Virus record (IMG/VR): IMGVR_UViG_3300005613_000006
Span: 1-64,000 of that record
From: a virus
Length of the DNA: 64,000 bases
Direction: 5' to 3' (one strand)
In this document: positions 1 to 64,000 of the stretch, piece by piece
How the letters are laid out: every line of letters starts with the position of its first letter
Position numbering within the stretch: position 1 is the stretch's first letter
Notes under the pieces: model-generated
Told to the model about the DNA's origin: nothing
What the model saw: only the letters and a program-made list of their open reading frames with translations
Database searches by the model: none
Program-made: the position numbers and the translations under genes

Positions 1-366
1 GGACCCTGTGGCGACCGCCTCCATCCTTCGATAGAACGCCCGACTAGCGGGATGGTGTGGGAACACCTTAATGGTCTTGGTATTGACACGCCGACACGCA
101 AGGCGAAAGAGGCCGCGACCCAGGCCGCGATTCCGATACCTGATGTTGATGAACACGTAGAACGTAGTGGTGGTACGATTCTCTCGCAAGAGTGCCCATC
201 CTACTATGCTACCGCTGTCCAACGCCAGCAGTATCTTATCCCTGTCCTCACGGTAGTCGAGATAGTCTTCCCGAATGTAGTCAAACCCACGCCAACTCAG
301 CGACATTAGCTGCCGCTTTTGGTGGGTACTCAGCTTTCGCTTCGTGGTTGTTCTGTAGCTTATCAC
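1..366 (-). CDS. GNAT-family N-acetyltransferase (partial, runs off the left edge)
   Basis: The frame continues past base 1, so the C-terminus is missing; 122 codons are present. The acetyl-CoA-binding signature R-N-R-G-L-G-R-G lies at residues 78-85, preceded by a beta strand ending G-W-A-L-L (about 56-60) and followed by F-Y-R-R-M (about 112), the usual order of GNAT motifs. GNAT enzymes move an acetyl group from acetyl-CoA to an amine; the substrate here is unknown. I chose the GTG at 366 because GAGGGA lies seven bases upstream; an ATG at 306 is an alternative. It starts four bases after the stop of the membrane peptide at 370-468, so it is the last visible gene of the operon transcribed from about 3350. 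Confidence 0.8.
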   Translation of the reverse strand, partial: MISYRTTTKRKLSTHQKRQLMSLSWRGFDYIREDYLDYREDRDKILLALDSGSIVGWALLRENRTTTTFYVFINIRYRNRGLGRGLFRLACRRVNTKTIKVFPHHPASRAFYRRMEAVATGS

Positions 367-369
367 GGT

Positions 370-468
370 CTAGTCCCTCAGTAAGAGCCATGCGATAAAA
401 CCTATGAGGATAAGAAGCCCAATCCCCATAATGGCATCTGGCCAACTTGCTTGTGCTATCAAGTACAT
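370..468 (-). CDS. Single-pass membrane peptide, 32 aa
   Basis: A 32-residue peptide, hydrophobic from about residue 13 to 29 (I-M-G-I-G-L-L-I-L-I-G-F), ending W-L-L-L-R-D. The ribosome site AGGGGTGAT precedes the ATG. Its start overlaps the end of the preceding gene (459-767) and its stop lies just before the GTG of the acetyltransferase gene, so all three are probably translated in coupling. It is one of at least eight tiny one-helix membrane peptides in the leftward region. Function unknown. Confidence 0.65.
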   Translation of the reverse strand: MYLIAQASWPDAIMGIGLLILIGFIAWLLLRD

Positions 469-767
469 CGTATCACCCCTTCTGGCATTGGAGCCGGTTT
501 GGTTTCTCTAGGTTCTGGTGGTTCAATCCCTTCATACGTTGATTCTGTCAACCAGTAAAGACCGTTGAGAGGAACCGTAATTGGTGAAATTACCAGCGAT
601 ATGCTTCGCATAATGGGCGATGGCCCTATTTGGTTTTCTCCAAGGAACCATTCGTGCGTTGGGTCGTTGTTGTAAACGCCCACGGCATTCCTCATCATCA
701 TAAAGTTGCATGGATACATCGCCAAGCAAAGTATGATGACCATAAACCAACCAAAATGAACTCTCAT
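459..767 (-). CDS. Membrane-anchored hypothetical protein, 102 aa
   Basis: Begins with a strong N-terminal hydrophobic segment (about residues 5-25) that could be a signal anchor or uncleaved signal peptide, followed by a second moderately hydrophobic stretch (about 55-72) and a Pro/Glu-rich tail. AGGAGGAG stands directly before the ATG. It is in the same operon as the dehydrogenase-like gene, which ends 12 bases upstream. No family recognised; probably a small inner-membrane protein. Confidence 0.65.
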   Translation of the reverse strand: MRVHFGWFMVIILCLAMYPCNFMMMRNAVGVYNNDPTHEWFLGENQIGPSPIMRSISLVISPITVPLNGLYWLTESTYEGIEPPEPRETKPAPMPEGVIRCT

Positions 768-779
768 GGCTTTCTCCTC

Positions 780-1910
780 CTATCTAATCAGTTTCAACCT
801 TTTCAGGTATTCGTTGAACATCCTGCATGGAACACCTTGGTAGTCGCACACAGGACTAAATGTCTCAACCATGCCTTGTGTCATCAACAGGGCTGCTGCC
901 GCAGCCGGGAAAGCTGTAGCCTTCTGCATGGCGGTGAAGCGGCCATCGGCCAGAATCACAAACTCCCTAATTCTCCGCTCTTTAGGAAGCCCGCTCCATT
1001 CCACTTCAACCTTACCCACCACAATATCTTCCGTAATAACCGGACAGTTTTCTTTCAATGCGGTCGTAAACTGTTCTTCGGTGTAGCGATGGTTGTTTAG
1101 TAGATTGTCGAGAATGTCCCAGTGTCCCTTGTAGCGGAGTGTCTGATATTGGGCACTGTGGACGCCTCGGGCCATCAGATTGTGAAGGCTCAGCCCCATA
1201 CCACCCTTCGTATTGAAGGCTTCCAGGTTACCAGCTAACGTAGAGACATGGCGATGGCCACTGAGAGCCGGGGCGGTGGCTTTGACATAAAGAGCTAGAA
1301 AGTCACAGTCTCCCGTATACTCATTGTACAGACCGTTCGGGCTGAACACAATACCATACTTCCAGGGCAACCCCTCTGGGTCACGCGGTAACCCGCCGAC
1401 ACACATAGAGATTTTGGCACCGTCTTCCCGGCCCCTTATCAATTCCTCTGCTATGATAGAGACCCAGCCAGGGGCACAGCCCAAGTCGGTAAAAACCGGC
1501 GACTGTGGAACACTGCGTTCTGGGTAGATGGCGACGGCGTTATTTTGTATGGTCTCTGATACAAATGGATTGCCACCGAGGTCAGCGTATGGGACACCGG
1601 CCCGGTTACACTCTTTGGCAATCTCAATGTTGACATTGTATGGCGCGGCTGAGAATACTAGGTCCAGCGGCTCTCCATCAAAGTCGGTAGGGCTGTTGCT
1701 AGAAACAACCCTGGTACGTTTTGGTTTGTTGATACGCCTATACGCATCAAAACACACATGAGGCGCGTTGTCCACCATTTCGACCACATCCATACCCAAC
1801 TCGATTAGGGCATGAACAATGGCCTCTCCCTGCATACCCCCCGCTCCGATTACTTTGGCCCGTATAATGGTAGCCCCTTTCGTTTTCGCATTTTGTTCTC
1901 TATGGTACAC
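780..1910 (-). CDS. Saccharopine-dehydrogenase-like NAD(P) oxidoreductase
   Basis: About 360-376 residues. The N-terminus has a Rossmann dinucleotide-binding fingerprint (V-I-G-A-G-G-M-Q-G) and a D-L-V-F-S-A-A-P segment; the middle has D-L-G-C-A-P-G and N-G-L-Y-N-E-Y. These resemble the saccharopine dehydrogenase / lysine 6-dehydrogenase family, which oxidises or forms C-N bonds on amino acids using NAD(P). The substrate cannot be read from sequence. The start is uncertain: the longest frame opens with GTG at 1910, inside the upstream gene (1850-2047). An ATT at 1868, preceded by AAAGGGG and just before the Rossmann strand, is also plausible. Such enzymes are unusual in phages. The operon of small zinc proteins around it gives no clear pathway. 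Confidence 0.7.
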   Translation of the reverse strand: MYHREQNAKTKGATIIRAKVIGAGGMQGEAIVHALIELGMDVVEMVDNAPHVCFDAYRRINKPKRTRVVSSNSPTDFDGEPLDLVFSAAPYNVNIEIAKECNRAGVPYADLGGNPFVSETIQNNAVAIYPERSVPQSPVFTDLGCAPGWVSIIAEELIRGREDGAKISMCVGGLPRDPEGLPWKYGIVFSPNGLYNEYTGDCDFLALYVKATAPALSGHRHVSTLAGNLEAFNTKGGMGLSLHNLMARGVHSAQYQTLRYKGHWDILDNLLNNHRYTEEQFTTALKENCPVITEDIVVGKVEVEWSGLPKERRIREFVILADGRFTAMQKATAFPAAAAALLMTQGMVETFSPVCDYQGVPCRMFNEYLKRLKLIR

Positions 1911-2047
1911 TTACCTGTTGCGTTGAAGTGTTTCACTTCTTCGGCAACCTCTCCATGCCGGGGACAAGTAATTCCATCCGGCAGATGGAACCAGCAGCGA
2001 CCTACACAGTGGCCGTCAGCCGTTTGTTCTTTGATTGGGCAGTTCAT
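1850..2047 (-). CDS. Small Cys/His-rich protein, 65 aa
   Basis: Contains four cysteines and several histidines spread over the first 50 residues (M-N-C-P, H-C-V-G-R-C-W-F-H, C-P-R-H) and a basic tail, suggesting one metal-binding site. The ATG is preceded by TGGAG. Its 3' end overlaps the possible 5' end of the oxidoreductase gene, which suggests coupled translation. No family recognised. Confidence 0.6.
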   Translation of the reverse strand: MNCPIKEQTADGHCVGRCWFHLPDGITCPRHGEVAEEVKHFNATGKCTIENKMRKRKGLPLYGPK

Positions 2048-2074
2048 AGTTTGCTCCAGCTAGTTTGGGTGGTA

Positions 2075-2185
2075 CTATCCCATTGCAAAGCTAACAACCT
2101 TGTCAAATCGCTTCGCGTCATAGTCACAATCCAAACACAGGTCTGAATGTGGACCCACTGTTCCACCACACTTTGGACAGGTCAT
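2075..2185 (-). CDS. Zinc-ribbon micro-protein, 36 aa
   Basis: Reads M-T-C-P-K-C-G-G, then 11 residues, C-L-D-C: two CxxC knuckles, the minimal zinc ribbon. GGAGG precedes the ATG, and the ATG overlaps the stop of the gene at 2182-2367 in an ATGA arrangement, which supports both genes. Role unknown; such proteins often bind nucleic acid or another protein. Confidence 0.75.
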   Translation of the reverse strand: MTCPKCGGTVGPHSDLCLDCDYDAKRFDKVVSFAMG

Positions 2186-2367
2186 TTGGGAACCTCCCTA
2201 TGTAAGTAGTACCAATACCAGCGTTCAAAAAAGAGCCCGGCCCGCCACCAAAATCCAGAGTGTCGGGGATGGCCAAGTTTGCAGCTTCCTGCGTATCTGA
2301 ACGCACAGCACACAAAGCACCGGCCCAGTATCTTCCGCCTTTTCTTTCTCCAATCAAAGCTACGCAT
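2182..2367 (-). CDS. Basic aromatic hypothetical protein, 61 aa
   Basis: Arg/Lys-rich N-terminus, a C-F-V-C-C segment, then a strongly aromatic C-terminus (F-W-W-R-A-G-L-F-F-E-R-W-Y-W-Y-Y). AAGGTGG lies at good distance from the ATG. The stop overlaps the next start as ATGA. An overlapping frame with a start at 2375 lacks these supports. No family recognised. Confidence 0.6.
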   Translation of the reverse strand: MRSFDWRKKRRKILGRCFVCCAFRYAGSCKLGHPRHSGFWWRAGLFFERWYWYYLHREVPK

Positions 2368-2403
2368 GTTACCACCTTATCCTAGTTCCCATGTCAGCGG
2401 TAA

Positions 2404-2631
2404 TCATAGGTTTCCCCTTTCAAGGTCTCTCAAAATCACCGCCGCGTCAGCTTCGCCTCGCGACTTTACTTTGAGGCTGACGCTCTCGCCCCAACAGGAT
2501 ACGTTTAGTTTTCCAACTGAATCCACTTCGTCATACTCTGCCTGTACCGAGCAGAAACCAGCGGCTCTGACGTAGTGTTCGTTGTTGTCGTTGTACTTCA
2601 CAATCAGTGCGTACAATTCTTCATAAGTCAT
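2404..2631 (-). CDS. Hypothetical protein, 75 aa
   Basis: Begins M-T-Y-E-E-L-Y. I placed the start at 2631, rather than the longer upstream frame, because its ATG overlaps the stop of the gene at 2628-2915 as ATGA. Mixed alpha/beta composition with two cysteines; no recognised domain. Part of the leftward operon from about 3350. Confidence 0.6.
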   Translation of the reverse strand: MTYEELYALIVKYNDNNEHYVRAAGFCSVQAEYDEVDSVGKLNVSCWGESVSLKVKSRGEADAAVILRDLERGNL

Positions 2632-2915
2632 AGTCCCAACGCCTCTTTCAAATCCACCATTTCGTAATCTGGCGCACAACAGCAATCGGCGTCGTTCTGT
2701 GACACATGACGAACGCGAGACTTGCCGACCAGTTCCTTGACCATTTCAACCACGGCTTCGGCCTTCTCACAACCCTTGTCGTGATAGTAGTCACCAAACT
2801 GTCGTATACACTTGCCGTTAACGAATACGGAGATTCCACAATAGTCGCCCCCACAATCTTCGTCGTCGGGGTCATGGTGGATGACCACTTTAATATCGGT
2901 GACCTTTTTTCCCAT
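2628..2915 (-). CDS. Hypothetical protein, 95 aa
   Basis: Starts M-G-K-K-V-T-D-I-K-V-V-I-H-H-D; a run of acidic residues and cysteines (D-P-D-D-E-D-C-G-G-D-Y-C) is followed by a strand-like G-I-S-V-F-V-N-G-K-C and a helix; D-C-C-C-A-P lies near the end. AGGAAT precedes the ATG. No family recognised. Coupled by ATGA overlap to the following gene. Confidence 0.6.
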   Translation of the reverse strand: MGKKVTDIKVVIHHDPDDEDCGGDYCGISVFVNGKCIRQFGDYYHDKGCEKAEAVVEMVKELVGKSRVRHVSQNDADCCCAPDYEMVDLKEALGL

Positions 2916-2962
2916 TTTCAATTCCTGTTCTATTTGTTTTCAAAATCCGGCAATTACTCGTC

Positions 2963-3211
2963 TTAGCTGTTGCAAGCTAATGGATAATCACAGATTGGTT
3001 CTTGCTCACAAGTGTCGCAAGGTGGTTTCAAATCCTTCACTTCCCCCTTTTTCCTTATCATTAAACACACCCCATCCCTCCATCCATCTCCCCACCATGC
3101 CCACTCATTAGTACCAACAGCGTGAGGATTGTCTTCCTCGCCCTTTCGAGCAGCAAGCCAACCGGCCCGATAGCAGCGGTGCAGGGGATGGTCAGAATTT
3201 TCGTATGGCAT
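2963..3211 (-). CDS. Ribosome-modulation-factor-like protein, 82 aa
   Basis: The stretch Y-R-A-G-W-L-A-A-R-K-G (residues 14-24) followed by N-P-H and W-W-G-D-G-W-R-D-G (39-47) follows the pattern of ribosome modulation factor (Rmf)-type domains, which in bacteria bind 70S ribosomes and promote inactive dimers. Two more CxxC-type cysteine pairs follow in the tail. The ATG at 3211 was chosen because GAGGAAAA precedes it. First gene of the long leftward operon behind the promoter at 3351-3378. It lies back to back with the candidate structured RNA at 3442. Ribosome binding is inferred from similarity only. Confidence 0.65.
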   Translation of the reverse strand: MPYENSDHPLHRCYRAGWLAARKGEEDNPHAVGTNEWAWWGDGWRDGVCLMIRKKGEVKDLKPPCDTCEQEPICDYPLACNS

Positions 3212-3350
3212 GACTACTTTTCCTCGGTTTTCACCACTGTCTGTTACAACAAGGAGATTAAACGCCAATTAACCCTTTAACTGGCTGTCTGGGCTGGAAC
3301 GGACGGCCCCGAAAGGGGGTCAACCGCTGTCATAAATTGTCCGGTAGTGT

Positions 3351-3378
3351 AGTATAGCACAGGATTCTAAGTTGTCAA
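3351..3378 (-). promoter_or_regulatory. Sigma-70 promoter, leftward
   Basis: On the - strand: TTGACA, 16-bp spacer, TATACT, with TGTGC directly before the -10. Drives the operon 3211 to beyond base 1. Confidence 0.8.
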
Positions 3379-3409
3379 TCGCTTTTCTCCAAAAAAAATG
3401 TAGGGAAGG

Positions 3410-3438
3410 TTGACAAGATAGGAGGTCCAGGCTATACA
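3410..3438 (+). promoter_or_regulatory. Sigma-70 promoter, rightward, for non-coding RNA
   Basis: TTGACA at 3410-3415, 17-bp spacer, TATACA at 3433-3438. There is no reading frame behind it for over 700 bases, only hairpins and tRNA genes. Confidence 0.7.
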
Positions 3439-3441
3439 TAC

Positions 3442-3795
3442 TTAGGAGGAAAAATCCTCTTACAAGCCAAACCAGCAAACGGCAACTGAAATCGGGCGGG
3501 CTGGCCGACATTCGTGGTGTTCCACGTCATAACGAGCCCCCTGTAAGAGCCCCTAAATCCTCGGGAGTGCGGATAACCCTGGCCCGAGGCTCGATGTACG
3601 TAAAGGAGGCTAAAGCCTCTAGCCCTGTGGGTGTACCTCGGGAAGTCGCCTAAGCGGCCCTCTCTTTTTTGAGGCCGTAAGGTGCCAGGGGGAGTCTCTG
3701 TAGTTATATCGGGGCTGTTAGGAAAAATTGGTTTTTGGAGCGGCTTCGCCGCAATGTAGGAGGAAAAGGGATGTAAGATACAACTAGTAAGTTGA
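3442..3795 (+). ncRNA. Candidate large structured RNA next to tRNA genes
   Basis: A non-coding stretch behind a good promoter with a dense set of hairpins. They are AGGAGG paired with CCTCT (3444-3460), CGTGG/CCACG (about 3513-3527), CCTCGGG/CCCGAGG (3559-3589), and a CGA-GTAC/GTAC-TCG stem enclosing GGAGGC/GCCTC (about 3592-3640). Further on come CGGCCCTC/GAGGCCG (3654-3677), GCGGC/GCCGC around a short loop (3740-3752) and CAACT/AGTTG (3781-3794). Three AGGAGG sequences occur in the RNA; two are sequestered in stems. The third (3758-3763) is followed by ATG-TAA, a start directly followed by a stop. It matches no RNA I can name (not RNase P RNA, tmRNA, 6S or group I intron signatures). Large phage RNAs such as GOLLD and ROOL also sit beside tRNAs, but identity is not shown. 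The 3' end is uncertain. Confidence 0.5.
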
Positions 3796-3815
3796 AAATA
3801 ATTCTTGCGTAGCCC

Positions 3816-3843
3816 TTGACTTTCTTGATTTGTGGTGTATACT
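3816..3843 (+). promoter_or_regulatory. Promoter for the tRNA-Gln pair
   Basis: TTGACT at 3816-3821, 16-bp spacer ending GTGGTG, TATACT at 3838-3843. It combines a -35 box with the GGTG-TATA feature of the rightward promoter family. Confidence 0.7.
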
Positions 3844-3909
3844 ATATTGTAGGAGCGAGGCTGGGTGTAATTTCTACGGGTAGCCCGCTAAGACCTTGTT
3901 CCTCTTTTT

Positions 3910-3982
3910 GGCCTTGTAGTGTAAAGGCAGCACGACTGACTTTGAATCAGTCAGAGGTTGGGTTCAAATCCCCCCGAGGCTT
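3910..3982 (+). tRNA. tRNA-Gln (anticodon TTG)
   Basis: A cloverleaf can be drawn: 7-bp acceptor with two wobbles, anticodon stem ACTGA/TCAGT with loop CTTTGAA (anticodon TTG, T33 present), T loop TTCAAAT. The T stem is weak (TTGGG against CCCCC leaves two mismatches). Discriminator base T. Lies 62 bases before the second Gln tRNA, in the same transcript. Confidence 0.7.
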
Positions 3983-4043
3983 CTGGAGGCTCCGCTTCCC
4001 CAATTTCCCTTCGGCCCGCTCCCCTGCCACAAAGGGGGCATAT

Positions 4044-4114
4044 TGCCCGGTAGTGTAGTGGTAACACGCTGGTCTCTGGAACCAGAAATGTAAGTTCGAT
4101 TCTTACTCGGGCGG
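4044..4114 (+). tRNA. tRNA-Gln (anticodon CTG)
   Basis: Starts with T as bacterial tRNA-Gln does; acceptor TGCCCGG/TCGGGCG, anticodon stem CTGGT/ACCAG with loop CTCTGGA (anticodon CTG), T arm GTAAG-TTCGATT-CTTAC, discriminator G. All expected invariant bases are present. Confidence 0.9.
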
Positions 4115-4130
4115 CTTAATTCAGAGTCAA

Positions 4131-4150
4131 TTTGGTGTATAATATAGTAG
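4131..4150 (+). promoter_or_regulatory. Rightward-family promoter of HNH gene
   Basis: TTTGGTG directly before TATAAT (4138-4143), then ATAGTAGG. No -35 box. The same motif occurs before another HNH gene (13628) and before structural genes. Confidence 0.7.
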
Positions 4151-4162
4151 GAGAAATCCACT

Positions 4163-4561
4163 ATGAAAATATGCACCAGTTGTCACGAAGAAAAGCCGAA
4201 GTCGGCTTTCTCAAAAAATGCGCGTCGAAAAGACGGGCTTCAAACCGTTTGCAAACAATGCAAGCGTCTATACAATCGCTCTTATTACACCAGTCATAAA
4301 CAAGAGCATCTGGATAAAAACACTCGCATTCGCCAACGCAATCGGGCCTTTCTATCCGAGGTCAAGTCTAATAGTTGCTGTGCCGAGTGTGGTGAACATC
4401 ATCCTGCCACCCTACAGTTTCACCATTTAGATGGAACCGACAAGGACGAGACTATTTCTACTCTCTGCAATAGCCTAGCCTCTATCAATCGCATCAAGGC
4501 TGAGATGGCCAAGTGTATCATTTTGTGCGCCAACTGTCATGCTATTGAACATTGGGGGTAG
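4163..4561 (+). CDS. HNH homing endonuclease, 132 aa
   Basis: N-terminal zinc knuckles (C-T-S-C, C-K-Q-C) are followed by an HNH core: C-A-E-C-G-E-H-H, then L-Q-F-H-H-L-D-G and C-I-I-L-C-A-N-C-H. This is the beta-beta-alpha metal nuclease arrangement of free-standing phage HNH endonucleases, which nick or cut DNA and spread by homing. AGGAGAAA precedes the ATG. Its own promoter and opposite orientation to its neighbours mark it as an insertion in the leftward region. Confidence 0.85.
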   Translation: MKICTSCHEEKPKSAFSKNARRKDGLQTVCKQCKRLYNRSYYTSHKQEHLDKNTRIRQRNRAFLSEVKSNSCCAECGEHHPATLQFHHLDGTDKDETISTLCNSLASINRIKAEMAKCIILCANCHAIEHWG

Positions 4562-4589
4562 TACCTTTGGCCTGCAAGCAAATTCCATC

Positions 4590-4660
4590 CAGACTACCTC
4601 TCCTACATTTTTGCTGACTACCATCTATTGCCAGACTTCTCGGGCTGGTTGGGGTATGAC
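4590..4660. repeat. Dispersed repeat, second family, copy A
   Basis: Shares with 5902-5965 and 11749-11806 the - strand pattern GTCTGG, about 12 bases, TAGTCAGC-AAAAT, with a CCC-ATCC/CCAGCCC stretch before it. This copy lies between the end of the HNH gene and the terminator at 4708. Confidence 0.55.
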
Positions 4661-4707
4661 AACAGACTGCTCCCCAGACCCGCCTTTCTAACCACGGCGT
4701 ATGGGGT

Positions 4708-4744
4708 AATAAGAAACCCCCAAGCGGCGTCCCGCCAGGGGGTT
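4708..4744 (-). terminator. Rho-independent terminator
   Basis: On the - strand AACCCCC pairs with GGGGGTT around an inner GGCG/CGCC hairpin and is followed by TTTCTTATT. It ends the operon 5742-4753. Confidence 0.85.
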
Positions 4745-4752
4745 AGTCACGT

Positions 4753-5028
4753 TTAGCCAGGGTGACCGGCCCTGTCAACCAACTGCTCACCTTTCGGGAG
4801 CATGTCACTCAGGTTCTTTTCCCACTTCATCATGGGTGTCGGAACCTTCAAATTCACAGTCTCTTCTTCGACCTCATTTCCAATCTTGAGGCCCTCGATA
4901 AAGGCAGTATACCACACCAGTTGTCTCCCACCCGGAACGCCGCGTTTATAAAACCGGCCTCCGAGGTAGTAACCTACATCAGTGGTGAAGACACCATCGG
5001 GGGTTAGTCGTACAGTGGTGACTTTCAT
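4753..5028 (-). CDS. Hypothetical protein, 91 aa
   Basis: Starts M-K-V-T-T-V-R-L-T-P-D-G-V-F, beta-rich N-terminus and a helical, charged C-terminus. The ATG overlaps the upstream stop as ATGA and GGAGG lies before it, so the start is firm. No family recognised. Last gene before a terminator. Confidence 0.65.
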   Translation of the reverse strand: MKVTTVRLTPDGVFTTDVGYYLGGRFYKRGVPGGRQLVWYTAFIEGLKIGNEVEEETVNLKVPTPMMKWEKNLSDMLPKGEQLVDRAGHPG

Positions 5029-5297
5029 CCACACCCCTCCTCTTTTTCCCAATTCTCAAAAACAAAACCAGCGCCCCTAATAACATCCCCTACATCGAAG
5101 ACCTCACCATCCTTCGTGCAGGCGTCTGGCGTTTCACGGAACCCACACACGTCCACAATAACGTAGCGGGCGTCTAGGGTTTTACCCCCACCGAATTTTC
5201 CAAGGGCTTGTACGGCGGCATCCATTGGAGTTATCGACAGAATCACGACGGATAGTTCGCCGCTCCACACATACCACTTTGTTTTCCAAATGTCCAT
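5025..5297 (-). CDS. Hypothetical protein, 90 aa
   Basis: Starts M-D-I-W-K-T-K-W-Y-V-W-S-G-E-L-S-V-V; likely a small alpha/beta fold. It starts two bases after the stop of the 31-residue gene and ends in an ATGA overlap with the next gene. No known domain. Confidence 0.65.
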   Translation of the reverse strand: MDIWKTKWYVWSGELSVVILSITPMDAAVQALGKFGGGKTLDARYVIVDVCGFRETPDACTKDGEVFDVGDVIRGAGFVFENWEKEEGCG

Positions 5298-5298
5298 C

Positions 5299-5394
5299 CT
5301 ACTTTCCTTTGGCCTTAATGGACCGGCAGAGTTTCATTGCCTTTTTGGTTATGGTGTCGAACGCGAACATTCTTCTCCACGTTTTCTCCATCAT
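5299..5394 (-). CDS. Basic micro-protein, 31 aa
   Basis: A short Lys/Arg-rich peptide (M-M-E-K-T-W-R-R-M-F-A-F). GTGGGGACAG precedes the double ATG. It is supported mainly by tight packing in the operon: it ends one base before the next start. Confidence 0.45.
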   Translation of the reverse strand: MMEKTWRRMFAFDTITKKAMKLCRSIKAKGK

Positions 5395-5407
5395 CTGTCC
5401 CCACCCA

Positions 5408-5554
5408 CTACACCCATCGTAGGGCTGAGCAAAAGCCGGGGCTTGGCGTCCGACTACTTTCAGCGCGGTGCGTAGTGTGGACCAGCGGTATAGCCTTTTG
5501 TGGGGGGCTCGCCGCCTGCCGTTTGACGATTTTACACGCTTGTCGTTTTCTCAT
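5408..5554 (-). CDS. Basic hypothetical protein, 48 aa
   Basis: Begins M-R-K-R-Q-A-C-K-I-V-K-R; the rest has low complexity and is less convincing. An ATG at 5578 is an alternative start that would overlap the preceding gene. It fills the gap between two better supported genes of the operon. Confidence 0.35.
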   Translation of the reverse strand: MRKRQACKIVKRQAASPPQKAIPLVHTTHRAESSRTPSPGFCSALRWV

Positions 5555-5565
5555 CTGTTTTTTGC

Positions 5566-5742
5566 CTATTCGAGACATGGGACAATATCTACCATCCACT
5601 CACAATAGTAGTTCTTGCCCTCTGGATTGGTAATGGTCTCAGGCAGGACGCCACAACCGGCCACATCCTTGACGGCCTCTTTTAGCTCGTCCACGCCTTC
5701 AAACTCTTGCACTTCACCGTCTGCAAATTTGACCTTCCACAT
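5566..5742 (-). CDS. Hypothetical protein, 58 aa
   Basis: Starts M-W-K-V-K-F-A-D-G-E-V-Q-E-F-E-G, typical of a small beta-hairpin plus helix protein, with two cysteines. GGAG precedes the ATG. First gene behind the promoter at 5784-5811. Confidence 0.7.
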   Translation of the reverse strand: MWKVKFADGEVQEFEGVDELKEAVKDVAGCGVLPETITNPEGKNYYCEWMVDIVPCLE

Positions 5743-5783
5743 TTTGGATTCTCCTACGTTCTTTTGAGATTACTGACTATCCT

Positions 5784-5811
5784 ATTATAGCACAGGAACC
5801 GGCTTTGTCAA
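5784..5811 (-). promoter_or_regulatory. Sigma-70 promoter, leftward
   Basis: TTGACA, 16-bp spacer ending TGTGC, TATAAT on the - strand. Drives 5742 to 4753. Confidence 0.85.
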
Positions 5812-5819
5812 CCCCCAGA

Positions 5820-6036
5820 CTTTTGGATTTGTTGTCAACCCCTCTTGTGGCCACCCCCTCTTCCCTACATTTCTTCCCCCAAATGCTTTTCCCTTACACC
5901 CAGACTACCACATTTTCGCTGACTACTGACCATAACCAGACCGATGGGGGAGGATTGGGTGAGACTGAGACACCCATCCGTGCCCCCTCTTCTGGGGCCG
6001 CCGCCTCTTCCCCTCTTCTGGTGTTGCCTATACCCC
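5820..6036 (-). other. Transcribed stretch without a gene
   Basis: The promoter at 6037-6064 points into this 217-base interval, but no convincing frame is present. A 22-codon frame starts inside the dispersed repeat. The interval holds repeat copy B and purine-rich sequence; it may be a leader or a small RNA. Confidence 0.4.
5902..5965. repeat. Dispersed repeat, second family, copy B
   Basis: On the - strand it has TCTCACCCAATCC, then CGGTCTGG, then TAGTCAGCGAAAAT in the same order as copies A and C. Confidence 0.6.
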
Positions 6037-6064
6037 ATTATAGCACGGTGGCCGAACGTGTCAA
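6037..6064 (-). promoter_or_regulatory. Sigma-70 promoter, leftward
   Basis: TTGACA, 16-bp spacer ending CGTGC, TATAAT. No clear gene follows for over 200 bases. Confidence 0.8.
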
Positions 6065-6074
6065 GGTGTTTTGT

Positions 6075-6158
6075 CGTAAGTCCTTTGGTAGTAAGGGTTT
6101 AGGGCGTGCGGGGCGAGCCCCGGCTGCCGTAAGTCCTTTGCTGTTCACTACTTACGTC
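6075..6158. repeat. 78-bp intergenic element, copy 1
   Basis: Module TAAGTCCTT-7-AAGGGTTTA, a 28-bp spacer with GGGGC-GA-GCCCC, then module TAAGTCCTT-7-CACTACTTA. The first module pairs over 9 bp with two G-T wobbles when read on the + strand. Confidence 0.85.
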
Positions 6159-6178
6159 GATTTCACTGCGTAGTGAAC
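6143..6178. repeat. Inverted repeat next to element 1
   Basis: GTTCACTAC and GTAGTGAAC form a perfect 9-bp dyad around 18 bases. It overlaps the second module of element 1. Confidence 0.6.
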
Positions 6179-6199
6179 ACGCCGGTTTGAGTGAACACC

Positions 6200-6228
6200 A
6201 ATAAACAAAGCCCCCATTTCTGGGGGCT
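6200..6228 (-). terminator. Rho-independent terminator
   Basis: AGCCCCC/GGGGGCT hairpin with a six-base loop followed on the - strand by TTTGTTTAT. Ends the DUF932 transcription unit. Confidence 0.8.
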
Positions 6229-6232
6229 AAGC

Positions 6233-6310
6233 CTAACCTTCGTTTTGACTCAGAAGGCCGAGTATAATCCCGACACACACAACCAGGAGGACGAGGATGT
6301 AACCCGCCAT
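6233..6310 (-). CDS. Single-pass membrane peptide, 25 aa
   Basis: M-A-G-Y-I then a run of Leu, Val and Ile to residue 20, ending S-Q-N-E-G. It follows the DUF932 gene by five bases and lies just before the terminator. The ribosome site is weak, so translation may depend on coupling. Confidence 0.5.
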   Translation of the reverse strand: MAGYILVLLVVCVGIILGLLSQNEG

Positions 6311-6315
6311 ACGGG

Positions 6316-7062
6316 CTATACCGCTTGCGTCACGCACACGGCGTCGAACAGGCCGTGCAGCTTTTGCGTGCGGGTGGGTAACTCTGCCAGCGAACTACCC
6401 TTGAGGGTTTCGGTGAAGGCGTTGAACAGCCGCCAACCGTTCTTTCCCTTGAACTCGGGATGATTGGGAGCGTGCCACTGTTCCAGCACCTTGGGAACCC
6501 GCGTTGCGTTAATGGCCCTGCCGCGAAGGGCACGGCACACAATGTCGTGAGCCTGGGCATCCACCAGTTCGGTTTCCTTGTAGGCGTTGATGCGGGCATC
6601 CTGGGCGGTTCGCATATCGACCAAGCGACCGATGGCCTTTTGTACCAAGCCGGGAAGGTCGCGGTTGATGAAACGGGTATGACGACGACCCACAACTACC
6701 TCGGACGAAAACGCGAGGTTGTCGCAAACGAACACGCCAGAACCCAAGCAGATGCCAGCCGGGATGCTTTTGTCGTGCGAGTTACGCAAGCCGAAAACCA
6801 GGGAGTAGTCTTCGTGTTGGGCCTCACCGTTCTCGACCTGAAAGAGGCCGAAGTAACGCAAACCGTCACGATAGATGGCATGCGATTCGTTCACAACACG
6901 CAAGCCGTAGCCCGGCAGTAATTCTCGCAACAGGTCAATCAGCTTGGTGTGGGGGATGGGGCACCAACTCTGGGTGGGTTCCGGTGTTTCGATTCCAATG
7001 AGGGCACTTGCCTCAATCAGACGCGAACGCCCGGTGTCCAAACACAAATTCAAACTTCTCAT
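6316..7062 (-). CDS. DUF932-family protein, 248 aa
   Basis: The middle of the protein has Y-F-G-L-F-Q-V-E-N-G, D-Y-S-L-V-F-G-L-R-N-S-H-D-K-S and G-S-G-V-F-V-C-D-N-L-A-F-S, the signature region of the DUF932 family found on many phages and plasmids. The function is not established. GAGGAG lies before the ATG. Transcribed from its own promoter at 7111-7138, with a terminator behind. Confidence 0.8.
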   Translation of the reverse strand: MRSLNLCLDTGRSRLIEASALIGIETPEPTQSWCPIPHTKLIDLLRELLPGYGLRVVNESHAIYRDGLRYFGLFQVENGEAQHEDYSLVFGLRNSHDKSIPAGICLGSGVFVCDNLAFSSEVVVGRRHTRFINRDLPGLVQKAIGRLVDMRTAQDARINAYKETELVDAQAHDIVCRALRGRAINATRVPKVLEQWHAPNHPEFKGKNGWRLFNAFTETLKGSSLAELPTRTQKLHGLFDAVCVTQAV

Positions 7063-7110
7063 GTCTCAAACTCCTCAAAAAAAACGAAAGGTTAGTTGGT
7101 TGATGCTTTC

Positions 7111-7138
7111 ATTATAGCATATCAGTCGAGATTGTCAA
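7111..7138 (-). promoter_or_regulatory. Sigma-70 promoter, leftward
   Basis: TTGACA, 16 bp ending ATATGC, TATAAT. It overlaps the 3' end of the next gene upstream. Confidence 0.85.
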
Positions 7139-7331
7139 GGGCCTTTGCACAAGGTTCGCAAAGATTTGCTTCCTTGACGGTTTCCCTACCCCTCCCGAGA
7201 ACTATCGTCTTTGGGCCGTACTTGCCCTCCACCACCTTGGTGTAGGTCTTATCACGGGTCTGGATAACCCGCTTGTTTTGGGGGGTGCCATTGGGGGCTG
7301 GCTTATTGCAGCCGTCGCAGATAAAACTCAT
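7122..7331 (-). CDS. Zinc-ribbon protein, 69 aa
   Basis: C-D-G-C near the N-terminus and C-E-P-C near the C-terminus, separated by a basic region (R-D-K-T-Y-T-K-V-V); a classic two-knuckle zinc ribbon. GAGG before the ATG. Its stop codon lies within the promoter of the following gene. Confidence 0.75.
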   Translation of the reverse strand: MSFICDGCNKPAPNGTPQNKRVIQTRDKTYTKVVEGKYGPKTIVLGRGRETVKEANLCEPCAKALDNLD

Positions 7332-7369
7332 GGTCGCCTCGTAAGTTAGGATTCAGTTGGTCTACTGTA

Positions 7370-7397
7370 AGTATAACATAAGAATTGAAAATGTCAA
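7370..7397 (-). promoter_or_regulatory. Sigma-70 promoter, leftward
   Basis: TTGACA, 16-bp spacer, TATACT; drives the zinc-ribbon gene. Confidence 0.8.
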
Positions 7398-7473
7398 GGA
7401 ACTCCGCACCAGCTATTTTGTATCCGGCTGGACCCTCTTGTTACGTCGGCCACTACTAGCGGCGAACGCCTAG

Positions 7474-7545
7474 CATACCCCCAAGGAATCGAACCCTGCC
7501 ACAGTGGGTTGGAACCACCGTCGCCACCTTGGAACATTGGGGTAT
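7474..7545 (-). tRNA. tRNA-Trp (anticodon CCA)
   Basis: Acceptor ATACCCC/GGGGTAT perfect; anticodon stem GGTGG/CCACT with loop TTCCAAC, T33 present; T arm CAGGG-TTCGATT-CCTTG; discriminator G. Transcribed with the gene at 7567-7869. Confidence 0.85.
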
Positions 7546-7566
7546 GTCGGCCCTTGCGGGCCACGC

Positions 7567-7869
7567 TCAGTCGGCCTTGTCGGCGGCGGCTTGAGCCTTC
7601 AACGACGCTGCAATGGCGGCGTAGTCGTTCTTCTGTCGGCCACCCTTGGGTGCGACCTTCGGCTTGAGCAACTGCATGTCGGTGTTTTCCAGGCCCTTGC
7701 GGTACTGTCGCTCACGGCTGGCAAAGTTGCCTTCCTTGAGCCCCATACCTTCGCGAATCTCGCGTCGGGTCTTTCCGGCACGGCAGCCTGCATTGAACTG
7801 CAAGCAGAAGTCGCCAGCACTGATGGTTTCGGTCTTTTCCTTGGTCGCGGTTGCTTTTTCGTCGGCCAT
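7567..7869 (-). CDS. Putative small DNA-binding protein, 100 aa
   Basis: The centre (G-K-T-R-R-E-I-R-E-G-M-G-L-K-E-G-N-F) looks like a helix-turn-helix, flanked by a Lys/Glu-rich N-terminus and an Ala/Lys-rich tail. AGGAGAG precedes the ATG. The motif is suggestive, not diagnostic. Followed in the same transcript by tRNA-Trp. Confidence 0.6.
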   Translation of the reverse strand: MADEKATATKEKTETISAGDFCLQFNAGCRAGKTRREIREGMGLKEGNFASRERQYRKGLENTDMQLLKPKVAPKGGRQKNDYAAIAASLKAQAAADKAD

Positions 7870-7932
7870 GTGTGGCTCTCCTATAAAAGCGGATAACGGT
7901 GGTACAGCCTACACTGGCTGTTTCTTTCCCTT

Positions 7933-7960
7933 ATTATAGCACACTTTCCTGATTTGTCAA
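7933..7960 (-). promoter_or_regulatory. Sigma-70 promoter, leftward
   Basis: TTGACA, 16 bp ending TGTGC, TATAAT; drives 7869 and tRNA-Trp. Confidence 0.85.
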
Positions 7961-8001
7961 CCATTTTTCTCGCGGCTTTATTAGGATAGTTTTGCTGATA
8001 C

Positions 8002-8046
8002 AAAAAAGAGGTAGGCAACGTGACTAGTCGCGCCGTGTTGCCTACC
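8002..8046 (-). terminator. Rho-independent terminator
   Basis: GGTAGGCAAC pairs with GTTGCCTACC, followed on the - strand by TCTTTTTTG. Confidence 0.9.
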
Positions 8047-8116
8047 CCTCACTTTCGCGGCCCAGAGGCTTGCTTTCCTTGTCGGGAGTGGCGGCTGCTT
8101 GGACTGGCTAAGTGGC

Positions 8117-8260
8117 TCAGAGCAAGATGATTTGCGACACGATAACCTCACCCTCAACAGGGAAGCCATCGACCAACACGACATACCCCGTAATGAGGGT
8201 TTGGATGTTGGTGTAGGAGTCGTCAATCAACAGTTGGAAGTCGATAATCTCAATCATCAT
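8117..8260 (-). CDS. Hypothetical protein, 47 aa
   Basis: Short, Ile/Val/Asp-rich (M-M-I-E-I-I-D-F-Q-L-L-I-D-D), strand-like. Ribosome site weak. Only gene between the promoter at 8300 and the terminator at 8002, which is the main support. Confidence 0.5.
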   Translation of the reverse strand: MMIEIIDFQLLIDDSYTNIQTLITGYVVLVDGFPVEGEVIVSQIILL

Positions 8261-8299
8261 TCTGTTTTCGGTTTGTGGTTTGTTCCCTTCAATACTCCA

Positions 8300-8327
8300 A
8301 TTATAGCATACCAATCGAATAAGTCAA
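8300..8327 (-). promoter_or_regulatory. Sigma-70 promoter, leftward
   Basis: TTGACT, 16 bp ending TATGC, TATAAT. Confidence 0.8.
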
Positions 8328-8346
8328 TCGTTTTCTAAGGAATAGT

Positions 8347-8398
8347 CGTAAGTGCTGTTGTGCCAACAACTTACGTCACGCGGGGCTGCAAGGGTTTA
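8347..8398. repeat. 78-bp intergenic element, copy 2 (deleted)
   Basis: First module TAAGTGCTG-7-AACAACTTA and the first half of the spacer are intact; a deletion joins the spacer to the last half-module AAGGGTTTA. That half-module supplies the TAA stop of the glycosylase gene. Confidence 0.8.
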
Positions 8399-8965
8399 GT
8401 GCGAGCTATATTTCTTCCACAAGTACAGGTCGAAATCCGCCACACTCACACCATCCGGCAGGAATCGCATGAATTCATCAGCGAGTTCCTTATACCTCTT
8501 GGCACTAGTGGGGGTGGACATCGGTGCATCAACCCCACAATCCCGTAGGAAATGTAGAATGTGAGTATCCAGAATAGGGTAGTCATACCCCTCCCTGCTG
8601 TGGGTCAGAAAGAAATGGGCCGTTTTGTGGCTAACTCCCTTTATCCCCATCAAATCCTCGAACGAACACACAAGAAGGTCGAGGTTGGCAAGGGCAGCAC
8701 TGCGGAGAAAATCCGCCTTCTGATTGTGCGGCGTAATACCACAGCTATGAAGCAACGCGGCGAACTGTCCTATTCCCCTATGTCGGCAATACTTGTTGAT
8801 TGCAGCGAGGTAGTGACGTGGCACCCGTAGCTTCTTGAGTAGCTTGTCAACAGCGGGGGCGATTCTCTTGGCTTGCTTGTTGGCTACACAGATTGAGAAA
8901 ATCAGAAACTCTTCCAACTCCCTCCCATCTCTTTTGTAGTTGGTAATCTTGTTGGGGTCTATCAT
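8396..8965 (-). CDS. HhH-GPD DNA glycosylase/lyase, 189 aa
   Basis: Helix-hairpin-helix L-M-G-I-K-G-V-S-H-K-T-A-H-F-F-L at residues 105-120, followed by P-I-L-D-T-H-I-L-H-F-L-R with the presumed catalytic Asp at 133. This is the endonuclease III / 8-oxoguanine glycosylase superfamily, which removes damaged or modified bases. A lysine within the HhH (114) is where bifunctional members form the Schiff base. There is no iron-sulfur cysteine cluster at the C-terminus. The start at 8965 overlaps the upstream stop as ATGA. The target base is unknown; repair or processing of modified DNA are both possible. Confidence 0.75.
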   Translation of the reverse strand: MIDPNKITNYKRDGRELEEFLIFSICVANKQAKRIAPAVDKLLKKLRVPRHYLAAINKYCRHRGIGQFAALLHSCGITPHNQKADFLRSAALANLDLLVCSFEDLMGIKGVSHKTAHFFLTHSREGYDYPILDTHILHFLRDCGVDAPMSTPTSAKRYKELADEFMRFLPDGVSVADFDLYLWKKYSSH

Positions 8966-9195
8966 GCTAATATCTCCACTACTTTCATTTCTTCTGCTAA
9001 TATCCAAGTTCCACCCTGAGATTGTGGGCGATTGAACTTCCGAACCCGTCGCAGTTGTACACGCGCCCACACTCTGCCCTTCTCAGACAGGTGGGGTGCT
9101 ACCTTCTCAATGGTGGCGTGCCAACCGGGGCGATGTGCGTACCCCTTGGTGGGGTGGTCTTCTGCGGGATACCATACCCCAACTCGATACGCAAT
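8962..9195 (-). CDS. Conserved phage hypothetical protein, about 77 aa
   Basis: The convincing part reads A-Y-R-V-G-V-W-Y-P-A-E-D, G-Y-A-H-R-P-G-W-H-A-T, G-R-V-W-A-R-V-Q-L and ends W-I-L-A-E-E-M-K-V-V-E-I-L-A. No ATG lies near the start of this part. I used an ATT at 9195 just after the upstream stop, but a start within the upstream gene is possible. Stop overlaps the glycosylase start. The G-W-H core is shared by small phage proteins of unknown function. Confidence 0.5.
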   Translation of the reverse strand: MAYRVGVWYPAEDHPTKGYAHRPGWHATIEKVAPHLSEKGRVWARVQLRRVRKFNRPQSQGGTWILAEEMKVVEILA

Positions 9196-9202
9196 TGCCC
9201 GC

Positions 9203-9988
9203 TTACGCCCTCGCCCCCCTCTCCTTACGGGAGTAGCCCCCCTCAGACTTCTTAATCTTCTGCCACGCGGAGGCAGCGTCCGACCCCTTCGGTTGGGTGC
9301 CATGCAGCAGAAGGGCGAAGTTCCCCCCAACAGTGGCAGCGTGACTATCATCGTGGTCAATCGGCATAGCCGTTTCATCACGCGAAAAAACTACTTTTGC
9401 GGTACGGATTTCCAGCTTCTTAATCAGGTGGTCATACTTCCCCCCAGCCGAACCAGTCAGCAGGAAGTTGTGAAGCAACACCCCCTTATAGAGGAATGAG
9501 AGGTCATACCCATCGAGGTACAGCCGATGGACAAAGGGTAGACTCTTGGTGTATGCGTAGAACAACACATCGGGACGTTGCTCAGCGGCACGCACAGCCC
9601 CCAATAGGTAGGTATACTTGAAGAAGTCCCCCGCAACGTGGTAGCGAAGCACCTTACACTTGGGGGGTAGACCGGCGAGGATAAGGTCGCAGACTTGCGA
9701 GGGGCCGCGACATGCCTTGATGCACTCCCAGTTCCGCAGACGGTTCTTATACACCGCCGGAAAGAGTACCTCTTGAGAGGCAGAGAAACACCTGAATTGG
9801 GTATATCGTCCGTCCTTGACAGACCGCTTGCCAGCGGCATCGAGTACCACCTTAGAGTGACAGTCCTTCGCACCGGGGCACGTATACCCCGAAAGGAGGT
9901 CGAGACTATAAATCTTCTCCCCCTTAACCAGACCTAGCACCTTACCCAAAGTCTCTATCTTCGCATTAGCTTCCGAGAAGTACAGCAT
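9203..9988 (-). CDS. GP88-like conserved phage protein, 261 aa
   Basis: Contains S-L-D-L-L-S-G-Y-T-C-P-G-A-K-D-C near residue 30, R-Y-H-V-A-G-D-F-F in the middle, F-Y-A-Y-T-K-S-L-P and, late, I-D-H-D-D-S-H-A-A-T with G-N-F-A-L-L-L-H-G. This series of Cys, His, Asp motifs resembles the phage gene product 88 group, whose function is not known. I took the ATG at 9988 because GGAGGGTGGT stands before it. It heads an operon with the glycosylase gene. Confidence 0.65.
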   Translation of the reverse strand: MLYFSEANAKIETLGKVLGLVKGEKIYSLDLLSGYTCPGAKDCHSKVVLDAAGKRSVKDGRYTQFRCFSASQEVLFPAVYKNRLRNWECIKACRGPSQVCDLILAGLPPKCKVLRYHVAGDFFKYTYLLGAVRAAEQRPDVLFYAYTKSLPFVHRLYLDGYDLSFLYKGVLLHNFLLTGSAGGKYDHLIKKLEIRTAKVVFSRDETAMPIDHDDSHAATVGGNFALLLHGTQPKGSDAASAWQKIKKSEGGYSRKERGARA

Positions 9989-10028
9989 ACCACCCTCCGG
10001 TGTCATAGTGTAGTTGGTTGATGCCCTT

Positions 10029-10056
10029 ATTATACCACCCCAGCGGGGAAAGTCAA
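10029..10056 (-). promoter_or_regulatory. Sigma-70 promoter, leftward
   Basis: TTGACT, 16 bp, TATAAT; drives 9988 to 8396. Confidence 0.8.
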
Positions 10057-10076
10057 GCCCTGTCAAGTCATTTTGT

Positions 10077-10160
10077 CCTAAGTCGTTGCTGTGTAACGGG
10101 TTACGTCGCGCGGGGCTAGCCCCGCTCGCCCTAAGTGCTTACGCCACAACGAGTTACGTC
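10077..10160. repeat. 78-bp intergenic element, copy 3
   Basis: TAAGTCGTT-7-AACGGGTTA, a 28-bp spacer with GGGGC-TA-GCCCC, TAAGTGCTT-7-AACGAGTTA. The last TTA is the stop codon of the gene at 10154-10375. Confidence 0.9.
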
Positions 10161-10375
10161 AAGTTCTGGATGGTCGAGGGTCCAAGTCTCCACAGAAACT
10201 CTTGCAGCCCAATCTCATCATCCATGCTACGGGGCGGCACTGGCAGTTCTCCCATCATGCAGCGATGTCGCCACCCATCAGGGTCGATAATTCTGACGCC
10301 AACAAGTTCCGCCCACTTGTGAGCAGTGTACTCATTATCAGCGTGGTCATACAGCCAATCCAGTAAGTTGTTCAC
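10154..10375 (-). CDS. Hypothetical protein, 73 aa
   Basis: Starts with GTG (M-N-N-L-L-D-W-L-Y-D-H-A-D-N) preceded by AAAGGT and overlapping the upstream stop as GTGA. Acidic helices and W-R-H-R-C-M-M-G-E; no family recognised. Its stop codon is part of element copy 3. Confidence 0.65.
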   Translation of the reverse strand: MNNLLDWLYDHADNEYTAHKWAELVGVRIIDPDGWRHRCMMGELPVPPRSMDDEIGLQEFLWRLGPSTIQNLT

Positions 10376-10569
10376 GGGCGTAACCTTTTGGGCAACTGAT
10401 TGTAGGGAATGTGTAGCGTGTGGCTATCGGGGTGATTCACCTTGCGAACCACAACGGCGGTTGGCGTAATGCGAAGTACCTTTACCTTGAAACGCTGGTA
10501 AAGAAACAGAGCCCGCTGTTCCCTACGGCGTCTAGCGCTTTCAAGAACTATGCGGGCTACTCGCGAGGC
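10372..10569 (-). pseudogene. Protein-like frame without a start codon
   Basis: An open frame of 65 codons with strongly protein-like content (V-A-R-I-V-L-E-S-A-R-R-R-R-E-Q-R, then F-K-V-K-V-L-R-I-T-P-T-A-V-V-V). It ends in a GTGA overlap with the next gene, so it was once, or still is, translated. After the upstream in-frame stop there is no ATG, GTG or TTG before the conserved part. Immediately upstream stands tRNA-Asn, so insertion of the tRNA block may have removed the 5' end. A rare start (ATA or CTG) cannot be excluded. Confidence 0.55.
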
Positions 10570-10575
10570 TCATAG

Positions 10576-10646
10576 AGGGAAAGGTGGGAATCGAACTCAC
10601 AACCTATTGGTTAACGGCCAATCGCTTGCCTTTCAGCTTCACTCCC
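10576..10646 (-). tRNA. tRNA-Asn (anticodon GTT)
   Basis: Acceptor GGGAGTG/CTTTCCC with one mismatch, anticodon stem ATTGG/CCAAT, loop CCGTTAA, T arm GTGAG-TTCGATT-CCCAC. Position 33 is C instead of the near-invariant T. The 5' end overlaps the last bases of the HNH gene. Confidence 0.75.
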
Positions 10647-10980
10647 TTGCGTGTGTTTCTCTGTGGCAATTTGCACACATTAAATCACATTTGTCGAGTT
10701 CTTTTTGAATTTTCTCCCAACTGATTGTCTTGCCTGAGATTTGGAAGTCTTTGCCGTCTGGTTCTCGGTGGTGAAACTCTAGGGCATCAATACACTTATC
10801 GTATCCACAACAAGAGCATTCGCCGCCCAAGTAGTCAATCGCTCTTTGTTTCGTTCGTCGTCGCCAGTTTGTGACGTGTTCAACGCGGCACTTCTTGCAA
10901 CGCCAGCGGTTTGTTTTGCCCTCTGCCACAAATGTGGTTTTACCATGCTTCGGGCATTTTCTCTGTGTGGTTTTTCTCAT
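10639..10980 (-). CDS. HNH homing endonuclease, 113 aa
   Basis: Zinc knuckles C-P-K-H, C-K-K-C, C-S-C-C-G-Y; HNH core L-E-F-H-H-R-E-P-D-G and C-D-L-M-C-A-N-C-H-R-E. Related in layout to the HNH proteins at 4163 and 13671. The ATG lies only five bases after its -10 box, so the message may be leaderless. Ends overlapping tRNA-Asn, a typical insertion position for such genes. Confidence 0.85.
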   Translation of the reverse strand: MRKTTQRKCPKHGKTTFVAEGKTNRWRCKKCRVEHVTNWRRRTKQRAIDYLGGECSCCGYDKCIDALEFHHREPDGKDFQISGKTISWEKIQKELDKCDLMCANCHRETHARE

Positions 10981-10998
10981 ATTCTATTATATACCAAA
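10980..10998 (-). promoter_or_regulatory. Promoter of HNH gene, extended -10 only
   Basis: On the - strand TTTTGGTA before TATAAT (10986-10991), like the rightward promoter family; no -35 box. Confidence 0.6.
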
Positions 10999-11000
10999 AC

Positions 11001-11023
11001 GGTGTAATTGTATGAGTTACACC
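11001..11023. promoter_or_regulatory. Perfect dyad beside the HNH promoter
   Basis: GGTGTAA, nine bases, TTACACC. Could be an operator or a small hairpin; nothing else is visible in 11024-11121. Confidence 0.4.
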
Positions 11024-11121
11024 ACAACATTGTGGAAAGTAGCCCCTTTGGTCCTATCAACCTTCATTACTTCAATTAAGTGCTGTTGGAAAAAGGATTG
11101 TAGGAGCAAGGTGCTACTAAG

Positions 11122-11190
11122 TGGCAGGGGAGGGAGTCGCACCCCCAAGGCTCGGCTTATGGGGCCGTGCTGGAAACTGTTCCCCCTGCG
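11122..11190 (-). tRNA. tRNA-Met (anticodon CAT)
   Basis: Acceptor with six pairs plus a C1-C72 mismatch, anticodon stem CGGC/GCCG, loop CCCATAA, T arm GGGGG-TGCGACT-CCCTC. Two oddities: C at position 33 and TGC where the T loop has TTC. An unpaired first acceptor position is a feature of bacterial initiator tRNA, but the three-GC anticodon stem of initiators is absent, so the type (initiator, elongator or tRNA-Ile2-like) is open. Confidence 0.7.
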
Positions 11191-11194
11191 TTGT

Positions 11195-11338
11195 TTATTT
11201 CTTCGGCTTCGGCTTCTTGGGCCTCGGCTTGGGCTTGCGTTTAATCGCTAGGCCCCCTGTCTCCACGAATACGGCTGCTTCGTCGCCGCGTTCGGTCTTC
11301 AATGTTCGTCCGTTGGCCAGCTTGATTTCGATGGTCAC
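11195..11338 (-). CDS. Small basic protein with Lys/Pro tail, 47 aa
   Basis: GTG start overlapping the upstream stop as GTGA. N-terminal strand (I-E-I-K-L-A-N-G-R-T-L-K), then a tail of alternating Lys and Pro at the end. Possibly nucleic-acid binding. tRNA-Met follows by four bases in the same transcript. Confidence 0.65.
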   Translation of the reverse strand: MTIEIKLANGRTLKTERGDEAAVFVETGGLAIKRKPKPRPKKPKPKK

Positions 11339-11553
11339 TTATTCACCTTCTTGAGTTCGTCGGTGTGGATTAGTGTTCCGTACTCAGCTTCCAATTCTCT
11401 GGCTTTCAATCCCAGCCACATTACAATCGCGAATACCTGATTGCCGTTGTTCTGGAACTTCCTGATTTGTACTCTCTTACCGCGATGGGCACCGCTACCC
11501 CAGTCGAGGCTCACGGTACACTTGTCGCCAATCTTGAAGCCTTTTGTGTCCAT
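11335..11553 (-). CDS. KOW/SH3-like small protein, 72 aa
   Basis: F-K-I-G-D-K-C-T-V, G-A-H-R-G-K-R-V-Q-I and Q-V-F-A-I-V-M-W-L-G have the spacing of a small SH3-like beta barrel such as a KOW motif. The ATG at 11553 lies six bases after the -10 box, so translation is probably leaderless. The fold is inferred. Confidence 0.6.
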   Translation of the reverse strand: MDTKGFKIGDKCTVSLDWGSGAHRGKRVQIRKFQNNGNQVFAIVMWLGLKARELEAEYGTLIHTDELKKVNK

Positions 11554-11559
11554 ATCCCT

Positions 11560-11587
11560 ATTATACACCACTTTCCGGCTTTGTCAA
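11560..11587 (-). promoter_or_regulatory. Sigma-70 promoter, leftward, leaderless gene
   Basis: TTGACA, 16-bp spacer ending GGTG, TATAAT. It overlaps the 3' end of the gene at 11561-11740. Confidence 0.8.
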
Positions 11588-11740
11588 CTCATCTTCCTGC
11601 AAAAGCGGGCACTTTGTTTGAGCGTCGGCCACATCCTCAATCTCAGGATTGTCCCTACATTCCACCTTCATCCGGCTTGTTGCCAGAGTATCCACCGGCC
11701 TATGCTCATTCGCTGCACACTTCCAACACATAGCAAACAT
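11561..11740 (-). CDS. Cys-containing small protein, 59 aa
   Basis: Starts M-F-A-M-C-W-K-C-A-A-N-E-H; further cysteines at V-E-C-R-D and T-K-C-P-L suggest one zinc site; the rest is acidic. GAGGCG precedes the ATG. It has an unusually long leader (about 165 bases from the promoter at 11912), which contains repeat copy C. Confidence 0.7.
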   Translation of the reverse strand: MFAMCWKCAANEHRPVDTLATSRMKVECRDNPEIEDVADAQTKCPLLQEDELTKPESGV

Positions 11741-11911
11741 AATTCGCCTCAGATTTTCGCTGACTATTACCCATTGCCAGACCGAGCGGGCTGGATGGGG
11801 TGAGACAAAGGCCAGGGCCTACATTGTACGGGTTTTTCGTTTAAGACTCGGGAACCGCAATAGACCGAGCCCCCTGTAAGGGTTCTAGCCAAACCTTTGC
11901 CTCACTCCCCT
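11741..11911 (-). other. Long 5' leader with repeat
   Basis: About 170 transcribed bases before the ATG at 11740. It includes the second-family repeat and a 22-codon frame (M-G-N-S-Q-R-K) that ends inside the gene. A regulatory leader peptide or RNA switch is possible. Confidence 0.4.
11749..11806. repeat. Dispersed repeat, second family, copy C
   Basis: On the - strand GTCTCACCCCATCC, CAGCCCG, CGGTCTGGCAATGG and TAGTCAGCGAAAAT in the same order as copies A and B. Confidence 0.6.
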
Positions 11912-11939
11912 ATTATAGCACACCGCCCCGAATTGTCAA
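11912..11939 (-). promoter_or_regulatory. Sigma-70 promoter, leftward
   Basis: TTGACA, 16 bp ending TGTGC, TATAAT. Confidence 0.85.
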
Positions 11940-11958
11940 GCGGGATTCTCTGAATCCT

Positions 11959-12042
11959 CCTAAGTGCTTACGCTGCAACACTTTATGCCCGGCGGGGCCA
12001 GCCCCGCTCGTCGTAAGTCCTTATGTGGCAACCACTTATATC
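11959..12042. repeat. 78-bp intergenic element, copy 4
   Basis: TAAGTGCTT-7-AACACTTTA, 28-bp spacer with GGGGC-CA-GCCCC, TAAGTCCTT-7-AACCACTTA. The final TTA is the stop of the next gene. Confidence 0.9.
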
Positions 12043-12284
12043 ACTTTCGGGTCATCTTCATAATCCTCGGGGTATTCGTTGGCCATGTGTAGCAGTTGAA
12101 TGATGGTACCCAGCCCAATCTCTTGTTCTTCTGGGTGGTCTGCGTGTAGTGCCTTGACGATGAAAATATCAGCGGGTAGAGGTTCCCCCTCGGCAACTTT
12201 CTCCCTTACAAGCACCATGCAGGGCTCATACGGGTTGCCACCATCACGGTATTCGGTATCCTCTCCCCACTGAATTTCATACAT
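12036..12284 (-). CDS. Acidic hypothetical protein, 82 aa
   Basis: Glu/Asp-rich throughout (W-G-E-D-T-E-Y-R-D-G-G; tail Y-P-E-D-Y-E-D-D-P), with a helix near H-A-D-H-P-E-E-Q-E-I-G. GGAG precedes the ATG. Follows a membrane protein gene by five bases. The stop lies in element copy 4. No family recognised; acidic phage proteins are sometimes DNA mimics, but nothing here proves that. Confidence 0.65.
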   Translation of the reverse strand: MYEIQWGEDTEYRDGGNPYEPCMVLVREKVAEGEPLPADIFIVKALHADHPEEQEIGLGTIIQLLHMANEYPEDYEDDPKVI

Positions 12285-12289
12285 GGTCG

Positions 12290-12691
12290 CTACTCCACGA
12301 TTATGATGGGCTTGGCGTCATCGAGGAACCTAACACCACGGAGGTAGAGAACCACCCTCGCAAGCCAGCCAAGCTTCATCACGTCTTCCGCAATGCCTTC
12401 CTCATAGAAGGACCGGAAGATACCATCAGGGCACAACCCAGTAATGAGAAACTGAGTACGGTCGATAAACCTTGCACGTTCGGATTCCGGCAGAATCGGA
12501 TGCTTGTGCGTGTCACGCACGGAGGTCACCTTGCATAGGCGATTCTTTTCCCCATGCTCAGGCTGGTTGTAGACGAACCGAATCACGTCGCCGGGGCGAA
12601 CCATTCGGAGTCGAGTCGGGCCAGTGAAGACCGGCAGGAACAGGGAAGCGGCAATCAACAGGACAGCCACGACTAACGAAATCTCAAACAT
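12290..12691 (-). CDS. Membrane-anchored protein, 133 aa
   Basis: One N-terminal transmembrane helix (about residues 3-24, L-V-V-A-V-L-L-I-A-A) followed by a soluble domain with R-P-G-D-V-I-R-F-V-Y, like a small beta barrel. AAGGAG precedes the ATG. Heads a two-gene operon. Function unknown. Confidence 0.65.
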   Translation of the reverse strand: MFEISLVVAVLLIAASLFLPVFTGPTRLRMVRPGDVIRFVYNQPEHGEKNRLCKVTSVRDTHKHPILPESERARFIDRTQFLITGLCPDGIFRSFYEEGIAEDVMKLGWLARVVLYLRGVRFLDDAKPIIIVE

Positions 12692-12712
12692 GTGCTTTTC
12701 TCCTTCTTGTGT

Positions 12713-12740
12713 AGTATAGCACGAAAAACGTATTTGTCAA
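12713..12740 (-). promoter_or_regulatory. Sigma-70 promoter, leftward
   Basis: TTGACA, 16 bp ending CGTGC, TATACT. Confidence 0.85.
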
Positions 12741-12742
12741 CC

Positions 12743-13408
12743 CTACGCGGGTTGCAATTCTTTCTTTACAGCTTTTTTGTAGCACGTTCGCACATTCCCG
12801 TACTCATCTTCTAGACTTGTCCACCCGTCGAAGACGTTACCTATAACGGGGGAGCCGTCACACCCACATTGAACTATGTCGCCGTTGGGTCTGATGATAT
12901 GGTCTTCACACATGCAGAACTTGGCCGACTCGACAATATCCTCGTAATCCTCGCCCTCGTAGTAGGTTTCCAATGCTCGGCCAGTGGCACTGGGTTCTTG
13001 CGTGTCGGTGGTGTTGCGAATCCCAACGGGTTGCCCCCACTGAGAGTTGCCAAGTGCCTCAAACGCACTGACTACTTCGGGGTCAATCTCTTCGTGGTAT
13101 TCATCTTGCGACAACTGAGCCGAAATGGCTTTTTTGTTCGCCAGCTTGGCAAGCATAAGAGCCCGCTTTTTGTTTTTGCCGTTGGTGATAACCAAAGGCT
13201 CGTCAACCGTTGCGACTACCTCAAGCAAGATACGCTCGAAATCGGGATGCACGGTGGGTTCACCACCCCCAATGGCGGCGTAATCGTCTAGACAATCAAG
13301 AGCGGCCAGGAACGTTTTGCGACTCATATCCTCGCCCTTGCCGGGCTCACAGGAAAAGCAGCAGTGGTCACAACGCATATTGCAACGGGTGGTGATTTGG
13401 AGGTACAT
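12743..13408 (-). CDS. Radical SAM enzyme, 221 aa
   Basis: C-N-M-R-C-D-H-C at residues 9-16 is the CxxxCxxC site that holds the [4Fe-4S] cluster used to split S-adenosylmethionine; A-I-G-G-G-E-P-T-V-H-P (45-55) is the GGEP motif. Near the C-terminus C-M-C-E-D-H and Q-C-G-C-D-G form a second cysteine group, as in SPASM-type auxiliary clusters. The protein is short for a full barrel, as in many phage versions. The substrate is unknown; peptide modification and nucleoside modification are both possible. No precursor peptide or partner gene stands out. GAGAGAGAAACC precedes the ATG at 13408. Confidence 0.85.
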   Translation of the reverse strand: MYLQITTRCNMRCDHCCFSCEPGKGEDMSRKTFLAALDCLDDYAAIGGGEPTVHPDFERILLEVVATVDEPLVITNGKNKKRALMLAKLANKKAISAQLSQDEYHEEIDPEVVSAFEALGNSQWGQPVGIRNTTDTQEPSATGRALETYYEGEDYEDIVESAKFCMCEDHIIRPNGDIVQCGCDGSPVIGNVFDGWTSLEDEYGNVRTCYKKAVKKELQPA

Positions 13409-13445
13409 GGTTTCTCTCTCGCTGTGTTGTTCTCTCAATAACTAG

Positions 13446-13475
13446 AGTATAACACAAGGTTTGAAAAACACAAGG
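13446..13475 (-). promoter_or_regulatory. Probable promoter of radical SAM gene
   Basis: A TATACT -10 box on the - strand with TGTGT before it; the -35 region is poor. Confidence 0.4.
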
Positions 13476-13502
13476 GGAAAAATCAGAAAAATCTCGAAAA
13501 GA

Positions 13503-13585
13503 CGTAACCCCTTACCAGCAAAGCAGTTAGGGCGAGCGGGGCTGGCCCCCGGCGTTGTAACCCTATATGCTGTAAGGGTTTAGGG
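13503..13585. repeat. 78-bp intergenic element, copy 5
   Basis: TAACCCCTT-7-AAGCAGTTA, 28-bp spacer with GGGGC-TG-GCCCC, TAACCCTAT-7-AAGGGTTTA. It lies between two genes that diverge from it, so it does not depend on a gene end. Confidence 0.85.
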
Positions 13586-13620
13586 AAATTTTTGGATTAT
13601 GTCGTCACCGTCAAGATACT

Positions 13621-13640
13621 TTTGGTGTATAATATAGTAG
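13621..13640 (+). promoter_or_regulatory. Rightward-family promoter of HNH gene
   Basis: TTTGGTG-TATAAT-ATAGTAGG, identical over 20 bases to the one at 4131. Confidence 0.75.
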
Positions 13641-13670
13641 GGAAAAATTGGCTCCAAAATGAGGTTTATT

Positions 13671-14156
13671 ATGCCACTTACAGCAGTTCCAAGTAAAGAC
13701 AAAATCTCAACACATTTTTATTGTGGGTATTGTGCTGAGTATCTACCCCGTTCCGAATTTTCACCCAACTGTAATAAACAGAGTTGCCGAAAACACAATT
13801 CTTTATATGACAGAATACGGGCCGACAATCTAAAGAAACGAGTGATTGAATATATGGGAGGCAAATGTTGCAGGTGTGGTTATCAGCAATGTATAGCCGC
13901 TCTTGAACTTCATCACCCCAATCCTGTAATTAAAGAAATGGGTTGGGATAAACTCAGAAAGAGAACTTTTGAGTTCATTATCCAACACATTGAAGAACAG
14001 GGTTTGGTTTTGATATGTGCTAATTGTCATCGAGAGGAACACTACGAAGAAGCTACTCTTCCTCAATGGGTGCCCCGAAAATCTGCTCTTGACACTTTGC
14101 ACAAAGGCCAGAAATCCGATACTCCTTTTCATGGAGGGGAGTGCGGAACTCTGTAG
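13671..14156 (+). CDS. HNH homing endonuclease, 161 aa
   Basis: Zinc knuckles F-Y-C-G-Y-C and C-C-R-C-G-Y, HNH core A-L-E-L-H-H-P-N-P and L-V-L-I-C-A-N-C-H-R-E-E-H. ATG at 13671 follows GAGG. The last 35 residues extend beyond the usual end of the family and are encoded antisense to the 3' part of the gene at 14053-14283. The HNH gene apparently landed beside that gene and borrowed its complement as coding sequence. Confidence 0.85.
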   Translation: MPLTAVPSKDKISTHFYCGYCAEYLPRSEFSPNCNKQSCRKHNSLYDRIRADNLKKRVIEYMGGKCCRCGYQQCIAALELHHPNPVIKEMGWDKLRKRTFEFIIQHIEEQGLVLICANCHREEHYEEATLPQWVPRKSALDTLHKGQKSDTPFHGGECGTL

Positions 14157-14283
14157 CTGGACCACCGCAGCCGATGGGCGGGGGCACGCACATGTTGGCC
14201 CTAATCTGGGCCTCGCGGTCACCCCCGGTCAGGGCATTGATGAGGCCGTTGATTGCCGGTGCTTTCTTCGTGGGTTCTGCCAT
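14053..14283 (-). CDS. Conserved phage zinc-binding protein, 76 aa
   Basis: Contains R-A-N-M-C-V-P-P-P-I-G-C-G-G-P and, late, Y-R-I-S-G-L-C-A-K-C-Q: four cysteines in two pairs, a pattern seen in small proteins of many phages. GGAGG precedes the ATG. Its start overlaps the upstream stop as TAATG. The 3' 104 bases are shared in antisense with the HNH gene. Confidence 0.75.
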   Translation of the reverse strand: MAEPTKKAPAINGLINALTGGDREAQIRANMCVPPPIGCGGPATEFRTPLHEKEYRISGLCAKCQEQIFGAPIEEE

Positions 14284-14603
14284 TACCAATCCTCCCCATA
14301 ATCGTCAAACTGTCCGTGGTCCCAATCGTCACCACCCATGTAGTCTTGCCACTCGTCATATTCGGACGGCTGACCGTCATCCTCATAAAGGTCGTCGTAC
14401 TCGCCTTCGTCGTACTCGTCGTTCTGCCAGTCGTCGCCCTCGGGGTCGTCGTCACCGAAAACATCCGTAAAGGAAACGGGTTCCTCGGGGTGCTTCTCTT
14501 CCTCGGGGCCGCAGAATAGGCAATCCTCAATAATCGCACCGTTTTCGTCGGCGGAAAAGACTTGACCGCTGCCATCGCAGTTGGGGCACTGATTGTCGGA
14601 CAT
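14283..14603 (-). CDS. Very acidic zinc-knuckle protein, 106 aa
   Basis: N-terminal C-P-N-C-D-G-S-G-Q and C-L-F-C form a DnaJ-type zinc knuckle pair; the remaining two thirds are mostly Asp, Glu, Tyr and Trp. AGGAG precedes the ATG. Probably binds a partner protein or mimics DNA charge; this is inference. Confidence 0.7.
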   Translation of the reverse strand: MSDNQCPNCDGSGQVFSADENGAIIEDCLFCGPEEEKHPEEPVSFTDVFGDDDPEGDDWQNDEYDEGEYDDLYEDDGQPSEYDEWQDYMGGDDWDHGQFDDYGEDW

Positions 14604-14645
14604 GATAAAACTCCTGTGATTTGGGGCTCTCGTTTCAACACCTGT

Positions 14646-14673
14646 ATTATAGCATGGTGACACGGCACGTCAA
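14646..14673 (-). promoter_or_regulatory. Sigma-70 promoter, leftward
   Basis: TTGACG, 16 bp ending CATGC, TATAAT. Confidence 0.8.
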
Positions 14674-14702
14674 GCACAAAATCCAAAAATTCCCAAAGTT
14701 TC

Positions 14703-14783
14703 CCTAAGTGCTTACTGCGTAAGCCTTTACGTCGCGCGGGGCGAGCCCCCGTCGTCGTAACCCCTTATGCCACAAGGGTTTAG
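14703..14783. repeat. 78-bp intergenic element, copy 6
   Basis: TAAGTGCTT-7-AAGCCTTTA, 28-bp spacer with GGGGC-GA-GCCCC, TAACCCCTT-7-AAGGGTTTA; last TTA is the stop of the next gene. Confidence 0.9.
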
Positions 14784-14995
14784 ATGATACCCGCGAGCAT
14801 CAACGCACTCATCACGGTGCCCTTGTTACACTCTTCACACCACCCGTGGCCCTGGTCAGGCTCAACCTCAGTGGTGTACGTACATCCAGGCGTCATGCAG
14901 ATGCCAGGGCTAACGCTGTCGAACGTCGCGTGTTCAAGCATTTCCATCACTTCCATGCCCTCGATGTCTGCCAACAAATCCAGTTTCTCACACAT
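14780..14995 (-). CDS. Zinc-ribbon phage protein, 71 aa
   Basis: C-M-T-P-G-C-T-Y-T-T-E-V-E-P-D and G-W-C-E-E-C-N-K-G-T-V make one zinc ribbon after an acidic helix. Similar small proteins with V-E-P-D and W-C-E-x-C are common in phages of several hosts; their role is unknown. Starts three bases after the upstream stop; stop lies in element copy 6. Confidence 0.75.
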   Translation of the reverse strand: MCEKLDLLADIEGMEVMEMLEHATFDSVSPGICMTPGCTYTTEVEPDQGHGWCEECNKGTVMSALMLAGII

Positions 14996-14998
14996 AGC

Positions 14999-15139
14999 TC
15001 ATTCTCCCTTGAGTGTTGCCACCACAGTCCAGCACCGTTCCACATAGTACGCTGCTTGCTCTGCGGCTTCTGCTTCGTTCTCACCCTCAACCCAGTACCG
15101 TGTACCGTCTGCAACGTGTTCCAGTATAATGTACCACAT
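14999..15139 (-). CDS. Hypothetical protein, 46 aa
   Basis: M-W-Y-I-I-L-E-H-V-A-D-G-T-R-Y-W-V-E-G, then an Ala/Glu-rich helix. GAGGAAACT precedes the ATG. Beta-hairpin plus helix, no family recognised. Confidence 0.65.
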   Translation of the reverse strand: MWYIILEHVADGTRYWVEGENEAEAAEQAAYYVERCWTVVATLKGE

Positions 15140-15167
15140 AGTTTCCTCGCCGCCCGAGCGGGCTGGT

Positions 15168-15269
15168 TTAGCTATTCCAAGTATCGTTGCACACGTCCAC
15201 AATGGCCGCGATAAACACAACGCCGACAAAAAGCATGAGGCCAATCAATACTATTGGGTTACTTACCAT
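15168..15269 (-). CDS. Single-pass membrane peptide, 33 aa, leaderless
   Basis: M-V-S-N-P then a hydrophobic helix of about 20 residues (I-G-L-M-L-F-V-G-V-V-F-I-A-A-I-V), ending D-V-C-N-D-T-W-N-S. The ATG lies six bases after the -10 box of the promoter at 15276, so the message has little or no leader. Confidence 0.65.
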   Translation of the reverse strand: MVSNPIVLIGLMLFVGVVFIAAIVDVCNDTWNS

Positions 15270-15275
15270 GTTTGT

Positions 15276-15303
15276 ATTATAACACCACGATTCAAAAGGT
15301 CAA
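15276..15303 (-). promoter_or_regulatory. Sigma-70 promoter, leftward, leaderless gene
   Basis: TTGACC, 16 bp ending GGTGT, TATAAT. Confidence 0.8.
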
Positions 15304-15322
15304 GAGAAAAAGTAGGAAAAGC

Positions 15323-15391
15323 CCTAAGTCATTGCTGCGTAAGAGTTTATGTCGAGCGTCACCCTAAGTCCTTTTGTGGTAAGGCTTTAGG
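15323..15391. repeat. 78-bp intergenic element, copy 7 (short spacer)
   Basis: TAAGTCATT-7-AAGAGTTTA and TAAGTCCTT-7-AAGGCTTTA with a spacer of only 15 bases; the GC hairpin is missing. Confidence 0.8.
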
Positions 15392-15522
15392 CCGTGTTCC
15401 TTTTCGAGGCAAGCCATGTGGTACACCTTGACATCGCAATCAGGGGTAGTACCTTTGGGTAGGCCACCTTTGGTGGGCAGACCACAGAGGGGGCATATCT
15501 CGCGAGGGTCACAATCCGGCAT
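15364..15522 (-). CDS. Zinc-ribbon protein, 52 aa
   Basis: C-P-L-C-G-L-P-T-K-G-G-L and H-M-A-C-L-E-K-E-H. The ATG at 15522 follows GAGAGAA; an in-frame ATG at 15540 is possible. The last codons and the stop lie inside element copy 7, so the element is partly coding here. Confidence 0.6.
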   Translation of the reverse strand: MPDCDPREICPLCGLPTKGGLPKGTTPDCDVKVYHMACLEKEHGLKPYHKRT

Positions 15523-15613
15523 TTTTTTTGATTCTCTCATAATCAATCTGCATTTTCCAACAACAAAGGAAACCAACAACCCACCCTAATAGAAACGCAA
15601 ATCCAGCTAACAT
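15509..15613 (-). CDS. Single-pass membrane peptide, 34 aa
   Basis: M-L-A-G-F-A-F-L-L-G-W-V-V-G-F-L-C-C-W then a basic tail with K-K-N. AAAGGA precedes the ATG. Overlaps the start of the following zinc-ribbon gene. Confidence 0.6.
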   Translation of the reverse strand: MLAGFAFLLGWVVGFLCCWKMQIDYERIKKNAGL

Positions 15614-15630
15614 GACTAGTCCTTTCTACT

Positions 15631-15676
15631 GTATAAAAATCCCCCCCGACTACTGTATATCAGTACCATCGGGGGG
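15631..15676 (-). terminator. Rho-independent terminator
   Basis: CCCCCCGA and TCGGGGGG form the stem, followed on the - strand by ATTTTTATAC. Ends the unit with the tRNA-like sequence. Confidence 0.8.
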
Positions 15677-15694
15677 AACCGAGAGAGTATGGTG

Positions 15695-15787
15695 GGCGTA
15701 CTCGGTTTTTGTCCCTTGCCCGTGTCTAGCGGGTGTCCTGGCCATTAGACGACACTACGCCGGGGAGTCGAACCCCGAATTTCCCGC
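15695..15787 (-). tRNA. tRNA-like sequence with displaced T arm
   Basis: Read in normal order (15761 to 15695) there is an acceptor GGCGTA/TACGCC, a D arm with the tRNA-Glu-like TCGTCTAATGGCCAGGACA and an anticodon arm CCCG-CTAGACA-CGGG, but no T arm with TTCRA. A perfect T arm (CGGGG-TTCGACT-CCCCG) stands upstream of the D arm instead. Read as a permuted unit (15787 to 15729) GCGG/CCGC closes a 59-base structure that holds the T arm, a five-base link and the D arm GTGTC/GACAC. Either a damaged gene or an unusual permuted tRNA-like RNA. Confidence 0.5.
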
Positions 15788-15792
15788 ATTAC

Positions 15793-16218
15793 TCAATGTG
15801 TTTCAATCATTTCGGTGGGGCTTGCACCACCCCAAAAGTCGGCCCACTCATCGTCAGACTTATCTACCACGTTGGCGGCATCGGCTTCCACCCCACCGTG
15901 GGGGTCGGTCAACGCTCGGGGGTCCAGAGCATAGCCACGCTTGGCCCACTCATCTACCCTCTTTTGCCGGGCCAGATTATCCTCCCTACGTTTTGCCTCA
16001 TCCTTCTTACGGGTGGCGTTGGACAACCCGGCGAGGGTCTTTTCGGTCCAAGGCCGAATATCGTAAGCGGTGGCCCGACTATTGGGGGTGAACGGCTCCC
16101 CGGTCTCGGGGTCTATCACCTTATCCAATTCGATGGTAAACAGGGCAAATTTGGCAACTTCGGGGCTCAAGTCCTCGGGGCAACCAGTAAACGCGGCAAA
16201 CTCGGAATTGCTAAACAT
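15793..16218 (-). CDS. Hypothetical protein, 141 aa
   Basis: N-terminal alpha/beta part (F-A-A-F-T-G-C-P-E-D-L-S-P-E-V), then a long charged helix rich in Lys, Arg and Glu (about 72-95, coiled-coil-like) and an acidic, Trp-containing tail. AGAGAG before the ATG. No family recognised. The tRNA-like sequence follows six bases after its stop. Confidence 0.65.
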   Translation of the reverse strand: MFSNSEFAAFTGCPEDLSPEVAKFALFTIELDKVIDPETGEPFTPNSRATAYDIRPWTEKTLAGLSNATRKKDEAKRREDNLARQKRVDEWAKRGYALDPRALTDPHGGVEADAANVVDKSDDEWADFWGGASPTEMIETH

Positions 16219-16250
16219 GATTTTCTCTCTTTTCTCTCTCGACTAGTTCT

Positions 16251-16278
16251 ATTCTACCATACTACACGGAATTGTCAA
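16251..16278 (-). promoter_or_regulatory. Sigma-70 promoter, leftward
   Basis: TTGACA, 16 bp, TAGAAT. Confidence 0.75.
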
Positions 16279-16288
16279 GCGGTTTGTT

Positions 16289-16387
16289 CTATTTTTTTTC
16301 CGCTGTTTTGCAGGCAGTGCAGACCTTGTAGACCACACCATTGGGGGCTCGACGCTCCACCTGACGACCACCACACACTTTGCACAT
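16289..16387 (-). CDS. Zinc-ribbon micro-protein, 32 aa
   Basis: M-C-K-V-C-G-G-R-Q-V-E-R-R-A-P, then K-V-C-T-A-C-K-T: two CxxC knuckles 19 residues apart. GGGGGTGTGGT precedes the ATG. Ends overlapping nothing; the next promoter begins just beyond. Confidence 0.7.
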   Translation of the reverse strand: MCKVCGGRQVERRAPNGVVYKVCTACKTAEKK

Positions 16388-16397
16388 ACCACACCCC

Positions 16398-16478
16398 CTA
16401 GAGTTGGGATACGCCGAAACCGGCGAGGATTGCCAAAACTGCCGAAACTACCAAAGCTACCATAAATTCGATGACCAT
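16398..16478 (-). CDS. Single-pass membrane peptide, 26 aa
   Basis: M-V-I-E-F-M-V-A-L-V-V-S-A-V-L-A-I-L-A-G and a short F-G-V-S-Q-L end. Clearly related to the 27-residue peptide at 18064-18147. AAGGAAAAAATC precedes the ATG. Confidence 0.7.
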   Translation of the reverse strand: MVIEFMVALVVSAVLAILAGFGVSQL

Positions 16479-16499
16479 GATTTTTTCCTTTCTACCTAT

Positions 16500-16527
16500 A
16501 TTATATACAGCAGGCCGGAAAAATCAA
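16500..16527 (-). promoter_or_regulatory. Sigma-70 promoter, leftward
   Basis: TTGATT, 16 bp, TATAAT; drives the membrane peptide and zinc-ribbon genes. Confidence 0.75.
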
Positions 16528-16551
16528 TAGTTGAGATTCAGTGTCAAGTTG

Positions 16552-16576
16552 TAAGTCGTTGCCACCACAGTAGTTA
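16552..16576. repeat. Single 25-bp module
   Basis: TAAGTCGTT-7-CAGTAGTTA; same 9-7-9 layout as in the 78-bp elements, without a partner module. Confidence 0.6.
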
Positions 16577-16696
16577 CGACGAAAAATTTTTTCAAAGTCG
16601 AGTTACTGGACACTTTAGTGAGCAAGAATAACTACCTTTTTATGTTGAGAGTTTGTGTTTTTCCTATTTCTTTGTGTGTGTTTTCTGTTTGTCGAG

Positions 16697-16770
16697 TGAC
16701 CCGTATGGGAGTCGAACCCATATTTCGGGGTTGAAGGCCCCGCGAATTAACCATTATTCAGGAACGGGCC
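16697..16770 (-). tRNA. tRNA-Glu (anticodon TTC)
   Basis: Acceptor GGCCCGT/ACGGGTC with one wobble, anticodon stem CGGGG/CCCCG, loop CCTTCAA, T arm ATGGG-TTCGACT-CCCAT. Position 33 is C, not T. Discriminator A. Confidence 0.8.
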
Positions 16771-16846
16771 GAAAGCCAAACCCCCCGAGCTTCACTTTGT
16801 ACTTCACACGGGGGGCCACTCCAATCTCTAAGTGGGTACTTACCAT
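16754..16846 (-). CDS. Possible micro-protein, 30 aa
   Basis: M-V-S-T-H-L-E-I-G-V-A-P-R-V-K-Y-K-V-K; ends inside the 5' part of tRNA-Glu. No good ribosome site. The same DNA forms a CCCCCCG/CGGGGGG hairpin (16781-16815), so coding is doubtful. Confidence 0.3.
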   Translation of the reverse strand: MVSTHLEIGVAPRVKYKVKLGGFGFRPVPE

Positions 16847-16931
16847 CAGGAACTAGCCTGGGCAGCAGGCCCTCTTTCGAGGTATGGAACGTAAGGCTAT
16901 GGTAGTAAATAGAACGAGCTTAACCCTTCAC

Positions 16932-16949
16932 CCCGGTTTGTTAGCCGGG
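16932..16949. other. Hairpin after the tRNA-like gene
   Basis: CCCGG/CCGGG with an eight-base loop, on the 3' side of the sequence at 16974-17054. It may delimit tRNA processing. The interval 16847-16931 shows nothing else. Confidence 0.35.
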
Positions 16950-16973
16950 AGCCTACCGCCTCACGACAGTATG

Positions 16974-17054
16974 GGGACTCGAACCCCACGTTCTATGTAG
17001 TATGTAGGGGTCTACCCTCCTGCAAATTATCCTCATTGTTTGTGGCCGTCTGCC
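16974..17054 (-). tRNA. tRNA-like gene, type uncertain (Ser-like)
   Basis: A perfect T arm TGGGG-TTCGAGT-CCCCA, a D arm CAAA/TTTG with GAGGA in the loop, an anticodon arm GGAGG-GTAGACC-CCTAC (anticodon AGA by position) and an enlarged variable region of about 14 bases. The acceptor pairs only five positions (GGCAG with CTGTC). Large variable arms are typical of Ser and Leu tRNAs. Behind its own promoter. Confidence 0.5.
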
Positions 17055-17086
17055 AGCTACTCACCGGCTGCCACGTCCATTCTCAT

Positions 17087-17114
17087 ATTATACCGTATGA
17101 GGCCGGTTTGTCAA
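17087..17114 (-). promoter_or_regulatory. Sigma-70 promoter for tRNA-like gene
   Basis: TTGACA, 16 bp, TATAAT; the tRNA-like sequence begins about 30 bases downstream. Confidence 0.8.
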
Positions 17115-17178
17115 GGGGAAAAACAAAGTGAATCGCCGCAGCGTTGTCAACTTGTGTTTTTCTTTCCTTTCTACTGTA

Positions 17179-17206
17179 ATTATACACAACAGAAGCCAAA
17201 AAACAA
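17179..17206 (-). promoter_or_regulatory. Weak second promoter
   Basis: TTGTTT, 16 bp ending TTGTG, TATAAT, pointing at the same tRNA-like gene. Bases 17207-17401 hold only a single 25-bp module and no convincing gene. Confidence 0.5.
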
Positions 17207-17241
17207 TACAACCCCCCAGATTACCTATGGCTCCGTCGCCG

Positions 17242-17266
17242 TAACTCCTTTCCCTACAATCACTTA
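17242..17266. repeat. Single 25-bp module
   Basis: TAACTCCTT-7-AATCACTTA, 9-7-9 layout. Confidence 0.6.
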
Positions 17267-17401
17267 CATCAATCAACTATTTTCTACAATCCGAACTGGA
17301 CACCTTGGAAATGTGAATCTGCTCCCACTCTGCGGTGGCCCTTCCTGTGGGGGCGGGTATAGCAGGCTGGATTGGGTAGTACACCAGAGGCTACGCCTCG
17401 T

Positions 17402-17483
17402 CGTAAGTCCTTTGATACCAACACCTTACGTCACGCGGGGCGGGCCGGGCTCGACGTAACCTCTTACGTGGCAAGGGTTTAGG
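17402..17483. repeat. 78-bp intergenic element, copy 8
   Basis: TAAGTCCTT-7-AACACCTTA, 28-bp GC-rich spacer (GGGGCGGGCC), TAACCTCTT-7-AAGGGTTTA. The last TTA is the stop of the next gene. Confidence 0.9.
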
Positions 17484-17661
17484 TGACCGAGCCACCTTCC
17501 TTCTCTACCACCCGACAGAAGAGATACCACTGGCCCATGTCGGTTATCTCTTGGGCTACCTCTTGACGGGTAACCTCATCCATGAGGTAGAGGTAGGCAG
17601 CACGGGCTACCGTGCGGCTGACGTTGTGGGTAGTGGCGAGGTGTGTGATAGTCTCTCTCAT
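17479..17661 (-). CDS. Putative HTH protein, 60 aa
   Basis: M-R-E-T-I-T-H-L-A-T-T-H-N-V-S-R-T-V-A-R has the look of a helix-turn-helix; the end Q-W-Y-L-F-C-R-V-V-E-K-E-G matches the end of the protein at 19069-19488 (E-W-M-Y-F-C-E-V-L-Q-A-E-G), so the two are paralogues. AGGAGTACCACC precedes the ATG. Confidence 0.65.
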   Translation of the reverse strand: MRETITHLATTHNVSRTVARAAYLYLMDEVTRQEVAQEITDMGQWYLFCRVVEKEGGSVT

Positions 17662-17671
17662 GGTGGTACTC

Positions 17672-18052
17672 CTATGTGGTGGTGCCGTATAGCTTGGCCT
17701 TGCGAGCTTCAATCTTGGCTTGCCGCTTGGCTTGCTCAGCCTGAAAAGCATACACTCCAAACTTCCCATTAGTGAGGACAACTTGCCCATCCAAATCGGC
17801 GTAGTTCTGCACACGCTTGTGCTTACCACTCACGGTGTACTTCTCTTGTGGATTGCGGCCATAACCGTATCGACATGCTTCTGCGAAGGGGGTATGCTTA
17901 CGGGTGAAGAACACATACACGCCAGCGGGGCACTCGAATGTGATGCACACGAATCGCTCGGGGTACTTCAGATTGACGTGCCAGTTCTCCCTCTCAAAGG
18001 GGGTGATGCTGACAATGCGAGCGTCGGTGATTGTGATGGCGGGTTTTGACAT
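17672..18052 (-). CDS. Hypothetical protein, 126 aa
   Basis: Beta-rich (I-T-I-T-D-A-R-I-V-S-I-T-P-F; F-V-C-I-T-F-E-C-P-A-G-V-Y-V-F-F-T) with a C-terminal Lys/Arg/Gln-rich helix. AGGAATG before the ATG at 18052. Possibly nucleic-acid binding from its charge; no family recognised. Confidence 0.65.
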   Translation of the reverse strand: MSKPAITITDARIVSITPFERENWHVNLKYPERFVCITFECPAGVYVFFTRKHTPFAEACRYGYGRNPQEKYTVSGKHKRVQNYADLDGQVVLTNGKFGVYAFQAEQAKRQAKIEARKAKLYGTTT

Positions 18053-18063
18053 GGTGTACATTC

Positions 18064-18147
18064 CTATATCTGGTTGATTCCAAAGATGGCGAGGATGGCC
18101 AGGATGGCGGCGACGATGAGGGCGATGAGCAGTTCAAAGAATAACAT
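18064..18147 (-). CDS. Single-pass membrane peptide, 27 aa
   Basis: M-L-F-F-E-L-L-I-A-L-I-V-A-A-I-L-A-I-L-A, then F-G-I-N-Q-I. Matches the peptide at 16398-16478 almost position by position (E-x-x-x-A-L-x-V-x-A-x-L-A-I-L-A-x-F-G). First gene behind the promoter at 18178. Confidence 0.7.
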   Translation of the reverse strand: MLFFELLIALIVAAILAILAIFGINQI

Positions 18148-18177
18148 GGTTTTTCTCTCCCTTGTGTGTATGCCTCT

Positions 18178-18205
18178 ATTATAGCCCCCTTTCCCCATAC
18201 GTCAA
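18178..18205 (-). promoter_or_regulatory. Sigma-70 promoter, leftward
   Basis: TTGACG, 16 bp, TATAAT. Confidence 0.8.
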
Positions 18206-18245
18206 TAGCAAAACCATTTATTTTCTCGGAATTTCCAAAATAGTT

Positions 18246-18328
18246 GTAAGTGCTTACGCTGTAACACTTTACGTCGCGCGGGGCGTCCCCCCCCGGTCGT
18301 AAGTCGTTATCCTGTAACGGTTTACGTC
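18246..18328. repeat. 78-bp intergenic element, copy 9
   Basis: TAAGTGCTT-7-AACACTTTA, 28-bp spacer with a run of C, TAAGTCGTT-7-AACGGTTTA. The second module forms a 12-bp stem on the + strand if two G-T wobbles are allowed. Confidence 0.9.
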
Positions 18329-18572
18329 AATCCCATCCTTTGCACCCACAGTAGAATGAGTCCGTCGAATAGGTGGGTCGCTCCCGAAAGAAGGGGAGGC
18401 TCTTGTTGCTCTCCCTCTCTTCCCCACAATAGGCACACGATGCAAACCGTTCGGGGAAGGGGAGGGGCAACTGATTGGGGGCCGCTCTACGGGGGTAGTT
18501 TGGCTCATCCAATGGGTGAGGTTGGCCAGGGCCGGTCTGTTTAGCACAATGCTGGGAGGGTGGCATCTTCAT
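18327..18572 (-). CDS. Zinc-ribbon protein, 81 aa
   Basis: C-A-Y-C-G-E-E-R-E and Y-C-G-C-K-G-W-D give two Cys pairs; the N-terminal half is Pro-rich. GAGGT precedes the ATG, which overlaps the end of the upstream gene. The stop abuts element copy 9. Confidence 0.65.
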   Translation of the reverse strand: MKMPPSQHCAKQTGPGQPHPLDEPNYPRRAAPNQLPLPFPERFASCAYCGEERESNKSLPFFRERPTYSTDSFYCGCKGWD

Positions 18573-18756
18573 ACCTCAAGAGGTAGTCATGGGCAAGGGC
18601 CTGCAACCAGTTGGCCTCGACACACTCATCGTGACCCCTACGGCAGAGCCATACGCAGGCACCCGTGCGATACGATTCGTAGGTCTTGCGGAAGTGCAAG
18701 AGGTATTCGTGCCACTGGGCATCTGTCCACTTGTAAGGCTTGGAAGGTTTCGACAT
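18541..18756 (-). CDS. Hypothetical protein, 71 aa
   Basis: M-S-K-P-S-K-P-Y-K-W-T-D-A-Q-W-H-E-Y-L, a helical protein with a C-V-W-L-C-R-R-G-H-D-E-C segment. AGGAGAGAG before the ATG. No family recognised. Confidence 0.65.
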   Translation of the reverse strand: MSKPSKPYKWTDAQWHEYLLHFRKTYESYRTGACVWLCRRGHDECVEANWLQALAHDYLLRYEDATLPALC

Positions 18757-18766
18757 TCTCTCTCTC

Positions 18767-19018
18767 CTACCCACAGAGGGGGCAATGGGGACCAGCATAC
18801 TTACTACCACACTTGGGGCAGCGGGTATACCGCTTTTCAACTAGCTCGGGATGATTTTCTTCGATGATACGGAAGGCCATACAACGGAGGTCTTCGCAGT
18901 TCTCTGCGTGGTTATTACCTTCGGGGTATTGGCGAACCACTTCCTCGGTTGAGATTTTGGTGATTGCACTGGTCTCAGTGTCGTATTGAAGGTCGGCAAG
19001 TCCAAAGCTGTTAGTCAT
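18767..19018 (-). CDS. C-terminal zinc-ribbon protein, 83 aa
   Basis: Acidic helical N-terminus and the ribbon R-C-P-K-C-G-S-K-Y-A-G-P-H-C-P-L-C-G at the very end. Starts behind its own promoter; followed after ten bases by 18541-18756. Confidence 0.75.
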   Translation of the reverse strand: MTNSFGLADLQYDTETSAITKISTEEVVRQYPEGNNHAENCEDLRCMAFRIIEENHPELVEKRYTRCPKCGSKYAGPHCPLCG

Positions 19019-19044
19019 AGTTAATTCTCTCTTTCGTTACTTCT

Positions 19045-19072
19045 ATTGTAGCATATTCTCAAGGTGTGTCAA
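19045..19072 (-). promoter_or_regulatory. Sigma-70 promoter, leftward
   Basis: TTGACA, 16 bp ending TATGC, TACAAT; overlaps the 3' end of the upstream gene. Confidence 0.75.
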
Positions 19073-19488
19073 GAGGCAAAGACGAATTTTCCGTAATCTT
19101 TTTCGATTTTTCTTTCGGGCTGGCCTACCTCGAACCCCTCCGCTTGGAGTACCTCGCAGAAGTACATCCACTCAGCCATACTGGCCTCACACTCCCCACT
19201 AATGGGGTTCTTGCGAACCAACGCCATAACTACGTCGGCAACGGTATCAATCCCCTCTGTGTAGCGGTATACCATAACGGCGATTTTGCGGCTTACGCCG
19301 TAGTGGTCCATGATATTGTTGACGGTTGCGAACATGTTAGGATGCCTTTCTGTATTCTTGGCAGTTGACCGGCTTCCGGTCCTCTTGGGGGGTTCCGAGT
19401 TGAGCGAAACGACGGTTGCGATACCAGCCGTACCACTTCTGGCGGGGTTCGCCCCGCTCACCGTTTCGTCGTTTTCTTTTTTCGCCAT
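19069..19488 (-). CDS. Putative HTH protein, 139 aa
   Basis: A low-complexity basic N-terminus (about 50 residues) precedes M-F-A-T-V-N-N-I-M-D-H-Y-G-V-S-R-K-I-A, which parallels the HTH of the 60-residue protein at 17479. The paralogy suggests that translation may also start at the internal ATG of M-F-A-T-V. DNA binding is inferred. Confidence 0.6.
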   Translation of the reverse strand: MAKKENDETVSGANPARSGTAGIATVVSLNSEPPKRTGSRSTAKNTERHPNMFATVNNIMDHYGVSRKIAVMVYRYTEGIDTVADVVMALVRKNPISGECEASMAEWMYFCEVLQAEGFEVGQPERKIEKDYGKFVFAS

Positions 19489-19516
19489 CAACCATTTTTC
19501 TCTCTCATCTACCTTA

Positions 19517-19544
19517 ATTATACGCAACGGATTGTAAAAGTCAA
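19517..19544 (-). promoter_or_regulatory. Sigma-70 promoter, leftward
   Basis: TTGACT, 16 bp ending TTGCG, TATAAT. Confidence 0.8.
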
Positions 19545-19588
19545 GGGCTGGCGTTTCAGAATCTTTCTTTTTTTTTCATTTCGTGTCA

Positions 19589-19613
19589 TAAGTGCATACT
19601 ATCACACGGGTTA
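19589..19613. repeat. Single 25-bp module
   Basis: TAAGTGCAT-7-CACGGGTTA, 9-7-9 layout. Confidence 0.55.
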
Positions 19614-19634
19614 AAACTTTGGGTTTCTTTGAAA

Positions 19635-19650
19635 GTGTACGAGCGTACAC
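19635..19650. promoter_or_regulatory. Dyad, possible operator
   Basis: GTGTACG-AG-CGTACAC, a 7-bp perfect inverted repeat. No gene or promoter directly attached. Confidence 0.35.
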
Positions 19651-19817
19651 CTCTACTGGACACTTAGTTTTCAAGACAAGAATCCGCATTGGTGGGGGCT
19701 ACCAGAAGGGTAGTTAGAATGGGGAGGGGGTTTTTATGAATAGGCTCGGGGAGTCCCATCCCCCCCGTTTTGCGGGGGGTGGTGTAAACAAAGCAAGCCC
19801 CCTCAGAAATGAAACGA

Positions 19818-19883
19818 CTACTTTTCCGGTTTGTCTTTGCATTCGTGGTAGGCCAACGCAATCGCCGTCGTTGGGTCAGGCAT
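19818..19883 (-). CDS. Possible micro-protein, 21 aa
   Basis: M-P-D-P-T-T-A-I-A-L-A-Y-H-E-C-K-D-K. GGTGGAGG lies before the ATG and the gene overlaps the upstream stop, which is the only support. Confidence 0.4.
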   Translation of the reverse strand: MPDPTTAIALAYHECKDKPEK

Positions 19884-20055
19884 CTTTGTATGCCTCCACC
19901 ATCTTGCCACCGACAGGCCGTGGCTTATCGCCATTGTATACATCAACAGCTTCACCCTGTATCGTCCCCTGCAATAAATACACTGTCTCAGGGTCCAATA
20001 TCCAGCCGTGACACTTAGCTGCGTCTATCAGTAATACTCCAGGCCCATCATCCAT
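19876..20055 (-). CDS. Hypothetical protein, 59 aa
   Basis: M-D-D-G-P-G-V-L-L-I-D-A-A-K-C-H-G-W-I-L-D-P, a beta-rich small protein. AAGGGG precedes the ATG; it starts two bases after the protease-like gene stops. Confidence 0.65.
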   Translation of the reverse strand: MDDGPGVLLIDAAKCHGWILDPETVYLLQGTIQGEAVDVYNGDKPRPVGGKMVEAYKDA

Positions 20056-20056
20056 A

Positions 20057-20524
20057 TCAGTTCCCCTTCATGCGCACAAACCAACACGTAAACGGCTTTC
20101 GCCTCCGCGTTTTTTTCACCACGTCCCACGGCACCAGTTTCACAGTGCGCTTGCGTATCCACCAGTTGACAGCAAGAAATCCCCTTGTTCCATAGCTAGT
20201 GATAAGGGCAATGTGGTCGTCGCCGTCGTCATACTCAAAGCAGCAAAGCACTGCATTTCCCTTCTCCAACTCAACCTTTATCTGTGCTACCGTCACATCC
20301 TTACGAAACCGAACGGCCCAGTTGTACTCTCGGGCTAGCGCCAGCAGCGTGGCATAGATGAATGGGTCGGGCGAGCCATGAAACGGCTTGCAGTTACACC
20401 GCGTCTTTATCCAGCGGTAGCGCTCACTATCGTAAGCACAGCTTACCCCCGCCCACTTACAGAGGTTCAACAGCGCCACAGGCGCACAACTGTATTCATC
20501 GCGTTGTTTCACGTAGCGGGGCAT
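20057..20524 (-). CDS. C39-like cysteine peptidase, 155 aa
   Basis: Q-R-D-E-Y-S-C-A-P-V-A-L-L-N (residues 7-20) places a candidate catalytic Cys at 13 at the start of a helix; G-D-D-H-I-A-L-I-T (101-109) supplies His 104 and A-V-N-W-W (118-122) an Asn. This Cys-His-Asn/Asp order is that of the C39 / bacteriocin-processing and related papain-like families. No signal peptide. GGAGG precedes the ATG, which overlaps the upstream stop as TGATG. Target unknown: cleavage of a leader peptide, of a host protein, or an inactive fold are all possible. Confidence 0.7.
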   Translation of the reverse strand: MPRYVKQRDEYSCAPVALLNLCKWAGVSCAYDSERYRWIKTRCNCKPFHGSPDPFIYATLLALAREYNWAVRFRKDVTVAQIKVELEKGNAVLCCFEYDDGDDHIALITSYGTRGFLAVNWWIRKRTVKLVPWDVVKKTRRRKPFTCWFVRMKGN

Positions 20525-20718
20525 CACGCCTCCTCAATCTGTCTTTCAGTCACATCATTCCAACCCGACTTTACTATTTTCCACACCGGGTCATTGGGCA
20601 TTGCGTGTCTCATTAGTGTAGCCAGATGCTCACCTCGCTCCTTCCGGTACAGGTCGATGAGAGCCTCTACCCGCCTCGCCCCATATCTTCTGCTTAAACT
20701 TGTCCACGTTATCCGCAA
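20524..20718 (-). CDS. Helical hypothetical protein, about 64 aa
   Basis: The convincing part is R-V-E-A-L-I-D-L-Y-R-K-E-R-G-E-H-L and W-K-I-V-K-S-G-W-N-D-V-T-E-R-Q. No ATG lies before it; TTG codons at 20718 or 20730 are candidates. It overlaps the gene at 20630-20836 in another frame. Confidence 0.45.
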   Translation of the reverse strand: MRITWTSLSRRYGARRVEALIDLYRKERGEHLATLMRHAMPNDPVWKIVKSGWNDVTERQIEEA

Positions 20719-20836
20719 GATGCCGCTCAAGCATACAGCCCAGCCACGCCCCAATAAAGGTGCCCACAGTGAGCATTGCCATCACCGTGAATATCCACTG
20801 ACCTACTGTTAGTTTAATCAGTTCGCTTTCAATCAT
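20630..20836 (-). CDS. Membrane protein, 68 aa
   Basis: M-I-E-S-E-L-I-K-L-T-V-G-Q-W-I-F then a transmembrane helix (about 14-36) and a Lys-rich helix D-N-V-D-K-F-K-Q-K. It has the layout of small holin-associated or anchor proteins but no diagnostic motif. Starts within the stop of the preceding membrane peptide. Confidence 0.55.
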   Translation of the reverse strand: MIESELIKLTVGQWIFTVMAMLTVGTFIGAWLGCMLERHLADNVDKFKQKIWGEAGRGSHRPVPEGAR

Positions 20837-20933
20837 GGCGTTTCATAAACCCCACAACAAAGACCATTGTTCCTATAAGAGCCAGCATTATTATGGCAAT
20901 AATGGCATTGACTGCTTGAAATTCACTCTCCAT
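20829..20933 (-). CDS. Single-pass membrane peptide, 34 aa
   Basis: M-E-S-E-F-Q-A-V-N, then a helix from A-I-I-A-I-I-M to F-V-V-G-F, ending M-K-R-H-D. Overlaps the next ATG as ATGATTGA. Confidence 0.6.
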   Translation of the reverse strand: MESEFQAVNAIIAIIMLALIGTMVFVVGFMKRHD

Positions 20934-21024
20934 TCTAAAACACCGAAACACATAAACTGCATTCCAGCATTGATGTCGAATGAACATTCAGCCTGTGGAC
21001 TATCGTTATCCTACCAGCGCATGA

Positions 21025-21129
21025 CTACTTCTTCCTTCGGCGCAAGCTGCTCGCCACGTCGTAGATGGCAAAAGCCCCTAGTCCGACGATGAACAGCGTG
21101 AAAATGATTCCCGCAATGATTTGACCCAT
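21025..21129 (-). CDS. Single-pass membrane peptide, 34 aa
   Basis: M-G-Q-I-I-A-G-I-I-F-T-L-F-I-V-G-L-G-A-F then a basic tail S-L-R-R-R-K-K: a typical inside-positive topology. A near-perfect GGAGG precedes the ATG. It overlaps the 3' end of the gene at 21078-21794 by 52 bases. Bases 20934-21024 show nothing. Confidence 0.7.
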   Translation of the reverse strand: MGQIIAGIIFTLFIVGLGAFAIYDVASSLRRRKK

Positions 21130-21794
21130 TTCCCTAACCTCCCTACTATTTTCTGACCTATGGTCATGTCTTTCTCAACCAGCGGAACTAGCAGCATAAG
21201 GCTGGCCATTTCTAACTCTTCGATGCCCTCGGCGTCCAGAAAGCCTTCCGGCTTCCAATACCTAGTGTTACCTACCAGGGTAACGCTTTCAGTTTCATTG
21301 CCGTCGTCATCCAGACTCGTACTCATCGAGACCGGATAGAAGCCCGCCTTGCGAATTTGCTCCATCCACATTCGCTTCTCAATAATATCCCCATTCCCCA
21401 GACAGTAGTAGTCTTCATCGTGTTCCGAAGGCTCACTTATTCCGAGGCCAGCGCGGGAGCAGTCGCCCCCCAGTTCATCCAAAATGAACCTCTCCATCTT
21501 CCACATGAACCGGCCTGTGGGGTAGATGCCGTATTCATCGGGGTTGTCGAGCATCTCACTCATCAACTCACAGACAATACCGCGAATTCTTTCATCAGCA
21601 ATCTCTGTGTAGTCGGGCTCGGAGCCAACCATGATGCACTTCTCATCCTTACACTTTTCGTCGTAAGTCTCACCGTCGTAAACCTGGATAAACTCAGGGT
21701 CTACAAATGTCTCTGTGCATATCCACTCAAGCACCTTATCTCGGGTCAGTTCGATAATAGGGTCAGCGAAGACCACAATTCGTAGTTCATTCAT
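21078..21794 (-). CDS. Acidic hypothetical protein, 238 aa
   Basis: M-N-E-L-R-I-V-V-F-A-D-P-I-I-E-L-T, then several acidic stretches, Cys pairs (C-K-D-E-K-C) and a C-terminal hydrophobic segment L-M-L-L-V-P-L-V. No family recognised. Starts four bases inside the stop of the upstream gene. Confidence 0.65.
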   Translation of the reverse strand: MNELRIVVFADPIIELTRDKVLEWICTETFVDPEFIQVYDGETYDEKCKDEKCIMVGSEPDYTEIADERIRGIVCELMSEMLDNPDEYGIYPTGRFMWKMERFILDELGGDCSRAGLGISEPSEHDEDYYCLGNGDIIEKRMWMEQIRKAGFYPVSMSTSLDDDGNETESVTLVGNTRYWKPEGFLDAEGIEELEMASLMLLVPLVEKDMTIGQKIVGRLGKWVKSLRESFSRCSSSD

Positions 21795-22114
21795 TCCTCT
21801 GCTCCTAGTACACTGTGTACAAATTTCCTTGTTTTGTCGTCAATGTAAATGGGCTCCTCGCCCTCGGCTTCGCCGGATACGTTACTTGCCAGTATCCGTA
21901 TAAAGCGCCGCCTATCAGTCGCATAGAGATGGCTCTCACCATCATCAAAAGCCCCCAGGCAAGTAGCAAAGCCCTTATAGCTTCTATCATGGCAGCAAGC
22001 CATAAAGTGGATTACTTTAGAGCCGGGCTGGTGACACTTGCAGTCACATGGGTAGTTGGGGTCAATGTAGGTAACTGCATAGACCTTACCCACTTCTATC
22101 TCTTCAAACTTCAT
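21791..22114 (-). CDS. Cys-rich conserved phage protein, 107 aa
   Basis: P-C-D-C-K-C-H-Q-P-G-S-K-V-I-H-F-M-A-C-C is a compact Cys/His cluster, found in small phage proteins of unknown role; the preceding E-V-G-K-V-Y-A-V resembles a small barrel. ATGA overlaps on both sides. Confidence 0.7.
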   Translation of the reverse strand: MKFEEIEVGKVYAVTYIDPNYPCDCKCHQPGSKVIHFMACCHDRSYKGFATCLGAFDDGESHLYATDRRRFIRILASNVSGEAEGEEPIYIDDKTRKFVHSVLGAEE

Positions 22115-22632
22115 CCCTCATCCATCACTTCAAAGCGTTCGGTTACGCTATGGTCCCCATCTTGGACGGTGCGTTCAAAGCAGATTTCACGGGCCTTGTC
22201 TAGTATCAAGAGGCTGACAACGGCGGCGAGCAGATTGCTCTCCCCATGTAGGTCATTGATAAGTTCGTCTTCGACACCCTTTCGGACTGCCCTTGCCTTC
22301 TGGGTCTCCGTGGGGGCACCCTGTGGCCAAGGGGGCGGTTGTGGGGCCAACCTGCGTGGCAGCATGGGGTCGCGGTTTTCAACACGGGCTTTCCGTTCTC
22401 GCAACGCCTTCTCTGTATCAGACTCCTCCTTGACCTTTTTCACGCACGGCCCCATGTTGACGTGAACATGATAGAAGGCAATACAGTCATTACACAGTTT
22501 GTACATGCCGCGCGTCTTATCGTGTAGCGCAAACAAATAGGCACTTTTACCACAGTCTTTACACTGGCCCTTTTCTATTGCCATCCCCGTCACAAATAGC
22601 TCGTCGTAGCTAGGTTCATTTACTTCCGCCAT
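22111..22632 (-). CDS. Zinc-ribbon protein, 173 aa
   Basis: C-K-D-C-G-K and C-N-D-C-I form an N-terminal zinc ribbon; a Pro-rich linker leads to a C-terminal helical part. The stop overlaps the next start as ATGA. No family recognised. Confidence 0.65.
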   Translation of the reverse strand: MAEVNEPSYDELFVTGMAIEKGQCKDCGKSAYLFALHDKTRGMYKLCNDCIAFYHVHVNMGPCVKKVKEESDTEKALRERKARVENRDPMLPRRLAPQPPPWPQGAPTETQKARAVRKGVEDELINDLHGESNLLAAVVSLLILDKAREICFERTVQDGDHSVTERFEVMDEG

Positions 22633-22933
22633 CTTCCATACTCCTTGTTATGGCGTCACCCAAATCATCTTTGGGCACCGCCTCTTGTTCTTCTTCTGCC
22701 ACAAACAGTGTATCCCGCGCCATGTCTCGAATCTTTTGCAACGCCTCTTCCAGAGTTACCTTGCCGGGCACCCGAAGGAGGCTCTCGGTGTATTGCAATA
22801 TGCTACACAGGCCATTGTTCAATGTGGTAGCATTAAAGTCGAGGCACTCAAAAGGGAACCGGCGCTTTGGGCGGGGTTTCGGGGTCGGTCTTGGGTTTGG
22901 TGCTGGCACCTTGTTTGCTTGTGTCTCGTCCAT
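22616..22933 (-). CDS. Hypothetical protein, 105 aa
   Basis: Pro/Arg/Lys-rich first 25 residues (P-R-P-T-P-K-P-R-P-K-R-R-F-P-F), then helices with acidic C-terminus. The basic tail may bind nucleic acid. Overlaps both neighbours. Confidence 0.6.
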   Translation of the reverse strand: MDETQANKVPAPNPRPTPKPRPKRRFPFECLDFNATTLNNGLCSILQYTESLLRVPGKVTLEEALQKIRDMARDTLFVAEEEQEAVPKDDLGDAITRSMEDGGSK

Positions 22934-23135
22934 CCTTTGTCTCCTTGTCTAGCTTACAGACTCCTCGGCCTGGGGCCTTTTTCAGCCCTAATTTCTGGCG
23001 TTGTTTACGCCATGCATGTATAGTTATAGCACGTCCAGCAATCTCACTGAGCAGGCGAGCGCCCTCTTCATCAGTGATTTTTCCTGCATTGTCGCGTATA
23101 AACTGTCTCTCAACCTCATTCCACACGCTATTCAT
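22848..23135 (-). CDS. SANT/HTH-like DNA-binding protein, 95 aa
   Basis: W-N-E-V-E-R-Q-F-I-R-D-N and I-T-I-H-A-W-R-K-Q-R-Q-K-L-G-L make a three-helix DNA-binding domain like those in phage HNH and small terminase proteins, here followed by a Lys/Pro-rich tail. It is the first leftward gene of the block 23135-19818 and diverges from the rightward genes. A role as regulator at this switch is possible. Confidence 0.65.
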   Translation of the reverse strand: MNSVWNEVERQFIRDNAGKITDEEGARLLSEIAGRAITIHAWRKQRQKLGLKKAPGRGVCKLDKETKDGRDTSKQGASTKPKTDPETPPKAPVPF

Positions 23136-23165
23136 ATCATTTCTCCTTGATTTTTGCGGCCATTA

Positions 23166-23185
23166 CGGTGTATAATAAAGTAGTC
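23166..23185 (+). promoter_or_regulatory. Rightward-family promoter at the divergence
   Basis: ACGGTG-TATAAT-AAAGTAG with TTGATT 18 bp upstream of the -10. The complementary TATTATA could act as a -10 box for the leftward block. Confidence 0.65.
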
Positions 23186-23208
23186 ACCTAACATAGAGGA
23201 AGTTCAAC

Positions 23209-23379
23209 ATGTCAGATGAAAACCAATCTACGCCCCCTGAACCAGAAAAACTTGTCTCTAGTGTATTATACACTCAGGGCACGGCGGAAATCAAGAAAAA
23301 AGTGGCCGATGAGCTAAAAGTTCCCGACCCACCCCAAGAACAAGCAGAAGCAGCGCTCGAAAAATTCACAGAGGAATAA
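23209..23379 (+). CDS. Hypothetical protein, 56 aa
   Basis: Pro- and Glu-rich (S-T-P-P-E-P-E-K) with an amphipathic helix in the second half. GAGGAAG precedes the ATG. First rightward gene. Confidence 0.65.
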   Translation: MSDENQSTPPEPEKLVSSVLYTQGTAEIKKKVADELKVPDPPQEQAEAALEKFTEE

Positions 23380-23382
23380 TCC

Positions 23383-23571
23383 GTGTCCCAGCCAATGCAG
23401 CCAAATAAGCTCACCGCTGGCGGTAACCAAGGAACTGGCACATGTCCCATGTGCGGGAGAAGGGTGGCGCAGTCACAGACTCGCTCCGAAAGGACAAACC
23501 CTCATCGTCCCTACGTTCTTAAAATAGTTACCACGTTTTACCCTTGTGGGTGTAAGCAAGAGCAGACATGA
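23383..23571 (+). CDS. Zinc-ribbon protein, 62 aa
   Basis: GTG start. C-P-M-C-G-R-R and Y-P-C-G-C-K-Q give one zinc site. ATGA overlap with the next gene. Confidence 0.65.
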   Translation: MSQPMQPNKLTAGGNQGTGTCPMCGRRVAQSQTRSERTNPHRPYVLKIVTTFYPCGCKQEQT

Positions 23572-23756
23572 GCTACAAGCTGATACTGTCGCCTGACAAA
23601 GACGACGTTCGGCCACCAGAGTGCGGTGGCAGAAAAAAGATGCACTTAGAGGATGAAGCAGGAGAAGTTTTGGACGCGGTTGTTGTGAAGGTAGAACCTA
23701 CGATAATGACCGTGATAGCACATATTGGAATTACAGACATAGAGGTGAGACAATGA
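23568..23756 (+). CDS. Hypothetical protein, 62 aa
   Basis: M-S-Y-K-L-I-L-S-P-D-K-D-D, then V-V-V-K-V-E-P-T-I-M-T-V; beta-rich. ATGA overlaps at both ends. Confidence 0.6.
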   Translation: MSYKLILSPDKDDVRPPECGGRKKMHLEDEAGEVLDAVVVKVEPTIMTVIAHIGITDIEVRQ

Positions 23757-23917
23757 AGGAAAAGATTTGTATTTGGATAGCGAGCCTATTGCCTCGCAAA
23801 GTGTTGGCCCATTGTATCATGCGGGCTTGGAGACTAGCGGAACGGCGCTATGAGGCGCTGGGGGTTGATGAGATTACCTGGGATATGGTAGTTGAATTCT
23901 TGGACGAGGGAGAGTAG
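23753..23917 (+). CDS. Conserved small phage protein, 54 aa
   Basis: I-A-S-L-L-P-R-K-V-L-A-H-C-I-M-R-A-W and a helical tail with I-T-W-D-M-V-V-E-F-L. The L-P-R-x-V-L-x-x-x-x-x-R-x-W pattern occurs in short phage proteins of unknown role. Confidence 0.65.
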   Translation: MKEKICIWIASLLPRKVLAHCIMRAWRLAERRYEALGVDEITWDMVVEFLDEGE

Positions 23918-23918
23918 C

Positions 23919-24566
23919 ATGAAATGTCCCAAGGGCTACACTGAAGAGGAAGTCCTTGAGGCTCTCAATGGTGCCGTGAACTCGTTAGCCTCTAGCTTTC
24001 GCTTTGGCTACCATGACCTTGAGGATATGAAACAAGAAGGGTTAGTGTTTGGGTTGGAGGTTCTTGAAAAAGAGAAGTTCGACCCGAACCATAGCAGTGG
24101 CAGCGGCTTGAAGAATTTCTTGCGTTACCACATACGCAACCAGTATATCAACATGAAGAGAGACAAGTTTTCTCGTCCCAACTCTCCTTGCAGCGGGTGC
24201 CCCTTTAAGTGCCCCAAAAATCAGACTGAATCTGGATGCGCCGAATTTACTGCTAAGTGCGAGTGCCCAAAGTATGCGGGCTGGGAGAAGCGCAACGCAG
24301 CCAAACGTAACTTAATGGAGTCGTGTAGTGTCGATAGCATACGAAGCCAGACGGAAGTTGCGACAAGTAGCAAACCCCTTGAAAAGATGGAGCGAGATGA
24401 ACTTGTACAACTTGTTGACCGTCATTTACCCGTTGGATTGCGTTCTGATTACCGCCGTATGGTTGAGGGCGTACACCTTCCTAAGCGGCGTCGTGTAAGG
24501 GTTGACGACGCAATTCGACAGATACTCAGGGAACATTATGGCGAAGACGAATTTGAAGAGGGGTAA
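23919..24566 (+). CDS. Sigma-70 region-2-like transcription factor, 215 aa
   Basis: Residues about 30-80 read D-L-E-D-M-K-Q-E-G, G-L-E-V-L-E-K-E-K-F-D-P, F-L-R-Y-H-I-R-N-Q-Y: the order and spacing of sigma-70 region 2, which binds the core polymerase clamp and the -10 element. A Cys-rich insert follows (C-S-G-C-P-F-K-C, then C-A-E-F and C-E-C), likely a zinc site; the C-terminal 70 residues are basic and could be the rest of a DNA-binding domain. GAGGGAG precedes the ATG. It stands at the head of the late gene block, and the late promoters have a -10 but no -35 box, so a role as late sigma factor is a good hypothesis. Confidence 0.65.
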   Translation: MKCPKGYTEEEVLEALNGAVNSLASSFRFGYHDLEDMKQEGLVFGLEVLEKEKFDPNHSSGSGLKNFLRYHIRNQYINMKRDKFSRPNSPCSGCPFKCPKNQTESGCAEFTAKCECPKYAGWEKRNAAKRNLMESCSVDSIRSQTEVATSSKPLEKMERDELVQLVDRHLPVGLRSDYRRMVEGVHLPKRRRVRVDDAIRQILREHYGEDEFEEG

Positions 24567-25365
24567 ACTTAGTGCCGACGAAGTACAGTTTATCCGTGAC
24601 AATCTGGACACGATGAGTGATGAAGAGATTGGGAAACGGCTTCGCCGCTCTCCTTCTCTCGTCGCTAAATATCGTGGCCAAGAGCCCGAGGCTCAGCGTG
24701 AAGATGACCGCGACCCCATCATAGCGGAGCTACACGCCAAACATTTCTGGCCCGACATCAAAAAGGTGTTGCTGGTTACAGAGATTTCTTTCTTTGAGCA
24801 AGAATGGGCCAAGCTGATTCACCAATTTCAAACCAATGAAATTGTGGCCACTGACGAAAGTATGATACGAGACCTCATTGTTGAGGACATTATGTACTTG
24901 AGGGCGTTGAAAGAGCGTCGTCACGTCATGGTTGAAATCAGCGAACTAGAGCGACAGCTTGAGGTAGAACAGGCTAAGCCGCGAGAACAACGCAATGAGG
25001 CACTAGAGGCTTCAATTCAAACACAGATAACGGCCTTGCTACAGGCCCTACCAACGCTCACCGCAGAGCAAACCAAACATGCGGAGCGCAAAGATGCCAA
25101 GCTGAATCAGTTGAAGGCTACCCGTTCCGCGCGGTTTAAGCAAATAGCCGAAAGCCGCAAGAACTTCTTTGAGTTGACTAAGGAATTAGATACTCGCGTC
25201 AGCCGTGAGAAGGAAGGTCGCTGGATGGAACTTATGCAACAAGGAGGAGACAAGGTGAAGGAGGATTGGGAAGAGTTGCATGAGTATGCAGATGGTACAG
25301 TGGACAGACCTTTGTTGACGCCAGAGGCGGTATTAGCAGAGGATGATAAAGGAGAAGAAGAATGA
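24538..25365 (+). CDS. Probable terminase small subunit, 275 aa
   Basis: N-terminal helix-turn-helix (D-E-V-Q-F-I-R-D-N-L-D-T-M-S-D-E-E-I-G-K), then long coiled-coil-like helices and an acidic tail. Small terminase subunits combine a DNA-binding HTH with a helical oligomerisation core and lie near the large subunit gene; here two genes intervene. AGGGAACATT precedes the ATG. Identification rests on layout and position. Confidence 0.6.
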   Translation: MAKTNLKRGKLSADEVQFIRDNLDTMSDEEIGKRLRRSPSLVAKYRGQEPEAQREDDRDPIIAELHAKHFWPDIKKVLLVTEISFFEQEWAKLIHQFQTNEIVATDESMIRDLIVEDIMYLRALKERRHVMVEISELERQLEVEQAKPREQRNEALEASIQTQITALLQALPTLTAEQTKHAERKDAKLNQLKATRSARFKQIAESRKNFFELTKELDTRVSREKEGRWMELMQQGGDKVKEDWEELHEYADGTVDRPLLTPEAVLAEDDKGEEE

Positions 25366-26465
25366 AGGCCATAATTACTGGAGTGACGGGACAAGATGGA
25401 AGCTATTTAGCGGAGCTTTTGGTGGAGAAAGGGTATGATGTTGTTGGGATAGCTCGGCGCAGCAGTACAGATAATCGCCAAAGGTTGCGAGGTCTGAAAG
25501 ACAAGCCTAACTTCCGTGTTGTCGAGGGTGACGTAGGTGACCCTATTTCAATGGATGGCATCATACGGGATAATCCAGATGTCGATGAGGTGTACAACCT
25601 TGCAGCACAAAGTCATGTTGGCACCAGCTTCAAACAGCCAGTGTACACCTGGGATGTAAATGCCAAAGGCCCAGTGTATATCATGGATGCCATCACGAAC
25701 TATGCTCCACATGCGAGGTTCTACCAAGCGAGTACAAGCGAGTTGTTTGGAAACAACTTTAGTGTGGTAGCCGAGCCATTTGGTATTAAGGTGCCAGTGG
25801 TGTCATGCAAGAACGTACAATGCTTTCAGAATGAGACAACTCACTTTGACCCTCAATCTCCCTACGCTGTCGCCAAGCGCGATGCGCATGACATGGTTAA
25901 AATTTACAGAGAAAGAGGGCTCTGGGCCTGCGCGGGCATTCTCTTTAACCATGAGAGCCCAAGGCGGGGCTCAGAATTCGTCACACGCAAAGTGACCCAG
26001 TGGCTTGGGAAGTTCCGACCCTGGTGGTACGAGGCCCGTCTGAAAGAGGAGATTTCGGCTGCGATTCCATACATCCAATGCGAGAAAAGCGGAGAGAAGT
26101 TTCCAAAGCTACGCCTTGGTAATCTGGAGGCGTGTAGAGACTGGGGTTATGCTCCTGATTATGTACAGGGCATGTGGGCAATGATGCAGCAAGATAAACC
26201 AAGAGACTTTGTTCTTGCTACTGGTGAAACACATGGCGTTGAGGAGTTTGTAGAAGAGGCGTTTCATGCAGCGGGAATTCGCCAATGGCGTCGATATATC
26301 TACATTGACCCAGAGTTCTATCGCCCCTGTGAAGTGAACTTCCTACATGGTGATGCTAGCTTGGCGCGTAAGGTATTAGGCTGGGAGCCTAGCGTTACTT
26401 TCAAAGAGTTGGTACGCATCATGGTAAATGCAGACAGGCCAAATGAATGTCTAAGTACACGATAA
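25362..26465 (+). CDS. gmd: GDP-mannose 4,6-dehydratase
   Basis: G-V-T-G-Q-D-G-S-Y-L-A-E (residues 7-18) is the NADP-binding start of GDP-mannose dehydratases. S-T-S-E-L-F-G (about 124-130) supplies the catalytic Thr/Ser-Glu and S-P-Y-A-V-A-K (166-172) the YxxxK pair; L-F-N-H-E-S-P-R-R-G-S-E-F-V-T-R-K follows as in the family. The enzyme turns GDP-mannose into GDP-4-keto-6-deoxymannose, the precursor of fucose, rhamnose and related sugars. 367 residues is the normal length. No partner (fucose synthase, glycosyltransferase) is visible, so the product must feed a host or distant phage pathway. Overlaps both neighbours. Confidence 0.92.
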   Translation: MKAIITGVTGQDGSYLAELLVEKGYDVVGIARRSSTDNRQRLRGLKDKPNFRVVEGDVGDPISMDGIIRDNPDVDEVYNLAAQSHVGTSFKQPVYTWDVNAKGPVYIMDAITNYAPHARFYQASTSELFGNNFSVVAEPFGIKVPVVSCKNVQCFQNETTHFDPQSPYAVAKRDAHDMVKIYRERGLWACAGILFNHESPRRGSEFVTRKVTQWLGKFRPWWYEARLKEEISAAIPYIQCEKSGEKFPKLRLGNLEACRDWGYAPDYVQGMWAMMQQDKPRDFVLATGETHGVEEFVEEAFHAAGIRQWRRYIYIDPEFYRPCEVNFLHGDASLARKVLGWEPSVTFKELVRIMVNADRPNECLSTR

Positions 26466-26944
26466 TTCGCGACACGCGAGAGAAAGAAAAGAAAGGCTGG
26501 CAATGGCGCAAGTCCATGTACTGTGAAGGTACGGTTGACGGCACCATGAAGACAGGAGACTACACGTTGGAAGGATATGAAGGAGTCCTTACCATTGAAC
26601 GTAAGGGCAGAATCTCAGAGTTCGCCAAGAACATCAATGAGGCTAGGTTTGGTAAGGAATTGGAGCGCATGACGCAGTTCAAACACGCTTACGTAATCCT
26701 TGAGTTTACGATGCGTGACCTATTGAACTATCCAGTGGGCTCAGGAATACCGCGACATAAGTGGCGCTACTTGAAATTCAAGGGGCCGTTCATTTTGAAG
26801 AAGCTGACAGAGATGATGAGGGACTACCCAACAATTCATTTTGTGTTGGCTGGAGATGCGGGAAAAGAGACAGCATCAAGTATTTTCAAACGCATCGTGG
26901 AGAGTGAACGTGCCAACTCTGATTCAACCGGAGGCGAAAGCTAA
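26447..26944 (+). CDS. ERCC4-type nuclease, 165 aa
   Basis: I-I-R-D-T-R-E-K-E-K-K-G-W (6-18), G-D-Y-T-L-E-G-Y-E (about 37-45) and I-E-R-K-G-R (50-55) follow the GDX(n)ERKxxxD core of the ERCC4/XPF nuclease fold, which cuts branched DNA. No helix-hairpin-helix domain. Placed between gmd and the large terminase gene and overlapping both, it may process DNA before packaging or resolve recombination junctions; the role is inferred. Confidence 0.8.
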   Translation: MSKYTIIRDTREKEKKGWQWRKSMYCEGTVDGTMKTGDYTLEGYEGVLTIERKGRISEFAKNINEARFGKELERMTQFKHAYVILEFTMRDLLNYPVGSGIPRHKWRYLKFKGPFILKKLTEMMRDYPTIHFVLAGDAGKETASSIFKRIVESERANSDSTGGES

Positions 26945-29900
26945 ACGCGCCCAACGCAAGTCGCAAGAACAGCGACTACAGCAACTCATTGATGAGTATT
27001 ACATCGGCCTTGGCGATACAACCGAGAAACAAGTCCAAAATATATTGTTGGACACAGAACACGCAGACATAGAGCATCCCATCTACGAGATTCTCGATGT
27101 CATGCGGCAGCCACAGTATTTCTCATACACCTGTCGCCATCTACTCAACATAGAACTGATTCCATTCCAAGTCGCGATTCTACAAGAGTTGTGGCACCGC
27201 AAATTCCCCATGCTCATTATGACCCGTGGTGGAGGCAAGACTTGGATGCTGGCTCTATACGCACTGCTACGTGCCCTGTTTGAACAGGGTACGAAAGTGG
27301 TTGTGGTAGGTGCCGCTTTCCGCCAATCTAAACTCATCTTTGAGTATATGGAACAGTTCTGGCGAGGCAGTCCAATTCTACGAAGTATAGTAGGGATGGG
27401 CAAGCATCAAGGCCCCAAGCGAGACATTGACCGCTGCAACTTCTATGTGGGCGAGTCAGAGATTATCGCTATTCCATTGGGTGATGGTTGTTTGTACACT
27501 AATACTTTAACAACAAACAAAAATGGCTTTGGTTATATTAAACACCCAGCAGAATCCATTTGGGGTAACGGTGAATTTCGTGTTGTAGATGAACATTATA
27601 ATAATGGTGTGAAGCCAACCAAAATTATTAAGACCAACAAGGGTTATGGTTTTGAAGGCACCCACAATCATAAAATGAAAGTGCTACGTAATGGCAGTAT
27701 AGATTTTGTTCGTAGTGACGAAATGGTGATTGGAGACCGTATACTTCTTGACCGCTCGCGTCGTTGGCATGATGGTGATTTTCAATGTACTGATGAACAA
27801 GCATATGCTCTTGGTCTAATGATTGGAGACGGGTGTTGGACTAGTATATATCAATTAAGATTTGCCACAACCACCCCAGGAGAATTTGTTCCATATTTAG
27901 ATTATGTAGCTAGCGGCAACGAGTGGACACAATTAGATGAACAACATTGGCAGTGTTGTGGTAAGGATAATATTAAGAAGTGGATTGATTTTTGGGAATT
28001 AAGAGAAGAATGTCGAACCAAAGACAAAACTTTGCCACCAAAAATTTTATCTGCTAGACAATCGGCAATGACCGCATGTCTACAAGGTCTCTTCGACACA
28101 GATGGACACGTACAAGTTCAAACAACCAAGGGAGGCATGGCCATTACTATTGGCTTCACTAACACCAGTCAGGAACTTGTCCGTCAAATGCAATATATCT
28201 TGTTACACTATGGCATTGTTGCGCATGTTAGTGATAGAGATAGGGATGAGAATTGGAATCATATTTATGAACTTATAATTACTGGTGCAGATGTCAAAAT
28301 CTTTGCAGAACAGATTGGGTTTCGCTTAAAACGTAAACAACAATTGCTTGAAGCTGCTATAGCCAACAAATCACGTTGGGTAAACGCTGACGATATTATT
28401 CCAGGCGTGTTGTCTGACATGGTGCGTATTGCAAGCCAATATCGTGTTCGATGGGGACACAGCAATGCAGATTCAACGGCATGTTCTGCATCTAAATTAC
28501 AAAACTATACCCAGGCCACACGTTCATTGGTGAATAAATTTTTGAATACCTATGGCCATATAGACGACCCACTTATAGCAAAACTACACATACTGAATGA
28601 CGATAACGTTTATTATGATACCATAACGTCCATCGCAGATGGAGAAGCCCACACCTACGACATGCATGTTCCAGACGGACACGAATATTGCGCCGATGGA
28701 TTCTTTAGTCACAACACCAAGATTCGTGGTCTCCGCGCCAACTACGTCCTGGCTGACGAATTTGCATCCATCCCACAGGAAATCTTTGAAGTCGTTATTA
28801 AGGGTTTCGCATCTGTATCCAGTAGCCCCGATGTAAGGGTGAAAGACTTTGGTAGGGTTGCAGCTTTGAAGATGTTGGGATATGATGAGCAAGCAGAGGC
28901 GGCAGAAGAGGAACTTGGTTTTGGCAACCAGACGGTTATCAGTGGAACGGCATACTACTCATTCAACCACTTCTACACTTATTGGAGGCGCTACAAGTCT
29001 ATCATAGAATCAAAGGGCGCAATCAATAGACTTGAGGAAATCTTCCACGGTGAAGTCCCCGAGGGTTTTGATTGGACCGATTACAGCGTCATCAGAGCGC
29101 CATACAAATGCCTACCACGCGGTTTCATGGACGAAACATCCGTCGCCCAATCCAAAGCTACTGTTCATCAATCTATCTACCAGATGGAATACGAGGCTTG
29201 CTTCGCTACCGATAGCGACGGATTTTTCAAGCGTAGTCTTATCGAATCATGTGTAACCAAGGAACCCGTCTTGTTGGCTAGCGGCCCAGTCCAATTCCAT
29301 GCTACTATTAGTGGTTCTCCCAATCTTCGCTACGTTTATGGCATTGACCCTGCTTCTGAAAAAGACAACTTTGCCATAGTAGTTTTGGAAATTCAGGGGG
29401 ACCATCGCCGCATTGTCTATTCCTGGTCTATCAATCGCCAAACACTTCGGGAACGCCTAAAGAACCAAGGCAAGAAACTAGACAAGTCGTTCTATTCCTA
29501 CTGTGCTAGAAAAATCAGACAGTTGATGAAGCGCTTTCCAACTGAGCATATCGGTATGGATACTCAAGGTGGTGGCATCGCCGTGATGGAAGCCCTGCAT
29601 GAAGAAGCCCAGATGGAAGAAAACGAAAGACCCCTGTGGCCATACATCAAACAGGGTGACAAGGATGTGTTCTGGTGGGAAGAAGCCAACAAGCCAACCG
29701 ATGGCGAACCTGGATTCCACTATCTCCACATGGTACAGTTTGCCCAGGCCAAGTTCACAGTGGATGCAAACCACGGCTTGCGTAAAGACTTTGAAGACAA
29801 GACGACCCTGTTTCCCTACTTTGACTCCGCTAGTATTGGTGAGGCGCTTACACAAGACAAGATTATGAATAGAGAATATGACACGATGGAAGACTGTGTT

Positions 29901-30233
29901 ATTGAAATCGAGGAGTTGAAAGACGAACTAGCAACTATTATCCATGACCAGACCAGTGGTGGCCGTGACCGCTGGGACACACCAGAAGTGAAACTGCCGG
30001 GCAACAAAAAGGGTAGGCTCCGAAAGGACCGCTATTCAGCCTTAGTGATAGCAAATATGGTCGCTAGAGTCATGGACCACGGGCTTGAAGGAACTCCGTG
30101 TCCATTTGTAGGCGGCTATGTAGGCCAGAAACGCGGTGGCCAGGGCGGCGGAAGCGGTCGCTTGTACGTAGGACCAGACCATTTGGTAAGCAAAATGACT
30201 GGACTCTATGGAAAAGGTGTGAGTCGCCAGTAA
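26910..30233 (+). CDS. terL: Terminase large subunit with intein
   Basis: GTG start with GGAGAG before it. Walker A R-G-G-G-K-T near residue 108; Walker B Y-V-L-A-D-E-F (about 611-617); nuclease motifs Y-G-I-D-P-A-S-E (about 810), H-I-G-M-D-T-Q (about 880) and R-Y-S-A-L-V-I-A-N-M (about 1040). It is the ATPase-nuclease that drives and cuts packaged DNA. Residues 194-602 are an intein inserted between I-P-L-G-D-G and T-K-I-R-G, just before the Walker B strand, leaving a mature protein of about 698 residues after splicing. The nuclease residues are present. Confidence 0.95.
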   Translation: MPTLIQPEAKAKRAQRKSQEQRLQQLIDEYYIGLGDTTEKQVQNILLDTEHADIEHPIYEILDVMRQPQYFSYTCRHLLNIELIPFQVAILQELWHRKFPMLIMTRGGGKTWMLALYALLRALFEQGTKVVVVGAAFRQSKLIFEYMEQFWRGSPILRSIVGMGKHQGPKRDIDRCNFYVGESEIIAIPLGDGCLYTNTLTTNKNGFGYIKHPAESIWGNGEFRVVDEHYNNGVKPTKIIKTNKGYGFEGTHNHKMKVLRNGSIDFVRSDEMVIGDRILLDRSRRWHDGDFQCTDEQAYALGLMIGDGCWTSIYQLRFATTTPGEFVPYLDYVASGNEWTQLDEQHWQCCGKDNIKKWIDFWELREECRTKDKTLPPKILSARQSAMTACLQGLFDTDGHVQVQTTKGGMAITIGFTNTSQELVRQMQYILLHYGIVAHVSDRDRDENWNHIYELIITGADVKIFAEQIGFRLKRKQQLLEAAIANKSRWVNADDIIPGVLSDMVRIASQYRVRWGHSNADSTACSASKLQNYTQATRSLVNKFLNTYGHIDDPLIAKLHILNDDNVYYDTITSIADGEAHTYDMHVPDGHEYCADGFFSHNTKIRGLRANYVLADEFASIPQEIFEVVIKGFASVSSSPDVRVKDFGRVAALKMLGYDEQAEAAEEELGFGNQTVISGTAYYSFNHFYTYWRRYKSIIESKGAINRLEEIFHGEVPEGFDWTDYSVIRAPYKCLPRGFMDETSVAQSKATVHQSIYQMEYEACFATDSDGFFKRSLIESCVTKEPVLLASGPVQFHATISGSPNLRYVYGIDPASEKDNFAIVVLEIQGDHRRIVYSWSINRQTLRERLKNQGKKLDKSFYSYCARKIRQLMKRFPTEHIGMDTQGGGIAVMEALHEEAQMEENERPLWPYIKQGDKDVFWWEEANKPTDGEPGFHYLHMVQFAQAKFTVDANHGLRKDFEDKTTLFPYFDSASIGEALTQDKIMNREYDTMEDCVIEIEELKDELATIIHDQTSGGRDRWDTPEVKLPGNKKGRLRKDRYSALVIANMVARVMDHGLEGTPCPFVGGYVGQKRGGQGGGSGRLYVGPDHLVSKMTGLYGKGVSRQ
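27489..28715 (+). mobile_element. Intein with LAGLIDADG homing endonuclease, 409 aa
   Basis: Begins with Cys (C-L-Y-T-N-T-L), has block B G-T-H-N-H-K-M, endonuclease motifs L-G-L-M-I-G-D-G and L-Q-G-L-F-D-T-D-G, and ends Y-D-M-H-V-P-D-G-H-E-Y-C, then F-F-S-H-N; the +1 extein residue is Thr. All residues needed for protein splicing (Cys1, block B Thr/His, penultimate His, final Asn) are present, and both Asp of the endonuclease motifs are kept, so it looks active for splicing and homing. It is visibly more AT-rich than the flanking exteins, as expected for a recent arrival. Confidence 0.95.
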
Positions 30234-30250
30234 ATGGTGTATAATAGATT
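30231..30250 (+). promoter_or_regulatory. Rightward-family promoter before portal gene
   Basis: AATGGTG-TATAAT-AGATTG, overlapping the stop of terL; no -35 box. Confidence 0.65.
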
Positions 30251-30287
30251 GTATTGCAATACCATTACAATGGAAAGAGACACGGCT

Positions 30288-32558
30288 ATGTCAAAAGAAA
30301 AAGGTGGAATGACCACTAATCGCACCCCCAAGAAGACCAACGAGGGTGCCTATCTACTCACCAGCGGCACAACGCAAGAAGTTATCACGGGTTCCAAGAA
30401 GGCTTTAGAGGCTTACGTCGGTGTGGCAACGGGTGTTGGTGGCGACGACCATCGCTATGGTTCAGCCTATGCCCGAGACACCTACAAAGACACCTCTCCG
30501 AACACGTCCGTTCGCAACCAATTCACACGACAGAACTATGAGTATTTCCGCCCATCGGAAGCCGTCGCGGTCAAGCCCCATGAGATTATCGCTCAGTGCA
30601 TGGAAGCATATCGTCGCGTTGGCATCGTGCGAAATATCATCGACCTAATGGGAGACTTTTGTGTGAAGGGTATCAAGATTACCCATCCAAACCCACGCAT
30701 TCAGAAGTTCTACCGTGGGTGGTTTAAGAAAGTCAGTGGACCCGAGAGGTCCGAACGCGCCGCAAACCTTCTTTATCGTTGCGGCGTTTTTGTTACTAAG
30801 CGAACAATGGCCAAGGTAAATGTTCCAACGGAGCGCTCAATGCGCACCCAAGGTGCAGCCGACCCAGCATTGACACCAGATGAGCCAATGCCCCAACCCC
30901 TAAAGACTCAAAAGCGCAACATCCCTATCCGCTACAACTTCCTCAACCCCCTCTCACTAGAGGTTGTTGGTGGTCCCTTATCTATGTTTGTTGGTAAGCA
31001 ATTCTACGCTTTGAAAATCACGGGCGAACTACGAAGTACCCTGACGGCTCCCAAAAATGAGATGGAAAGAGAACTCATCGCGGCGGTTCCAGCCGAGATT
31101 CGGAACGCCATTGCCAAGGGTCAGAACGTCATACCCCTAGACCAATCCAAGCTACGTTCCCTACACTACAAGAAAGACGATTGGCAAACATGGGCCGACC
31201 CTATGACCTATGCGGTTATGGACGACTTGATTCTCTATGAGAAAATGAAGTTGGCCGACCTTGCTGCTCTTGATGGGGCTATCTCACAAATTCGCGTGTG
31301 GACCCTTGGTGACATAGAGAAAGAGATTTTCCCCACAGACGCCGCTATCAACAAACTCGCTGACATTCTGTTGGCCAACCCAGGCGGCGGTGCATTCGAC
31401 CTCATCTGGGGACCAGAGTTGAAGGTGCAAGACTACCATACCAACGTACATGAATTCTTGGGCAACGAGAAATATGTACCCGTAATGAACGCCATCTATG
31501 CAGGCATGGGTGTTCCTCCTACGTTGACTGGTGCAGCAACCGCCTCTGGTTTCACAAACAACTACATTAGCCTTCAAACCCTTGTTCAACGGTTAGAATA
31601 TGGGCGTGAGCGCTTGATGGAATTCTGGCATCAAGAGATTGAACTAGTGCGACAAGCTATGGGATTTCAGCGACCAGCCCGTATCGAGTTTGACCACATG
31701 ACACTCAGCGACGAGAACGCCGAGAAGGCCCTGATGATTCAGTTGGTAGACAGAGACATTATGACAGTAGAGACACTGTTGGAGAGGTTTGGCGAACATC
31801 CAGAGTTTGAAGAACTACGACATCGCAAAGAGAAGCGCCAGCGCGATTCCAAGTTGCTGCCCGCAAAAGCGGGGCCGTGGCACACCCCCGAGAAGGTGTA
31901 CGAGTTGGTCAAGACAGCCTTGGGTCGTGGTTATGTGAGCCCCGAACAGGCTGGTATCGACATACCAGAAGACTTGAAGGGCGACAAAACTCCATTCCAA
32001 CAACAGATGGATATGATGAGCAAGCGAAATGCTGGCACAAACGGGGGCTCTCCTGGTGACAGTAAGAAGCCCGGCCAGCCGCAGCAAGGGCGTCCTAAGA
32101 ATAGTGGCGATACCAAGCAGCGCCAGCAACGGACTCCTAAACCGGCGGGCGCTGACCAATCGCCGCTCGACTTTATAGACGATACAGCGGCGTTTATGAC
32201 TACCATGTTGTGGGCGCGCGATGCACAGTACAGCATTGCCGAAGCCCTAAATCCTCTCATTTTGGATTTCTACAACAAGAAGAATATGAGGTCTTTGTCG
32301 GCAGAGGAAACCGAAGTCGCTGAGCGCACGAAATTTGCTGTACTATCTAAGCTAACTCCCTTCTGTGAGATTAGCCCCGAGTCTTTGGGCAGCATATTTG
32401 CTGAGCAACCGAAGCTCAACAAGGTATACCGCAAGTTATCTACGAAGCTAACGCAGGGCTGGATTGCAGAGCGCGGTAAGTCTCCTACTGTTGAAGACGC
32501 CCGTTCGATTCAAGCCATCATATACGCCCTGATGAACTCCGATTCAATACCATTGTAA
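30288..32558 (+). CDS. Portal protein, 756 aa
   Basis: V-G-I-V-R-N-I-I-D-L-M-G-D-F-C and G-I-K-I-T-H-P-N-P, then F-Y-R-G-W-F, Y-R-C-G-V-F-V-T-K-R and later G-V-P-P-T-L-T-G follow the profile of phage portal proteins, the twelve-fold ring through which DNA enters and leaves the head. Gene order (directly after terL, before the protease) agrees. The C-terminal third has a Gln/Pro-rich linker and a helical end. I chose the ATG at 30288 since the first frame codons coincide with the promoter. Confidence 0.85.
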   Translation: MSKEKGGMTTNRTPKKTNEGAYLLTSGTTQEVITGSKKALEAYVGVATGVGGDDHRYGSAYARDTYKDTSPNTSVRNQFTRQNYEYFRPSEAVAVKPHEIIAQCMEAYRRVGIVRNIIDLMGDFCVKGIKITHPNPRIQKFYRGWFKKVSGPERSERAANLLYRCGVFVTKRTMAKVNVPTERSMRTQGAADPALTPDEPMPQPLKTQKRNIPIRYNFLNPLSLEVVGGPLSMFVGKQFYALKITGELRSTLTAPKNEMERELIAAVPAEIRNAIAKGQNVIPLDQSKLRSLHYKKDDWQTWADPMTYAVMDDLILYEKMKLADLAALDGAISQIRVWTLGDIEKEIFPTDAAINKLADILLANPGGGAFDLIWGPELKVQDYHTNVHEFLGNEKYVPVMNAIYAGMGVPPTLTGAATASGFTNNYISLQTLVQRLEYGRERLMEFWHQEIELVRQAMGFQRPARIEFDHMTLSDENAEKALMIQLVDRDIMTVETLLERFGEHPEFEELRHRKEKRQRDSKLLPAKAGPWHTPEKVYELVKTALGRGYVSPEQAGIDIPEDLKGDKTPFQQQMDMMSKRNAGTNGGSPGDSKKPGQPQQGRPKNSGDTKQRQQRTPKPAGADQSPLDFIDDTAAFMTTMLWARDAQYSIAEALNPLILDFYNKKNMRSLSAEETEVAERTKFAVLSKLTPFCEISPESLGSIFAEQPKLNKVYRKLSTKLTQGWIAERGKSPTVEDARSIQAIIYALMNSDSIPL

Positions 32559-32589
32559 TAGTATTGACCACAAAACTAGAAAAATAAAC

Positions 32590-32612
32590 ACCTATGGTGT
32601 ATAATACAATAA
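32590..32612 (+). promoter_or_regulatory. Rightward-family promoter before protease gene
   Basis: TATGGTG-TATAAT-ACAATAAG; start codon at 32624. Confidence 0.65.
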
Positions 32613-32623
32613 GAGGGAAAATC

Positions 32624-34183
32624 ATGCCAGAACGTATTCCAATCTATACAGCCGAACGCGAAGCGGGCTTAGCCCACGCGATTGCGGCCCCTGATAGCTG
32701 TGCTGTGTCTTTCTACAGTCCGGTAAAGGCCGACACGGTTGAAATATCTAAGGAAGTCCTGGCAAAAATTGAGGAATCTCTAGGTCAGTCAAGTGACAAG
32801 TATGACCTATATCCTGTCAACACTATCCTAGTGTCAACAGGTTGGAACCAGAACGACGACATATTTGCCCGCGAATATACGTGGGCAGCTAGGTTTTCGC
32901 CCGAGGACAAGCCATTCAATTTGGGGCATGACCCCAACAAGATTATCGGCCACATAACTGGTAGGCGTGTCATTGACGCTGACTATCAGCTTATCCCTGA
33001 TGACACAACGACAGAAGATTTGCCGGATAAGTTTCATATCCTCACTTCTGCTGTGATTTATCGTCATATCAGTGGTAGGGATAAGGAACTAACGGCTGAG
33101 ATGGCAGAAATCATCGAAGGTATCCAACGCGGTGTTTGGTACGTGTCAATGGAAGTATTGTTTAACGATTTTGATTACGGGCTCACTGATGCTTTGGGGC
33201 AACAGAGGGTAATAGCTAGGCGCGAAGAAACAGCTTTCTTGACAAAACACTTACGTCGCTACCAGGGTACTGGGCAATACCAAGCATACAGGATTGGTCG
33301 TGTCCTCAAGGGGATGACATTTAGCGGGAAAGGTCTTGTTGAAGAACCCGCTAACCCTGAGAGTATCATTTTCAATGAAGCAACATCCTTTGCGGGTGTG
33401 CTGGCTACACTTGAAGATGAGAGAAGAATTTTTACAACTGTAGCTAATTCTGGAGAAAATTCAATGGCAGAAACCAATGAACTCCTCAAAGAGCAGAATG
33501 AAAGCCTAAAGAAGACTGTGGCTGATTTGGAAAAGAAGATGGCTGATTTTGATGCGAAAGCAGTTCAAGAGAAGCTAGATGCTCTCCAGGCAACCATTGA
33601 CGAGAAGGACGGCGCTATTGCTGACCTTAACGCCAAACTTGAGGCACAGACTGCATCTGAGAAAGAACTGACCGAGGCTGTCGAAACAGCTAAGGCAGCT
33701 ACGGCTGACGCAGAAAAGAAACTCGAAGAGGCGCAAGCAGAACTCAACAAGATTGCTGCCGAAGCAAAGAAGACCGAGCGCGTAAGCGCTTTGGTTGACA
33801 AGGGTGTAGATAAGGCAGATGCCGAATCTATCGTTGAAGAGTTCGATGCCCTTTCCGACGAAAAATTCGAGAAGGTCGTGGCCATGCAAGCCGACTTGGT
33901 TGAAGCCAAGAACGGTTTCATGGACAAGAAGAAAAAGGAAGAGGAAGAGAAGAAGAAGAAGGAAGCTAAGGCGAAAGCTGATGCCGAATCTGATGACTCT
34001 TCTGACGAAGATACCGACGCAGAGGGCGAGGCGGCTGCTGATGGCACTGACCTGGAAGGGGCAGAAGCCGAAGAAGACGCAGACCTGAATGCCGGTGGGG
34101 AAACCGAGGAAGAGGCACAAGCACAAGCAACAGCTAACTTGTCCAACTACCTTGGTAACGTACTTGCAAAAGGCAGAAAGTAA
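32624..34183 (+). CDS. Prohead protease-scaffold fusion, 519 aa
   Basis: The first 270 residues resemble capsid maturation proteases: V-S-T-G-W-N-Q-N-D-D, G-H-D-P-N-K-I-I-G-H-I-T and V-W-Y-V-S-M-E-V-L-F with a His and a Ser in the expected strands. From residue 281 the chain turns into a Lys/Glu/Ala-rich coiled coil with an acidic low-complexity region (about 430-500), as in scaffolding proteins. The protease would digest the scaffold during head maturation. The catalytic residues (His at H-I-T, Ser at V-S-M) are my assignment. Confidence 0.75.
   Translation: MPERIPIYTAEREAGLAHAIAAPDSCAVSFYSPVKADTVEISKEVLAKIEESLGQSSDKYDLYPVNTILVSTGWNQNDDIFAREYTWAARFSPEDKPFNLGHDPNKIIGHITGRRVIDADYQLIPDDTTTEDLPDKFHILTSAVIYRHISGRDKELTAEMAEIIEGIQRGVWYVSMEVLFNDFDYGLTDALGQQRVIARREETAFLTKHLRRYQGTGQYQAYRIGRVLKGMTFSGKGLVEEPANPESIIFNEATSFAGVLATLEDERRIFTTVANSGENSMAETNELLKEQNESLKKTVADLEKKMADFDAKAVQEKLDALQATIDEKDGAIADLNAKLEAQTASEKELTEAVETAKAATADAEKKLEEAQAELNKIAAEAKKTERVSALVDKGVDKADAESIVEEFDALSDEKFEKVVAMQADLVEAKNGFMDKKKKEEEEKKKKEAKAKADAESDDSSDEDTDAEGEAAADGTDLEGAEAEEDADLNAGGETEEEAQAQATANLSNYLGNVLAKGRK
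33464..34183 (+). CDS. Nested scaffolding protein (internal start), 239 aa
   Basis: Within the protease gene an ATG at codon 281 is preceded by TGGAGAAAATTCA, a strong ribosome site, exactly where the coiled coil begins (M-A-E-T-N-E-L-L-K-E-Q-N). This copies the arrangement of lambda C and Nu3, where the scaffold is made separately in excess from an in-frame internal start. Confidence 0.7.
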   Translation: MAETNELLKEQNESLKKTVADLEKKMADFDAKAVQEKLDALQATIDEKDGAIADLNAKLEAQTASEKELTEAVETAKAATADAEKKLEEAQAELNKIAAEAKKTERVSALVDKGVDKADAESIVEEFDALSDEKFEKVVAMQADLVEAKNGFMDKKKKEEEEKKKKEAKAKADAESDDSSDEDTDAEGEAAADGTDLEGAEAEEDADLNAGGETEEEAQAQATANLSNYLGNVLAKGRK

Positions 34184-34198
34184 TAGGAGGTAGCACTC

Positions 34199-34663
34199 AT
34201 GGCACTTAAAGGTGACCGTTATGAAGGCATTACCGACATTAGCTTCTTCATGGACCAAGAAGCTGAGCGTGGTGGTGTTGTGTGTCTAAAGACCGCAGGT
34301 AGTGGTGCTGCTCTTGACCAAGCCCAGGCTGAAGTTGAGTATGCGGCAGACCCATCTGGCTTGATGCCAGTTGGCCTCTTGCTCTGCGATATGGTCGATA
34401 AAAACTTAACCAAGACACATCTGAATTTCCATAAAAACGAAATGCAGAAGGGTGGCAACGTTGTTGTGCTACTCGATGGTTTTGCAGTGACCAATGTTAT
34501 TGATACTGGTGTTAGCGTTGCTGGTGGAGAACTTGCGTATGTTCAAGCCAACGGCGAACTTACTAACACCATTGGCGCTGGTGGCAACGTGGAAGTTGGC
34601 CGTTGGTTCTCATCGAAAGACGAGGACGGATACGCCAAAATCTACGTGAAGTTGCCCAAGTAA
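34199..34663 (+). CDS. Head decoration-like protein, 154 aa
   Basis: Beta-rich protein with G-G-V-V-C-L-K-T, L-M-P-V-G-L-L-L-C-D and G-N-V-E-V-G-R-W-F between scaffold and major capsid genes, the standard position of capsid decoration/stabilisation proteins. AGGAGG precedes the ATG. Assignment by position and composition. Confidence 0.65.
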   Translation: MALKGDRYEGITDISFFMDQEAERGGVVCLKTAGSGAALDQAQAEVEYAADPSGLMPVGLLLCDMVDKNLTKTHLNFHKNEMQKGGNVVVLLDGFAVTNVIDTGVSVAGGELAYVQANGELTNTIGAGGNVEVGRWFSSKDEDGYAKIYVKLPK

Positions 34664-34677
34664 AGGAGAGAGAAACA

Positions 34678-35685
34678 ATGGCTGAGAATCAAATCATTGA
34701 ACCAACGCCAGAAATGATTGACCTCCTTCGCAAGAGTGGTAACACGGACGAGAAAATCGCCATTGCCGCTGTTGCTGAGTTGGCTGTCGCTCTCACCACG
34801 CCTTTGCGAGAAGGTATTATGTCGGGCGACATAACTGGCAATATCTACGAAAAAATCAATCTCGAACCCGGCGCAGCCCCAGAATTCCCATTGGACTTCG
34901 TGGCTCCTGGCACCGAGAAGGACTTCGTAGCTTACACTCTACCTAACCACGGTAGAATTCCTGAGCGCAACATCGAAGGTGACTATGTAATGGTCCCCAC
35001 ATACGATGTTGGTTGCTCAATCGACTGGATTTTGAAGTACGCACGCGATGCTCGTTGGGACATCGTGGGCCGCGCAATGCAGGTTCTTCAAGCATCCTTC
35101 ACAAAGAAGACCAACGACGACGCATGGCACACCCTGTTGGCTGCTGCTGTAGACCGTAACATTTTGGTGTACGACTCTGCTGCTGCTGCTGGACAGTTCA
35201 CAAAGAGACTTGTTTCTTTGATGAAGACTGTTATGCGAAGAAATGGTGGTGGTAACAGCACCTCTATCAACCGTGGCAAGCTGACCGACCTTTACGTGTC
35301 GCCAGAGGCTATGGAAGACATGAGGGATTGGGGCGTAGACCAGATTGACGAAATTACTCGTCGTGAAATCTACACCGCTGCTGACGGCACCCTCAATCGT
35401 ATCTTCAACGTAAACCTCCACGACCTTGACGAATTAGGTGTGGGACAAGAGTACCAAAACTTCTTCTTGAATGAGTTGGGTGGTACACTTGAGGCTTCGG
35501 ACGTAGAACTTGTGGTCGGCCTTGACCTTGAGAAGCAAGACAGCTTCGTATGGCCAGTCCGTGAAGAAGTTCACATCCACGAAGACCCCGCTCTCCACCG
35601 TCAGCGACGTGCTGGTTTCTACGGTTGGGGCGAACACGGTTTTGGTGTTCTTGACAACCGTAGAGTCATGGTTGGCTCGTTCTAA
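34678..35685 (+). CDS. Major capsid protein, 335 aa
   Basis: Long helix at the N-terminus (E-M-I-D-L-L-R-K-S-G), then V-A-P-G-T-E-K-D-F-V-A-Y, a spine-helix region (F-T-K-K-T-N-D-D-A-W-H-T-L-L) and D-L-Y-V-S-P-E-A-M-E-D-M-R, which recurs in HK97-fold capsid proteins of tailed phages. AAGGAGAGAG precedes the ATG. A strong terminator follows, so it is the last gene of its transcript, as expected for a protein needed in large amounts. Confidence 0.85.
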   Translation: MAENQIIEPTPEMIDLLRKSGNTDEKIAIAAVAELAVALTTPLREGIMSGDITGNIYEKINLEPGAAPEFPLDFVAPGTEKDFVAYTLPNHGRIPERNIEGDYVMVPTYDVGCSIDWILKYARDARWDIVGRAMQVLQASFTKKTNDDAWHTLLAAAVDRNILVYDSAAAAGQFTKRLVSLMKTVMRRNGGGNSTSINRGKLTDLYVSPEAMEDMRDWGVDQIDEITRREIYTAADGTLNRIFNVNLHDLDELGVGQEYQNFFLNELGGTLEASDVELVVGLDLEKQDSFVWPVREEVHIHEDPALHRQRRAGFYGWGEHGFGVLDNRRVMVGSF

Positions 35686-35712
35686 GCGAAGAACCGATTG
35701 TTCATCATAAAT

Positions 35713-35759
35713 AGGGAGTTAGCGGCGGCAGCACGCTGTCGCTGCTCCCTCTTTTTTTT
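35713..35759 (+). terminator. Rho-independent terminator after capsid gene
   Basis: AGGGAG/CTCCCT outer stem and AGCGGC/CGCTGCT inner pairing, then eight T. Confidence 0.9.
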
Positions 35760-35777
35760 GACTTAGGAGAAACAACT

Positions 35778-36266
35778 ATGGCGTGGTCTGACAATATGAT
35801 TCCACTGTTCCGCGCCTATTCGGGTGATGCGGTCGCTCCGTATACATACGACAACGCGCGCGTTGAACAACTACTTGTCTCTGCTGCTCCTATGGTTTTG
35901 ATGGAGTTGGACTTTGATAATGACTACATTGTAGATATAGTAGGCATTAGCATTGCCCCCGACCCAACAGAAACGGGTGAGCAAGACTTTGAAACTTTGG
36001 TTGCGCTCAAGGCTGCTTGTATAGTGGCCATGTCTGAGTATCGCACCGCTGCTGGACAAGCAATGGCGGTTCGCGATGGCCCATCGGCTATCGACACACG
36101 GGCTCGCGTGGCTAGTCTCAAGGAGGTGGCAAAAGACAGGTGTGAAGCGTACAACAGAGCTAGAATGGCCTACGCCCTTGACGGCGGGCTTTCTGGTGCT
36201 GCTATTGTCGGTCCTCATTTAACCGCAGAAAGTGAAGGAGCCGGTGGCTCTGGCCAAGGGAGATAA
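35778..36266 (+). CDS. Head-tail adaptor-like protein, 162 aa
   Basis: Helical protein (V-E-Q-L-L-V-S-A-A-P-M-V-L-M-E-L, F-E-T-L-V-A-L-K-A-A-C-I-V-A-M) with a Gly-rich tail, first gene after the capsid. Helical adaptors of the gp6/gp15 type lie here in related maps. Identification by position. Confidence 0.6.
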   Translation: MAWSDNMIPLFRAYSGDAVAPYTYDNARVEQLLVSAAPMVLMELDFDNDYIVDIVGISIAPDPTETGEQDFETLVALKAACIVAMSEYRTAAGQAMAVRDGPSAIDTRARVASLKEVAKDRCEAYNRARMAYALDGGLSGAAIVGPHLTAESEGAGGSGQGR

Positions 36267-36268
36267 TC

Positions 36269-36448
36269 ATGGCATTTGGTGACCCAGTAGTACAAAAGGC
36301 GAAAGCCAGCGAAGAAAGAACCGAGGGCGAGGCTGTTGTCGCTACTCAGCCCGATGGTCAATTTGAATCAACGGACGACCGAGGCAAAGAAATTCCTGTC
36401 CCGGTTGATACAATAAGTGACAAATACAAGAACCGCTTTGACTTTTAA
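36269..36448 (+). CDS. Small acidic protein, 59 aa
   Basis: M-A-F-G-D-P-V-V-Q-K-A-K-A, then Glu/Asp-rich, ending D-K-Y-K-N-R-F-D-F. A minor virion or connector protein by context. It starts two bases after the adaptor gene stops. Confidence 0.65.
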   Translation: MAFGDPVVQKAKASEERTEGEAVVATQPDGQFESTDDRGKEIPVPVDTISDKYKNRFDF

Positions 36449-36460
36449 TAGGGGGCTCTC

Positions 36461-37453
36461 ATGTCTGATTATGTGAGAAAGATAAAGCCCGAACCTCCTG
36501 TTGAACCCATGTGGGAAGCGGGTATGGCTGTCGGCTCAGAAGGTGGGGATGGTGCCGATGGTATCCAAACAAACCATGACCGCGCGTATGAACGCGAGGG
36601 TCTACCCGACCTACTAGACGACCGCCTCGACAACCCCGAGGGTTGGCTATGGTCTGTTGACGGTGTTGATAATATCAACGGCAATGTAGACTTCATTGCT
36701 GGCGCTGGCATGTCCATCGTACCGAATAACGTAACGAAGACCATTACGTTCATTGCATCAGGTGGCGGTGGCGACAACTACACTGTAATGTGTAGCTCAA
36801 ATGACACTACGCCTGGATTTCTTGAAGACAAGCTAGTAACAAGCGTCGGAACCAATACTACCGACATACTCGAAACAACTACGCTAAACGACGGTGCCAA
36901 CGAACGAGTTCAGGTTCAGTTGGATACAGATAGACTGCTTCAAACCTACGTTGGCGTTGGTAAAATCGACTTACCACCAGTTGTGTGGGACGATACGACT
37001 GCGGGAGCTACATGGCGCATTATTGGCAAGATTCCAGTTTGGGCTTTCTCGGCCAGTGCCCTTCGCTACATTCGACACACAACTAGGCTTCCCGTAAACG
37101 TAGACCTAACCACTATCAACCCTCGTCTAGTCATTGACTACGCCCCTGCTGACAACCAGACAAGTGGAGACCAGTGCCGCTGGCGCGCTCAGATGACCTA
37201 CATTACAAATGGAGAGTTGTTGACAAAGGCCATTGATGAAACTGTTGCGATAAGCGCTGATGTTCCTACGGCCCAAGACGAGAAGGACTCTGTGGTGATT
37301 GAGTTAGACCGTACTCTTATGGCTGCTGGGGATTTGGTAAGTATTGAGATTAGCCGTAACATATCTCATGTAGACGATGACCGCAACGGCGAAATCTACA
37401 TTTCGTATGTCAAACTTCTCTATGAGAAGGCAGCACTAGACGAAGGTAGCTAA
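36461..37453 (+). CDS. Virion protein with C-terminal beta domain, 330 aa
   Basis: Pro-rich start, a Gly-rich collar (G-S-E-G-G-D-G-A-D-G), then F-I-A-G-A-G-M-S-I-V and a beta-sandwich-like C-terminus (about 165-325). It resembles fibre or collar proteins attached to head or neck. No exact family recognised. GGGGG then ATG. Confidence 0.6.
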   Translation: MSDYVRKIKPEPPVEPMWEAGMAVGSEGGDGADGIQTNHDRAYEREGLPDLLDDRLDNPEGWLWSVDGVDNINGNVDFIAGAGMSIVPNNVTKTITFIASGGGGDNYTVMCSSNDTTPGFLEDKLVTSVGTNTTDILETTTLNDGANERVQVQLDTDRLLQTYVGVGKIDLPPVVWDDTTAGATWRIIGKIPVWAFSASALRYIRHTTRLPVNVDLTTINPRLVIDYAPADNQTSGDQCRWRAQMTYITNGELLTKAIDETVAISADVPTAQDEKDSVVIELDRTLMAAGDLVSIEISRNISHVDDDRNGEIYISYVKLLYEKAALDEGS

Positions 37454-37464
37454 GGAGAATAAGC

Positions 37465-37863
37465 ATGTCAAAATTAGTTAGAGTACATGACACTGTGGAA
37501 GGCGGCGTTAGTTGGCAGGAACTTCTTCCTGGTGACCTTGGTGGTGGCGGGGTTGGACAAGTAGTAACTGGCACATACACAGGTGACGGCGCAGCAAGTC
37601 AAGCGATTACTGGCTTGGGTTTCAAACCTAAGTACCTCAGAATTTATGAACGCAAGACTACTGCCGCTTCAACGACAAATCCAACCATCACGACAGACAG
37701 AATTATAGACGACCACGTTAGTGGTATGTCGATTGACTGCGACTCCACGTTCAAGACAAGGGCGGGAATCATCATCTCATTGGACGCCGATGGGTTTACC
37801 GTTGGTACAACTAGTACACCAAATGTCAGTGGCACAGTTTACAGCTACGTGGCGATAGGATAA
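37465..37863 (+). CDS. Beta-rich virion protein, 132 aa
   Basis: G-T-Y-T-G-D-G-A-A-S-Q-A-I-T-G-L-G-F-K-P-K-Y-L and later F-T-V-G-T-T-S-T-P-N-V, a pattern frequent in phage head-fibre and tail-fibre proteins. Probably part of the same appendage as its neighbours. Confidence 0.6.
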   Translation: MSKLVRVHDTVEGGVSWQELLPGDLGGGGVGQVVTGTYTGDGAASQAITGLGFKPKYLRIYERKTTAASTTNPTITTDRIIDDHVSGMSIDCDSTFKTRAGIIISLDADGFTVGTTSTPNVSGTVYSYVAIG

Positions 37864-37875
37864 GGAGGCGTAAGC

Positions 37876-38457
37876 ATGAAAGTTTTCTACGACTCGGCTG
37901 ACAACAACCAAGTACAGGCGTTCTACACCTGTGACACAAACTCGACAGCATGGGCGGCATTTAATGAAATCACAGTTGACGACCCTACTCGTCAAGCAGA
38001 GATACTACAATATGGCCGCGATTGTCGTTTGACGATTGTGGACAGTGTGGTGACTGCGGTAGTGCCGTATGACCACCCAACTGACCACAGCCTAGACAAC
38101 CACAAAGCAACGAAGTGCGCGGCGATTGACGCCAAAAGCCAAGAGCTAATAGCTGCGGGTTTTGAGTACAGCGGCAAAACCTTCTCATTATCTGCGAATG
38201 CCCAAATGAAGGTGTTGGGTTTGCGCACTGCCGTACTGGCGGGAGCGTTAGTGGAACCTGACGGTTATCCTATCCCATACGCATGTATGGATGAAACAAC
38301 ATACATAATAGCCGCAGAAGCAGATGTGGTTGGGTTGTTCAACGCTGGATTTGTCCGAATGCAGACCGTCCTCGTTGGTGGCGCGACGCTGAAAGGCGCA
38401 TGTATGGCGGCTGCTGACCAAGCGGCTCTTGACGCAATCGTTGACACCAGAGAATAA
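37876..38457 (+). CDS. DUF4376-like virion protein, 193 aa
   Basis: The middle (K-A-T-K-C-A-A-I-D-A-K-S-Q-E-L-I-A-A-G and F-S-L-S-A-N-A-Q-M-K-V-L-G-L) has the shape of the DUF4376 module of tail-fibre and other virion proteins. GGAGG precedes the ATG. Function not established. Confidence 0.6.
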   Translation: MKVFYDSADNNQVQAFYTCDTNSTAWAAFNEITVDDPTRQAEILQYGRDCRLTIVDSVVTAVVPYDHPTDHSLDNHKATKCAAIDAKSQELIAAGFEYSGKTFSLSANAQMKVLGLRTAVLAGALVEPDGYPIPYACMDETTYIIAAEADVVGLFNAGFVRMQTVLVGGATLKGACMAAADQAALDAIVDTRE

Positions 38458-38465
38458 GGTGAAAC

Positions 38466-39005
38466 ATGAGCGGCAAATTTCCAGCATGGGGCGACTTCGA
38501 CATTCCGACAGAACTCATTGACCTCCATGAGTGGGTGGCTGATGCGTTCATAGACGATGAGTTTGGGCACGACTGTAAGCTTATGTACCCACAGCAAGAC
38601 AGTCAGTGCCCCAACTGTATTCGTGACCCAAAGACCAAGCAATCAAGTGGCATCTACAACGGCACCGGACCACACCCGTTTGAGCCGCACACCGTATGCC
38701 CGTATTGTGGAGGCGCTGGACGAGAAGTCGATAATCCGACTGACCCGATTCGTCTTCGTATCTATTGGGACCGCAAAAGCTGGATTGACATTGGGGTGCA
38801 GTTTGACGTAGCAGACGGCGTAGCTATGACGATTGGCTACATGGTAGACCTTCCAAAAGTAGAGAAGGCAGAATACATAATTTTGGAGAAGCCCGTTGAA
38901 GGCATCCGGCGCTGGGCCGTTGAGAGAGAAGGCGAAGCCGTGCCTTGGGGCTTTCATCACGACCGATACTTCCTACAATATGTGAGGCGATTACGTGGCG
39001 GCTAA
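38466..39005 (+). CDS. Neck/head-closure protein with zinc site, 179 aa
   Basis: C-P-N-C-I-R-D and C-P-Y-C-G-G-A-G enclose G-T-G-P-H-P-F, a zinc ribbon seen in connector-region proteins of several phages; the C-terminal half is beta-rich. It lies between fibre-like genes and the tail-end genes, consistent with head closure. Confidence 0.6.
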   Translation: MSGKFPAWGDFDIPTELIDLHEWVADAFIDDEFGHDCKLMYPQQDSQCPNCIRDPKTKQSSGIYNGTGPHPFEPHTVCPYCGGAGREVDNPTDPIRLRIYWDRKSWIDIGVQFDVADGVAMTIGYMVDLPKVEKAEYIILEKPVEGIRRWAVEREGEAVPWGFHHDRYFLQYVRRLRGG

Positions 39006-39675
39006 TAGTATAGGGCTAGGGGTACAGTTGAAACTACGTACCCGACCAGCAACCCTACGCAGAGAGATAACGTCAGCCATAGCCAGACAGTTGAATAAGA
39101 GATGGACGCACAACACGGGTTTGCGTGGGGTGATTGATACTGGCGTGTCTAACATTTTGCTACAGGGAATGCAGCGGTCACCCGAATATGATGAATTGAT
39201 TTCAGAAAGCGGCAGACTTCGCCAGGAGTTGGGGTTACCATTTCCAAAAACAATGGTAGACCCCATTGTGCAGAAAGCTGCTGATACTGTACGGGTGGTT
39301 TTCATGCCCTTTCGCTCACAGGGAAGAAGGGTGGTGGGAACAGTGCGTGTAACGGCGCTTCCCAACAACTTTGAAGACCTATTGGTAGCAGAGCCCACCG
39401 GCTCTTATGTCACAGAAGATGGTAAGACTATTCAGTGGCTTGACTGGATGCTTCGGCTTGGCGACCGCATCATTGTGTTGGAACACCGGATTGAATATCG
39501 TCCTGGGCCATCCCGAACAGATTCCTACGTTATGGTTCCTGCTCCCGCGCATGGTTGGAAAGTTCCATCTGAGTATTCTGGCGTAGTTGGAAACAACTTC
39601 ATCACACGGTCGGCTGATGCTGTTGCTCCTCAAATAGGGGATTTCATTGGGCGCAAATTAAGAGGGGCATTGTAA
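38995..39675 (+). CDS. Tail-completion/neck protein, 226 aa
   Basis: GTG start inside the previous gene. R-R-E-I-T-S-A-I-A-R-Q-L-N-K and V-V-G-T-V-R-V-T-A-L-P-N-N-F-E-D-L-L; mixed helices then strands. Position and length fit a tail terminator or HK97 gp10-type neck protein; not proven. Confidence 0.5.
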   Translation: MAANSIGLGVQLKLRTRPATLRREITSAIARQLNKRWTHNTGLRGVIDTGVSNILLQGMQRSPEYDELISESGRLRQELGLPFPKTMVDPIVQKAADTVRVVFMPFRSQGRRVVGTVRVTALPNNFEDLLVAEPTGSYVTEDGKTIQWLDWMLRLGDRIIVLEHRIEYRPGPSRTDSYVMVPAPAHGWKVPSEYSGVVGNNFITRSADAVAPQIGDFIGRKLRGAL

Positions 39676-40646
39676 TGGCACTGAGAGACTGGACACGATT
39701 CAAAGGCGTCACGGCACTTGACCGAGACTGGCTAAGTCAGAACGTCTTGTATGGTGTGATAGACTGGGCCAAATGGGCTCTGTTGAACGTCGGTGGTTAT
39801 CAGAATATCGGCCTTGGTCATCCAGGGTTTCTTGGGGGCGACGGAAGCGCCCTACGCTCCGTTACTGACCCCAACTTTACCAATGGTCAAGTCTGGGAAG
39901 GCTTTCGGTCAGATTGGGTTTGGGAGACAGGTATTGACTGGCCTGTTCAGCCCGTGGCAATTACTGGTGTTTGGGTCAACAACACTTTTTCCACTGACAC
40001 AGGAGCCTATCCTCACTACATTGATTATCCCCGTGGTAGGGTGGTGTTTAATAATCCGCTCGGCCCCACTGATTTTGTACATGCAGAGTTTTCCCACCGC
40101 ACGCTAAATGTAGTCAAGTCAGAGGAACATTGGTTTCAAGAGTTGATGTACGATTCATACAGGTATGACCGTGCAGATTATATGACCGCCGGTTCTGGCA
40201 ACTGGGACCAGTTGGCGCAGACACGCAGGCAAATGCCTGTAGTTGGCGTAGAACTAGTTAACCGCCGTGGTTACAAGGGTTATCAATTAGGTGGTGGTCA
40301 ATGGGTGTTCCAAGACATACTGTTTTACGTATGTGCAGAGAATAGCGATGACGCCCGACAATACGCTGACATATTTGCAAATCAAAATGACATGACAATC
40401 TGGATTCCCAATCGTGGTCTTATGAAAGAAGACGCGAGGTATCCGATTGACCTGGATTACCGTGGTGTTCCACTGGCAAATCCCATGCAGTTTCCACAAA
40501 TAGTGGCCCCCACTGGCCAAGGTGGATTCCAATGGCGAAAGGTCCAGTTTACCAACACTCACGAAGATGGCATGGAACCCGTAAATAACTGGTTGTATCG
40601 CCGTGTGGTTCGCTCCTCGTTGGAGATAATCATGGAAAACATCTAA
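39675..40646 (+). CDS. Virion protein (connector or tail terminator), 323 aa
   Basis: W-A-K-W-A-L-L-N-V-G-G-Y, F-R-S-D-W-V-W-E-T-G-I-D-W and Y-C-x-style aromatic strands. Beta-rich, no named family recognised. Start overlaps the previous stop as TAATG. It is the last gene before the tail tube promoter. Confidence 0.55.
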   Translation: MALRDWTRFKGVTALDRDWLSQNVLYGVIDWAKWALLNVGGYQNIGLGHPGFLGGDGSALRSVTDPNFTNGQVWEGFRSDWVWETGIDWPVQPVAITGVWVNNTFSTDTGAYPHYIDYPRGRVVFNNPLGPTDFVHAEFSHRTLNVVKSEEHWFQELMYDSYRYDRADYMTAGSGNWDQLAQTRRQMPVVGVELVNRRGYKGYQLGGGQWVFQDILFYVCAENSDDARQYADIFANQNDMTIWIPNRGLMKEDARYPIDLDYRGVPLANPMQFPQIVAPTGQGGFQWRKVQFTNTHEDGMEPVNNWLYRRVVRSSLEIIMENI

Positions 40647-40664
40647 ATGGTGTATAATAGAGTA
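40645..40664 (+). promoter_or_regulatory. Rightward-family promoter before tail tube gene
   Basis: AATGGTG-TATAAT-AGAGTAG, no -35 box. Confidence 0.7.
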
Positions 40665-40705
40665 GCCTAGCTTCCGTATAAGATAGTTAACAAGGAGATA
40701 GAAAA

Positions 40706-41824
40706 GTGGCTAATAACCGAATTTTCTACGCCTGCCAAAAAGCCGGAATCGCTCCTGCCGCGTCGTATGCGTTTCAGACTATCCGAGGTCTCCAAACCTT
40801 GGGTATCACAACGACATTCAACCTAGAGCAAGTGTTCGAGATTGGTCAACTGGCAATCTATGAAAATATCGAGGGTATTCCCGACGTGGAAGTTACCACC
40901 GAGAAAGTCATGGATGGGTACTCTCCTGTATACTGTCAAGCAACGCAGGGTTCTCCTGACTCTACGTTGGTTGGTCGCTCAAATTCTATCTGCAACCTTG
41001 GTGTTGCTATCTACGCTGACACAGCACAGTCTGCCTATGGCGCTCCTCTACAGGAAGTCCACATGTCGGGTATGTATGTGTCGAGCATTGGATACAACGT
41101 CACAGTTGATGGAAACGCTACTGAAAGTGTAACCCTCGTTGGTAACAACAAAGTGTGGGTTGGTGTCGCAGGCGAAAGCAACGGCACATTCACTGAAGTG
41201 GTTAATCCTGCTGGTGGTAGCATTCAGAATAACAATGACCAGCCAATGGCAATCAGCGGCTCTGGCGGTGTAAACCGTCGAGAGGACGTATTGTTTGGTT
41301 CAGACCTAGTTCGCCATACCATCTTGCCGCCTGAAATTCCAGGCATCATTGACAAGGGGTTGGGAAGTGGTACGAACGAGTTGGACGGCGACGGTCACTA
41401 CGGTGCCCACGTTCAATCCATAAACATTACCGCTGACCTTGGCCGTGAAGAGTTGTTTGAACTTGGTCGAAAGGGTACGTATCACCGATTCGTAACCTTC
41501 CCAGTTGAAGTTACAAGCGAAATCACCCTGATTGGTATTTCTGGTGACATGATTAGTGCCACTGAAGAAGGAATTTACCAAGTATCTGGTAGTGGTGCCG
41601 TTTGTGGTCGATACAACTTGGAAGACCAAGTAGTTATTCTGCGCTTGTGCGAAGGTCTACAGGTAGACTGCGGCAATAAGAACAAGCTGTCAACGGTCGG
41701 CGTGACAGGTGGAGATGCTGGTGGTGGAAACGTAGAAATTACGTACACCTACACGACATTCAACGACATGGATGTTCAGCACCCTCAAGACCCAGACGCA
41801 ACTACACGTCGAGTCATGCCGTAA
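40706..41824 (+). CDS. Major tail tube protein, 372 aa
   Basis: V-T-V-D-G-N-A-T-E-S-V-T-L-V-G-N-N-K-V-W and I-T-A-D-L-G-R-E-E-L-F-E-L-G-R-K-G with F-V-T-F-P-V-E-V-T-S-E-I occur in tail tube proteins of long-tailed phages. GTG start preceded by AAGGAGATAG. Own promoter and own terminator, as for an abundant protein. Confidence 0.75.
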   Translation: MANNRIFYACQKAGIAPAASYAFQTIRGLQTLGITTTFNLEQVFEIGQLAIYENIEGIPDVEVTTEKVMDGYSPVYCQATQGSPDSTLVGRSNSICNLGVAIYADTAQSAYGAPLQEVHMSGMYVSSIGYNVTVDGNATESVTLVGNNKVWVGVAGESNGTFTEVVNPAGGSIQNNNDQPMAISGSGGVNRREDVLFGSDLVRHTILPPEIPGIIDKGLGSGTNELDGDGHYGAHVQSINITADLGREELFELGRKGTYHRFVTFPVEVTSEITLIGISGDMISATEEGIYQVSGSGAVCGRYNLEDQVVILRLCEGLQVDCGNKNKLSTVGVTGGDAGGGNVEITYTYTTFNDMDVQHPQDPDATTRRVMP

Positions 41825-41835
41825 ATGCGGAAATA

Positions 41836-41873
41836 GGACGTAGGGGTTTCGCGGCCCCTGCGTCCATTTTTTC
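41836..41873 (+). terminator. Rho-independent terminator after tail tube gene
   Basis: GGACGTAGGGG pairs with CCCCTGCGTCC (one wobble), then ATTTTTT. Confidence 0.9.
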
Positions 41874-41905
41874 ACTGGTATTAGGAATTGAACAAGGAAC
41901 TAACG

Positions 41906-42229
41906 ATGAATGAACAGGAACAATCCCTACCCCCTGGACTCAAAGTCCCTCTTGATACGGTCGATGCTGACCAACTGCCTCGTAGTGAACCTCTCAACTA
42001 CGAACTCGTATGCTATCTCGTAGGAGATATGTATATCGAGAACGTCCTGGCCCGTCGTGCCCAGCGTGAACAATTTGAGGCAGTAACTACCCAACTAAGA
42101 GAACTGGCTGATGGTCTAAAGGTAGAGAACGATATGTTAAAGAAAGAGTTGGCCAAGCATGAAGGAATACGAGAAAGAACTCCACCTAGCCAGGATTCTG
42201 TCGGGCCGCGTGAAGGCCACGGTGGGTAA
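41906..42229 (+). CDS. Tail assembly chaperone-like protein, 107 aa
   Basis: Starts M-N-E-Q-E-Q-S-L-P-P-G; the C-terminal half is a helix likely to form a coiled coil. Tail assembly chaperones lie between tail tube and tape measure genes. It overlaps the next gene by 71 bases in another frame; I saw no classical slippery heptamer in the overlap. Confidence 0.5.
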   Translation: MNEQEQSLPPGLKVPLDTVDADQLPRSEPLNYELVCYLVGDMYIENVLARRAQREQFEAVTTQLRELADGLKVENDMLKKELAKHEGIRERTPPSQDSVGPREGHGG

Positions 42230-43205
42230 AGAGGTTTTCTACGTTGCTCAAGCTACTCCAATACAACGAGCCGAAGCGCATGAAATATACATGGAGATGA
42301 TGCAGAAGACGCGCTTCGATGATATGCTGACCGATGAAGCAATGTGTCAGCAGTTGATGGACAGCGACCTGTGGACAGAGAAGCAACAAAAGGCCCTCGA
42401 TGATGGACCCAAGGTTCTTGAACAACTCAAGGTACAACTGTATCAGGCTCACCGAAAATTTCAAAGTAAACATGTGCGGCTGATACGCAAGCAATTAGAT
42501 AAGACCCGAAAGGGACTTAACAAGCTGCACAACATGCGCCACACAAAGGACGTTATGACTTGTGAGGGCTTAGCCGAGATTGCCAAAGTGGAACACTTGG
42601 TATACAGTGGGGCCAAGAATGTTTCAGACAATCCACGCTTGTTAGATGACAGCGACACACTAAAGAAGGTAACAGCACAATTCCTGCAAGCGCGCGTGCC
42701 GGAAAGAATACTTCGTGAGATAGCGCGTACTGAACCCTGGCGCGGGTTATGGAGTGTGAGTAAAGCAGAGGGCAGTCTGCTAGGTATCCCTGCGGTAATG
42801 GTAACAGAGGACCAGAAAGCGTTAGTGGTTTGGTCACGTATTTATGACAGTGTGTACGAAAGTATGGATTGTCCCGGCGAGCCTATTATCAGAGATAATG
42901 ACTTGTTGGATGGCTGGTTAACGGTACAGCATCGCAAACGTGAGGCTGAACGTAAGAAGAGAGAGGGCGACGAACACGCCAGTAAGGTCAAGAACGCCCA
43001 AGAAGTCTTTATCCCCGTACAGAGCGCTGAAGATGCGCGACGGGTTGAGGCTTTGAATGACCAAAGAGCGAAGCTGTTGAAAGCACAGCGCTCAAAGGCG
43101 TTAGAAAAGAGGGGCACAATTCGCGAGCAAGATATGCCAGACTCACAACTCAAGTTGCGGGCACAGGCTATGGCAGAAGCGAGAGCAGCCGCTAAGAAAA
43201 AGTAA
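42159..43205 (+). CDS. Tail assembly protein, 348 aa
   Basis: Mostly helical: H-L-A-R-I-L-S-G-R-V-K-A-T-V-G-K-E, D-L-W-T-E-K-Q-Q-K-A-L-D-D-G and a basic C-terminal coiled coil rich in Lys, Arg, Ala. By position between tube and tape measure it may act as chaperone for the tape measure. No family proven. Confidence 0.55.
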   Translation: MKEYEKELHLARILSGRVKATVGKEVFYVAQATPIQRAEAHEIYMEMMQKTRFDDMLTDEAMCQQLMDSDLWTEKQQKALDDGPKVLEQLKVQLYQAHRKFQSKHVRLIRKQLDKTRKGLNKLHNMRHTKDVMTCEGLAEIAKVEHLVYSGAKNVSDNPRLLDDSDTLKKVTAQFLQARVPERILREIARTEPWRGLWSVSKAEGSLLGIPAVMVTEDQKALVVWSRIYDSVYESMDCPGEPIIRDNDLLDGWLTVQHRKREAERKKREGDEHASKVKNAQEVFIPVQSAEDARRVEALNDQRAKLLKAQRSKALEKRGTIREQDMPDSQLKLRAQAMAEARAAAKKK

Positions 43206-43215
43206 GGAGTGAATT

Positions 43216-43617
43216 ATGGAAGAAGGACAGAAGAGACCTTTATCGCACACTCAGCTTAAAGAGTTGAGCGCCAAGGCGAAAGAGGCGAACCGACAGAAAT
43301 ATCTGGAGCAGTCGCGCAAACGCCTTGACAAAATCATGTGTACAAAGATTCGTACATCATTCATCGGGTCTTTGGATGCATTTGAACAGGTGTTTGGTTT
43401 TCTTTGGGGTCATGGCAAGAAAGAAGAAGACAAAACCGAAGAAGAGAAGCAAATGTTCCAGTTGTGGGCACAGGCCCGTACTGAGGTTCTGAACAATGGT
43501 AACAACCAGTTGAGAGGGGCCAGAAATGAAATCGCAAACCATACCGTAAGTTGGAATCGGTATCACTTGGATTTGCCCGTTAAACCTAGAGAAGAGGAGA
43601 ACGACGATGGCGAGTAA
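43216..43617 (+). CDS. Helical tail-region protein, 133 aa
   Basis: Charged helix at the N-terminus (L-S-A-K-A-K-E-A-N-R-Q-K-Y-L-E-Q) and a second helix around F-G-F-L-W-G-H-G-K-K-E-E. AAGGAG before the ATG. Overlaps the next start by 11 bases. Confidence 0.55.
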   Translation: MEEGQKRPLSHTQLKELSAKAKEANRQKYLEQSRKRLDKIMCTKIRTSFIGSLDAFEQVFGFLWGHGKKEEDKTEEEKQMFQLWAQARTEVLNNGNNQLRGARNEIANHTVSWNRYHLDLPVKPREEENDDGE

Positions 43618-44461
43618 TAAGGATGTTTTTAAGGCTGTTATCGAAGGAAAGCAGCGAGAGTTGGCAATCAAGAGACCCGACCGAAAAATAGGCACACAGG
43701 CCCAGGTCGAGTACAACAAGGCGTTTAGTGCCGCCGTGAAGTCTGGAGCTTTGTTCCGCGAGAAGCTAGAACAAGAGGCTCGGGCACAAGGAGTTTGGAG
43801 CGACGACCAGGAAAAGAAGTATCAGGAGTTGATAAAGAAGGTCAACGAGACTGATATGCGCATCAAAAAGGGTGGTTTCCCGCTGAGTGAAGCGCGCGAC
43901 CTTGCTATTGATATGCGTAAGCTGCGGGGCGACATGAGAGAAATGCTCTCTGGTCGAACACAGCTTGATGTCAACAGTGCCGAGGGACAGGCAGAAAATG
44001 CCCGCTTCAACGCGCTTGTAGCCCTATGTTTGGTGTATAATGATACAGGCAAGCCTGTCTTTGCAACGCTAGACGACTACTTATCACACAGCACCGAAGA
44101 TTATGCCTTTGAGGCTGCATCGCGACTTGGTGCTATGATGTACGGTCTTGATAGTGACTATGAAGCCAATCTGCCAGAGAATAAGTTCCTGGCTGAATGG
44201 AACTTTGTTGATGATAAGTTGCGACTTATCGACAAAAATGGTCACTTGGTCGCCGTTAGCGGCAAACTGATTGATGAAGAGGGACGCTACATTGACGAGC
44301 AAGGCAACTTTGTTGATGTTGATGGAAACCCAATGGATGAAGAGGGTGAATATCAAATAGAACAACAGCCATTCCTCGATGATGATGGCAACCCGATTGT
44401 CAAGGACAAGCCTGCCGAAGAAGAGAAACCAGAGGATGAGGGGCAACCCGAGTCCAAATAA
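43607..44461 (+). CDS. Tail-region protein with D/G repeats, 284 aa
   Basis: Helical N-terminal two thirds; the end carries short repeats of the form D-E-x-G-x-Y/F-V/I-D (L-I-D-E-E-G-R-Y-I-D-E-Q-G-N-F-V-D-V-D-G) and an acidic Pro-rich tail. The repeats resemble those in tail chaperone-like proteins of other large phages. Last gene before the tape measure. Confidence 0.55.
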   Translation: MASNKDVFKAVIEGKQRELAIKRPDRKIGTQAQVEYNKAFSAAVKSGALFREKLEQEARAQGVWSDDQEKKYQELIKKVNETDMRIKKGGFPLSEARDLAIDMRKLRGDMREMLSGRTQLDVNSAEGQAENARFNALVALCLVYNDTGKPVFATLDDYLSHSTEDYAFEAASRLGAMMYGLDSDYEANLPENKFLAEWNFVDDKLRLIDKNGHLVAVSGKLIDEEGRYIDEQGNFVDVDGNPMDEEGEYQIEQQPFLDDDGNPIVKDKPAEEEKPEDEGQPESK

Positions 44462-44469
44462 TAGCGGAT

Positions 44470-44549
44470 AGAGGCTACACTGTCGGTTAGTGCAACGTGC
44501 GAACGGTTTGACCGTTCCGTTACCTTACTGATAGTCTAGCCTCTTTTTC
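44470..44549 (+). terminator. Terminator or attenuator before tape measure gene
   Basis: AGAGGCTA and TAGCCTCT form a long-range stem, with GAACGG/CCGTTC inside, then TTTTTC. It would reduce transcription into the tape measure gene. Confidence 0.75.
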
Positions 44550-44565
44550 TATAGGCAGGCAGAGA

Positions 44566-47500
44566 ATGGCACAGCAATTCAACATAGTGGCCCAGCTTTC
44601 GTTGCGCGGCCCCACCAATCTAGCACAAGTCCAACGTCGAATCCAAGCCGGTCTTCGCAACATTCGAGCCGATGTTCAGGTTAACATTGGTCGCGGTGCG
44701 CAAAGAGGTCTGCAACGTACCAATCGACAACTGCGCGATGTAGCCAACACACTGGCCTTGGTAACAGGTAATGCCCAGGCGGCTGCCGCAGCATTGACAA
44801 ACGTGGGGGCCGCGTATGGAGCCGCTGCTGGTGGAGGGGCCGCTGCTGCCCGTGGGGCATCACAGACCGCTGGTGCTATGAGCAACGTAGCCGGAGCTGC
44901 TGGCGCTGCAACATCTTCAATGCAAGAGTTCGGTCGCATCAGTGCTTTGGCTGTGCGTCGATTCCTCGCCTTCTCTATTCCCGCTGGTATCGTTGTCGGG
45001 CTCATCGTAAACATTCGACAAGGGGTCAAGGCCGCTATTGACTTTGAGCGCCAGTTGATTAAGGTTGCCCAGGTAACAGGCAAGACTACAGGCTCGCTGG
45101 CAGATTTGACTGGTGAAGTCACCCGTCTAGCCACAACCTTTGGTGTGGCCTCTGCTGACCTGTTGAATGTGTCTCGTATCTTGGCTCAAACAGGCTTGTC
45201 TGCCAAGGACACCGAGATTGCCCTGCAAGCCTTGGCCAAGTCCGACCTCGCTCCTACATTCGATAGCATCGAACAAACCGCTGAAGGTGCCATCGCTGCT
45301 ATGCGTCAGTTCGGCATCGAGGCCAAAGACTTAGAAGCCGCTCTTGGTTCTATCAACGCTGTTGCTGGTCAGTTCGCTGTAGAATCCGGCGACATCACAA
45401 GCGCTCTGCGTCGTACTGGTGGTGCGTTCCAGGCGGCTGGCGGTGAAATCAACGAGTTGATTGCCCTGTTCACATCTGTACGTGCTACCACTCGTGAATC
45501 TGCTGACAGTATCGCCACTGGTTTCCGTACTATCTTCACTCGTATCCAACGACCACGAACCATCGAGTTCTTGAGAGACTTGGGCATTGAGCTACAGGAC
45601 TTGCAAGGACGATTCGTCGGCCCGTTTGAAACGGTGCGCCGCTTGAACTTGGCCCTTCGCGAACTTGACCCGCGAGACGTTCGCTACTCACAAATCATTG
45701 AGCAGTTGGGTGGCTTCCGTCAGGTATCCAAGGTTATTCCATTGATTCAACAGTTCGACACAGCGCAACAGGCGTTGGCTGTAGCTATCGGTGGAACTAA
45801 CTCATTGACCGAAGACGCAGCCACAGCCCAACAGGCATTGGCAGTACAAGCAGCCAAGGTTGGCGAGCAGTTTCAGGCATTGTTCCGTCGTATCACGGGT
45901 AGCTCCACATTCCAAGTAATCGCTCGTTCAGCCTTGCAGTTGGCTAGCGGTTTCTCCAAAGTCCTAGAGACCCTTGAACCACTGTTGCCACTGTTGACTT
46001 CTCTTGTCGGTTTGAAGTTGGCTCAAGTTGGCACACAATTCGGTCTGGGATTTATCGGCGGTCTCCGCAACGTAGGGACGGCTGCTGCGGGAGTAGCGGC
46101 TGCTGGCCCAGGCACACAACAGGCAGCTACGCAACAACAGCGTCAGTCCACCGTGACTACCGCCAACACCACAGCTATCAGCAGCAACACAACCATTCTA
46201 ACAACTCTGAACACCACGCTCACTACGTTGACAACAGCCGTCAACAATCTTACCCAGCGCATCGGCGGCCTGGGGGGTGGTGGTGTGCGGCGTCCAGCCC
46301 GTGGCGGTCGTATTCACAAGTTCGCTCGCGGCGGTTTAGTTCCTGGCGTTGGCAATGGCGATACCGTCTCAGCACAACTAGAGCCGGGTGAGTTTGTTAT
46401 TCGGAAGAAGGCTGTTGAGAGTATTGGCGCTGACCAACTTGCTGGTATGAACCGCAAGGCTGCCGGTGGCCGTATTTCGATTGAGGGCAAGCCCGGCACC
46501 GATTATGCTGGCTTCTTCTTTAGACCTGTTGGTAAAAGAGACTTGAAAGAACGAGCTAGATACAATAGGACGTTTGCCAATGCTCCACGGGTGGCCGACA
46601 TAGCTAATCAAAAGATGCTTGAACTTGGATTCTCTGGGTTGAAAGCAGTTCAACCTGGGGGTGTAATTCCAGTGACCGGAGGTCCAGGTAAGCGCAAAGG
46701 CCCCATAGATTTCAAGGCTCTGGGTGTGACCAAAAAGGGAATGTTCCAACAACTAAAGGCTAGGGGTGCTATTTCACCAAAACAAGCTGAGAGTTCTTGG
46801 GTTCCTACGGCAGCAAACTTTGAAGGTAAAACTGTCAACAAGCAATTCTTTGCATCTGTTAAAGCGGAGGGTGGTGCTGTTGTACGTGGAACAGGCACAG
46901 GCACATCGCGTGTGACGACGGCTGACGTTGGAAGTGCTGAAAAAATTGGCAGACCAGTTGGCATGGGTATTAGCGTAGGGGTTAGAAGCAGATTCAAGAA
47001 AGTCAGTGACGCTTATCTTGTTCGTTTCCTACAGGGATTTACAACTGGAAGAAAGCCAGCCATGCCCAAACCTTTGGGAGGCGGCGCATTGAGCGTGGGT
47101 AAAGCAACGGAGATTATGAACAAGATTGGAGTGGAATCACTACAAGGTGGAATGTTTGAGGGTATGATTGATGCTGTGGCTGGAGGCGTGCAAGCTGGAA
47201 CCGGCAAGGGGGGCTTCTTTGACCATGTAGTGCCCAACATGAAAAACAAAAGAGCGGTCGATAGTTTGTTCAGCGATGACAAGACCATTGACCGTATCAA
47301 GTATGCCGACGCCAAGAGAACAAGAACAAACCAACAAATCTCTAGTCTGGTGAAAAAGGCTGTAAACACCTTTCCAACCGACCGTAATTCTTTCAATGTA
47401 TTGTATGATTTACCCAAAAGGATTACCGACAAGAACAAGGGCAAGCCCAAAAGAATTGAATTAGCTAAAGGTGGCCCAACCACAGACACCGTTCCAGCTA

Positions 47501-50500
47501 TGCTCACCCCAGGCGAGTTTGTTATCAACAAACGTAGCGCCGACGCTATCGGTTTGAACAAGTTGAACCAACTCAATCGCGCCGACCGCAGCGCTGCGGG
47601 TGGTCGTATACAAGGCTTTGCCGATGGTGGTTTGGTGCAGCGTTTCCAGACAGGCGGCCAGACACAAGCAGCCGCCCAACAAGGAGGAAGCGGCCAGGGC
47701 TTGGCTCTGTTGTTTGCCATCACAGCAATCACCAGCGTAGCATCTAGCCTGACAGAAATGGACAGCGAGTTGGGTAAGACCATCAACACGTTGACCCAGT
47801 TCGCCCTCACCATTGTTACCCTTTCTACAGTCATGTCTAGTATCACCGGACTTGCTGGACAGGGAGGCTTGGTTGGAGCTATACAGAGAAGGTCGGCAGC
47901 GGCAGCGGCGGCACAGCAAGCGACGGGCCAACAATATCAACGTGCTGCGTTGCCGCGTGACCCTGGATTGGGTACATATACAAGTCGAGTCAGAGGAAGA
48001 GGGAGACCTTTTGAGGCTGAACGAACTGCCCGAGTGGCACAGCCGGGAGAAATCCCAGGCCAAAGTCCGGCAGACCGTCAAGCCGCGAGACAGGCCGCAC
48101 AAGCCGCAGCCGCGAGAGCCCCGGTTAGGACTCCGCGAGAAGCTGGTCTTGCTCAGGCCCCAACCTTTGGGACTGCACCAAGAAGAACTGTAGACACGGG
48201 CATTGCTCTCGGTGAACAGGCCGCTCGTCAAGACCGCAGAAGATTAACGGCAGGGCCAGGTTTAAGAGCCTTGGGCAGAGGATTGCGTAGAGCCGGTGCT
48301 GGTCTAGGCAGGATGGCTACTAATGCCAATGCAATGGCGGGAGCTGCAAGCGCGGCTACCGCAGCCCTGCTTATCTTTGGTCAGATGATGCAAAAACAAG
48401 CTGTGGAAGCAGCAAAAACTGCCGGTATTCAAAATGATGTAAATGCACTTCGCAAAGCGGAAGTTAAAGCAACCAAGGGCTGGGTTTTGGCCAAGGCTGG
48501 TCTTGGGGCTGGTGCTGGTGCTGCTATTGGTACACTTATAGCTCCTGGTATTGGAACCGCTATAGGTGCAGCTTTGGGTGGAGTCACAGGTGGTTTAATC
48601 GGCGCTTTGACGGACAACACCAAAGAAGTGCGCGCCGCGTTTAGAGCAGGCAGGGTAGAACAAACTACAGAACTTTTGACCGATTCTCTTAAAAGAGTTT
48701 TGACAGACAGAGCTACGCCAGGAGGAGCAGCCACAGCAGGCATTGGACAGGCTATTGAAGCCCAGATGGACGCCATCACCGAAGCTACGCTAGATGGTCG
48801 TAGAGAAGAAGCCGATTCTATACGCAAGGGCCTCAAGGGGCAACTGTCGCAGTTTGAGGCTTTGAGACAGAAGTTGATTGAGTCTAGTGCAAGCGTAGAA
48901 GAACTGGGGCGTGCGGGAAGAGGCGCTGGCAATATCTTGCTGCGACAAATTGCCTTTCAAACCAATCGAAGTTTCGCAGAGCTGCAACGAGAAACAGCCG
49001 AACTTATTCGCCAACACCAAGAGGCCGCTGCCGCTGCGCAACAAGTGTCTATCAGTTTGGGTGTTTTGGCCGACACCGCCCAAGCCACACAAATCTTCGC
49101 TGGGGCTGTGTCCGACTTAGAACAACAGACCAAGCGAGCCGCTGATACTGCCGGTATTTTTGCTGGTTTAGGAGCGGGGCGTGCCTCTGTGCCCGACTTC
49201 AAAGGAATCTTGGGAGCGCGAGCGTTTGAGCGCGCTGCCACTGGCCAAATTACAGAACAACAAGACCCGCAGTTGCGTTTGGCCATACGACAACTGTTGG
49301 GAACAGGCGAAGCTGCACAACGACTAGAGGGAGAAGTTCTGGCTATTGCTCAACTTACCCGAGAGTTGCCAGCCGTTCTGCGGGATTTGGCTAATGCCCC
49401 TCAGTTGGGAACCGAACAAGATTTAACTCGTCAGTTTTCTGACGCCATTACTGAAAAATTCCCACAAGTTGGGGATGAGCTGCTGGTTGTTATGACAGAC
49501 AGCCTGCGTCAAATCCAAAGAGAAGGTGGCCCTCCTGCGTTGATTCGCCGTATTCGTGCTGACGCGCGAAAAGTAGGTAATGAGCTAATTGGTGGGCGCG
49601 CCAACTTCTTGAAAGACTTGGACAAGGTACAACAAAGTTTCAACAACGTCGTCAAAACCATTAGCCAACTACAGAGCCAAGTATTTGACAGCGAAAAGCG
49701 TATTACCGACGCCAGAATCCAAGGGTCGAAGATTGCGCTGGCCAACGAAATTGCCTTGCGCAAGGCTCGACAGATTGAAGACCCCCTTCCATTAGACAGG
49801 CGCGTGGGCGCTATCCGTGAACAACAAGCTCAGAGAGTGGCGTTTACCGGACTTACGGGAGACCAAGCGCAAGACCCGCAGGCTCTTAGCCGTGCTATCC
49901 AAGGGATTACCGCACAAATCTTAGAGGCCCGTCGCCGTCTGTTTGACGCTTCTATCCAATCGCCAGAAGGCATTCAACAAGCCCAAGTAGAATTGGGTCG
50001 ATTGGTCAATACATCGGCTGTGCTTCGACAAGCCTTGCAAAATTTGGCCACCAGCACTGAAGAGTTCGCGGCGGTTCAAGACGAATTGTCTCGTCTACAG
50101 TCTGAACGTCAAGCGAGACAGGACTTTGTGGTTGACTACTTTGGCAGCACTCGACAACAACAAGTTGAAATAACACGCACGTTGGCTCAAACCTTTGTGG
50201 CGGGCACACGTAATTCATTCGATACATTTACAGAGCAACAGCGCATTGCTATTATTCGCTTTGTTAAGACGTTACGACAAGGTGAAAGAATCGCTGCTTT
50301 GCAAGACAGAACGTCGCGAGAGTTCTTGCGTGACGTTATCGGGGGCACTACGTTTATGAGTGGCGCTCCCATCCCGCCGGAGTTGAGCGACTTGTTTGTT
50401 CAACAGTTTGACCCGTCCTCAGAAGAGGAGCAATTAGCCAATACTCTTGAGCGGCTAGCTGAACGCCAAGCTACAGCCAATGAAGAACTTCGCAAGATTT

Positions 50501-53500
50501 TGGGAGACAACAACAATACGTTGGTCAATAATCTCAACAGCGCCAACGCTCAACAAATAGCTGACATGGCTAGTGACCGCGACCAGCTTGTAAATGGGCT
50601 GAATCAATCGTTTGGTAATTTCTTGCAACAGTTTACTCAGAGACAAAACCAATTTACTGCTGCTAGATTTGAAGCCCGTATTACTGGCGTTGAAACAGCC
50701 AAAACAGCCGCCGAGAAAAATCTGAAAGCAGCAGAACTTGCACAGCAGTTTGCGCGCAATTTAGGCTCAGACTTTGCGGGCTTGACGGAATCAGTCAATC
50801 TTATGAGAGACGTTGCGAGAATTTTTGACGATGTGTCCAAAGCGAGGGAGCAAGAGCAAGTACAACCGCGTATCCGAGAAGCTATCGGCAAGATTGTGGG
50901 CGACATTGAAGTTGCTGTGAAGAAGGGCGTAACTGTTCAAGCTGAAGAGTTGGATGCTTTGTTTGCTGGTCAAGCCGAGGCCCTTGGCCCTGAGACCGAC
51001 AGAATGCCGCTCGGAGCCGCTGGTCGTTCTTTGCAATTTGAATTTTTGAGAGAACTGAGTGAGCCTTTCAAAAGACAGCTTAGAGACCGATTGTTGGCAT
51101 ACCAACAAGCTATTGAAGAACCTTTGACTTATTGGGAGTCTGTTAGAGCTGGCCTTGGCGGAGTTGGCCAGGGAGACATCGACATAAGCGATATTGACCG
51201 CCTGCGCCGTCAAGTTGGTCGAGGCACCAAAATTGGTGCAAGGTTTAGGCTTGCCCGTAGAAATGCTGGCGTGGGGGATGTTCGTGGGGCTTTTGCTGTG
51301 AACACTATTAAGGTGTTGGAAGAGAGGGCTCGTAAAAGTAGAGCATCTGTGCAAGAAGACTTGGCTGGTGTTATCGACACCGAAACCACAAAGTTGCAGG
51401 GCAACATATTTGATTGGCGGAAGGCCATCAAAGATTTGGGCATTTCTGTTGAACAGTACGACCAGTTGGTAAGAGGAGACCAAATTGAGTCGATTCAGAA
51501 AATTACTGAACAGCTTCGAGGCATAGATGTTTCCAAACTGCCAGATACAGTTAATTCATTACAGGGAGAACTGGATAAATTGGCCGCAGCCTTGGAGACC
51601 TTTAACGAGAAGGTTGCCGCTGAAAACAAAGAGGCACAACAACTAAACCAGCAGGCGGTGGCCCCGCCAGCCGGTGTTCCTGTTCCACGCCGCGCCCAAG
51701 GTGGCCCCATCTTCCGCAGACGCGGAACCGATACCGTTCCGGCCATGCTGACCCCCGGCGAGTTCATCGTGAACGCCGCTGCCACGCGCCGCAACCTTCC
51801 TACATTGCAAAGCATTAACCGTGGTGTAGATTACAAGGCTGCCGGTGGCTTGGTGCAATACCTACAAGACGGAGGCGCGGCTCAGGATGTGCAGCCGGTC
51901 ATGGCTGACCCCAACACTGGAAGAGAAGTGATTCAACTTCTACGGCAGATTGCTCAAAACACATCGCGGCCAGCTACAAGACTTGCTACAGGAGGCGCAG
52001 TATTCAAGCCGCGCGGCACAGATACGGTTCCTGCTATGCTTACTCCTGGTGAGTTTGTCGTCAACCGCAAAGCAACACAGCAAAACCGAGGGCTCTTGGA
52101 AGCCATCAACAAAGGAAGCAACGTAGTACATGCTGCGGGTGGGGGCGTTGTGTACGCACAAGCTGGCGGCGAGATACGTCTTAGCTCCAACATTCCAACA
52201 CGAGGCCCAATCTGGGAGGCGTATTTGGAATGGGTACAGAGAAAATACCCCGACCTGTTTGACGATGCTCAAACGCCAGAAGATATTAGCAGGGTTGCCC
52301 GTGCAAGAAATAGACCAGAGTTTTCTGAGGAGACTATTGCTGCTCAACGCAGGGGTCAAAAGCCACAGTTTACTGAGCAAGACGTAAACGAACTGCGTCG
52401 TGTTAGCCAACTAAGGGATGAGTTCCGCCAGTCAACAGCTTATCGTGTCGCGGTTGAAGAACAAAAGCTGGCAAACGACAAGCGCAGAGAAGACCGCCGC
52501 GCAGCCAGCGGCATCCTCCCAATGGAACAACGTCTCAAGATGCTTGGTCGTGTTCCGTATGCAGAGAGACAGCGCAGACGGTATGGAGTTCCCTTGGCAG
52601 ACCGTCAAAGGGCTCTTATTCGTAGAAGATGGGCCGAGGCCAACGCTCGTCGGCAAAGACTGGGCAAACGTCCATTGCCACCACCTCCTCAACTACGAGG
52701 CCAAACGGAAGAGGATAAGAAAAGAGAAGAGGCAGCACGAGCGCCACTACAAGTCAAAGACGTTGCGGGTTTCCAGATTCGAGCAATCAACGAGTCGCGC
52801 ATCCGAGAAATCGCACGTTATACTTCATTAACTGGCAGCAACGCTAGGGATGAAGACCAGAAGTTTATTGCCACGCTGACCGGCGATGAAAAGGCTTTTG
52901 GTAGCTATCTATGGAATAAGTCAAGAGACGCCAGGGCAAAAAGCGTAGAAACTGTTACTGACAAGTTGTCTCGCAATGAAATTTTGACGCCTCAAGATAA
53001 CAGCTTGTTGGATAATCTAACTCGGAGTGAACGAGTCGGTATCGAAGCCGACGCGCAGAGACGCAGGAAGAGAGCTAAAGCCGACGCCTTAGCTGCCAAA
53101 CCTCCTGGGCCGCTGTCAGACGAAGAGTTGAACTTCTTTAGAAGTTTGTCTCCGGCTCAAAAAGACTATGTGCTTCAAAAAAGAAGAGCTGAATATATTG
53201 GTATTGCCACTGGTGACGATGTGGATGCGAGGACTGTAGAAATTGACAGGCTGGCTCGTAAAGCGCTCAAATCACCGGACCTATTGACTGAGACAGAACG
53301 AGAGTTCATCAACAACCTAGATGAAGACAGCCGTAAACTTGGAAGCGCGTTGCTGCGGTTAGAACGTAAGCAACAGGTAGACAGGCAACTACGCATCGAC
53401 CAACTGGCTTTGAAACTTCGTTCAAAGATTGCTGCTGAAAGAGATGTGGCTGCTGGGAAAGACATCGGATTTGACCCGAGCGTACTTCCTGATTTAACAG

Positions 53501-54435
53501 ACGATGAGAAACGGTTTTTCAACACTCTCACAGCCGCAGAGAAAGACCGCCTCAAACGTCGAACAGAGGCGGCTCGTCGAGCAGGTTTTAATACCGTAGA
53601 ATTGTTTGCTCGCGGGGGCGTTGTCCCAGGCATCGGTCATCAAGACATAGTTCCAGCTATGCTGACGCCAGGCGAATTGGTGATTCCAAAGAAGCAAGTA
53701 CAGCACATGGCCCAAGGTGGCATCGTACAGTATTTGCAGAATGGAGGGCCAAGCCGCACCACAACCACTACTTTTGACACAAACACTGGTATGCCTATTG
53801 AAGTAATGGCTAAGGTCGATTTGGAAACCAAGGTCGTCAAGCTAGAAGACAACACAGTAATGCTAGACGCTGGTAGCGCAGCCTCTATGGACGCGCTGGC
53901 CGCCGCTCTTGTAGCGTTTGGTCCGTCCAGCACAGCTTTGGCAACGGCGCTGGCCGGTTTTAACGCCGCCGGTCTTACCGAAGCCGTCACGGGATTCAAC
54001 ACTTCAGTTGGACAGTTGACAACCGCACTGGCTCCCCTGACCGCATTGCAAAACCTCAACCTACAACAACCCGTAGCTGAGTTTGGTGGATATGTGTCGG
54101 CGTTCGGCAACCAAGCCGGAGTCTTTGGTCTTCATGTTGGAACCTTTGGCACACAGGTCGCAGGATTTGGAACACAGGTTTCCAATATGCAAAATGCCTT
54201 CAACTCGTTCACCACGAACCTCGACCCATTGATTGGTCGCTTTGAGGAGGTTGTTGGGGGGTTCCCAGACACCGTGGCAGTTACAGTAACACACGGAGAC
54301 CTCAATGTGAACGTCTTTGGTTTGGATGGCTTGTCTGCCGACCTTGAAGACACTCTTGTAGGAGGCATTCAAGACCGCGTGATGGCAGCAGTCAAGGAAG
54401 AGTTTAGGAACTGGGGAACTGAAGGAGGAACGTAA
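44566..54435 (+). CDS. Tail tape measure protein, 3289 aa
   Basis: The N-terminal 120-440 region (F-E-R-Q-L-I-K-V-A-Q-V-T-G-K, I-L-A-Q-T-G-L-S, G-F-R-T-I-F-T-R-I-Q) is the TP901-type tape measure core. A hydrophobic segment lies at about 138-160 and a Gly/Ala-rich one at about 1312-1350. A Gly-rich hinge motif ending D-T-V-P-A-M-L-T-P-G-E-F-V-I-N appears five times (about residues 590, 970, 2380, 2478, 3020). Between the first two hinges is a 340-residue soluble domain with F-E-G-M-I and K-Y-A-D-A-K. The chain is rich in Gln. Taking 0.15 nm per residue gives a tail near 490 nm. Confidence 0.95.
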   Translation: MAQQFNIVAQLSLRGPTNLAQVQRRIQAGLRNIRADVQVNIGRGAQRGLQRTNRQLRDVANTLALVTGNAQAAAAALTNVGAAYGAAAGGGAAAARGASQTAGAMSNVAGAAGAATSSMQEFGRISALAVRRFLAFSIPAGIVVGLIVNIRQGVKAAIDFERQLIKVAQVTGKTTGSLADLTGEVTRLATTFGVASADLLNVSRILAQTGLSAKDTEIALQALAKSDLAPTFDSIEQTAEGAIAAMRQFGIEAKDLEAALGSINAVAGQFAVESGDITSALRRTGGAFQAAGGEINELIALFTSVRATTRESADSIATGFRTIFTRIQRPRTIEFLRDLGIELQDLQGRFVGPFETVRRLNLALRELDPRDVRYSQIIEQLGGFRQVSKVIPLIQQFDTAQQALAVAIGGTNSLTEDAATAQQALAVQAAKVGEQFQALFRRITGSSTFQVIARSALQLASGFSKVLETLEPLLPLLTSLVGLKLAQVGTQFGLGFIGGLRNVGTAAAGVAAAGPGTQQAATQQQRQSTVTTANTTAISSNTTILTTLNTTLTTLTTAVNNLTQRIGGLGGGGVRRPARGGRIHKFARGGLVPGVGNGDTVSAQLEPGEFVIRKKAVESIGADQLAGMNRKAAGGRISIEGKPGTDYAGFFFRPVGKRDLKERARYNRTFANAPRVADIANQKMLELGFSGLKAVQPGGVIPVTGGPGKRKGPIDFKALGVTKKGMFQQLKARGAISPKQAESSWVPTAANFEGKTVNKQFFASVKAEGGAVVRGTGTGTSRVTTADVGSAEKIGRPVGMGISVGVRSRFKKVSDAYLVRFLQGFTTGRKPAMPKPLGGGALSVGKATEIMNKIGVESLQGGMFEGMIDAVAGGVQAGTGKGGFFDHVVPNMKNKRAVDSLFSDDKTIDRIKYADAKRTRTNQQISSLVKKAVNTFPTDRNSFNVLYDLPKRITDKNKGKPKRIELAKGGPTTDTVPAMLTPGEFVINKRSADAIGLNKLNQLNRADRSAAGGRIQGFADGGLVQRFQTGGQTQAAAQQGGSGQGLALLFAITAITSVASSLTEMDSELGKTINTLTQFALTIVTLSTVMSSITGLAGQGGLVGAIQRRSAAAAAAQQATGQQYQRAALPRDPGLGTYTSRVRGRGRPFEAERTARVAQPGEIPGQSPADRQAARQAAQAAAARAPVRTPREAGLAQAPTFGTAPRRTVDTGIALGEQAARQDRRRLTAGPGLRALGRGLRRAGAGLGRMATNANAMAGAASAATAALLIFGQMMQKQAVEAAKTAGIQNDVNALRKAEVKATKGWVLAKAGLGAGAGAAIGTLIAPGIGTAIGAALGGVTGGLIGALTDNTKEVRAAFRAGRVEQTTELLTDSLKRVLTDRATPGGAATAGIGQAIEAQMDAITEATLDGRREEADSIRKGLKGQLSQFEALRQKLIESSASVEELGRAGRGAGNILLRQIAFQTNRSFAELQRETAELIRQHQEAAAAAQQVSISLGVLADTAQATQIFAGAVSDLEQQTKRAADTAGIFAGLGAGRASVPDFKGILGARAFERAATGQITEQQDPQLRLAIRQLLGTGEAAQRLEGEVLAIAQLTRELPAVLRDLANAPQLGTEQDLTRQFSDAITEKFPQVGDELLVVMTDSLRQIQREGGPPALIRRIRADARKVGNELIGGRANFLKDLDKVQQSFNNVVKTISQLQSQVFDSEKRITDARIQGSKIALANEIALRKARQIEDPLPLDRRVGAIREQQAQRVAFTGLTGDQAQDPQALSRAIQGITAQILEARRRLFDASIQSPEGIQQAQVELGRLVNTSAVLRQALQNLATSTEEFAAVQDELSRLQSERQARQDFVVDYFGSTRQQQVEITRTLAQTFVAGTRNSFDTFTEQQRIAIIRFVKTLRQGERIAALQDRTSREFLRDVIGGTTFMSGAPIPPELSDLFVQQFDPSSEEEQLANTLERLAERQATANEELRKILGDNNNTLVNNLNSANAQQIADMASDRDQLVNGLNQSFGNFLQQFTQRQNQFTAARFEARITGVETAKTAAEKNLKAAELAQQFARNLGSDFAGLTESVNLMRDVARIFDDVSKAREQEQVQPRIREAIGKIVGDIEVAVKKGVTVQAEELDALFAGQAEALGPETDRMPLGAAGRSLQFEFLRELSEPFKRQLRDRLLAYQQAIEEPLTYWESVRAGLGGVGQGDIDISDIDRLRRQVGRGTKIGARFRLARRNAGVGDVRGAFAVNTIKVLEERARKSRASVQEDLAGVIDTETTKLQGNIFDWRKAIKDLGISVEQYDQLVRGDQIESIQKITEQLRGIDVSKLPDTVNSLQGELDKLAAALETFNEKVAAENKEAQQLNQQAVAPPAGVPVPRRAQGGPIFRRRGTDTVPAMLTPGEFIVNAAATRRNLPTLQSINRGVDYKAAGGLVQYLQDGGAAQDVQPVMADPNTGREVIQLLRQIAQNTSRPATRLATGGAVFKPRGTDTVPAMLTPGEFVVNRKATQQNRGLLEAINKGSNVVHAAGGGVVYAQAGGEIRLSSNIPTRGPIWEAYLEWVQRKYPDLFDDAQTPEDISRVARARNRPEFSEETIAAQRRGQKPQFTEQDVNELRRVSQLRDEFRQSTAYRVAVEEQKLANDKRREDRRAASGILPMEQRLKMLGRVPYAERQRRRYGVPLADRQRALIRRRWAEANARRQRLGKRPLPPPPQLRGQTEEDKKREEAARAPLQVKDVAGFQIRAINESRIREIARYTSLTGSNARDEDQKFIATLTGDEKAFGSYLWNKSRDARAKSVETVTDKLSRNEILTPQDNSLLDNLTRSERVGIEADAQRRRKRAKADALAAKPPGPLSDEELNFFRSLSPAQKDYVLQKRRAEYIGIATGDDVDARTVEIDRLARKALKSPDLLTETEREFINNLDEDSRKLGSALLRLERKQQVDRQLRIDQLALKLRSKIAAERDVAAGKDIGFDPSVLPDLTDDEKRFFNTLTAAEKDRLKRRTEAARRAGFNTVELFARGGVVPGIGHQDIVPAMLTPGELVIPKKQVQHMAQGGIVQYLQNGGPSRTTTTTFDTNTGMPIEVMAKVDLETKVVKLEDNTVMLDAGSAASMDALAAALVAFGPSSTALATALAGFNAAGLTEAVTGFNTSVGQLTTALAPLTALQNLNLQQPVAEFGGYVSAFGNQAGVFGLHVGTFGTQVAGFGTQVSNMQNAFNSFTTNLDPLIGRFEEVVGGFPDTVAVTVTHGDLNVNVFGLDGLSADLEDTLVGGIQDRVMAAVKEEFRNWGTEGGT

Positions 54436-55130
54436 TGGCTACGGACAACGATGGCATTACGCTATTTATGAACGGTTGGGCTCCGACCGTCAACACATAC
54501 ACAACGCTACATATCGTAGGCGCGTCCACGCCGGGCGCTGAGTTTATCGGAGAGAGCATCCCGCTCTATATCGACAGCCCCGGCACCTTTAATAGCAGGA
54601 CGCTCTACATCGAAGGACACGACCCCTTGGGGCCGTATCGCAACAACAGCATTACGCTTGTCATCAACTCCGAGCCCCCGATGGTGACGGATGCGATTCC
54701 GCTGTATACGACGGCTCCCGAGGGCACAGACGAGTGGCTGCGACTATCCATCAACGGGGAGGGTGAAAACGACGGCTTCTTTCCGATGGGCGAAGGAATC
54801 CCCTTATTCATCAATCGCGTGAATGAAACGCATGTGATGCCCCTCTTCCTCAAGGCGGCAGATGGCGTGGCCAACACGTATGCTCCGCTGTATGTATGCG
54901 GAGCCATACCAGACGACGACAATATCCCACTGGTGATAGAAGGTGCCCAGCCCATCAACACCTTTATCCCGCTGGTCTGCTGGAACGACCCAGTACCACT
55001 GAACACCTTCATGCCGCTGTTGATTTTGGGCGCGATAGGCATAGAGGTAGACTCAATTACACTGGCAATGCCGAACACGCATGGCACAGTGGACGAACCC
55101 AAAGTAATACTCTACACTGACGGACACTAA
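54435..55130 (+). CDS. Repetitive beta virion protein, 231 aa
   Basis: A short strand motif, I-x-L-Y/F-I/V-x-G with N-T-F/Y-x-P/T-L before it, recurs about ten times (I-P-L-Y-I, L-Y-I-E-G, I-T-L-V-I, I-P-L-F-I, L-Y-V-C-G, I-P-L-V-I). This suggests a beta solenoid or fibre. Begins in a TAATG overlap with the tape measure gene. Likely distal tail. Confidence 0.65.
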   Translation: MATDNDGITLFMNGWAPTVNTYTTLHIVGASTPGAEFIGESIPLYIDSPGTFNSRTLYIEGHDPLGPYRNNSITLVINSEPPMVTDAIPLYTTAPEGTDEWLRLSINGEGENDGFFPMGEGIPLFINRVNETHVMPLFLKAADGVANTYAPLYVCGAIPDDDNIPLVIEGAQPINTFIPLVCWNDPVPLNTFMPLLILGAIGIEVDSITLAMPNTHGTVDEPKVILYTDGH

Positions 55131-55132
55131 TC

Positions 55133-57451
55133 ATGGCAGCAACCGGATATGGAACAGTCGTTTACAACGGCAAACGTATCATCCCTGGTCCGTATGTAAC
55201 GGCTACGAAAGAATACAACCGCACTGAAGACGGTAAGAAGACCAGTGCGAAGATTACATTTACTCTCAACGGCACCCTTGTCGCTTGCCGTGGTTCTGCC
55301 GGTACGTACACAGGCGGCGACTACCCCGCCGACGATACAGGCTGCTGCAAGTTCGAGGACATTCTGGTTAAACAGGACCAGCTTCGAGAACTCTTTGACA
55401 CCGACTATCAATACTTCGAGCTGCGTAGCTATGAAACCGACCCACCATTTGCCGCACATCGCTGGCGCGTTCGGGTTGAGAGTATTGAGTTTGAAGAAGG
55501 CCCGTGGGTTGACAAGTGCGACTATACGGTTGTGCTTACGCACCAGTTGGAAGAGGATGGGCCGGTGGACTTCACCGAAACCTGGACTCTGGAAACCAAC
55601 GACGACGACATCCCATGCACCTACAGGCTGACGCACGATGTCTCTGCTAAGTTTGACGAGTGGTGGAACAGCGTGGGTGGTGACACCGACCCAGGTTTTG
55701 AGCGAGCAATGGACTGGCTCAAGAATCACGTATCAGGATATGATGGCACAACCGGCATCAACAACAGCCGCGTATACGCCCCATCTGTCTACGGTTTTCA
55801 AGTCCCTGTCAGCTTTGATTCATACAACTACACACGCAGCGAGACCATTGACGAGACAGGCGGTTCTTACAGTCTGTCGGAGTCATGGATACTCAGCGAA
55901 GATGCCGCGAGACAAATCGAGAGTATCACGGTCACCAAGACCAGTGAAGAGAACAGGGTAACGGCCTCTGTTGAAGGTACGATTACGCCGCTCCGGCCCG
56001 CAAAGGATTGCGACTGTGAATCAACCGCCGCCGAAGCCCTGTATAACTCAAACGGATTGCCAAGCCAAGCCCTGGTCCGAGCCCAAACAGCCGTCAACTT
56101 CCTGGGTTATGTGGACGAGAACGGCGACCCGGTATCACTGGGCGACTGCATCAAATCCCAGACCACCACATTCAACGACGCCGATTGCAGTATCAGTTAC
56201 TCGTATGAGTTCAGCGATGCGGAGGACGTTGAAGAAACGGTCACGGTCACGGTCTCGAACGACCGGGAGAACTGTGAGAAACAGACAATTAGCGTGTCGG
56301 GCACCCTGCAAGGCTACGACTGTGTTGGTACAACCGCGTGGGAAAACGTCCTTGATAAATGGGCTACAGATTATGGCAGTGGGGCAAATGTCTATGATAT
56401 AGCCAATGCCTATTACAGCGGCACTGGTACATTAGGTACAACCCCAGTATCTACATCTATCACATACAATGAAAGCAACAACCAGCTATCGTTTGAGTAT
56501 GTGTATGACGACTGGCCAGACAACTTCACCCAAGACCTAACTGTAACCGTTGCATATTCTCAGGATGACTGTGGCATAGGAACAGTTACCGTAGAAGGTA
56601 CGTTGAAGGGCCTATGCGACGCCACTGAGGACGCATGGAAGAACGTGCAAGACCAATGGGCTTTGCTTGAGCCAACACTGCTGAGTATTGCTCAAAGCTA
56701 TGAGCCAGACGCCAATCAGTTGGTGCGAACGTCGGTTAGCTACAATGAGTTTGGCAAGACCATTTCGTTCTCTTATGAGTATAGCACGCGCCAAGAAGAT
56801 GCTATTGTGGAGTACACCACAGAGGTATCTGATGCCTTCGACACATGTTTGCAGACCGTCACAGTCTCGGGTAGCGTCAAGGGATACTGCACCGACCCGG
56901 ACGACCCCGACTCTGCCTACAATAACGCCGTCACGGTGTATAATACTGATGTAGCCCCGAACATTTTGACCTGGGCGAATGGTGCGTATACCGGCAGTGG
57001 CTCGCTGGATACGTTGCCCACACGACAGAGCAAGGGTGAGAACAGGCGAACGGGCACCATCACGTTCAGCTTCACATACAACGACCGCCCCGCCAAGTGT
57101 CTGACCGACGTACTAACCGAGTCCATCAACTGGCAGCATCAGCATCCAGGTGATATGTTCGCCATTGTGCCAGTGCTTGGGCGCACCAATGGTCCCATTC
57201 TACAGGACAAGGGCACGGTCAAGGAGATGCGCTCGACCCTGAGTATCGAGGCTACTGTGTGTCCCGTGGGTAGCTGTGACTTTATGACCAACCCAGCGGT
57301 GAAGACTGAAGTAGACGCGCTGGTGGCGTCGGCAGAGGCCAGTCTACAAGCATCGTATACAATAGTGTTCAAAGAGAGTGATTCGGAAGGCTGGAATCCT
57401 TCGACAGGACGATACAGCAGGACTATAACATGGGTGTATGGACAATGTTAG
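55133..57451 (+). CDS. Tail-tip protein with tandem repeats, 772 aa
   Basis: After a 250-residue N-terminal domain, at least three 90-100-residue repeats follow, each with S-F-x-Y-x-Y/F, T-V-T-V-S and V-x-G-x-L-x-G-x-C and a Cys pair (for example S-G-T-L-Q-G-Y-D-C, E-G-T-L-K-G-L-C, S-G-S-V-K-G-Y-C). These look like Ig-like or fibronectin-like beta domains with one disulfide or metal-linked pair each. Probably distal tail or adhesin. Confidence 0.65.
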   Translation: MAATGYGTVVYNGKRIIPGPYVTATKEYNRTEDGKKTSAKITFTLNGTLVACRGSAGTYTGGDYPADDTGCCKFEDILVKQDQLRELFDTDYQYFELRSYETDPPFAAHRWRVRVESIEFEEGPWVDKCDYTVVLTHQLEEDGPVDFTETWTLETNDDDIPCTYRLTHDVSAKFDEWWNSVGGDTDPGFERAMDWLKNHVSGYDGTTGINNSRVYAPSVYGFQVPVSFDSYNYTRSETIDETGGSYSLSESWILSEDAARQIESITVTKTSEENRVTASVEGTITPLRPAKDCDCESTAAEALYNSNGLPSQALVRAQTAVNFLGYVDENGDPVSLGDCIKSQTTTFNDADCSISYSYEFSDAEDVEETVTVTVSNDRENCEKQTISVSGTLQGYDCVGTTAWENVLDKWATDYGSGANVYDIANAYYSGTGTLGTTPVSTSITYNESNNQLSFEYVYDDWPDNFTQDLTVTVAYSQDDCGIGTVTVEGTLKGLCDATEDAWKNVQDQWALLEPTLLSIAQSYEPDANQLVRTSVSYNEFGKTISFSYEYSTRQEDAIVEYTTEVSDAFDTCLQTVTVSGSVKGYCTDPDDPDSAYNNAVTVYNTDVAPNILTWANGAYTGSGSLDTLPTRQSKGENRRTGTITFSFTYNDRPAKCLTDVLTESINWQHQHPGDMFAIVPVLGRTNGPILQDKGTVKEMRSTLSIEATVCPVGSCDFMTNPAVKTEVDALVASAEASLQASYTIVFKESDSEGWNPSTGRYSRTITWVYGQC

Positions 57452-57460
57452 GAGTAAATT

Positions 57461-60400
57461 ATGTCGTGTTGCGACTATAATCAAATAGGACCATTCGTAC
57501 AGACTTTGTTTTGTGGAGCCAGCGTCGTCAGTTTTTCTGCTAATGTAGGATGGGACGGCACAGGGGGTTCGCTGTCTGTCGTTGTGGCAGAGGACGATTG
57601 CCCAGGCGAGAAGCTGTACTTCGACGGAGATGGTATTCCTCAAATCCATACTGGGGCAGACCGTTTCAACCCTCCTCCGATTGGTAGTCCTATCTTCTTT
57701 GCCTACGGCACTTTTACCTTTGCCGGTATTGTCAAAAGATGGAACGAAAAAGACAGCGCGACTGGAGCCCTCGAATATCAAATAGAGGTCATGGACCCAA
57801 CCACCATTCTGGACGCTGCAAAGGTTATCCTTAAAGCATACGATGGTCCCACTTATGGCGTGCCCAACTTGGAGAATGTGTTTGGTTGGATTGAATCCAC
57901 ATATCCTAACTGCTATCAAGATGGTGCATTATCTACCGGACCACCTCGCGGTTTCAATCGCAGTCTATTTGACTGGTATCCACCAGCCGAAGGTTATGGT
58001 ACTGCCGTTACCAACGACGCTGGCATTTTGTGGAATCAGGCGCGAGGGGCTCTGATTGACACGATAAACTCTTCGGTTTCCCATGTGTACGGAGGAAACT
58101 TGAAGTATCGAAGTTACAATTATCAGGTTGACCTAACAGACCTCCCTTATTTAGACTCCAATGCATTCATTGGTGGCGATAGTATGAGCGTGTCTGACAT
58201 TATTCGCTATGTTTGTGAATACGCTGGAGCCCAATGGTTTGCAGAACTCATTCCTGTGTCTGGTGGTATTCCAGCGCCTCCCGGCACCAACCCAGAGGAT
58301 GAACTAGCTGGCCATGTTCGTCCTACTGTAGACCTGTATATCAAAATACGTGTTTCATATCGCAAGTTTGCCGAGGCGGGCGCTTTGGCGGTAGACGTAA
58401 ACACTGGTTCTCCTATCAGCAATCGTTTGGGTGCTGGTGCTTTGGGCGGATACATCGGAGACCCACAGTCTGGATGCAAGAGTGGACAGACGCGCGGCTT
58501 GGAATTGGCCGAACGCATTACCAACTCTTTCATGGTAGGAGAGTTTCGGAAAGACCTATGGCAAATTTCCTATGATGGTTCTTGCGATGGTTTTACAGAT
58601 ACCATTTGGCCCTACTGGGGAACAGACCCCGATTCGGGCGAATTGGTTTTGGGTAAGCAGTGCGTGTCGGCAGATAATGACATTGATATTCAAGACGAAG
58701 ATGACGACCACTACTTTGACATCAACATAGATTCTTGGGCGATTGACGGCTTGATTGGTCAGGGGCCATATAGAGTTGCGACTGGAGAGTTGCGGGCTGT
58801 TAAGGATGGCTACGACACCTGGGTAGCATACTTAGCTGCATACAAGGTTGCCATTTTACAAGCACTCAAACTGTCTCCAGAAATTGCTTTGTATGGTCTT
58901 GTTGGCGCTGTGCAAGATTCCGTCAACTCAGGTAAGATTAAGCCAGAGGATTTACAGGGGCCAACCAAGCAGTTTGTTGAATGGGCCGAAGGCCAAAACA
59001 TGAAGAATAATGTATTGGTAGACGCAAACGCTAAGCGTTTGTATGACCATTTGAACACGTATGCACAACAGTATTATGGTCAGAAATACTTGGTGAAATT
59101 ACCTTCTCTATGTACACGCGCCAACCCAAATTCTCTTTGGACAATTCAAACCAACTGGGAGCAAACTGCCTCTGCTTGGTACGAAGGGGCCGTGTTGGGC
59201 CTCGCTGCTGGCAGCCCTGGTTGGAATTGGTTTCGCGACGACGAAGGCCGCATTAAGTGTGTCACACGATTTGCCACTGGCAAACCAATGGACATTAGTG
59301 GCATCGACCTTCCTAAGATATGGGGAGATAACCTGTTTAACATTTGGCTAGAGGCTAGCGAAGAAGGAATTGTGTGGGGGCCTGATGGTGAGCCTCGTAT
59401 GATTATCAGATTAGAAGGCGGTCCAGTGACGCTTATCAATCAAGAAGCAATACCAAATCACTGGAAAATGACCTTGCGTATAATCAACAAGTTCAAAGGT
59501 GACCAAGCTGACCCGCCAATGACTGAACAAGAGTTCCAAGAGCTAATTGACATGGAGGGTATGGACATCAATCAATATGGTCTCCATCCACAGCCCCTCA
59601 TTCCATTGGCGGCAGCCATACCACTACAAAGTTCTAAATTGTGTTACGGTCCTTGGGTCGCCGGAACAGACCCAGCAGTAGGTCCAAGTGGCGCTACGAT
59701 TGCATCGGCTGGTGAAACCGAATACCAACGAGACACTTCGTTTGCCCCGTGGACATTCAGCGGAACGTCTTTGATGAATCTTGCTGGCTACGCCGCCGTC
59801 AATGCGAAGCTGAGCAACTACTACGTTATCGAACAGGGCAACATCAATGTGCCTGGGTCTCCATTATATCGACTAGGAGATACCCTTGTCTTGGGAGGCC
59901 CTGAGATTACTCGTATTGGAGTTGATGTTGGACGAGGAGCTGGTCCTGTTATGACCAATATCCAAGTCAAGACGTTTACCCCCGACTTTGGCAAGCGTGG
60001 TCAGGCATTTGTTGACTCCTTAAAACGCATGGGTAAAGCTGCTACCGCTATTCAATCAGCTAATCGCAAAGCATTTGCAGAGCGTTACAAAGACATAATG
60101 GAGGTATTCCGATTCAAGCTAACCATGCGGTACAAGAGTACCCGCGATGACAACCAAAGTTCTATGCACTTCTTTGGCGGCGAAGCCTTGGATGACCCCG
60201 ACAACGAATACTACACCCGACAAACAATGGCCATAACTGACTTGCGCAAAATTCTGCCCAAGTTGGGTGTCACGACAGGCGGCGGGGGGCGATACAAAGA
60301 GAAGGCCCTGGTTGAGGGTATCGGCTTATTCAGACCAATTAGCACCAAGGCCAACGACGCTGAATGCGGCAAGATGTCCACCTATGACACCAGCCCAGAA

Positions 60401-61852
60401 AGCGGTACTGGTAGTGACCGATTGAACCTAAGTAAAACCACTACTCTGTTCTACAGTAAGGAACAGACGCCTCCAGTTATGTGCCACGAAGACCACATGC
60501 CCATCGTAACTGGTACGCTGAGTCCATTCTTGAGCCCAGGCGGTAAGTCCATCAACGACGTGACAATGGCTCATGCTGATAGCGTTGGCCACGATATTGA
60601 ATACATCGTTCGCGATGGTACATTCCCAGCCCACCTACATATTCGTGAGAATCAGGCAAAGGATGACTATTCTAGCGACCACTGGTACAGAACAGTGGCC
60701 TTGCGTGGCCCACTCGTTTTGTCCGGTTGGGGTTTTGACATCGACAACAAGCCAATTCCAAACGCGGCTGATGGTGGCTCTGAACAAGAGGGCGGTAATA
60801 AAAAGATGCGCTTCCTCAAGAACTGGTTGCGCAAACCTCATACTTGGAAAACCGGGCCGGTTGACCTACGTTGGGATGATGAACGAAAAGTATGGACATG
60901 TGAACGCCCACACAAGATTATCCGCGCGGAACTCTGTGAGAATCTTCCGGCGTGCGGCTGCACAACGGCTAGCATGTTTGGTGAAACCATACAGTTGGAC
61001 AAAGAGGGTACGCAGATTAACTCTACCTGTACATGCGCCAGCGGCCAAATGCCTATCGTTATTCACAACCACGGCCACGGCAATTACCTCAAAGGTCAGA
61101 AAGTAGTGGCATATTGGGACACCACGTTGGAAGGCTACATATTATTGAAGGCTGACAAGCTGACGCTCAAGATTGAGTTTACAGAAACTATGACTGATAG
61201 CACTTCTACACCAGGGAAGGCCAAGATTGTTGACGTGTACGGCGACGAAAATTTGACTTGTACTCCAGAATGTGCAAGCGTCATCAATCAGGAAGTATCA
61301 GTTAAGAACGACATGTCCCATCCAATTTGTATAGGGGCAGTCGCTTATGCAGAAATCATTGGGTGGGATACGAGCAGTATCAAGTTTGTATCTGGTTGGA
61401 ACTCTTTCAGTAAAACGTGTTCGACTGTTTGTTCAGTATATGACAAGCCCGTAGTCATTGTCAAGCAAGCCCGCTTTGCTTCCCTTACTGTTGTTACTGA
61501 CATCAACCTCGTTGAGACTAGTGAGATTGTTGACTACAAGACGGCGACAGCTACGCTTGACCTATCTGATTGCACGATTGAATGTGAGGGTTCCGATTCT
61601 GACTATGGCTGTGATTGTGAATGCACGTTGAATTGTAGCGACATTGAGGTTACGATTACCTACGAGGACGACGAGATGCAATACGAACTCTGTGTCTGCA
61701 AGCGTCAAATCTACTTGCAGTCTGCGTGGAGTGTACAGAAGTGTGCTAAGGTCGATGTCGATGGTGGTGCCCCGACATTCCCAGCCCAGCCTTGGGACTT
61801 GCAGTGTGATTCTGGCGACGTAGATGAGGACTGTGATGGAGGTGGCAGCTAA
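57461..61852 (+). CDS. Tail hub-like large tail protein, 1463 aa
   Basis: The N-terminal third has strand-rich segments (V-V-S-F-S-A-N-V-G-W-D, F-A-G-I-V-K-R-W) and G-D-S-M-S-V-S-D-I-I-R-Y-V, as in baseplate hub or tail-associated proteins. The last 120 residues are rich in cysteine (C-E-G-S-D, C-D-C-E-C-T-L-N-C). No lysozyme or peptidase motif is visible. It is the largest gene after the tape measure, the usual place of the tail tip/host-recognition protein. Confidence 0.65.
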   Translation: MSCCDYNQIGPFVQTLFCGASVVSFSANVGWDGTGGSLSVVVAEDDCPGEKLYFDGDGIPQIHTGADRFNPPPIGSPIFFAYGTFTFAGIVKRWNEKDSATGALEYQIEVMDPTTILDAAKVILKAYDGPTYGVPNLENVFGWIESTYPNCYQDGALSTGPPRGFNRSLFDWYPPAEGYGTAVTNDAGILWNQARGALIDTINSSVSHVYGGNLKYRSYNYQVDLTDLPYLDSNAFIGGDSMSVSDIIRYVCEYAGAQWFAELIPVSGGIPAPPGTNPEDELAGHVRPTVDLYIKIRVSYRKFAEAGALAVDVNTGSPISNRLGAGALGGYIGDPQSGCKSGQTRGLELAERITNSFMVGEFRKDLWQISYDGSCDGFTDTIWPYWGTDPDSGELVLGKQCVSADNDIDIQDEDDDHYFDINIDSWAIDGLIGQGPYRVATGELRAVKDGYDTWVAYLAAYKVAILQALKLSPEIALYGLVGAVQDSVNSGKIKPEDLQGPTKQFVEWAEGQNMKNNVLVDANAKRLYDHLNTYAQQYYGQKYLVKLPSLCTRANPNSLWTIQTNWEQTASAWYEGAVLGLAAGSPGWNWFRDDEGRIKCVTRFATGKPMDISGIDLPKIWGDNLFNIWLEASEEGIVWGPDGEPRMIIRLEGGPVTLINQEAIPNHWKMTLRIINKFKGDQADPPMTEQEFQELIDMEGMDINQYGLHPQPLIPLAAAIPLQSSKLCYGPWVAGTDPAVGPSGATIASAGETEYQRDTSFAPWTFSGTSLMNLAGYAAVNAKLSNYYVIEQGNINVPGSPLYRLGDTLVLGGPEITRIGVDVGRGAGPVMTNIQVKTFTPDFGKRGQAFVDSLKRMGKAATAIQSANRKAFAERYKDIMEVFRFKLTMRYKSTRDDNQSSMHFFGGEALDDPDNEYYTRQTMAITDLRKILPKLGVTTGGGGRYKEKALVEGIGLFRPISTKANDAECGKMSTYDTSPESGTGSDRLNLSKTTTLFYSKEQTPPVMCHEDHMPIVTGTLSPFLSPGGKSINDVTMAHADSVGHDIEYIVRDGTFPAHLHIRENQAKDDYSSDHWYRTVALRGPLVLSGWGFDIDNKPIPNAADGGSEQEGGNKKMRFLKNWLRKPHTWKTGPVDLRWDDERKVWTCERPHKIIRAELCENLPACGCTTASMFGETIQLDKEGTQINSTCTCASGQMPIVIHNHGHGNYLKGQKVVAYWDTTLEGYILLKADKLTLKIEFTETMTDSTSTPGKAKIVDVYGDENLTCTPECASVINQEVSVKNDMSHPICIGAVAYAEIIGWDTSSIKFVSGWNSFSKTCSTVCSVYDKPVVIVKQARFASLTVVTDINLVETSEIVDYKTATATLDLSDCTIECEGSDSDYGCDCECTLNCSDIEVTITYEDDEMQYELCVCKRQIYLQSAWSVQKCAKVDVDGGAPTFPAQPWDLQCDSGDVDEDCDGGGS

Positions 61853-62154
61853 TGGGTTTCAAGATGAGACAATTAGGTGGTCGGAGTAGTTCCTCGGGGC
61901 CTTCGATTGTTAAGGCAGCCCAGAATTTTAGCAAGGCGGTTGTGAATCATATCAAGGATGGTTTCGAGAAAGTGACGTTGCCTGTATATCAAATCCGCCT
62001 CAATACATGCAACGAATGTGAGGAGTTTTACAGCGAGGGGCGGTGCCTGCATCCTCAATGCGGGTGTTTCTTGTCGAATAAGGCTTGGTGGGCTAGCGAA
62101 AACTGCCCAATAGGAAAGTGGCCGAATCAGGAAAACGGCTCAAATGGTGTATAA
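61852..62154 (+). CDS. Zinc-binding tail-region protein, 100 aa
   Basis: C-N-E-C-E-E-F, C-L-H-P-Q-C-G-C-F and C-P-I-G-K-W form a Cys cluster preceded by a basic/helical N-terminus. Similar small Cys proteins with K-A-x-W-A and C-P-x-G-K-W occur at the end of tail modules. TAATG overlap with the hub-like gene. Confidence 0.7.
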   Translation: MGFKMRQLGGRSSSSGPSIVKAAQNFSKAVVNHIKDGFEKVTLPVYQIRLNTCNECEEFYSEGRCLHPQCGCFLSNKAWWASENCPIGKWPNQENGSNGV

Positions 62155-62162
62155 TACAGTAG
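62143..62162 (+). promoter_or_regulatory. Rightward-family promoter
   Basis: AATGGTG-TATAAT-ACAGTAG, overlapping the stop of the previous gene. Confidence 0.7.
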
Positions 62163-62184
62163 TTCCAAAACGGAGACAGAGCAA

Positions 62185-62814
62185 ATGGCAAGTATTGACT
62201 TCTATGTGTATACAGGTTCGGATTTCGACCTGTCTCTTGCGGGCTCAGGACTAGGGTTCTACGGCTCAGGAGGCTTCGGTGCTTCTATCGCCGTGGGAGA
62301 ATGGCAAGGTAACACCTACGTCACTGATGGCAACGGCCTCACTCAAGGCCCGCAAGCAAACAACGTAAAATGGCGACACGCGAACAGCGGTGAAGTAGCC
62401 GGTGCGACTGTGCTGAATCTACAGTACATTCCAAACTATCAAGCTACATTGAACCCACGCTTTGTGCATAGCACTGGTGTGAAGGTACAGAATGTTGAGG
62501 CTCGTATCTACGACCGCAACAACATCAATGTTGGGGCCACTGGCGTAACAACCAAGGCCGCAGAATTGATTCACCCATCTGTGTCACAAGCTGTTCAAGG
62601 TTCCGGCGACCCCGCCTGGATTACCCCAGAGGGTTCGGCGGTCACTGTACCGCTAGCGCAAAGCCCAGGTCTATCTGGCCTGTACGCTGGCGATGGTACG
62701 ACCTCATTGGTGCCCGACGACCGCCACGACTGGTATCTGGCATTAAGTGCATCGCCTGACAGCGTTGGGTCGAAGACACAGTATGGACTTTTTGTGAGCT
62801 TGGAGTACCTGTAG
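62185..62814 (+). CDS. Virion structural protein, 209 aa
   Basis: Beta-rich, Gly/Ser-rich (L-A-G-S-G-L-G-F-Y-G-S-G-G-F-G) with D-W-Y-L-A-L-S-A-S-P and F-V-S-L-E-Y-L at the end, typical of surface or fibre-type proteins. Own promoter suggests high copy number. No family recognised. Confidence 0.6.
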   Translation: MASIDFYVYTGSDFDLSLAGSGLGFYGSGGFGASIAVGEWQGNTYVTDGNGLTQGPQANNVKWRHANSGEVAGATVLNLQYIPNYQATLNPRFVHSTGVKVQNVEARIYDRNNINVGATGVTTKAAELIHPSVSQAVQGSGDPAWITPEGSAVTVPLAQSPGLSGLYAGDGTTSLVPDDRHDWYLALSASPDSVGSKTQYGLFVSLEYL

Positions 62815-62850
62815 GGCATACGGAGTTTTCGATTCTTTACGATATTTTAC

Positions 62851-62885
62851 TTGATTTTTCCACCCCTTCTCGTGTATAATAGTAG
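62851..62885 (+). promoter_or_regulatory. Promoter of homing-type gene
   Basis: TTGATT, 18 bp ending CTCGTG, TATAAT at 62875-62880, then AGTAGTAG. Confidence 0.7.
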
Positions 62886-62921
62886 TAGACAAACACTACT
62901 CTACACGAAAGGGGTTTTCTT

Positions 62922-63716
62922 ATGCCTGGACGACAATGGACGAAGGATGAGGTGGCATTTTTGCGTGAGCATTATCAAACAAAGAGCCTATCTCAGCTTG
63001 CGCAGGATTTAGACAGAACCATGAAGGCAGTGCAACACAAATTGTCTCTGTTGAAATTGGAGCGACCGAAACCGCAGCCGGGAGATGAGTTTCATAGATT
63101 AACCATAGAGGAGTTGTATACTATTCACAAGTATGGTCAACACATCACAATGGCTAAATGCGTGTGTCAATGCGGCAATCAATATGTTGGTAAGTTGACT
63201 GCTATTGTTACGGGACATGTAAAAAGTTGTGGATGTTTGAAAAGGGAAACATCTCGTGATAACGCTATTAAACGCAATTTAACGCATGGTTGTAGCTCCA
63301 CAAAATTGTATAAAGTATGGGCTGGTGCTAAAAATAGGTGTAATAACCCATGTAATGCTTCCTATAATGACTATGGTGGTCGCGGTATTACTATGTGTCA
63401 GAAGTGGCAGGAAGATTTTGACACATTTCAGAAATGGGCATTGGCAAATGGATATGTGGAGGGTTTAACTTTGGACCGCATTGATGTGAATGGTAATTAC
63501 GAACCGAAAAATTGTAGATGGATTACTATGTATGAACAGAGTATGAACCGTCGTAACTCTCTCAAGGTTAGCATTACTGCATTTAATGAAACCAAAAATA
63601 TTCATGCTTGGGTTGAAGATAAGAGATGTGTAGTTTCTACCACTACATTGTGTTATCGCATAGGAGCAGGATGGAAGCCAGAAGACGCCATCACCAAACC
63701 AAGCGAACGCCGCTGA
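62922..63716 (+). CDS. Homing-endonuclease-like protein with Myb/SANT HTH, 264 aa
   Basis: Residues 6-44 (W-T-K-D-E-V-A-F-L-R-E-H-Y to V-Q-H-K-L) are a SANT-like DNA-binding domain. Two Cys pairs (C-V-C-Q-C-G, C-G-C-L) follow, then K-V-W-A-G-A-K-N-R-C-N-N-P, D-Y-G-G-R-G-I-T-M-C and L-D-R-I-D-V-N-G-N-Y-E-P-K-N-C-R-W, which recur in phage-borne proteins annotated as homing or HNH-type endonucleases. AT-richer than its neighbours. Marks the end of the late block. Confidence 0.75.
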   Translation: MPGRQWTKDEVAFLREHYQTKSLSQLAQDLDRTMKAVQHKLSLLKLERPKPQPGDEFHRLTIEELYTIHKYGQHITMAKCVCQCGNQYVGKLTAIVTGHVKSCGCLKRETSRDNAIKRNLTHGCSSTKLYKVWAGAKNRCNNPCNASYNDYGGRGITMCQKWQEDFDTFQKWALANGYVEGLTLDRIDVNGNYEPKNCRWITMYEQSMNRRNSLKVSITAFNETKNIHAWVEDKRCVVSTTTLCYRIGAGWKPEDAITKPSERR

Positions 63717-63726
63717 ACGCCTCAAA

Positions 63727-63757
63727 AGAAAAGCCCCGTTTTACCGGAGCCTTTTGG
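63727..63757. terminator. Bidirectional terminator
   Basis: AAAAGCCCCG against CGGAGCCTTTT: T-rich on both sides (CCTTTTGG on +, CTTTTCTTTT on -). Lies between converging genes and overlaps the stop of the - strand gene. Confidence 0.75.
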
Positions 63758-63965
63758 CATCACATGGCACTTGTAGAATGTAGATTAACGTAGGGACGAC
63801 TGACACGAATTGTGAGAGCCACTTGATTCGTTCAGCGCCCAGGCAGCAAAGCGTGAAACTAATCACGGCCCCATCCCAGTGTTGCGTAGTCAGACACAAA
63901 AACAGTGACACTGCGCCACCGCATATTACCCCCACAGCAATACATAGCCAATCATCTGCGCTCAT
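63741..63965 (-). CDS. Membrane protein, 74 aa
   Basis: Two or three hydrophobic segments (about 8-28, 35-48, 57-70), short loops, basic C-terminus (D-A-K-R-L-R). TGGAGAAC precedes the ATG at 63965. Size and topology fit a holin or a small membrane protein; context to the right is outside the window. Confidence 0.55.
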   Translation of the reverse strand: MSADDWLCIAVGVICGGAVSLFLCLTTQHWDGAVISFTLCCLGAERIKWLSQFVSVVPTLIYILQVPCDAKRLR

Positions 63966-64000
63966 GTAGTTCTCCACTGGCAAACAACGCGCACAATAAA

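What the first reader, a model, noticed from the sequence alone, without database searches (positions are those of the whole stretch)
3410..3910. Promoter-driven, hairpin-dense non-coding RNA beside two tRNA genes
A consensus promoter is followed by about 350 bases without a gene but with at least seven stable stems and three AGGAGG sequences, two of them hidden in stems and the third before ATG-TAA. The divergent first gene is a ribosome-modulation-factor-like protein. A large structured phage RNA, perhaps one touching ribosomes through the anti-Shine-Dalgarno sequence, is a reasonable hypothesis. Phage RNAs such as GOLLD and ROOL also live beside tRNAs, but I see no proof of membership.
Basis: partly seen in the sequence, partly recalled or inferred. 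Interest (0 to 1): 0.75.

Follow-up and report, generated by a model that had tools for sequence, protein, structure and literature searches.

The report
New pseudoknotted RNA family in phages
A stretch of a large bacterial virus without genes encodes an RNA whose knotted 134-base core keeps its shape, though not its sequence, in two unrelated groups of phages and matches no RNA family in the Rfam library, so it looks like a new class of viral RNA whose job is unknown.

Summary
In detail: a promoter (3410-3438), about 360 gene-free bases, many stems, AGGAGG at 3444, 3604 and 3758. A core at 3559-3692 recurs in two kin phages (G004, G061; same promoter-driven place) and in at least four distinct temperate phages, just before a replication-initiation gene. 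Consensus: 7-bp stem S1, AGUG, CCCUGG, S1', GGGAAGUCG, hairpin P3, GCCAGGGGG; CCUGG pairs with CCAGG (pseudoknot S2). All 7 S1 pairs and all 5 P3 pairs show compensatory changes; 98.4% of cells pair. In a control scan that fixed only loop motifs, the 7 members had a 7-bp S1 plus S2 partner and the 24 other hits had neither. Rfam 15 has no match. The AGGAGG copies are not kept in kin and the RMF-like neighbour is not shared, so the ribosome idea loses support. GOLLD and ROOL are not matched. Best reading: an early phage RNA with its own promoter, acting as RNA, probably in trans through the pseudoknot; partner unknown. Transcription is inferred, not shown.

The parts
3410..3438 (+). Promoter of the RNA, TTGACA-17-TATACA; transcript start expected near 3445
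   Evidence: syntenic promoter in G004; inferred, no transcript data
3351..3378 (-). Divergent promoter TTGACA-16-TATACT for the leftward genes
   Evidence: divergent pair also in G004, G061 and G002
3443..3462 (+). 5' hairpin right after the promoter, holds the AGGAGG at 3444; not found in G004 or G061
   Evidence: these kin lack AGGAGG
3559..3692 (+). Conserved pseudoknotted RNA core
   Evidence: model R2 37 bits, E 1.4e-5 for the genome, itself a training sequence; motif scan; pair counts
3559..3589 (+). Stem S1: CCTCGGG 3559-3565 pairs with CCCGAGG 3583-3589; loop holds invariant AGTG 3566-3569 and S2 5' strand CCCTGG 3577-3582
   Evidence: 7 of 7 pairs with changes on both sides, 100% paired
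3685..3690 (+). S2 3' strand CCAGGG, pairs with 3577-3582 (pseudoknot); lies in conserved GCCAGGGGG 3684-3692
   Evidence: 97.6% paired but nearly invariant; S2 predicted with mean probability 0.7-1.0 in the temperate-phage members; partner present in members, absent in 24 controls
3590..3642 (+). Hairpin P4 (large-phage group only): CTCGA 3590-3594 with TCGGG 3638-3642, inner GTAC/GTAC; contains a further hairpin 3605-3620 with the AGGAGG at 3604
   Evidence: outer pairs compensated among own, G004, G061
3640..3648 (+). Invariant GGGAAGTCG
3649..3682 (+). Hairpin P3
   Evidence: 5 of 5 outer pairs with changes on both sides
3740..3752 (+). GCGGC-TTC-GCCGC hairpin downstream of the core; conservation not shown
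   Evidence: sequence
3758..3776 (+). AGGAGG followed by ATG-TAA; not conserved in kin
3816..3843 (+). Separate promoter for the tRNA-Gln genes
3910..3983 (+). tRNA-Gln (TTG)
4044..4115 (+). tRNA-Gln (CTG)
2963..3211 (-). Small gene with weak RMF resemblance; neighbour only

Best explanation
The stretch encodes a phage non-coding RNA of a class not in Rfam. Shown by comparison: a 134-nt core (3559-3692) with stem S1, a pseudoknot S2 made by the S1 loop and a 3' strand, a hairpin P4 (large phages only), a hairpin P3, and invariant AGUG and GGGAAGUCG. Inferred: in the large phages it is made from its own sigma-70-type promoter as a separate transcript of about 350-400 nt, apart from the tRNA operon, early in infection. 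Inferred: it works as RNA and in trans. The helices vary freely while the loops and the pseudoknot are fixed, as expected of a rigid scaffold that presents a binding surface (AGUG, GGGAAGUCG, pseudoknot groove) to one partner, most likely a protein, found in the hosts of both phage groups. In the temperate phages it sits inside the replication operon, just before the replication-initiation gene, and would be made from the operon transcript.
For: Same core in the syntenic, promoter-driven gene-free stretch of G004 and in G061; G004 and G061 are about 83% identical over aligned parts, yet S1 differs at several pairs, all compensated. Further temperate-phage loci, four clearly distinct. Pair counts: S1 7/7 and P3 5/5 pairs with double changes, covariation score 0.728 against 0.225 shuffled and at most 0.14 for slid structures. 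Control scan: 7 members with S1 of 7 bp plus S2 partner, 24 others with neither. No coding potential. Own promoter separate from the tRNA promoter. Strand: agrees with promoter direction in the large phages and with gene direction in L179; a U-G pair in P4 in all three large phages suits RNA better than DNA.
Against: No transcript data. No gene is known to be shared by the two phage groups next to the RNA, so no partner is pointed at. In the temperate group it lies about 25 nt before a start codon, which also suits a cis role. S2 hardly varies, so its pairing rests on complementarity and thermodynamics rather than covariation, and in G004 it is only 4 bp. Most kin records lack it.
Confidence: 0.5

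Rival explanations
1. Cis-acting control element (riboswitch, attenuator or translation control) of the gene that follows. A ligand or protein binds the pseudoknot and switches the 3' region.
For: In the temperate phages the element ends about 25 nt before the start of a replication-initiation gene; fixed loops with free helices is also the pattern of riboswitch aptamers (general knowledge).
Against: In own, G004 and G061 no gene follows at a fixed distance; a further promoter intervenes before the next gene or tRNA.
Confidence: 0.22
2. Self-cleaving ribozyme of a new class, used to free the RNA or the tRNA transcript.
For: Compact pseudoknot with short invariant loops and freely varying helices; HDV-like theta ribozymes lie beside phage tRNAs (PMC10879173).
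Against: No Rfam ribozyme matches. Strand order is not HDV-like: no hairpin lies between the S2 and S1' strands. In own the core is more than 200 nt from the tRNA with a promoter between.
Confidence: 0.1
3. The element works as folded single-stranded DNA or as a replication start (primase or initiator site), not as RNA.
For: It neighbours replication genes in the temperate phages.
Against: The cumulative GC-skew extremes of own and G004 do not lie at the element; a strong promoter points into it in the large phages; U-G pairs occur in P4, P3 and S2.
Confidence: 0.08
4. Ribosome-touching RNA that titrates anti-Shine-Dalgarno sequences.
For: Three AGGAGG in 361 nt, P about 0.002; weakly RMF-like neighbour.
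Against: No AGGAGG in the homologous RNAs of G004 or G061; neighbour not conserved; in the predicted fold the copies at 3444 and 3604 are paired.
Confidence: 0.05
5. Chance structure in a spacer.
For: Overall folding z-scores are modest; the G004 stretch as a whole folds no better than shuffles.
Against: Covariation and the all-or-nothing control.
Confidence: 0.02

Closest known systems
GOLLD RNA
   Same: Structured phage RNA of unknown function, often near tRNA genes (PMC12286853)
   Different: Over 800 nt in many members; no Rfam match here; different and much smaller core
ROOL RNA
   Same: As above; several pseudoknots
   Different: The one studied by cryo-EM is 659 nt (PMC12286853); no Rfam match here
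Phage T4 stable RNAs C and D (from memory)
   Same: Phage-encoded stable RNAs beside tRNA genes, function unknown
   Different: Not compared by sequence here; nothing links them to this core
HDV-like theta ribozymes
   Same: Pseudoknotted RNAs beside phage tRNAs (PMC10879173)
   Different: They are placed at tRNA 3' ends; here strand order differs and the RNA lies upstream of the tRNAs with its own promoter
SAM-I type riboswitch topology (from memory)
   Same: A hairpin loop makes a pseudoknot with a strand beyond the next hairpin(s)
   Different: No sequence or family match; no gene at a fixed distance in the large phages

Membership tests
GOLLD (Rfam) | Match to the family covariance model | tested here: not met
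   No match in the window at gathering score nor at E up to 10 in 3380-4130
GOLLD (Rfam) | Large size, many members over 800 nt (PMC12286853) | tested here: not met
   Gene-free stretch between the two promoters is about 370 nt
ROOL (Rfam) | Match to the family covariance model | tested here: not met
HDV-like / theta ribozymes | Strand order P1, P2, P3 hairpin, P1', P4, P2' (from general knowledge) | tested here: not met
   S2 5' strand abuts S1' with no hairpin between in all members
HDV-like / theta ribozymes | Self-cleavage | not testable with these tools
   needs in vitro transcription
HDV-like / theta ribozymes | tRNA 3' end within 5 nt of the cleavage site (tRNA-associated theta ribozymes, PMC10879173) | tested here: not met
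   core ends 218 nt upstream of the nearest tRNA
tmRNA | Match to tmRNA models | tested here: not met
   none in 3380-4130; the phage has a separate tmRNA-like gene
New pseudoknot RNA class defined here | 7-bp S1 + AGUG + S2 strand abutting S1' + GGGAAGUCG + P3 + S2 partner | tested here: met
New pseudoknot RNA class defined here | Expressed as RNA | not testable with these tools
   no expression data on hand

The most novel reading that the evidence does not exclude
A phage-specific RNA class with a new pseudoknot fold, shared between large tRNA-rich phages and temperate phages, that acts in trans on a host component met by both (for example RNA polymerase, a nuclease or a defence system), or is a new ribozyme.
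Probability: 0.45. Interest if true: 0.85.

Novelty: new variant of a known kind. Interest (0 to 1): 0.7.

Why it matters
Few structured RNA classes encoded by phages are known, and those best known (GOLLD, ROOL) have no settled function. This one is small, has a sharply defined core with strong covariation, and occurs in temperate phages whose RNA could be deleted or expressed at will, so its function could be tested more easily. The short consensus and the covariance model let anyone look for it in other phages.

Tried and rejected
blastn of the stretch against phage records and 42 kin records: nothing. Searching by the RMF-like protein: no relative. G002, a nearer kin by capsid (76%), has a syntenic promoter-driven gene-free stretch of about 400 nt but no core by motif scan or model. 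Pattern hits L173 and L175 lie in coding sequence and lack the fold. A 22-base exact pattern: none. Genome-collection pattern: 5 hits, none confirmed (L208 12.2 bits, the others not listed at E up to 1); a weak model hit in one of those genomes (G055) lacks the motif order. 398 bacterial genomes with the model: none, a weak search. 385 + 396 + 282 genomes with a pattern: 8 hits, all without S1. Idea that the core is a second tmRNA or a Y RNA: no support. L181 scored 24.9 bits but lacks the AGTG and S1 arrangement. Literature searches found no description.

Full report
What was claimed and what is there. The claim was a promoter, about 350 gene-free bases with many stems, and three AGGAGG sequences beside two tRNA genes. 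All of this is in the sequence. The tool's own promoter scan misses the 3410 promoter because its -10 is TATACA, but the same phage has many TTGACA-16/17-TATAAT-type promoters and this one fits them. The stretch folds somewhat better than shuffles (z -2.26 and -3.34). That alone would be weak evidence: the homologous stretch of G004 folds no better than its shuffles.

What the genome is. The window is the left part of a 172,878-base virus record with about 40 tRNA genes and a tmRNA-like gene. Its capsid protein has 60 relatives among viral contigs, at 62-81% identity, and none among the phage records. No near relative is held, so the comparison rests on distant kin.

How the homologue was found. 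Mapping gene order showed that the place downstream of a gp88-like gene corresponds in G002 and G004. All three have a divergent promoter pair and a gene-free region of about 400 bases ending at another promoter. In G004 that region holds AAATCCTTGGGAGTG...CTGGCCCAAGGCTC...GGGAAGTCG...TGCCAGGGGGA; the window has AAATCCTCGGGAGTG...CTGGCCCGAGGCTC...GGGAAGTCG...TGCCAGGGGGA. The one difference inside the stem is compensated. G002 has the arrangement but not the core.

More members. A scan of viral contigs for GGGAAGTCG...GCCAGGGGG gave 30 stretches. One is G061, kin of G004 (model R1 58.8 bits). Six, plus one truncated, come from a second set of contigs; in those examined there are integrase, Sak4-type annealing protein, DNA methyltransferase and replication-initiation genes. 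There the element fills a gap of about 240 bases. Its conservation begins at ACATAGCCC, although the upstream gene differs between L188 and the others, and it ends about 25 bases before the next start codon.

The fold. In all members S1 is exactly 7 bp, AGTG follows its 5' strand at once, and the S2 strand (CCTGG; CTGG in G004) abuts its 3' strand. On an alignment of seven distinct members, with the variable joining region and the P3 loop trimmed and one base before GCC dropped in three of them, 98.4% of pair cells are standard pairs. All 7 S1 pairs and all 5 P3 pairs show changes on both sides. The covariation score is 0.728 against 0.225 +/- 0.044 shuffled and at most 0.14 for slid structures. 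S2 is nearly invariant, so it is supported by complementarity, by its prediction in the temperate group (mean probability 0.7-1.0) where S1 is not predicted, and by the reverse in G004. A nested folding program can show only one arm of a pseudoknot, which fits. The three large phages add a hairpin P4 between S1' and GGGAAGTCG, with compensated pairs.

Control. A second scan fixed only AGTG, CCCTGG and GGGAAGTCG and left S1 and the S2 partner free. It gave 31 stretches: 7 known members, all with S1 of 7 bp and CCAGGG, and 24 others with S1 of 0-5 bp, no CCAGGG within 90 bases and no model match. This all-or-nothing split is the clearest evidence that the fold is real.

What it is not. Rfam 15 gives nothing for the window stretch up to E 10 except tRNAs and two chance matches, and nothing for the elements in L179, L188, L205 or L182 up to E 1. 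It is therefore not filed under GOLLD, ROOL, tmRNA or a known ribozyme or riboswitch. The anti-Shine-Dalgarno idea fails its simplest test: kin keep the core but have no AGGAGG.

How it may work. Fixed loops and pseudoknot with freely changing helices point to a scaffold that holds a recognition surface. In the large phages it is separately promoted, with no following gene at a fixed distance, so a trans role is favoured; in the temperate phages the place before the replication gene would also fit a cis role. Shown: the conserved fold. Inferred: transcription, timing, trans action, a protein partner.

Limits. Only seven distinct full-length sequences were aligned (plus near-copies and one truncated). 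All but own and G004 were found by patterns that fixed parts of the motif, so the apparent invariance of GGGAAGTCG and GCCAGGGGG is partly imposed by the search. Hosts are unknown. Bacterial genomes were searched only in samples. The collections leave out the record itself and perhaps near relatives.

Noticed in passing
L092:6690-6936 (minus; record about 150690-150936): Divergent tmRNA-like gene, 36.3 bits to RF00023 (below the gathering score of 47, E 1e-12); kin G002 has a clear tmRNA at L076:19017-19362.
   Followed up: partly
L092:12923-14518 (minus): Protein matching phrog_850, named RNA-binding protein (perhaps Ro60/TROVE-like, from memory); conserved in G002. No Y RNA match nearby.
   Followed up: partly
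L092:2342-2441 (minus): wcaG RNA (RF01761, 47 bits, above gathering score) between tRNA-Ala and tRNA-Glu genes.
   Followed up: no
window 26841-30233: Terminase large subunit interrupted by what looks like an intein; the inserted part matches other phrog families.
   Followed up: no
L182:2450-2660 (minus), approximate: In G061 a 59-aa very basic ORF (ending KRKRRRRK) lies between the promoter and the RNA core; absent in own and G004.
   Followed up: no
L075:14120-14536 (minus): G002 has a promoter-driven gene-free stretch of about 400 bases in the same place, without the core; its role is unexplained.
   Followed up: partly
window 10576-10646 (minus): tRNA found by Rfam (50 bits) but not by ARAGORN.
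   Followed up: no
window 780-1910 and 25362-26465: Saccharopine-dehydrogenase-like gene (Pfam match), and a gene whose sequence looks like a GDP-mannose dehydratase just before the terminase (not searched).
   Followed up: no
window 3771-3776: Strong Shine-Dalgarno followed by ATG-TAA, a start-stop minigene like those known to trap ribosomes (from memory); not conserved in kin.
   Followed up: partly
L179:9555-9850 (minus): The temperate-phage element has a further 5' domain with what look like compensated hairpins (GATTC/GAATC, CAGTAG/CTACTG; read by eye) and a GGAAGCGC motif resembling GGGAAGTCG.
   Followed up: partly

What the first reader, a model, noticed from the sequence alone, without database searches (positions are those of the whole stretch)
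6075..18328. A strictly built 78-bp intergenic element: 25-bp dyad, 28-bp spacer, 25-bp dyad
Elements at 6075, 10077, 11959, 13503, 14703, 17402 and 18246 are complete; 15323 has a short spacer and 8347 is a deletion form. Each module keeps TAA-N4-TT, seven bases, AA-N4-TTA with no change in spacing in all 20 or so copies, while the N4 and N7 bases vary. In seven elements the spacer is exactly 28 bases, GC-rich, usually with GGGGC-N2-GCCCC. Module centres are 53 bp apart, about five helical turns. Variable bases often stay paired, with G-T wobbles on the + strand. Such regularity with changing sequence points to a selected DNA or RNA structure: cooperative protein sites, a processing or termination signal, or a recombination site between gene cassettes.
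Basis: seen in the sequence. Interest (0 to 1): 0.88.

Follow-up and report, generated by a model that had tools for sequence, protein, structure and literature searches.

The report
Paired-dyad junctions between phage gene cassettes
A large family of uncultured giant phages carries a rigidly spaced 78-base DNA element between the single genes of one genome region, and comparisons between related phages show that genes are lost, gained and swapped by recombination inside this element.

Summary
The window (a 172.9-kb phage record) holds 19 modules, all within 6-18.4 kb, against about 2 expected. The same 25-28-25 architecture occurs in over 280 loci of uncultured phages, and in 34 of 34 large relatives checked, usually as one cluster. 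No copy was recognised in cultured phages, plasmids or host chromosomes.

The RNA-structure reading fails. Variable arm bases pair less often than shuffled ones, and identical half-sites are avoided only where they lie inverted. Only the GC core is a covarying palindrome. The dyads therefore behave like double-stranded protein sites.

Context: gene stop, element, promoter, next gene. Gene order is least conserved at element junctions. Where the upstream gene is shared and the downstream gene is not, 31 of 36 mappable breakpoints fall inside the element, 18 of them in the core and adjoining half of the spacer. Elements at cassette gain or loss sites are chimeras of the two flanking elements (9 of 16 close triads, 0 reciprocal).

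Crossovers often coincide with the longest run the two elements share. The phages carry RecA-family proteins but no recognisable site-specific recombinase. It works like the PeSLs of T4-type phages but is built differently. The dyad-binding protein is unknown.

The parts
6077..6154 (.). complete element: modules 6077-6101 and 6130-6154, 28-bp spacer with GGGGCGAGCCCC core
   Evidence: profile scores 38.9 and 25.1
8349..8373 (.). single module (one-dyad form)
10079..10156 (.). complete element between gp88-like gene 9203-10066(-) and ORF 10154-10375(-), whose stop codon is the element's terminal TTA
10029..10056 (-). promoter of the next gene: -35 TTGACT (10056-10051), 16 bp, -10 TATAAT (10034-10029), reading away from the element
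   Evidence: read from sequence; general trend
11961..12038 (.). complete element; ORF 12036-12284(-) ends in its terminal TTA
11912..11939 (-). promoter TTGACA-16-TATAAT reading away from the element
   Evidence: read from sequence
13505..13582 (.). complete element (right module one mismatch), downstream neighbour is radical-SAM gene 12743-13438(-)
14705..14782 (.). complete element; ORF 14780-14995(-) ends in its terminal TTA
14646..14673 (-). promoter TTGACG-16-TATAAT reading away from the element
   Evidence: read from sequence
15325..15389 (.). short-spacer element, module centres 40 bp apart, GC core missing
17404..17481 (.). complete element; ORF 17479-17829(-) ends in its terminal TTA
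18247..18324 (.). complete element
18178..18205 (-). promoter TTGACG-16-TATAAT reading away from the element
   Evidence: read from sequence

Best explanation
The element is the standard junction between single-gene cassettes in the variable early-type region of a large lineage of uncultured phages. Each cassette is a promoter plus one gene (or tRNA), running from the promoter side of one element to the gene-end side of the next. Shown by comparison: cassettes are deleted, inserted and replaced by crossovers inside the 78-bp element, mostly in the palindromic GC core between the two dyads. Inferred: the crossovers are homologous or micro-homologous, made by the phage's own RecA-family recombination, because they often fall in the longest run the two partner elements share. 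Inferred: the two dyads, 53 bp (five turns) apart, are double-stranded binding sites of an unidentified dimeric protein. That protein keeps the element in place, probably as a boundary or regulator of the one-gene transcription units, and perfect palindromes are selected against.
For: Conserved spacing in relatives. One cluster per phage, in 34 of 34 large relatives; cluster positions were read for the genomes whose hits are listed. No arm covariation, and avoidance of identical half-sites only in inverted pairs: LO-LI 1 vs 14.6, RI-RO 1 vs 10.1, LO-RO 0 vs 9.4, while direct pair LO-RI is 26 vs 13.2. GC core palindrome covaries, z 5.2, with slid controls at most 1.8. Gene stop-element-promoter order: 527 of 615 elements lie between co-directional genes, 3' gap median 24, 5' gap median 96; promoter reading away 386 vs toward 34 on the downstream-gene side. 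Gene order least conserved across element junctions: 25% vs 38% vs 55%. Breakpoints: 31 of 36 in the element, 18 in 19 bp of core and second half of spacer. Chimeric elements at cassette gain or loss sites, for example L389 against L151 and L325 against L430; 9 chimeras against 0 reciprocal in 16 close triads. Crossover in the longest shared run in about half of 22 triads. RecA family in 26 of 35; tyrosine recombinases 1 sub-threshold in 35; serine and Y1 recombinases 0 of 35.
Against: General homology ends are only 2.4-fold enriched inside elements (11.6% vs 4.8%), so much exchange happens elsewhere. Breakpoints mapped from the downstream-gene side are broad, with 14 of 26 in the element. Relatedness makes some events non-independent, and gene calls are my own. 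Being a crossover site may be a by-product of an element kept for another reason. No binding protein was identified. No close relative of this very genome was found, so the chimeras come from other phages of the lineage.
Confidence: 0.6

Rival explanations
1. Regulatory or insulating protein site. A phage or host protein binds the paired dyads cooperatively and blocks read-through or controls the neighbouring promoter (a roadblock, silencer or stoperator-like boundary). Recombination there is only a side effect of repeated sequence.
For: Fixed 53-bp spacing, half-site grammar, position just after the stop and 20-60 bp before a promoter. Elements between convergent genes are commoner than between divergent ones (59 vs 29; among intergenic gaps 23:16 with an element vs 11:27 without). 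Few intrinsic terminators anywhere in these genomes.
Against: Many intergenic gaps in the same cluster have promoters but neither element nor terminator. The element is tied as strongly to the downstream gene's start as to the upstream gene's end. No protein identified.
Confidence: 0.25
2. Dedicated site-specific recombination site. A recombinase binds the four half-sites (9-7-9 geometry as in lambda-type core sites) and exchanges strands at the GC core or the N7 overlaps.
For: 9-7-9 geometry, palindromic core, crossovers concentrated in the core, within-phage similarity of the inner half-sites and core.
Against: No recognisable tyrosine recombinase (1 sub-threshold hit in 35), serine recombinase or Y1 transposase. 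Crossovers shift to other shared runs in several triads instead of one fixed position. N7 differs among elements of one phage.
Confidence: 0.1
3. RNA-level element: bidirectional terminator or RNase processing site.
For: Sits at 3' ends of genes, including after tRNA genes; GC core can form a short hairpin.
Against: Arms pair less than chance and avoid perfect inverted repeats. Dyad hairpins form in only about 10% of minimum-energy folds. No T-run. No Rfam match in the window's first 24 kb beyond tRNA-type hits.
Confidence: 0.05

Closest known systems
PeSLs (promoter early stem-loops) of T4-type phages, Arbiol et al. 2010, Comeau et al. 2014 (as cited in PMC4503421 and PMC3950731)
   Same: Short intergenic composite element next to an early-type promoter, many copies in one plastic region, mediates shuffling of single genes between related phages.
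   Different: Here two spaced 15-7-15 dyads flank a palindromic GC core; the dyads are not conserved as RNA stems; the promoter lies outside the repeated element; phage lineage without detectable nucleotide similarity to cultured phages.
Inverted-repeat/TATA motifs before ORFs of haloarchaeal virus HGTV-1 (PMC3950731)
   Same: Repeated promoter-plus-inverted-repeat units before many ORFs on one side of the genome, proposed to drive shuffling.
   Different: As the review describes it, a single inverted repeat with a TATA-like box; no paired dyads or GC core mentioned; archaeal host.
Stoperators of cluster A mycobacteriophages (PMC9283540)
   Same: More than twenty protein-binding sites per genome, placed in short intergenic spaces.
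   Different: 13-bp asymmetric sites bound by a monomer and oriented with transcription; here symmetric paired dyads; no repressor known.
Integron attC sites and BIME/REP elements (from general knowledge)
   Same: attC: recombination site just after a gene's stop codon. BIME: pair of palindromes with a spacer in intergenic regions.
   Different: attC folds as a hairpin whose halves pair (here the outer halves avoid pairing); no integrase; no RAYT-type Y1 transposase; not found in host chromosomes.

Membership tests
PeSL of T4-type phages | adjacent early-type sigma-70 promoter | tested here: met
   386 promoter-like sites reading away within 150 bp of 588 elements, 34 toward
PeSL of T4-type phages | RNA stem-loop / terminator | tested here: not met
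   dyad arms pair less than shuffled; few folds keep them; terminators rare
PeSL of T4-type phages | mediates modular shuffling | tested here: met
   breakpoints and chimeras, low synteny at junctions
PeSL of T4-type phages | occurs in a T4-type phage | tested here: inconclusive
   terminase ORF matches scattered phages at under 30% identity, partly through its intein; lineage not placed
Tyrosine-recombinase (lambda-type) core site | inverted 9-bp arms around a 7-bp overlap | tested here: met
   9-7-9 geometry
Tyrosine-recombinase (lambda-type) core site | phage-encoded integrase | tested here: not met
   PF00589 above cut-off in 0 of 35 records
Integron attC site | the two outer simple sites pair in a folded single strand | tested here: not met
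   outer-outer pairing below expectation, identical outer halves 0 vs 9.4 expected
Serine recombinase res/inversion site or REP/RAYT | resolvase or Y1 transposase present | tested here: not met
   PF00239 and PF01797 in 0 of 35
Stoperator | asymmetric monomer site oriented with transcription | tested here: not met
   sites are symmetric dyads
Stoperator | repressor bound there stops elongation | not testable with these tools
   needs binding and transcription assays

The most novel reading that the evidence does not exclude
The paired dyads are the binding sites of an undescribed phage protein that both insulates one-gene transcription units and directs cassette exchange to the GC core. That would be an integron-like cassette system of lytic phages, built without any known recombinase family.
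Probability: 0.18. Interest if true: 0.88.

Novelty: new variant of a known kind. Interest (0 to 1): 0.62.

Why it matters
It gives a concrete, widely distributed mechanism for how large phages gain and lose single accessory genes, with breakpoints visible at base level. The same kind of solution (repeated promoter-side boundary elements) was known from T4-type phages and suggested for one archaeal virus; here it occurs in another lineage with a different DNA architecture. The rigid five-turn spacing and the half-site grammar also point to an unknown DNA-binding protein that can be fished out with a 90-bp probe.

Tried and rejected
RNA hairpin or terminator: rejected by covariation, folding and lack of T-runs. 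Lambda-type integrase site, serine resolvase site, REP/RAYT: no enzyme above cut-off in 35 genomes. attC: the halves avoid pairing. Host repeat: the exact 78-bp pattern in one genome for each of 84,980 species gave mostly AT-rich or simple-repeat chance matches plus a few small contigs (L128, L134, L136/L149, L151, L161) that carry real elements and look like phage DNA. Cultured phages and plasmids: no recognisable copy. Terminator replacement: no anticorrelation between element and intrinsic terminator. gp88-like protein search for close relatives: one weak hit. A scan of conserved proteins for the binding factor gave sigma factors and enzymes but no obvious candidate. The promoter-scanner tool and structure prediction were not used.
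Full report
What is there. The window is the first 64 kb of a 172,878-base virus record. Between 6,077 and 18,324 it holds 19 modules TAA-N4-TT-N7-AA-N4-TTA: seven complete pairs with a 28-base spacer, one pair with a 15-base spacer and three single modules. The whole window gives 20 hits with up to one mismatch, against 1.85 expected by dinucleotide shuffling. A 37-base profile finds no further module in the remaining 109 kb.

How widespread it is. In all I worked with 1,429 elements in 286 loci. In 84,980 host species the same pattern gave 56 stretches. Nearly all are AT-rich or simple-repeat chance matches; a handful of small contigs (L128, L134, L136/L149, L151, L161) carry genuine elements and look like phage DNA. 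Megablast with the first 20 kb found no cultured phage, and a consensus element found nothing convincing in phages or plasmids. All 34 large related records carry 4-37 exact modules; where positions were listed they lie in one cluster of about 15-20 kb, with a few AT-rich stray matches elsewhere. Six further phages fetched in pieces share portal, head and terminase-region proteins with this one, so this is one large phage lineage.

Anatomy. From 246 distinct elements the conserved arm extends outward: TYGNCS-TAARYCSTT, seven variable bases, then the mirror image, so each module is about 15-7-15 and the spacer is two 6-base arm extensions around a GC-rich core of about 16 bases. Module centres are 53 bp apart in 448 pairs and 50 bp in a sub-lineage (26 pairs), with few exceptions.

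Not an RNA stem. Variable arm bases form fewer Watson-Crick pairs than shuffled columns (left dyad z -2.3, right dyad z -5.4, 207 representatives below 75% identity). The two half-sites of a module are identical in 1 of 207 elements where 10-15 are expected, the two outer halves in 0 where 9.4 are expected, whereas the directly repeated pair outer-left/inner-right is identical more often than expected (26 vs 13.2, first seen). So perfect inverted repeats are avoided while the half-site grammar is kept. Minimum-energy folds contain the dyad hairpins in about 10% of cases. Only the GC core behaves as a palindrome with covarying sides: z 5.2 in register, at most 1.8 when slid by 1-3 bases. Inner half-sites also show excess letter-level pairing (z 6.1), which I read as lineage-specific half-site flavours rather than structure. 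This is what one expects of double-stranded protein sites around a palindromic core.

Context. Of 615 elements with both neighbours called, 527 lie between co-directional genes, 59 between convergent and 29 between divergent ones. The gap to the preceding stop has median 24 bases and the gap to the next start median 96. Stop codons often lie in the element itself, as in the window at 10154, 12036, 14780 and 17479. On the downstream-gene side, promoter-like TTGA[CT]-N17-20-TAnnnT reads away from the element 386 times and toward it 34 times in 588 elements, with the -35 mostly 20-50 bases off. In the window such promoters (16-bp spacers, read by eye) stand next to the elements at 10079, 11961, 14705 and 18247.

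Exchange happens in the element. Gene order is least conserved across element junctions: the downstream neighbour is conserved in 25% of homologous pairs there, 38% at element-free junctions within 3 kb and 55% further away. Elements are tied about equally to the 3' end of the upstream gene and the 5' side of the downstream gene when the other neighbour differs (65% and 68%; base rates 20% and 24%). For 51 independent pairs in which the upstream gene is shared and the downstream gene is not, 36 breakpoints fall between 30 bases before and 30 bases after the element; 31 of these are inside the 78 bp and 18 are in the 19 bp of core and second half of spacer. Fifteen lie further downstream or could not be resolved. 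From the other side the distribution is broader, with 14 of 26 in the element. Where one phage has A-element-C and another A-element1-gene-element2-C, the single element is a chimera. In L389 against L151 (451-bp cassette) and L325 against L430 (704-bp cassette) the left part matches element 1 and the right part element 2, with the switch inside a shared run of 10 and 13 bp in the core. Among 16 close triads, 9 show this chimera pattern and none the reverse. In about half of 22 well-resolved triads the switch lies in the longest run that the two partner elements share, which points to homology-driven crossing over. A RecA-family protein is present in 26 of 35 records including this one, while Phage_integrase gives one sub-threshold hit and Resolvase and Y1 transposase give none.

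Interpretation. Shown: a conserved paired-dyad DNA element marks the boundaries of single-gene transcription units in one region, and cassette exchange crosses over inside it. Inferred: the crossovers are made by phage homologous recombination, and a dimeric protein binds the dyads, since nothing else explains rigid spacing with variable sequence and no RNA pairing. What that protein does (insulation, promoter control, or steering of recombination) is open. The closest known kind is the PeSL of T4-type phages, described as composite promoter-terminator motifs that mediate modular shuffling (titles and description as cited in PMC4503421 and PMC3950731; the original papers were not held). This element works like a PeSL but fails the stem-loop criterion, so I do not file it as a member.

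Limits. Gene calls, profile and breakpoint mapping are my own scripts. Events may share ancestry. The chimeras come from relatives, not from this genome. Loci were collected by patterns that fix the invariant bases, so the invariance of those bases is partly built in; the profile search relaxes this only to a degree. General homology ends are enriched in elements only 2.4-fold, so exchange is not restricted to them.

Noticed in passing
related loci, e.g. L041:139-4821, L128:902-4953: A sigma-54-type sequence (TTTGGCAC-AGCA-TTTGC) lies 10-20 bp from the element on the downstream-gene side, reading toward the element, in 79 of 588 elements; it is nearly exclusive with the TTGAC/TATAAT promoter (both 27, sigma-54-type only 78, sigma-70-type only 346). 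No sigma-54 gene in the phages. Function unknown.
   Followed up: partly
related loci, e.g. L034, L032, L073: A GCCGATA-like motif sits between -35 and -10 of many of the promoters beside the elements, possibly an operator.
   Followed up: partly
26841-30233: The terminase large subunit ORF (1,130 aa against about 675 aa in relatives) contains an intein with a LAGLIDADG domain.
   Followed up: partly
L263:11324-13420: The RecA-family ORF of this phage (698 aa against about 340 aa in relatives) also carries a LAGLIDADG/intein-like insertion.
   Followed up: partly
13659-14156 and 4163-4561: Small ORFs in a family with many copies in these phages (16 members); the first has an HNH-like pattern by eye and sits beside the element at 13505, on the opposite strand. 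Pfam gives no confident match.
   Followed up: partly
10576-10646 and 11109-11188: Rfam calls a tRNA on the minus strand at 10576-10646 that ARAGORN missed, and a weak tRNA-like structure at 11109-11188.
   Followed up: no
L193, L194, L196, L197, L199, L204: A sub-lineage uses a 25-base spacer (module centres 50 bp apart) with AT-rich GATAATC-like loops.
   Followed up: partly
L270:16000-16692, L264:13460-14125: Conserved phage-encoded sigma-70-type proteins (regions 2 and 4), suggesting phage-directed late transcription.
   Followed up: no
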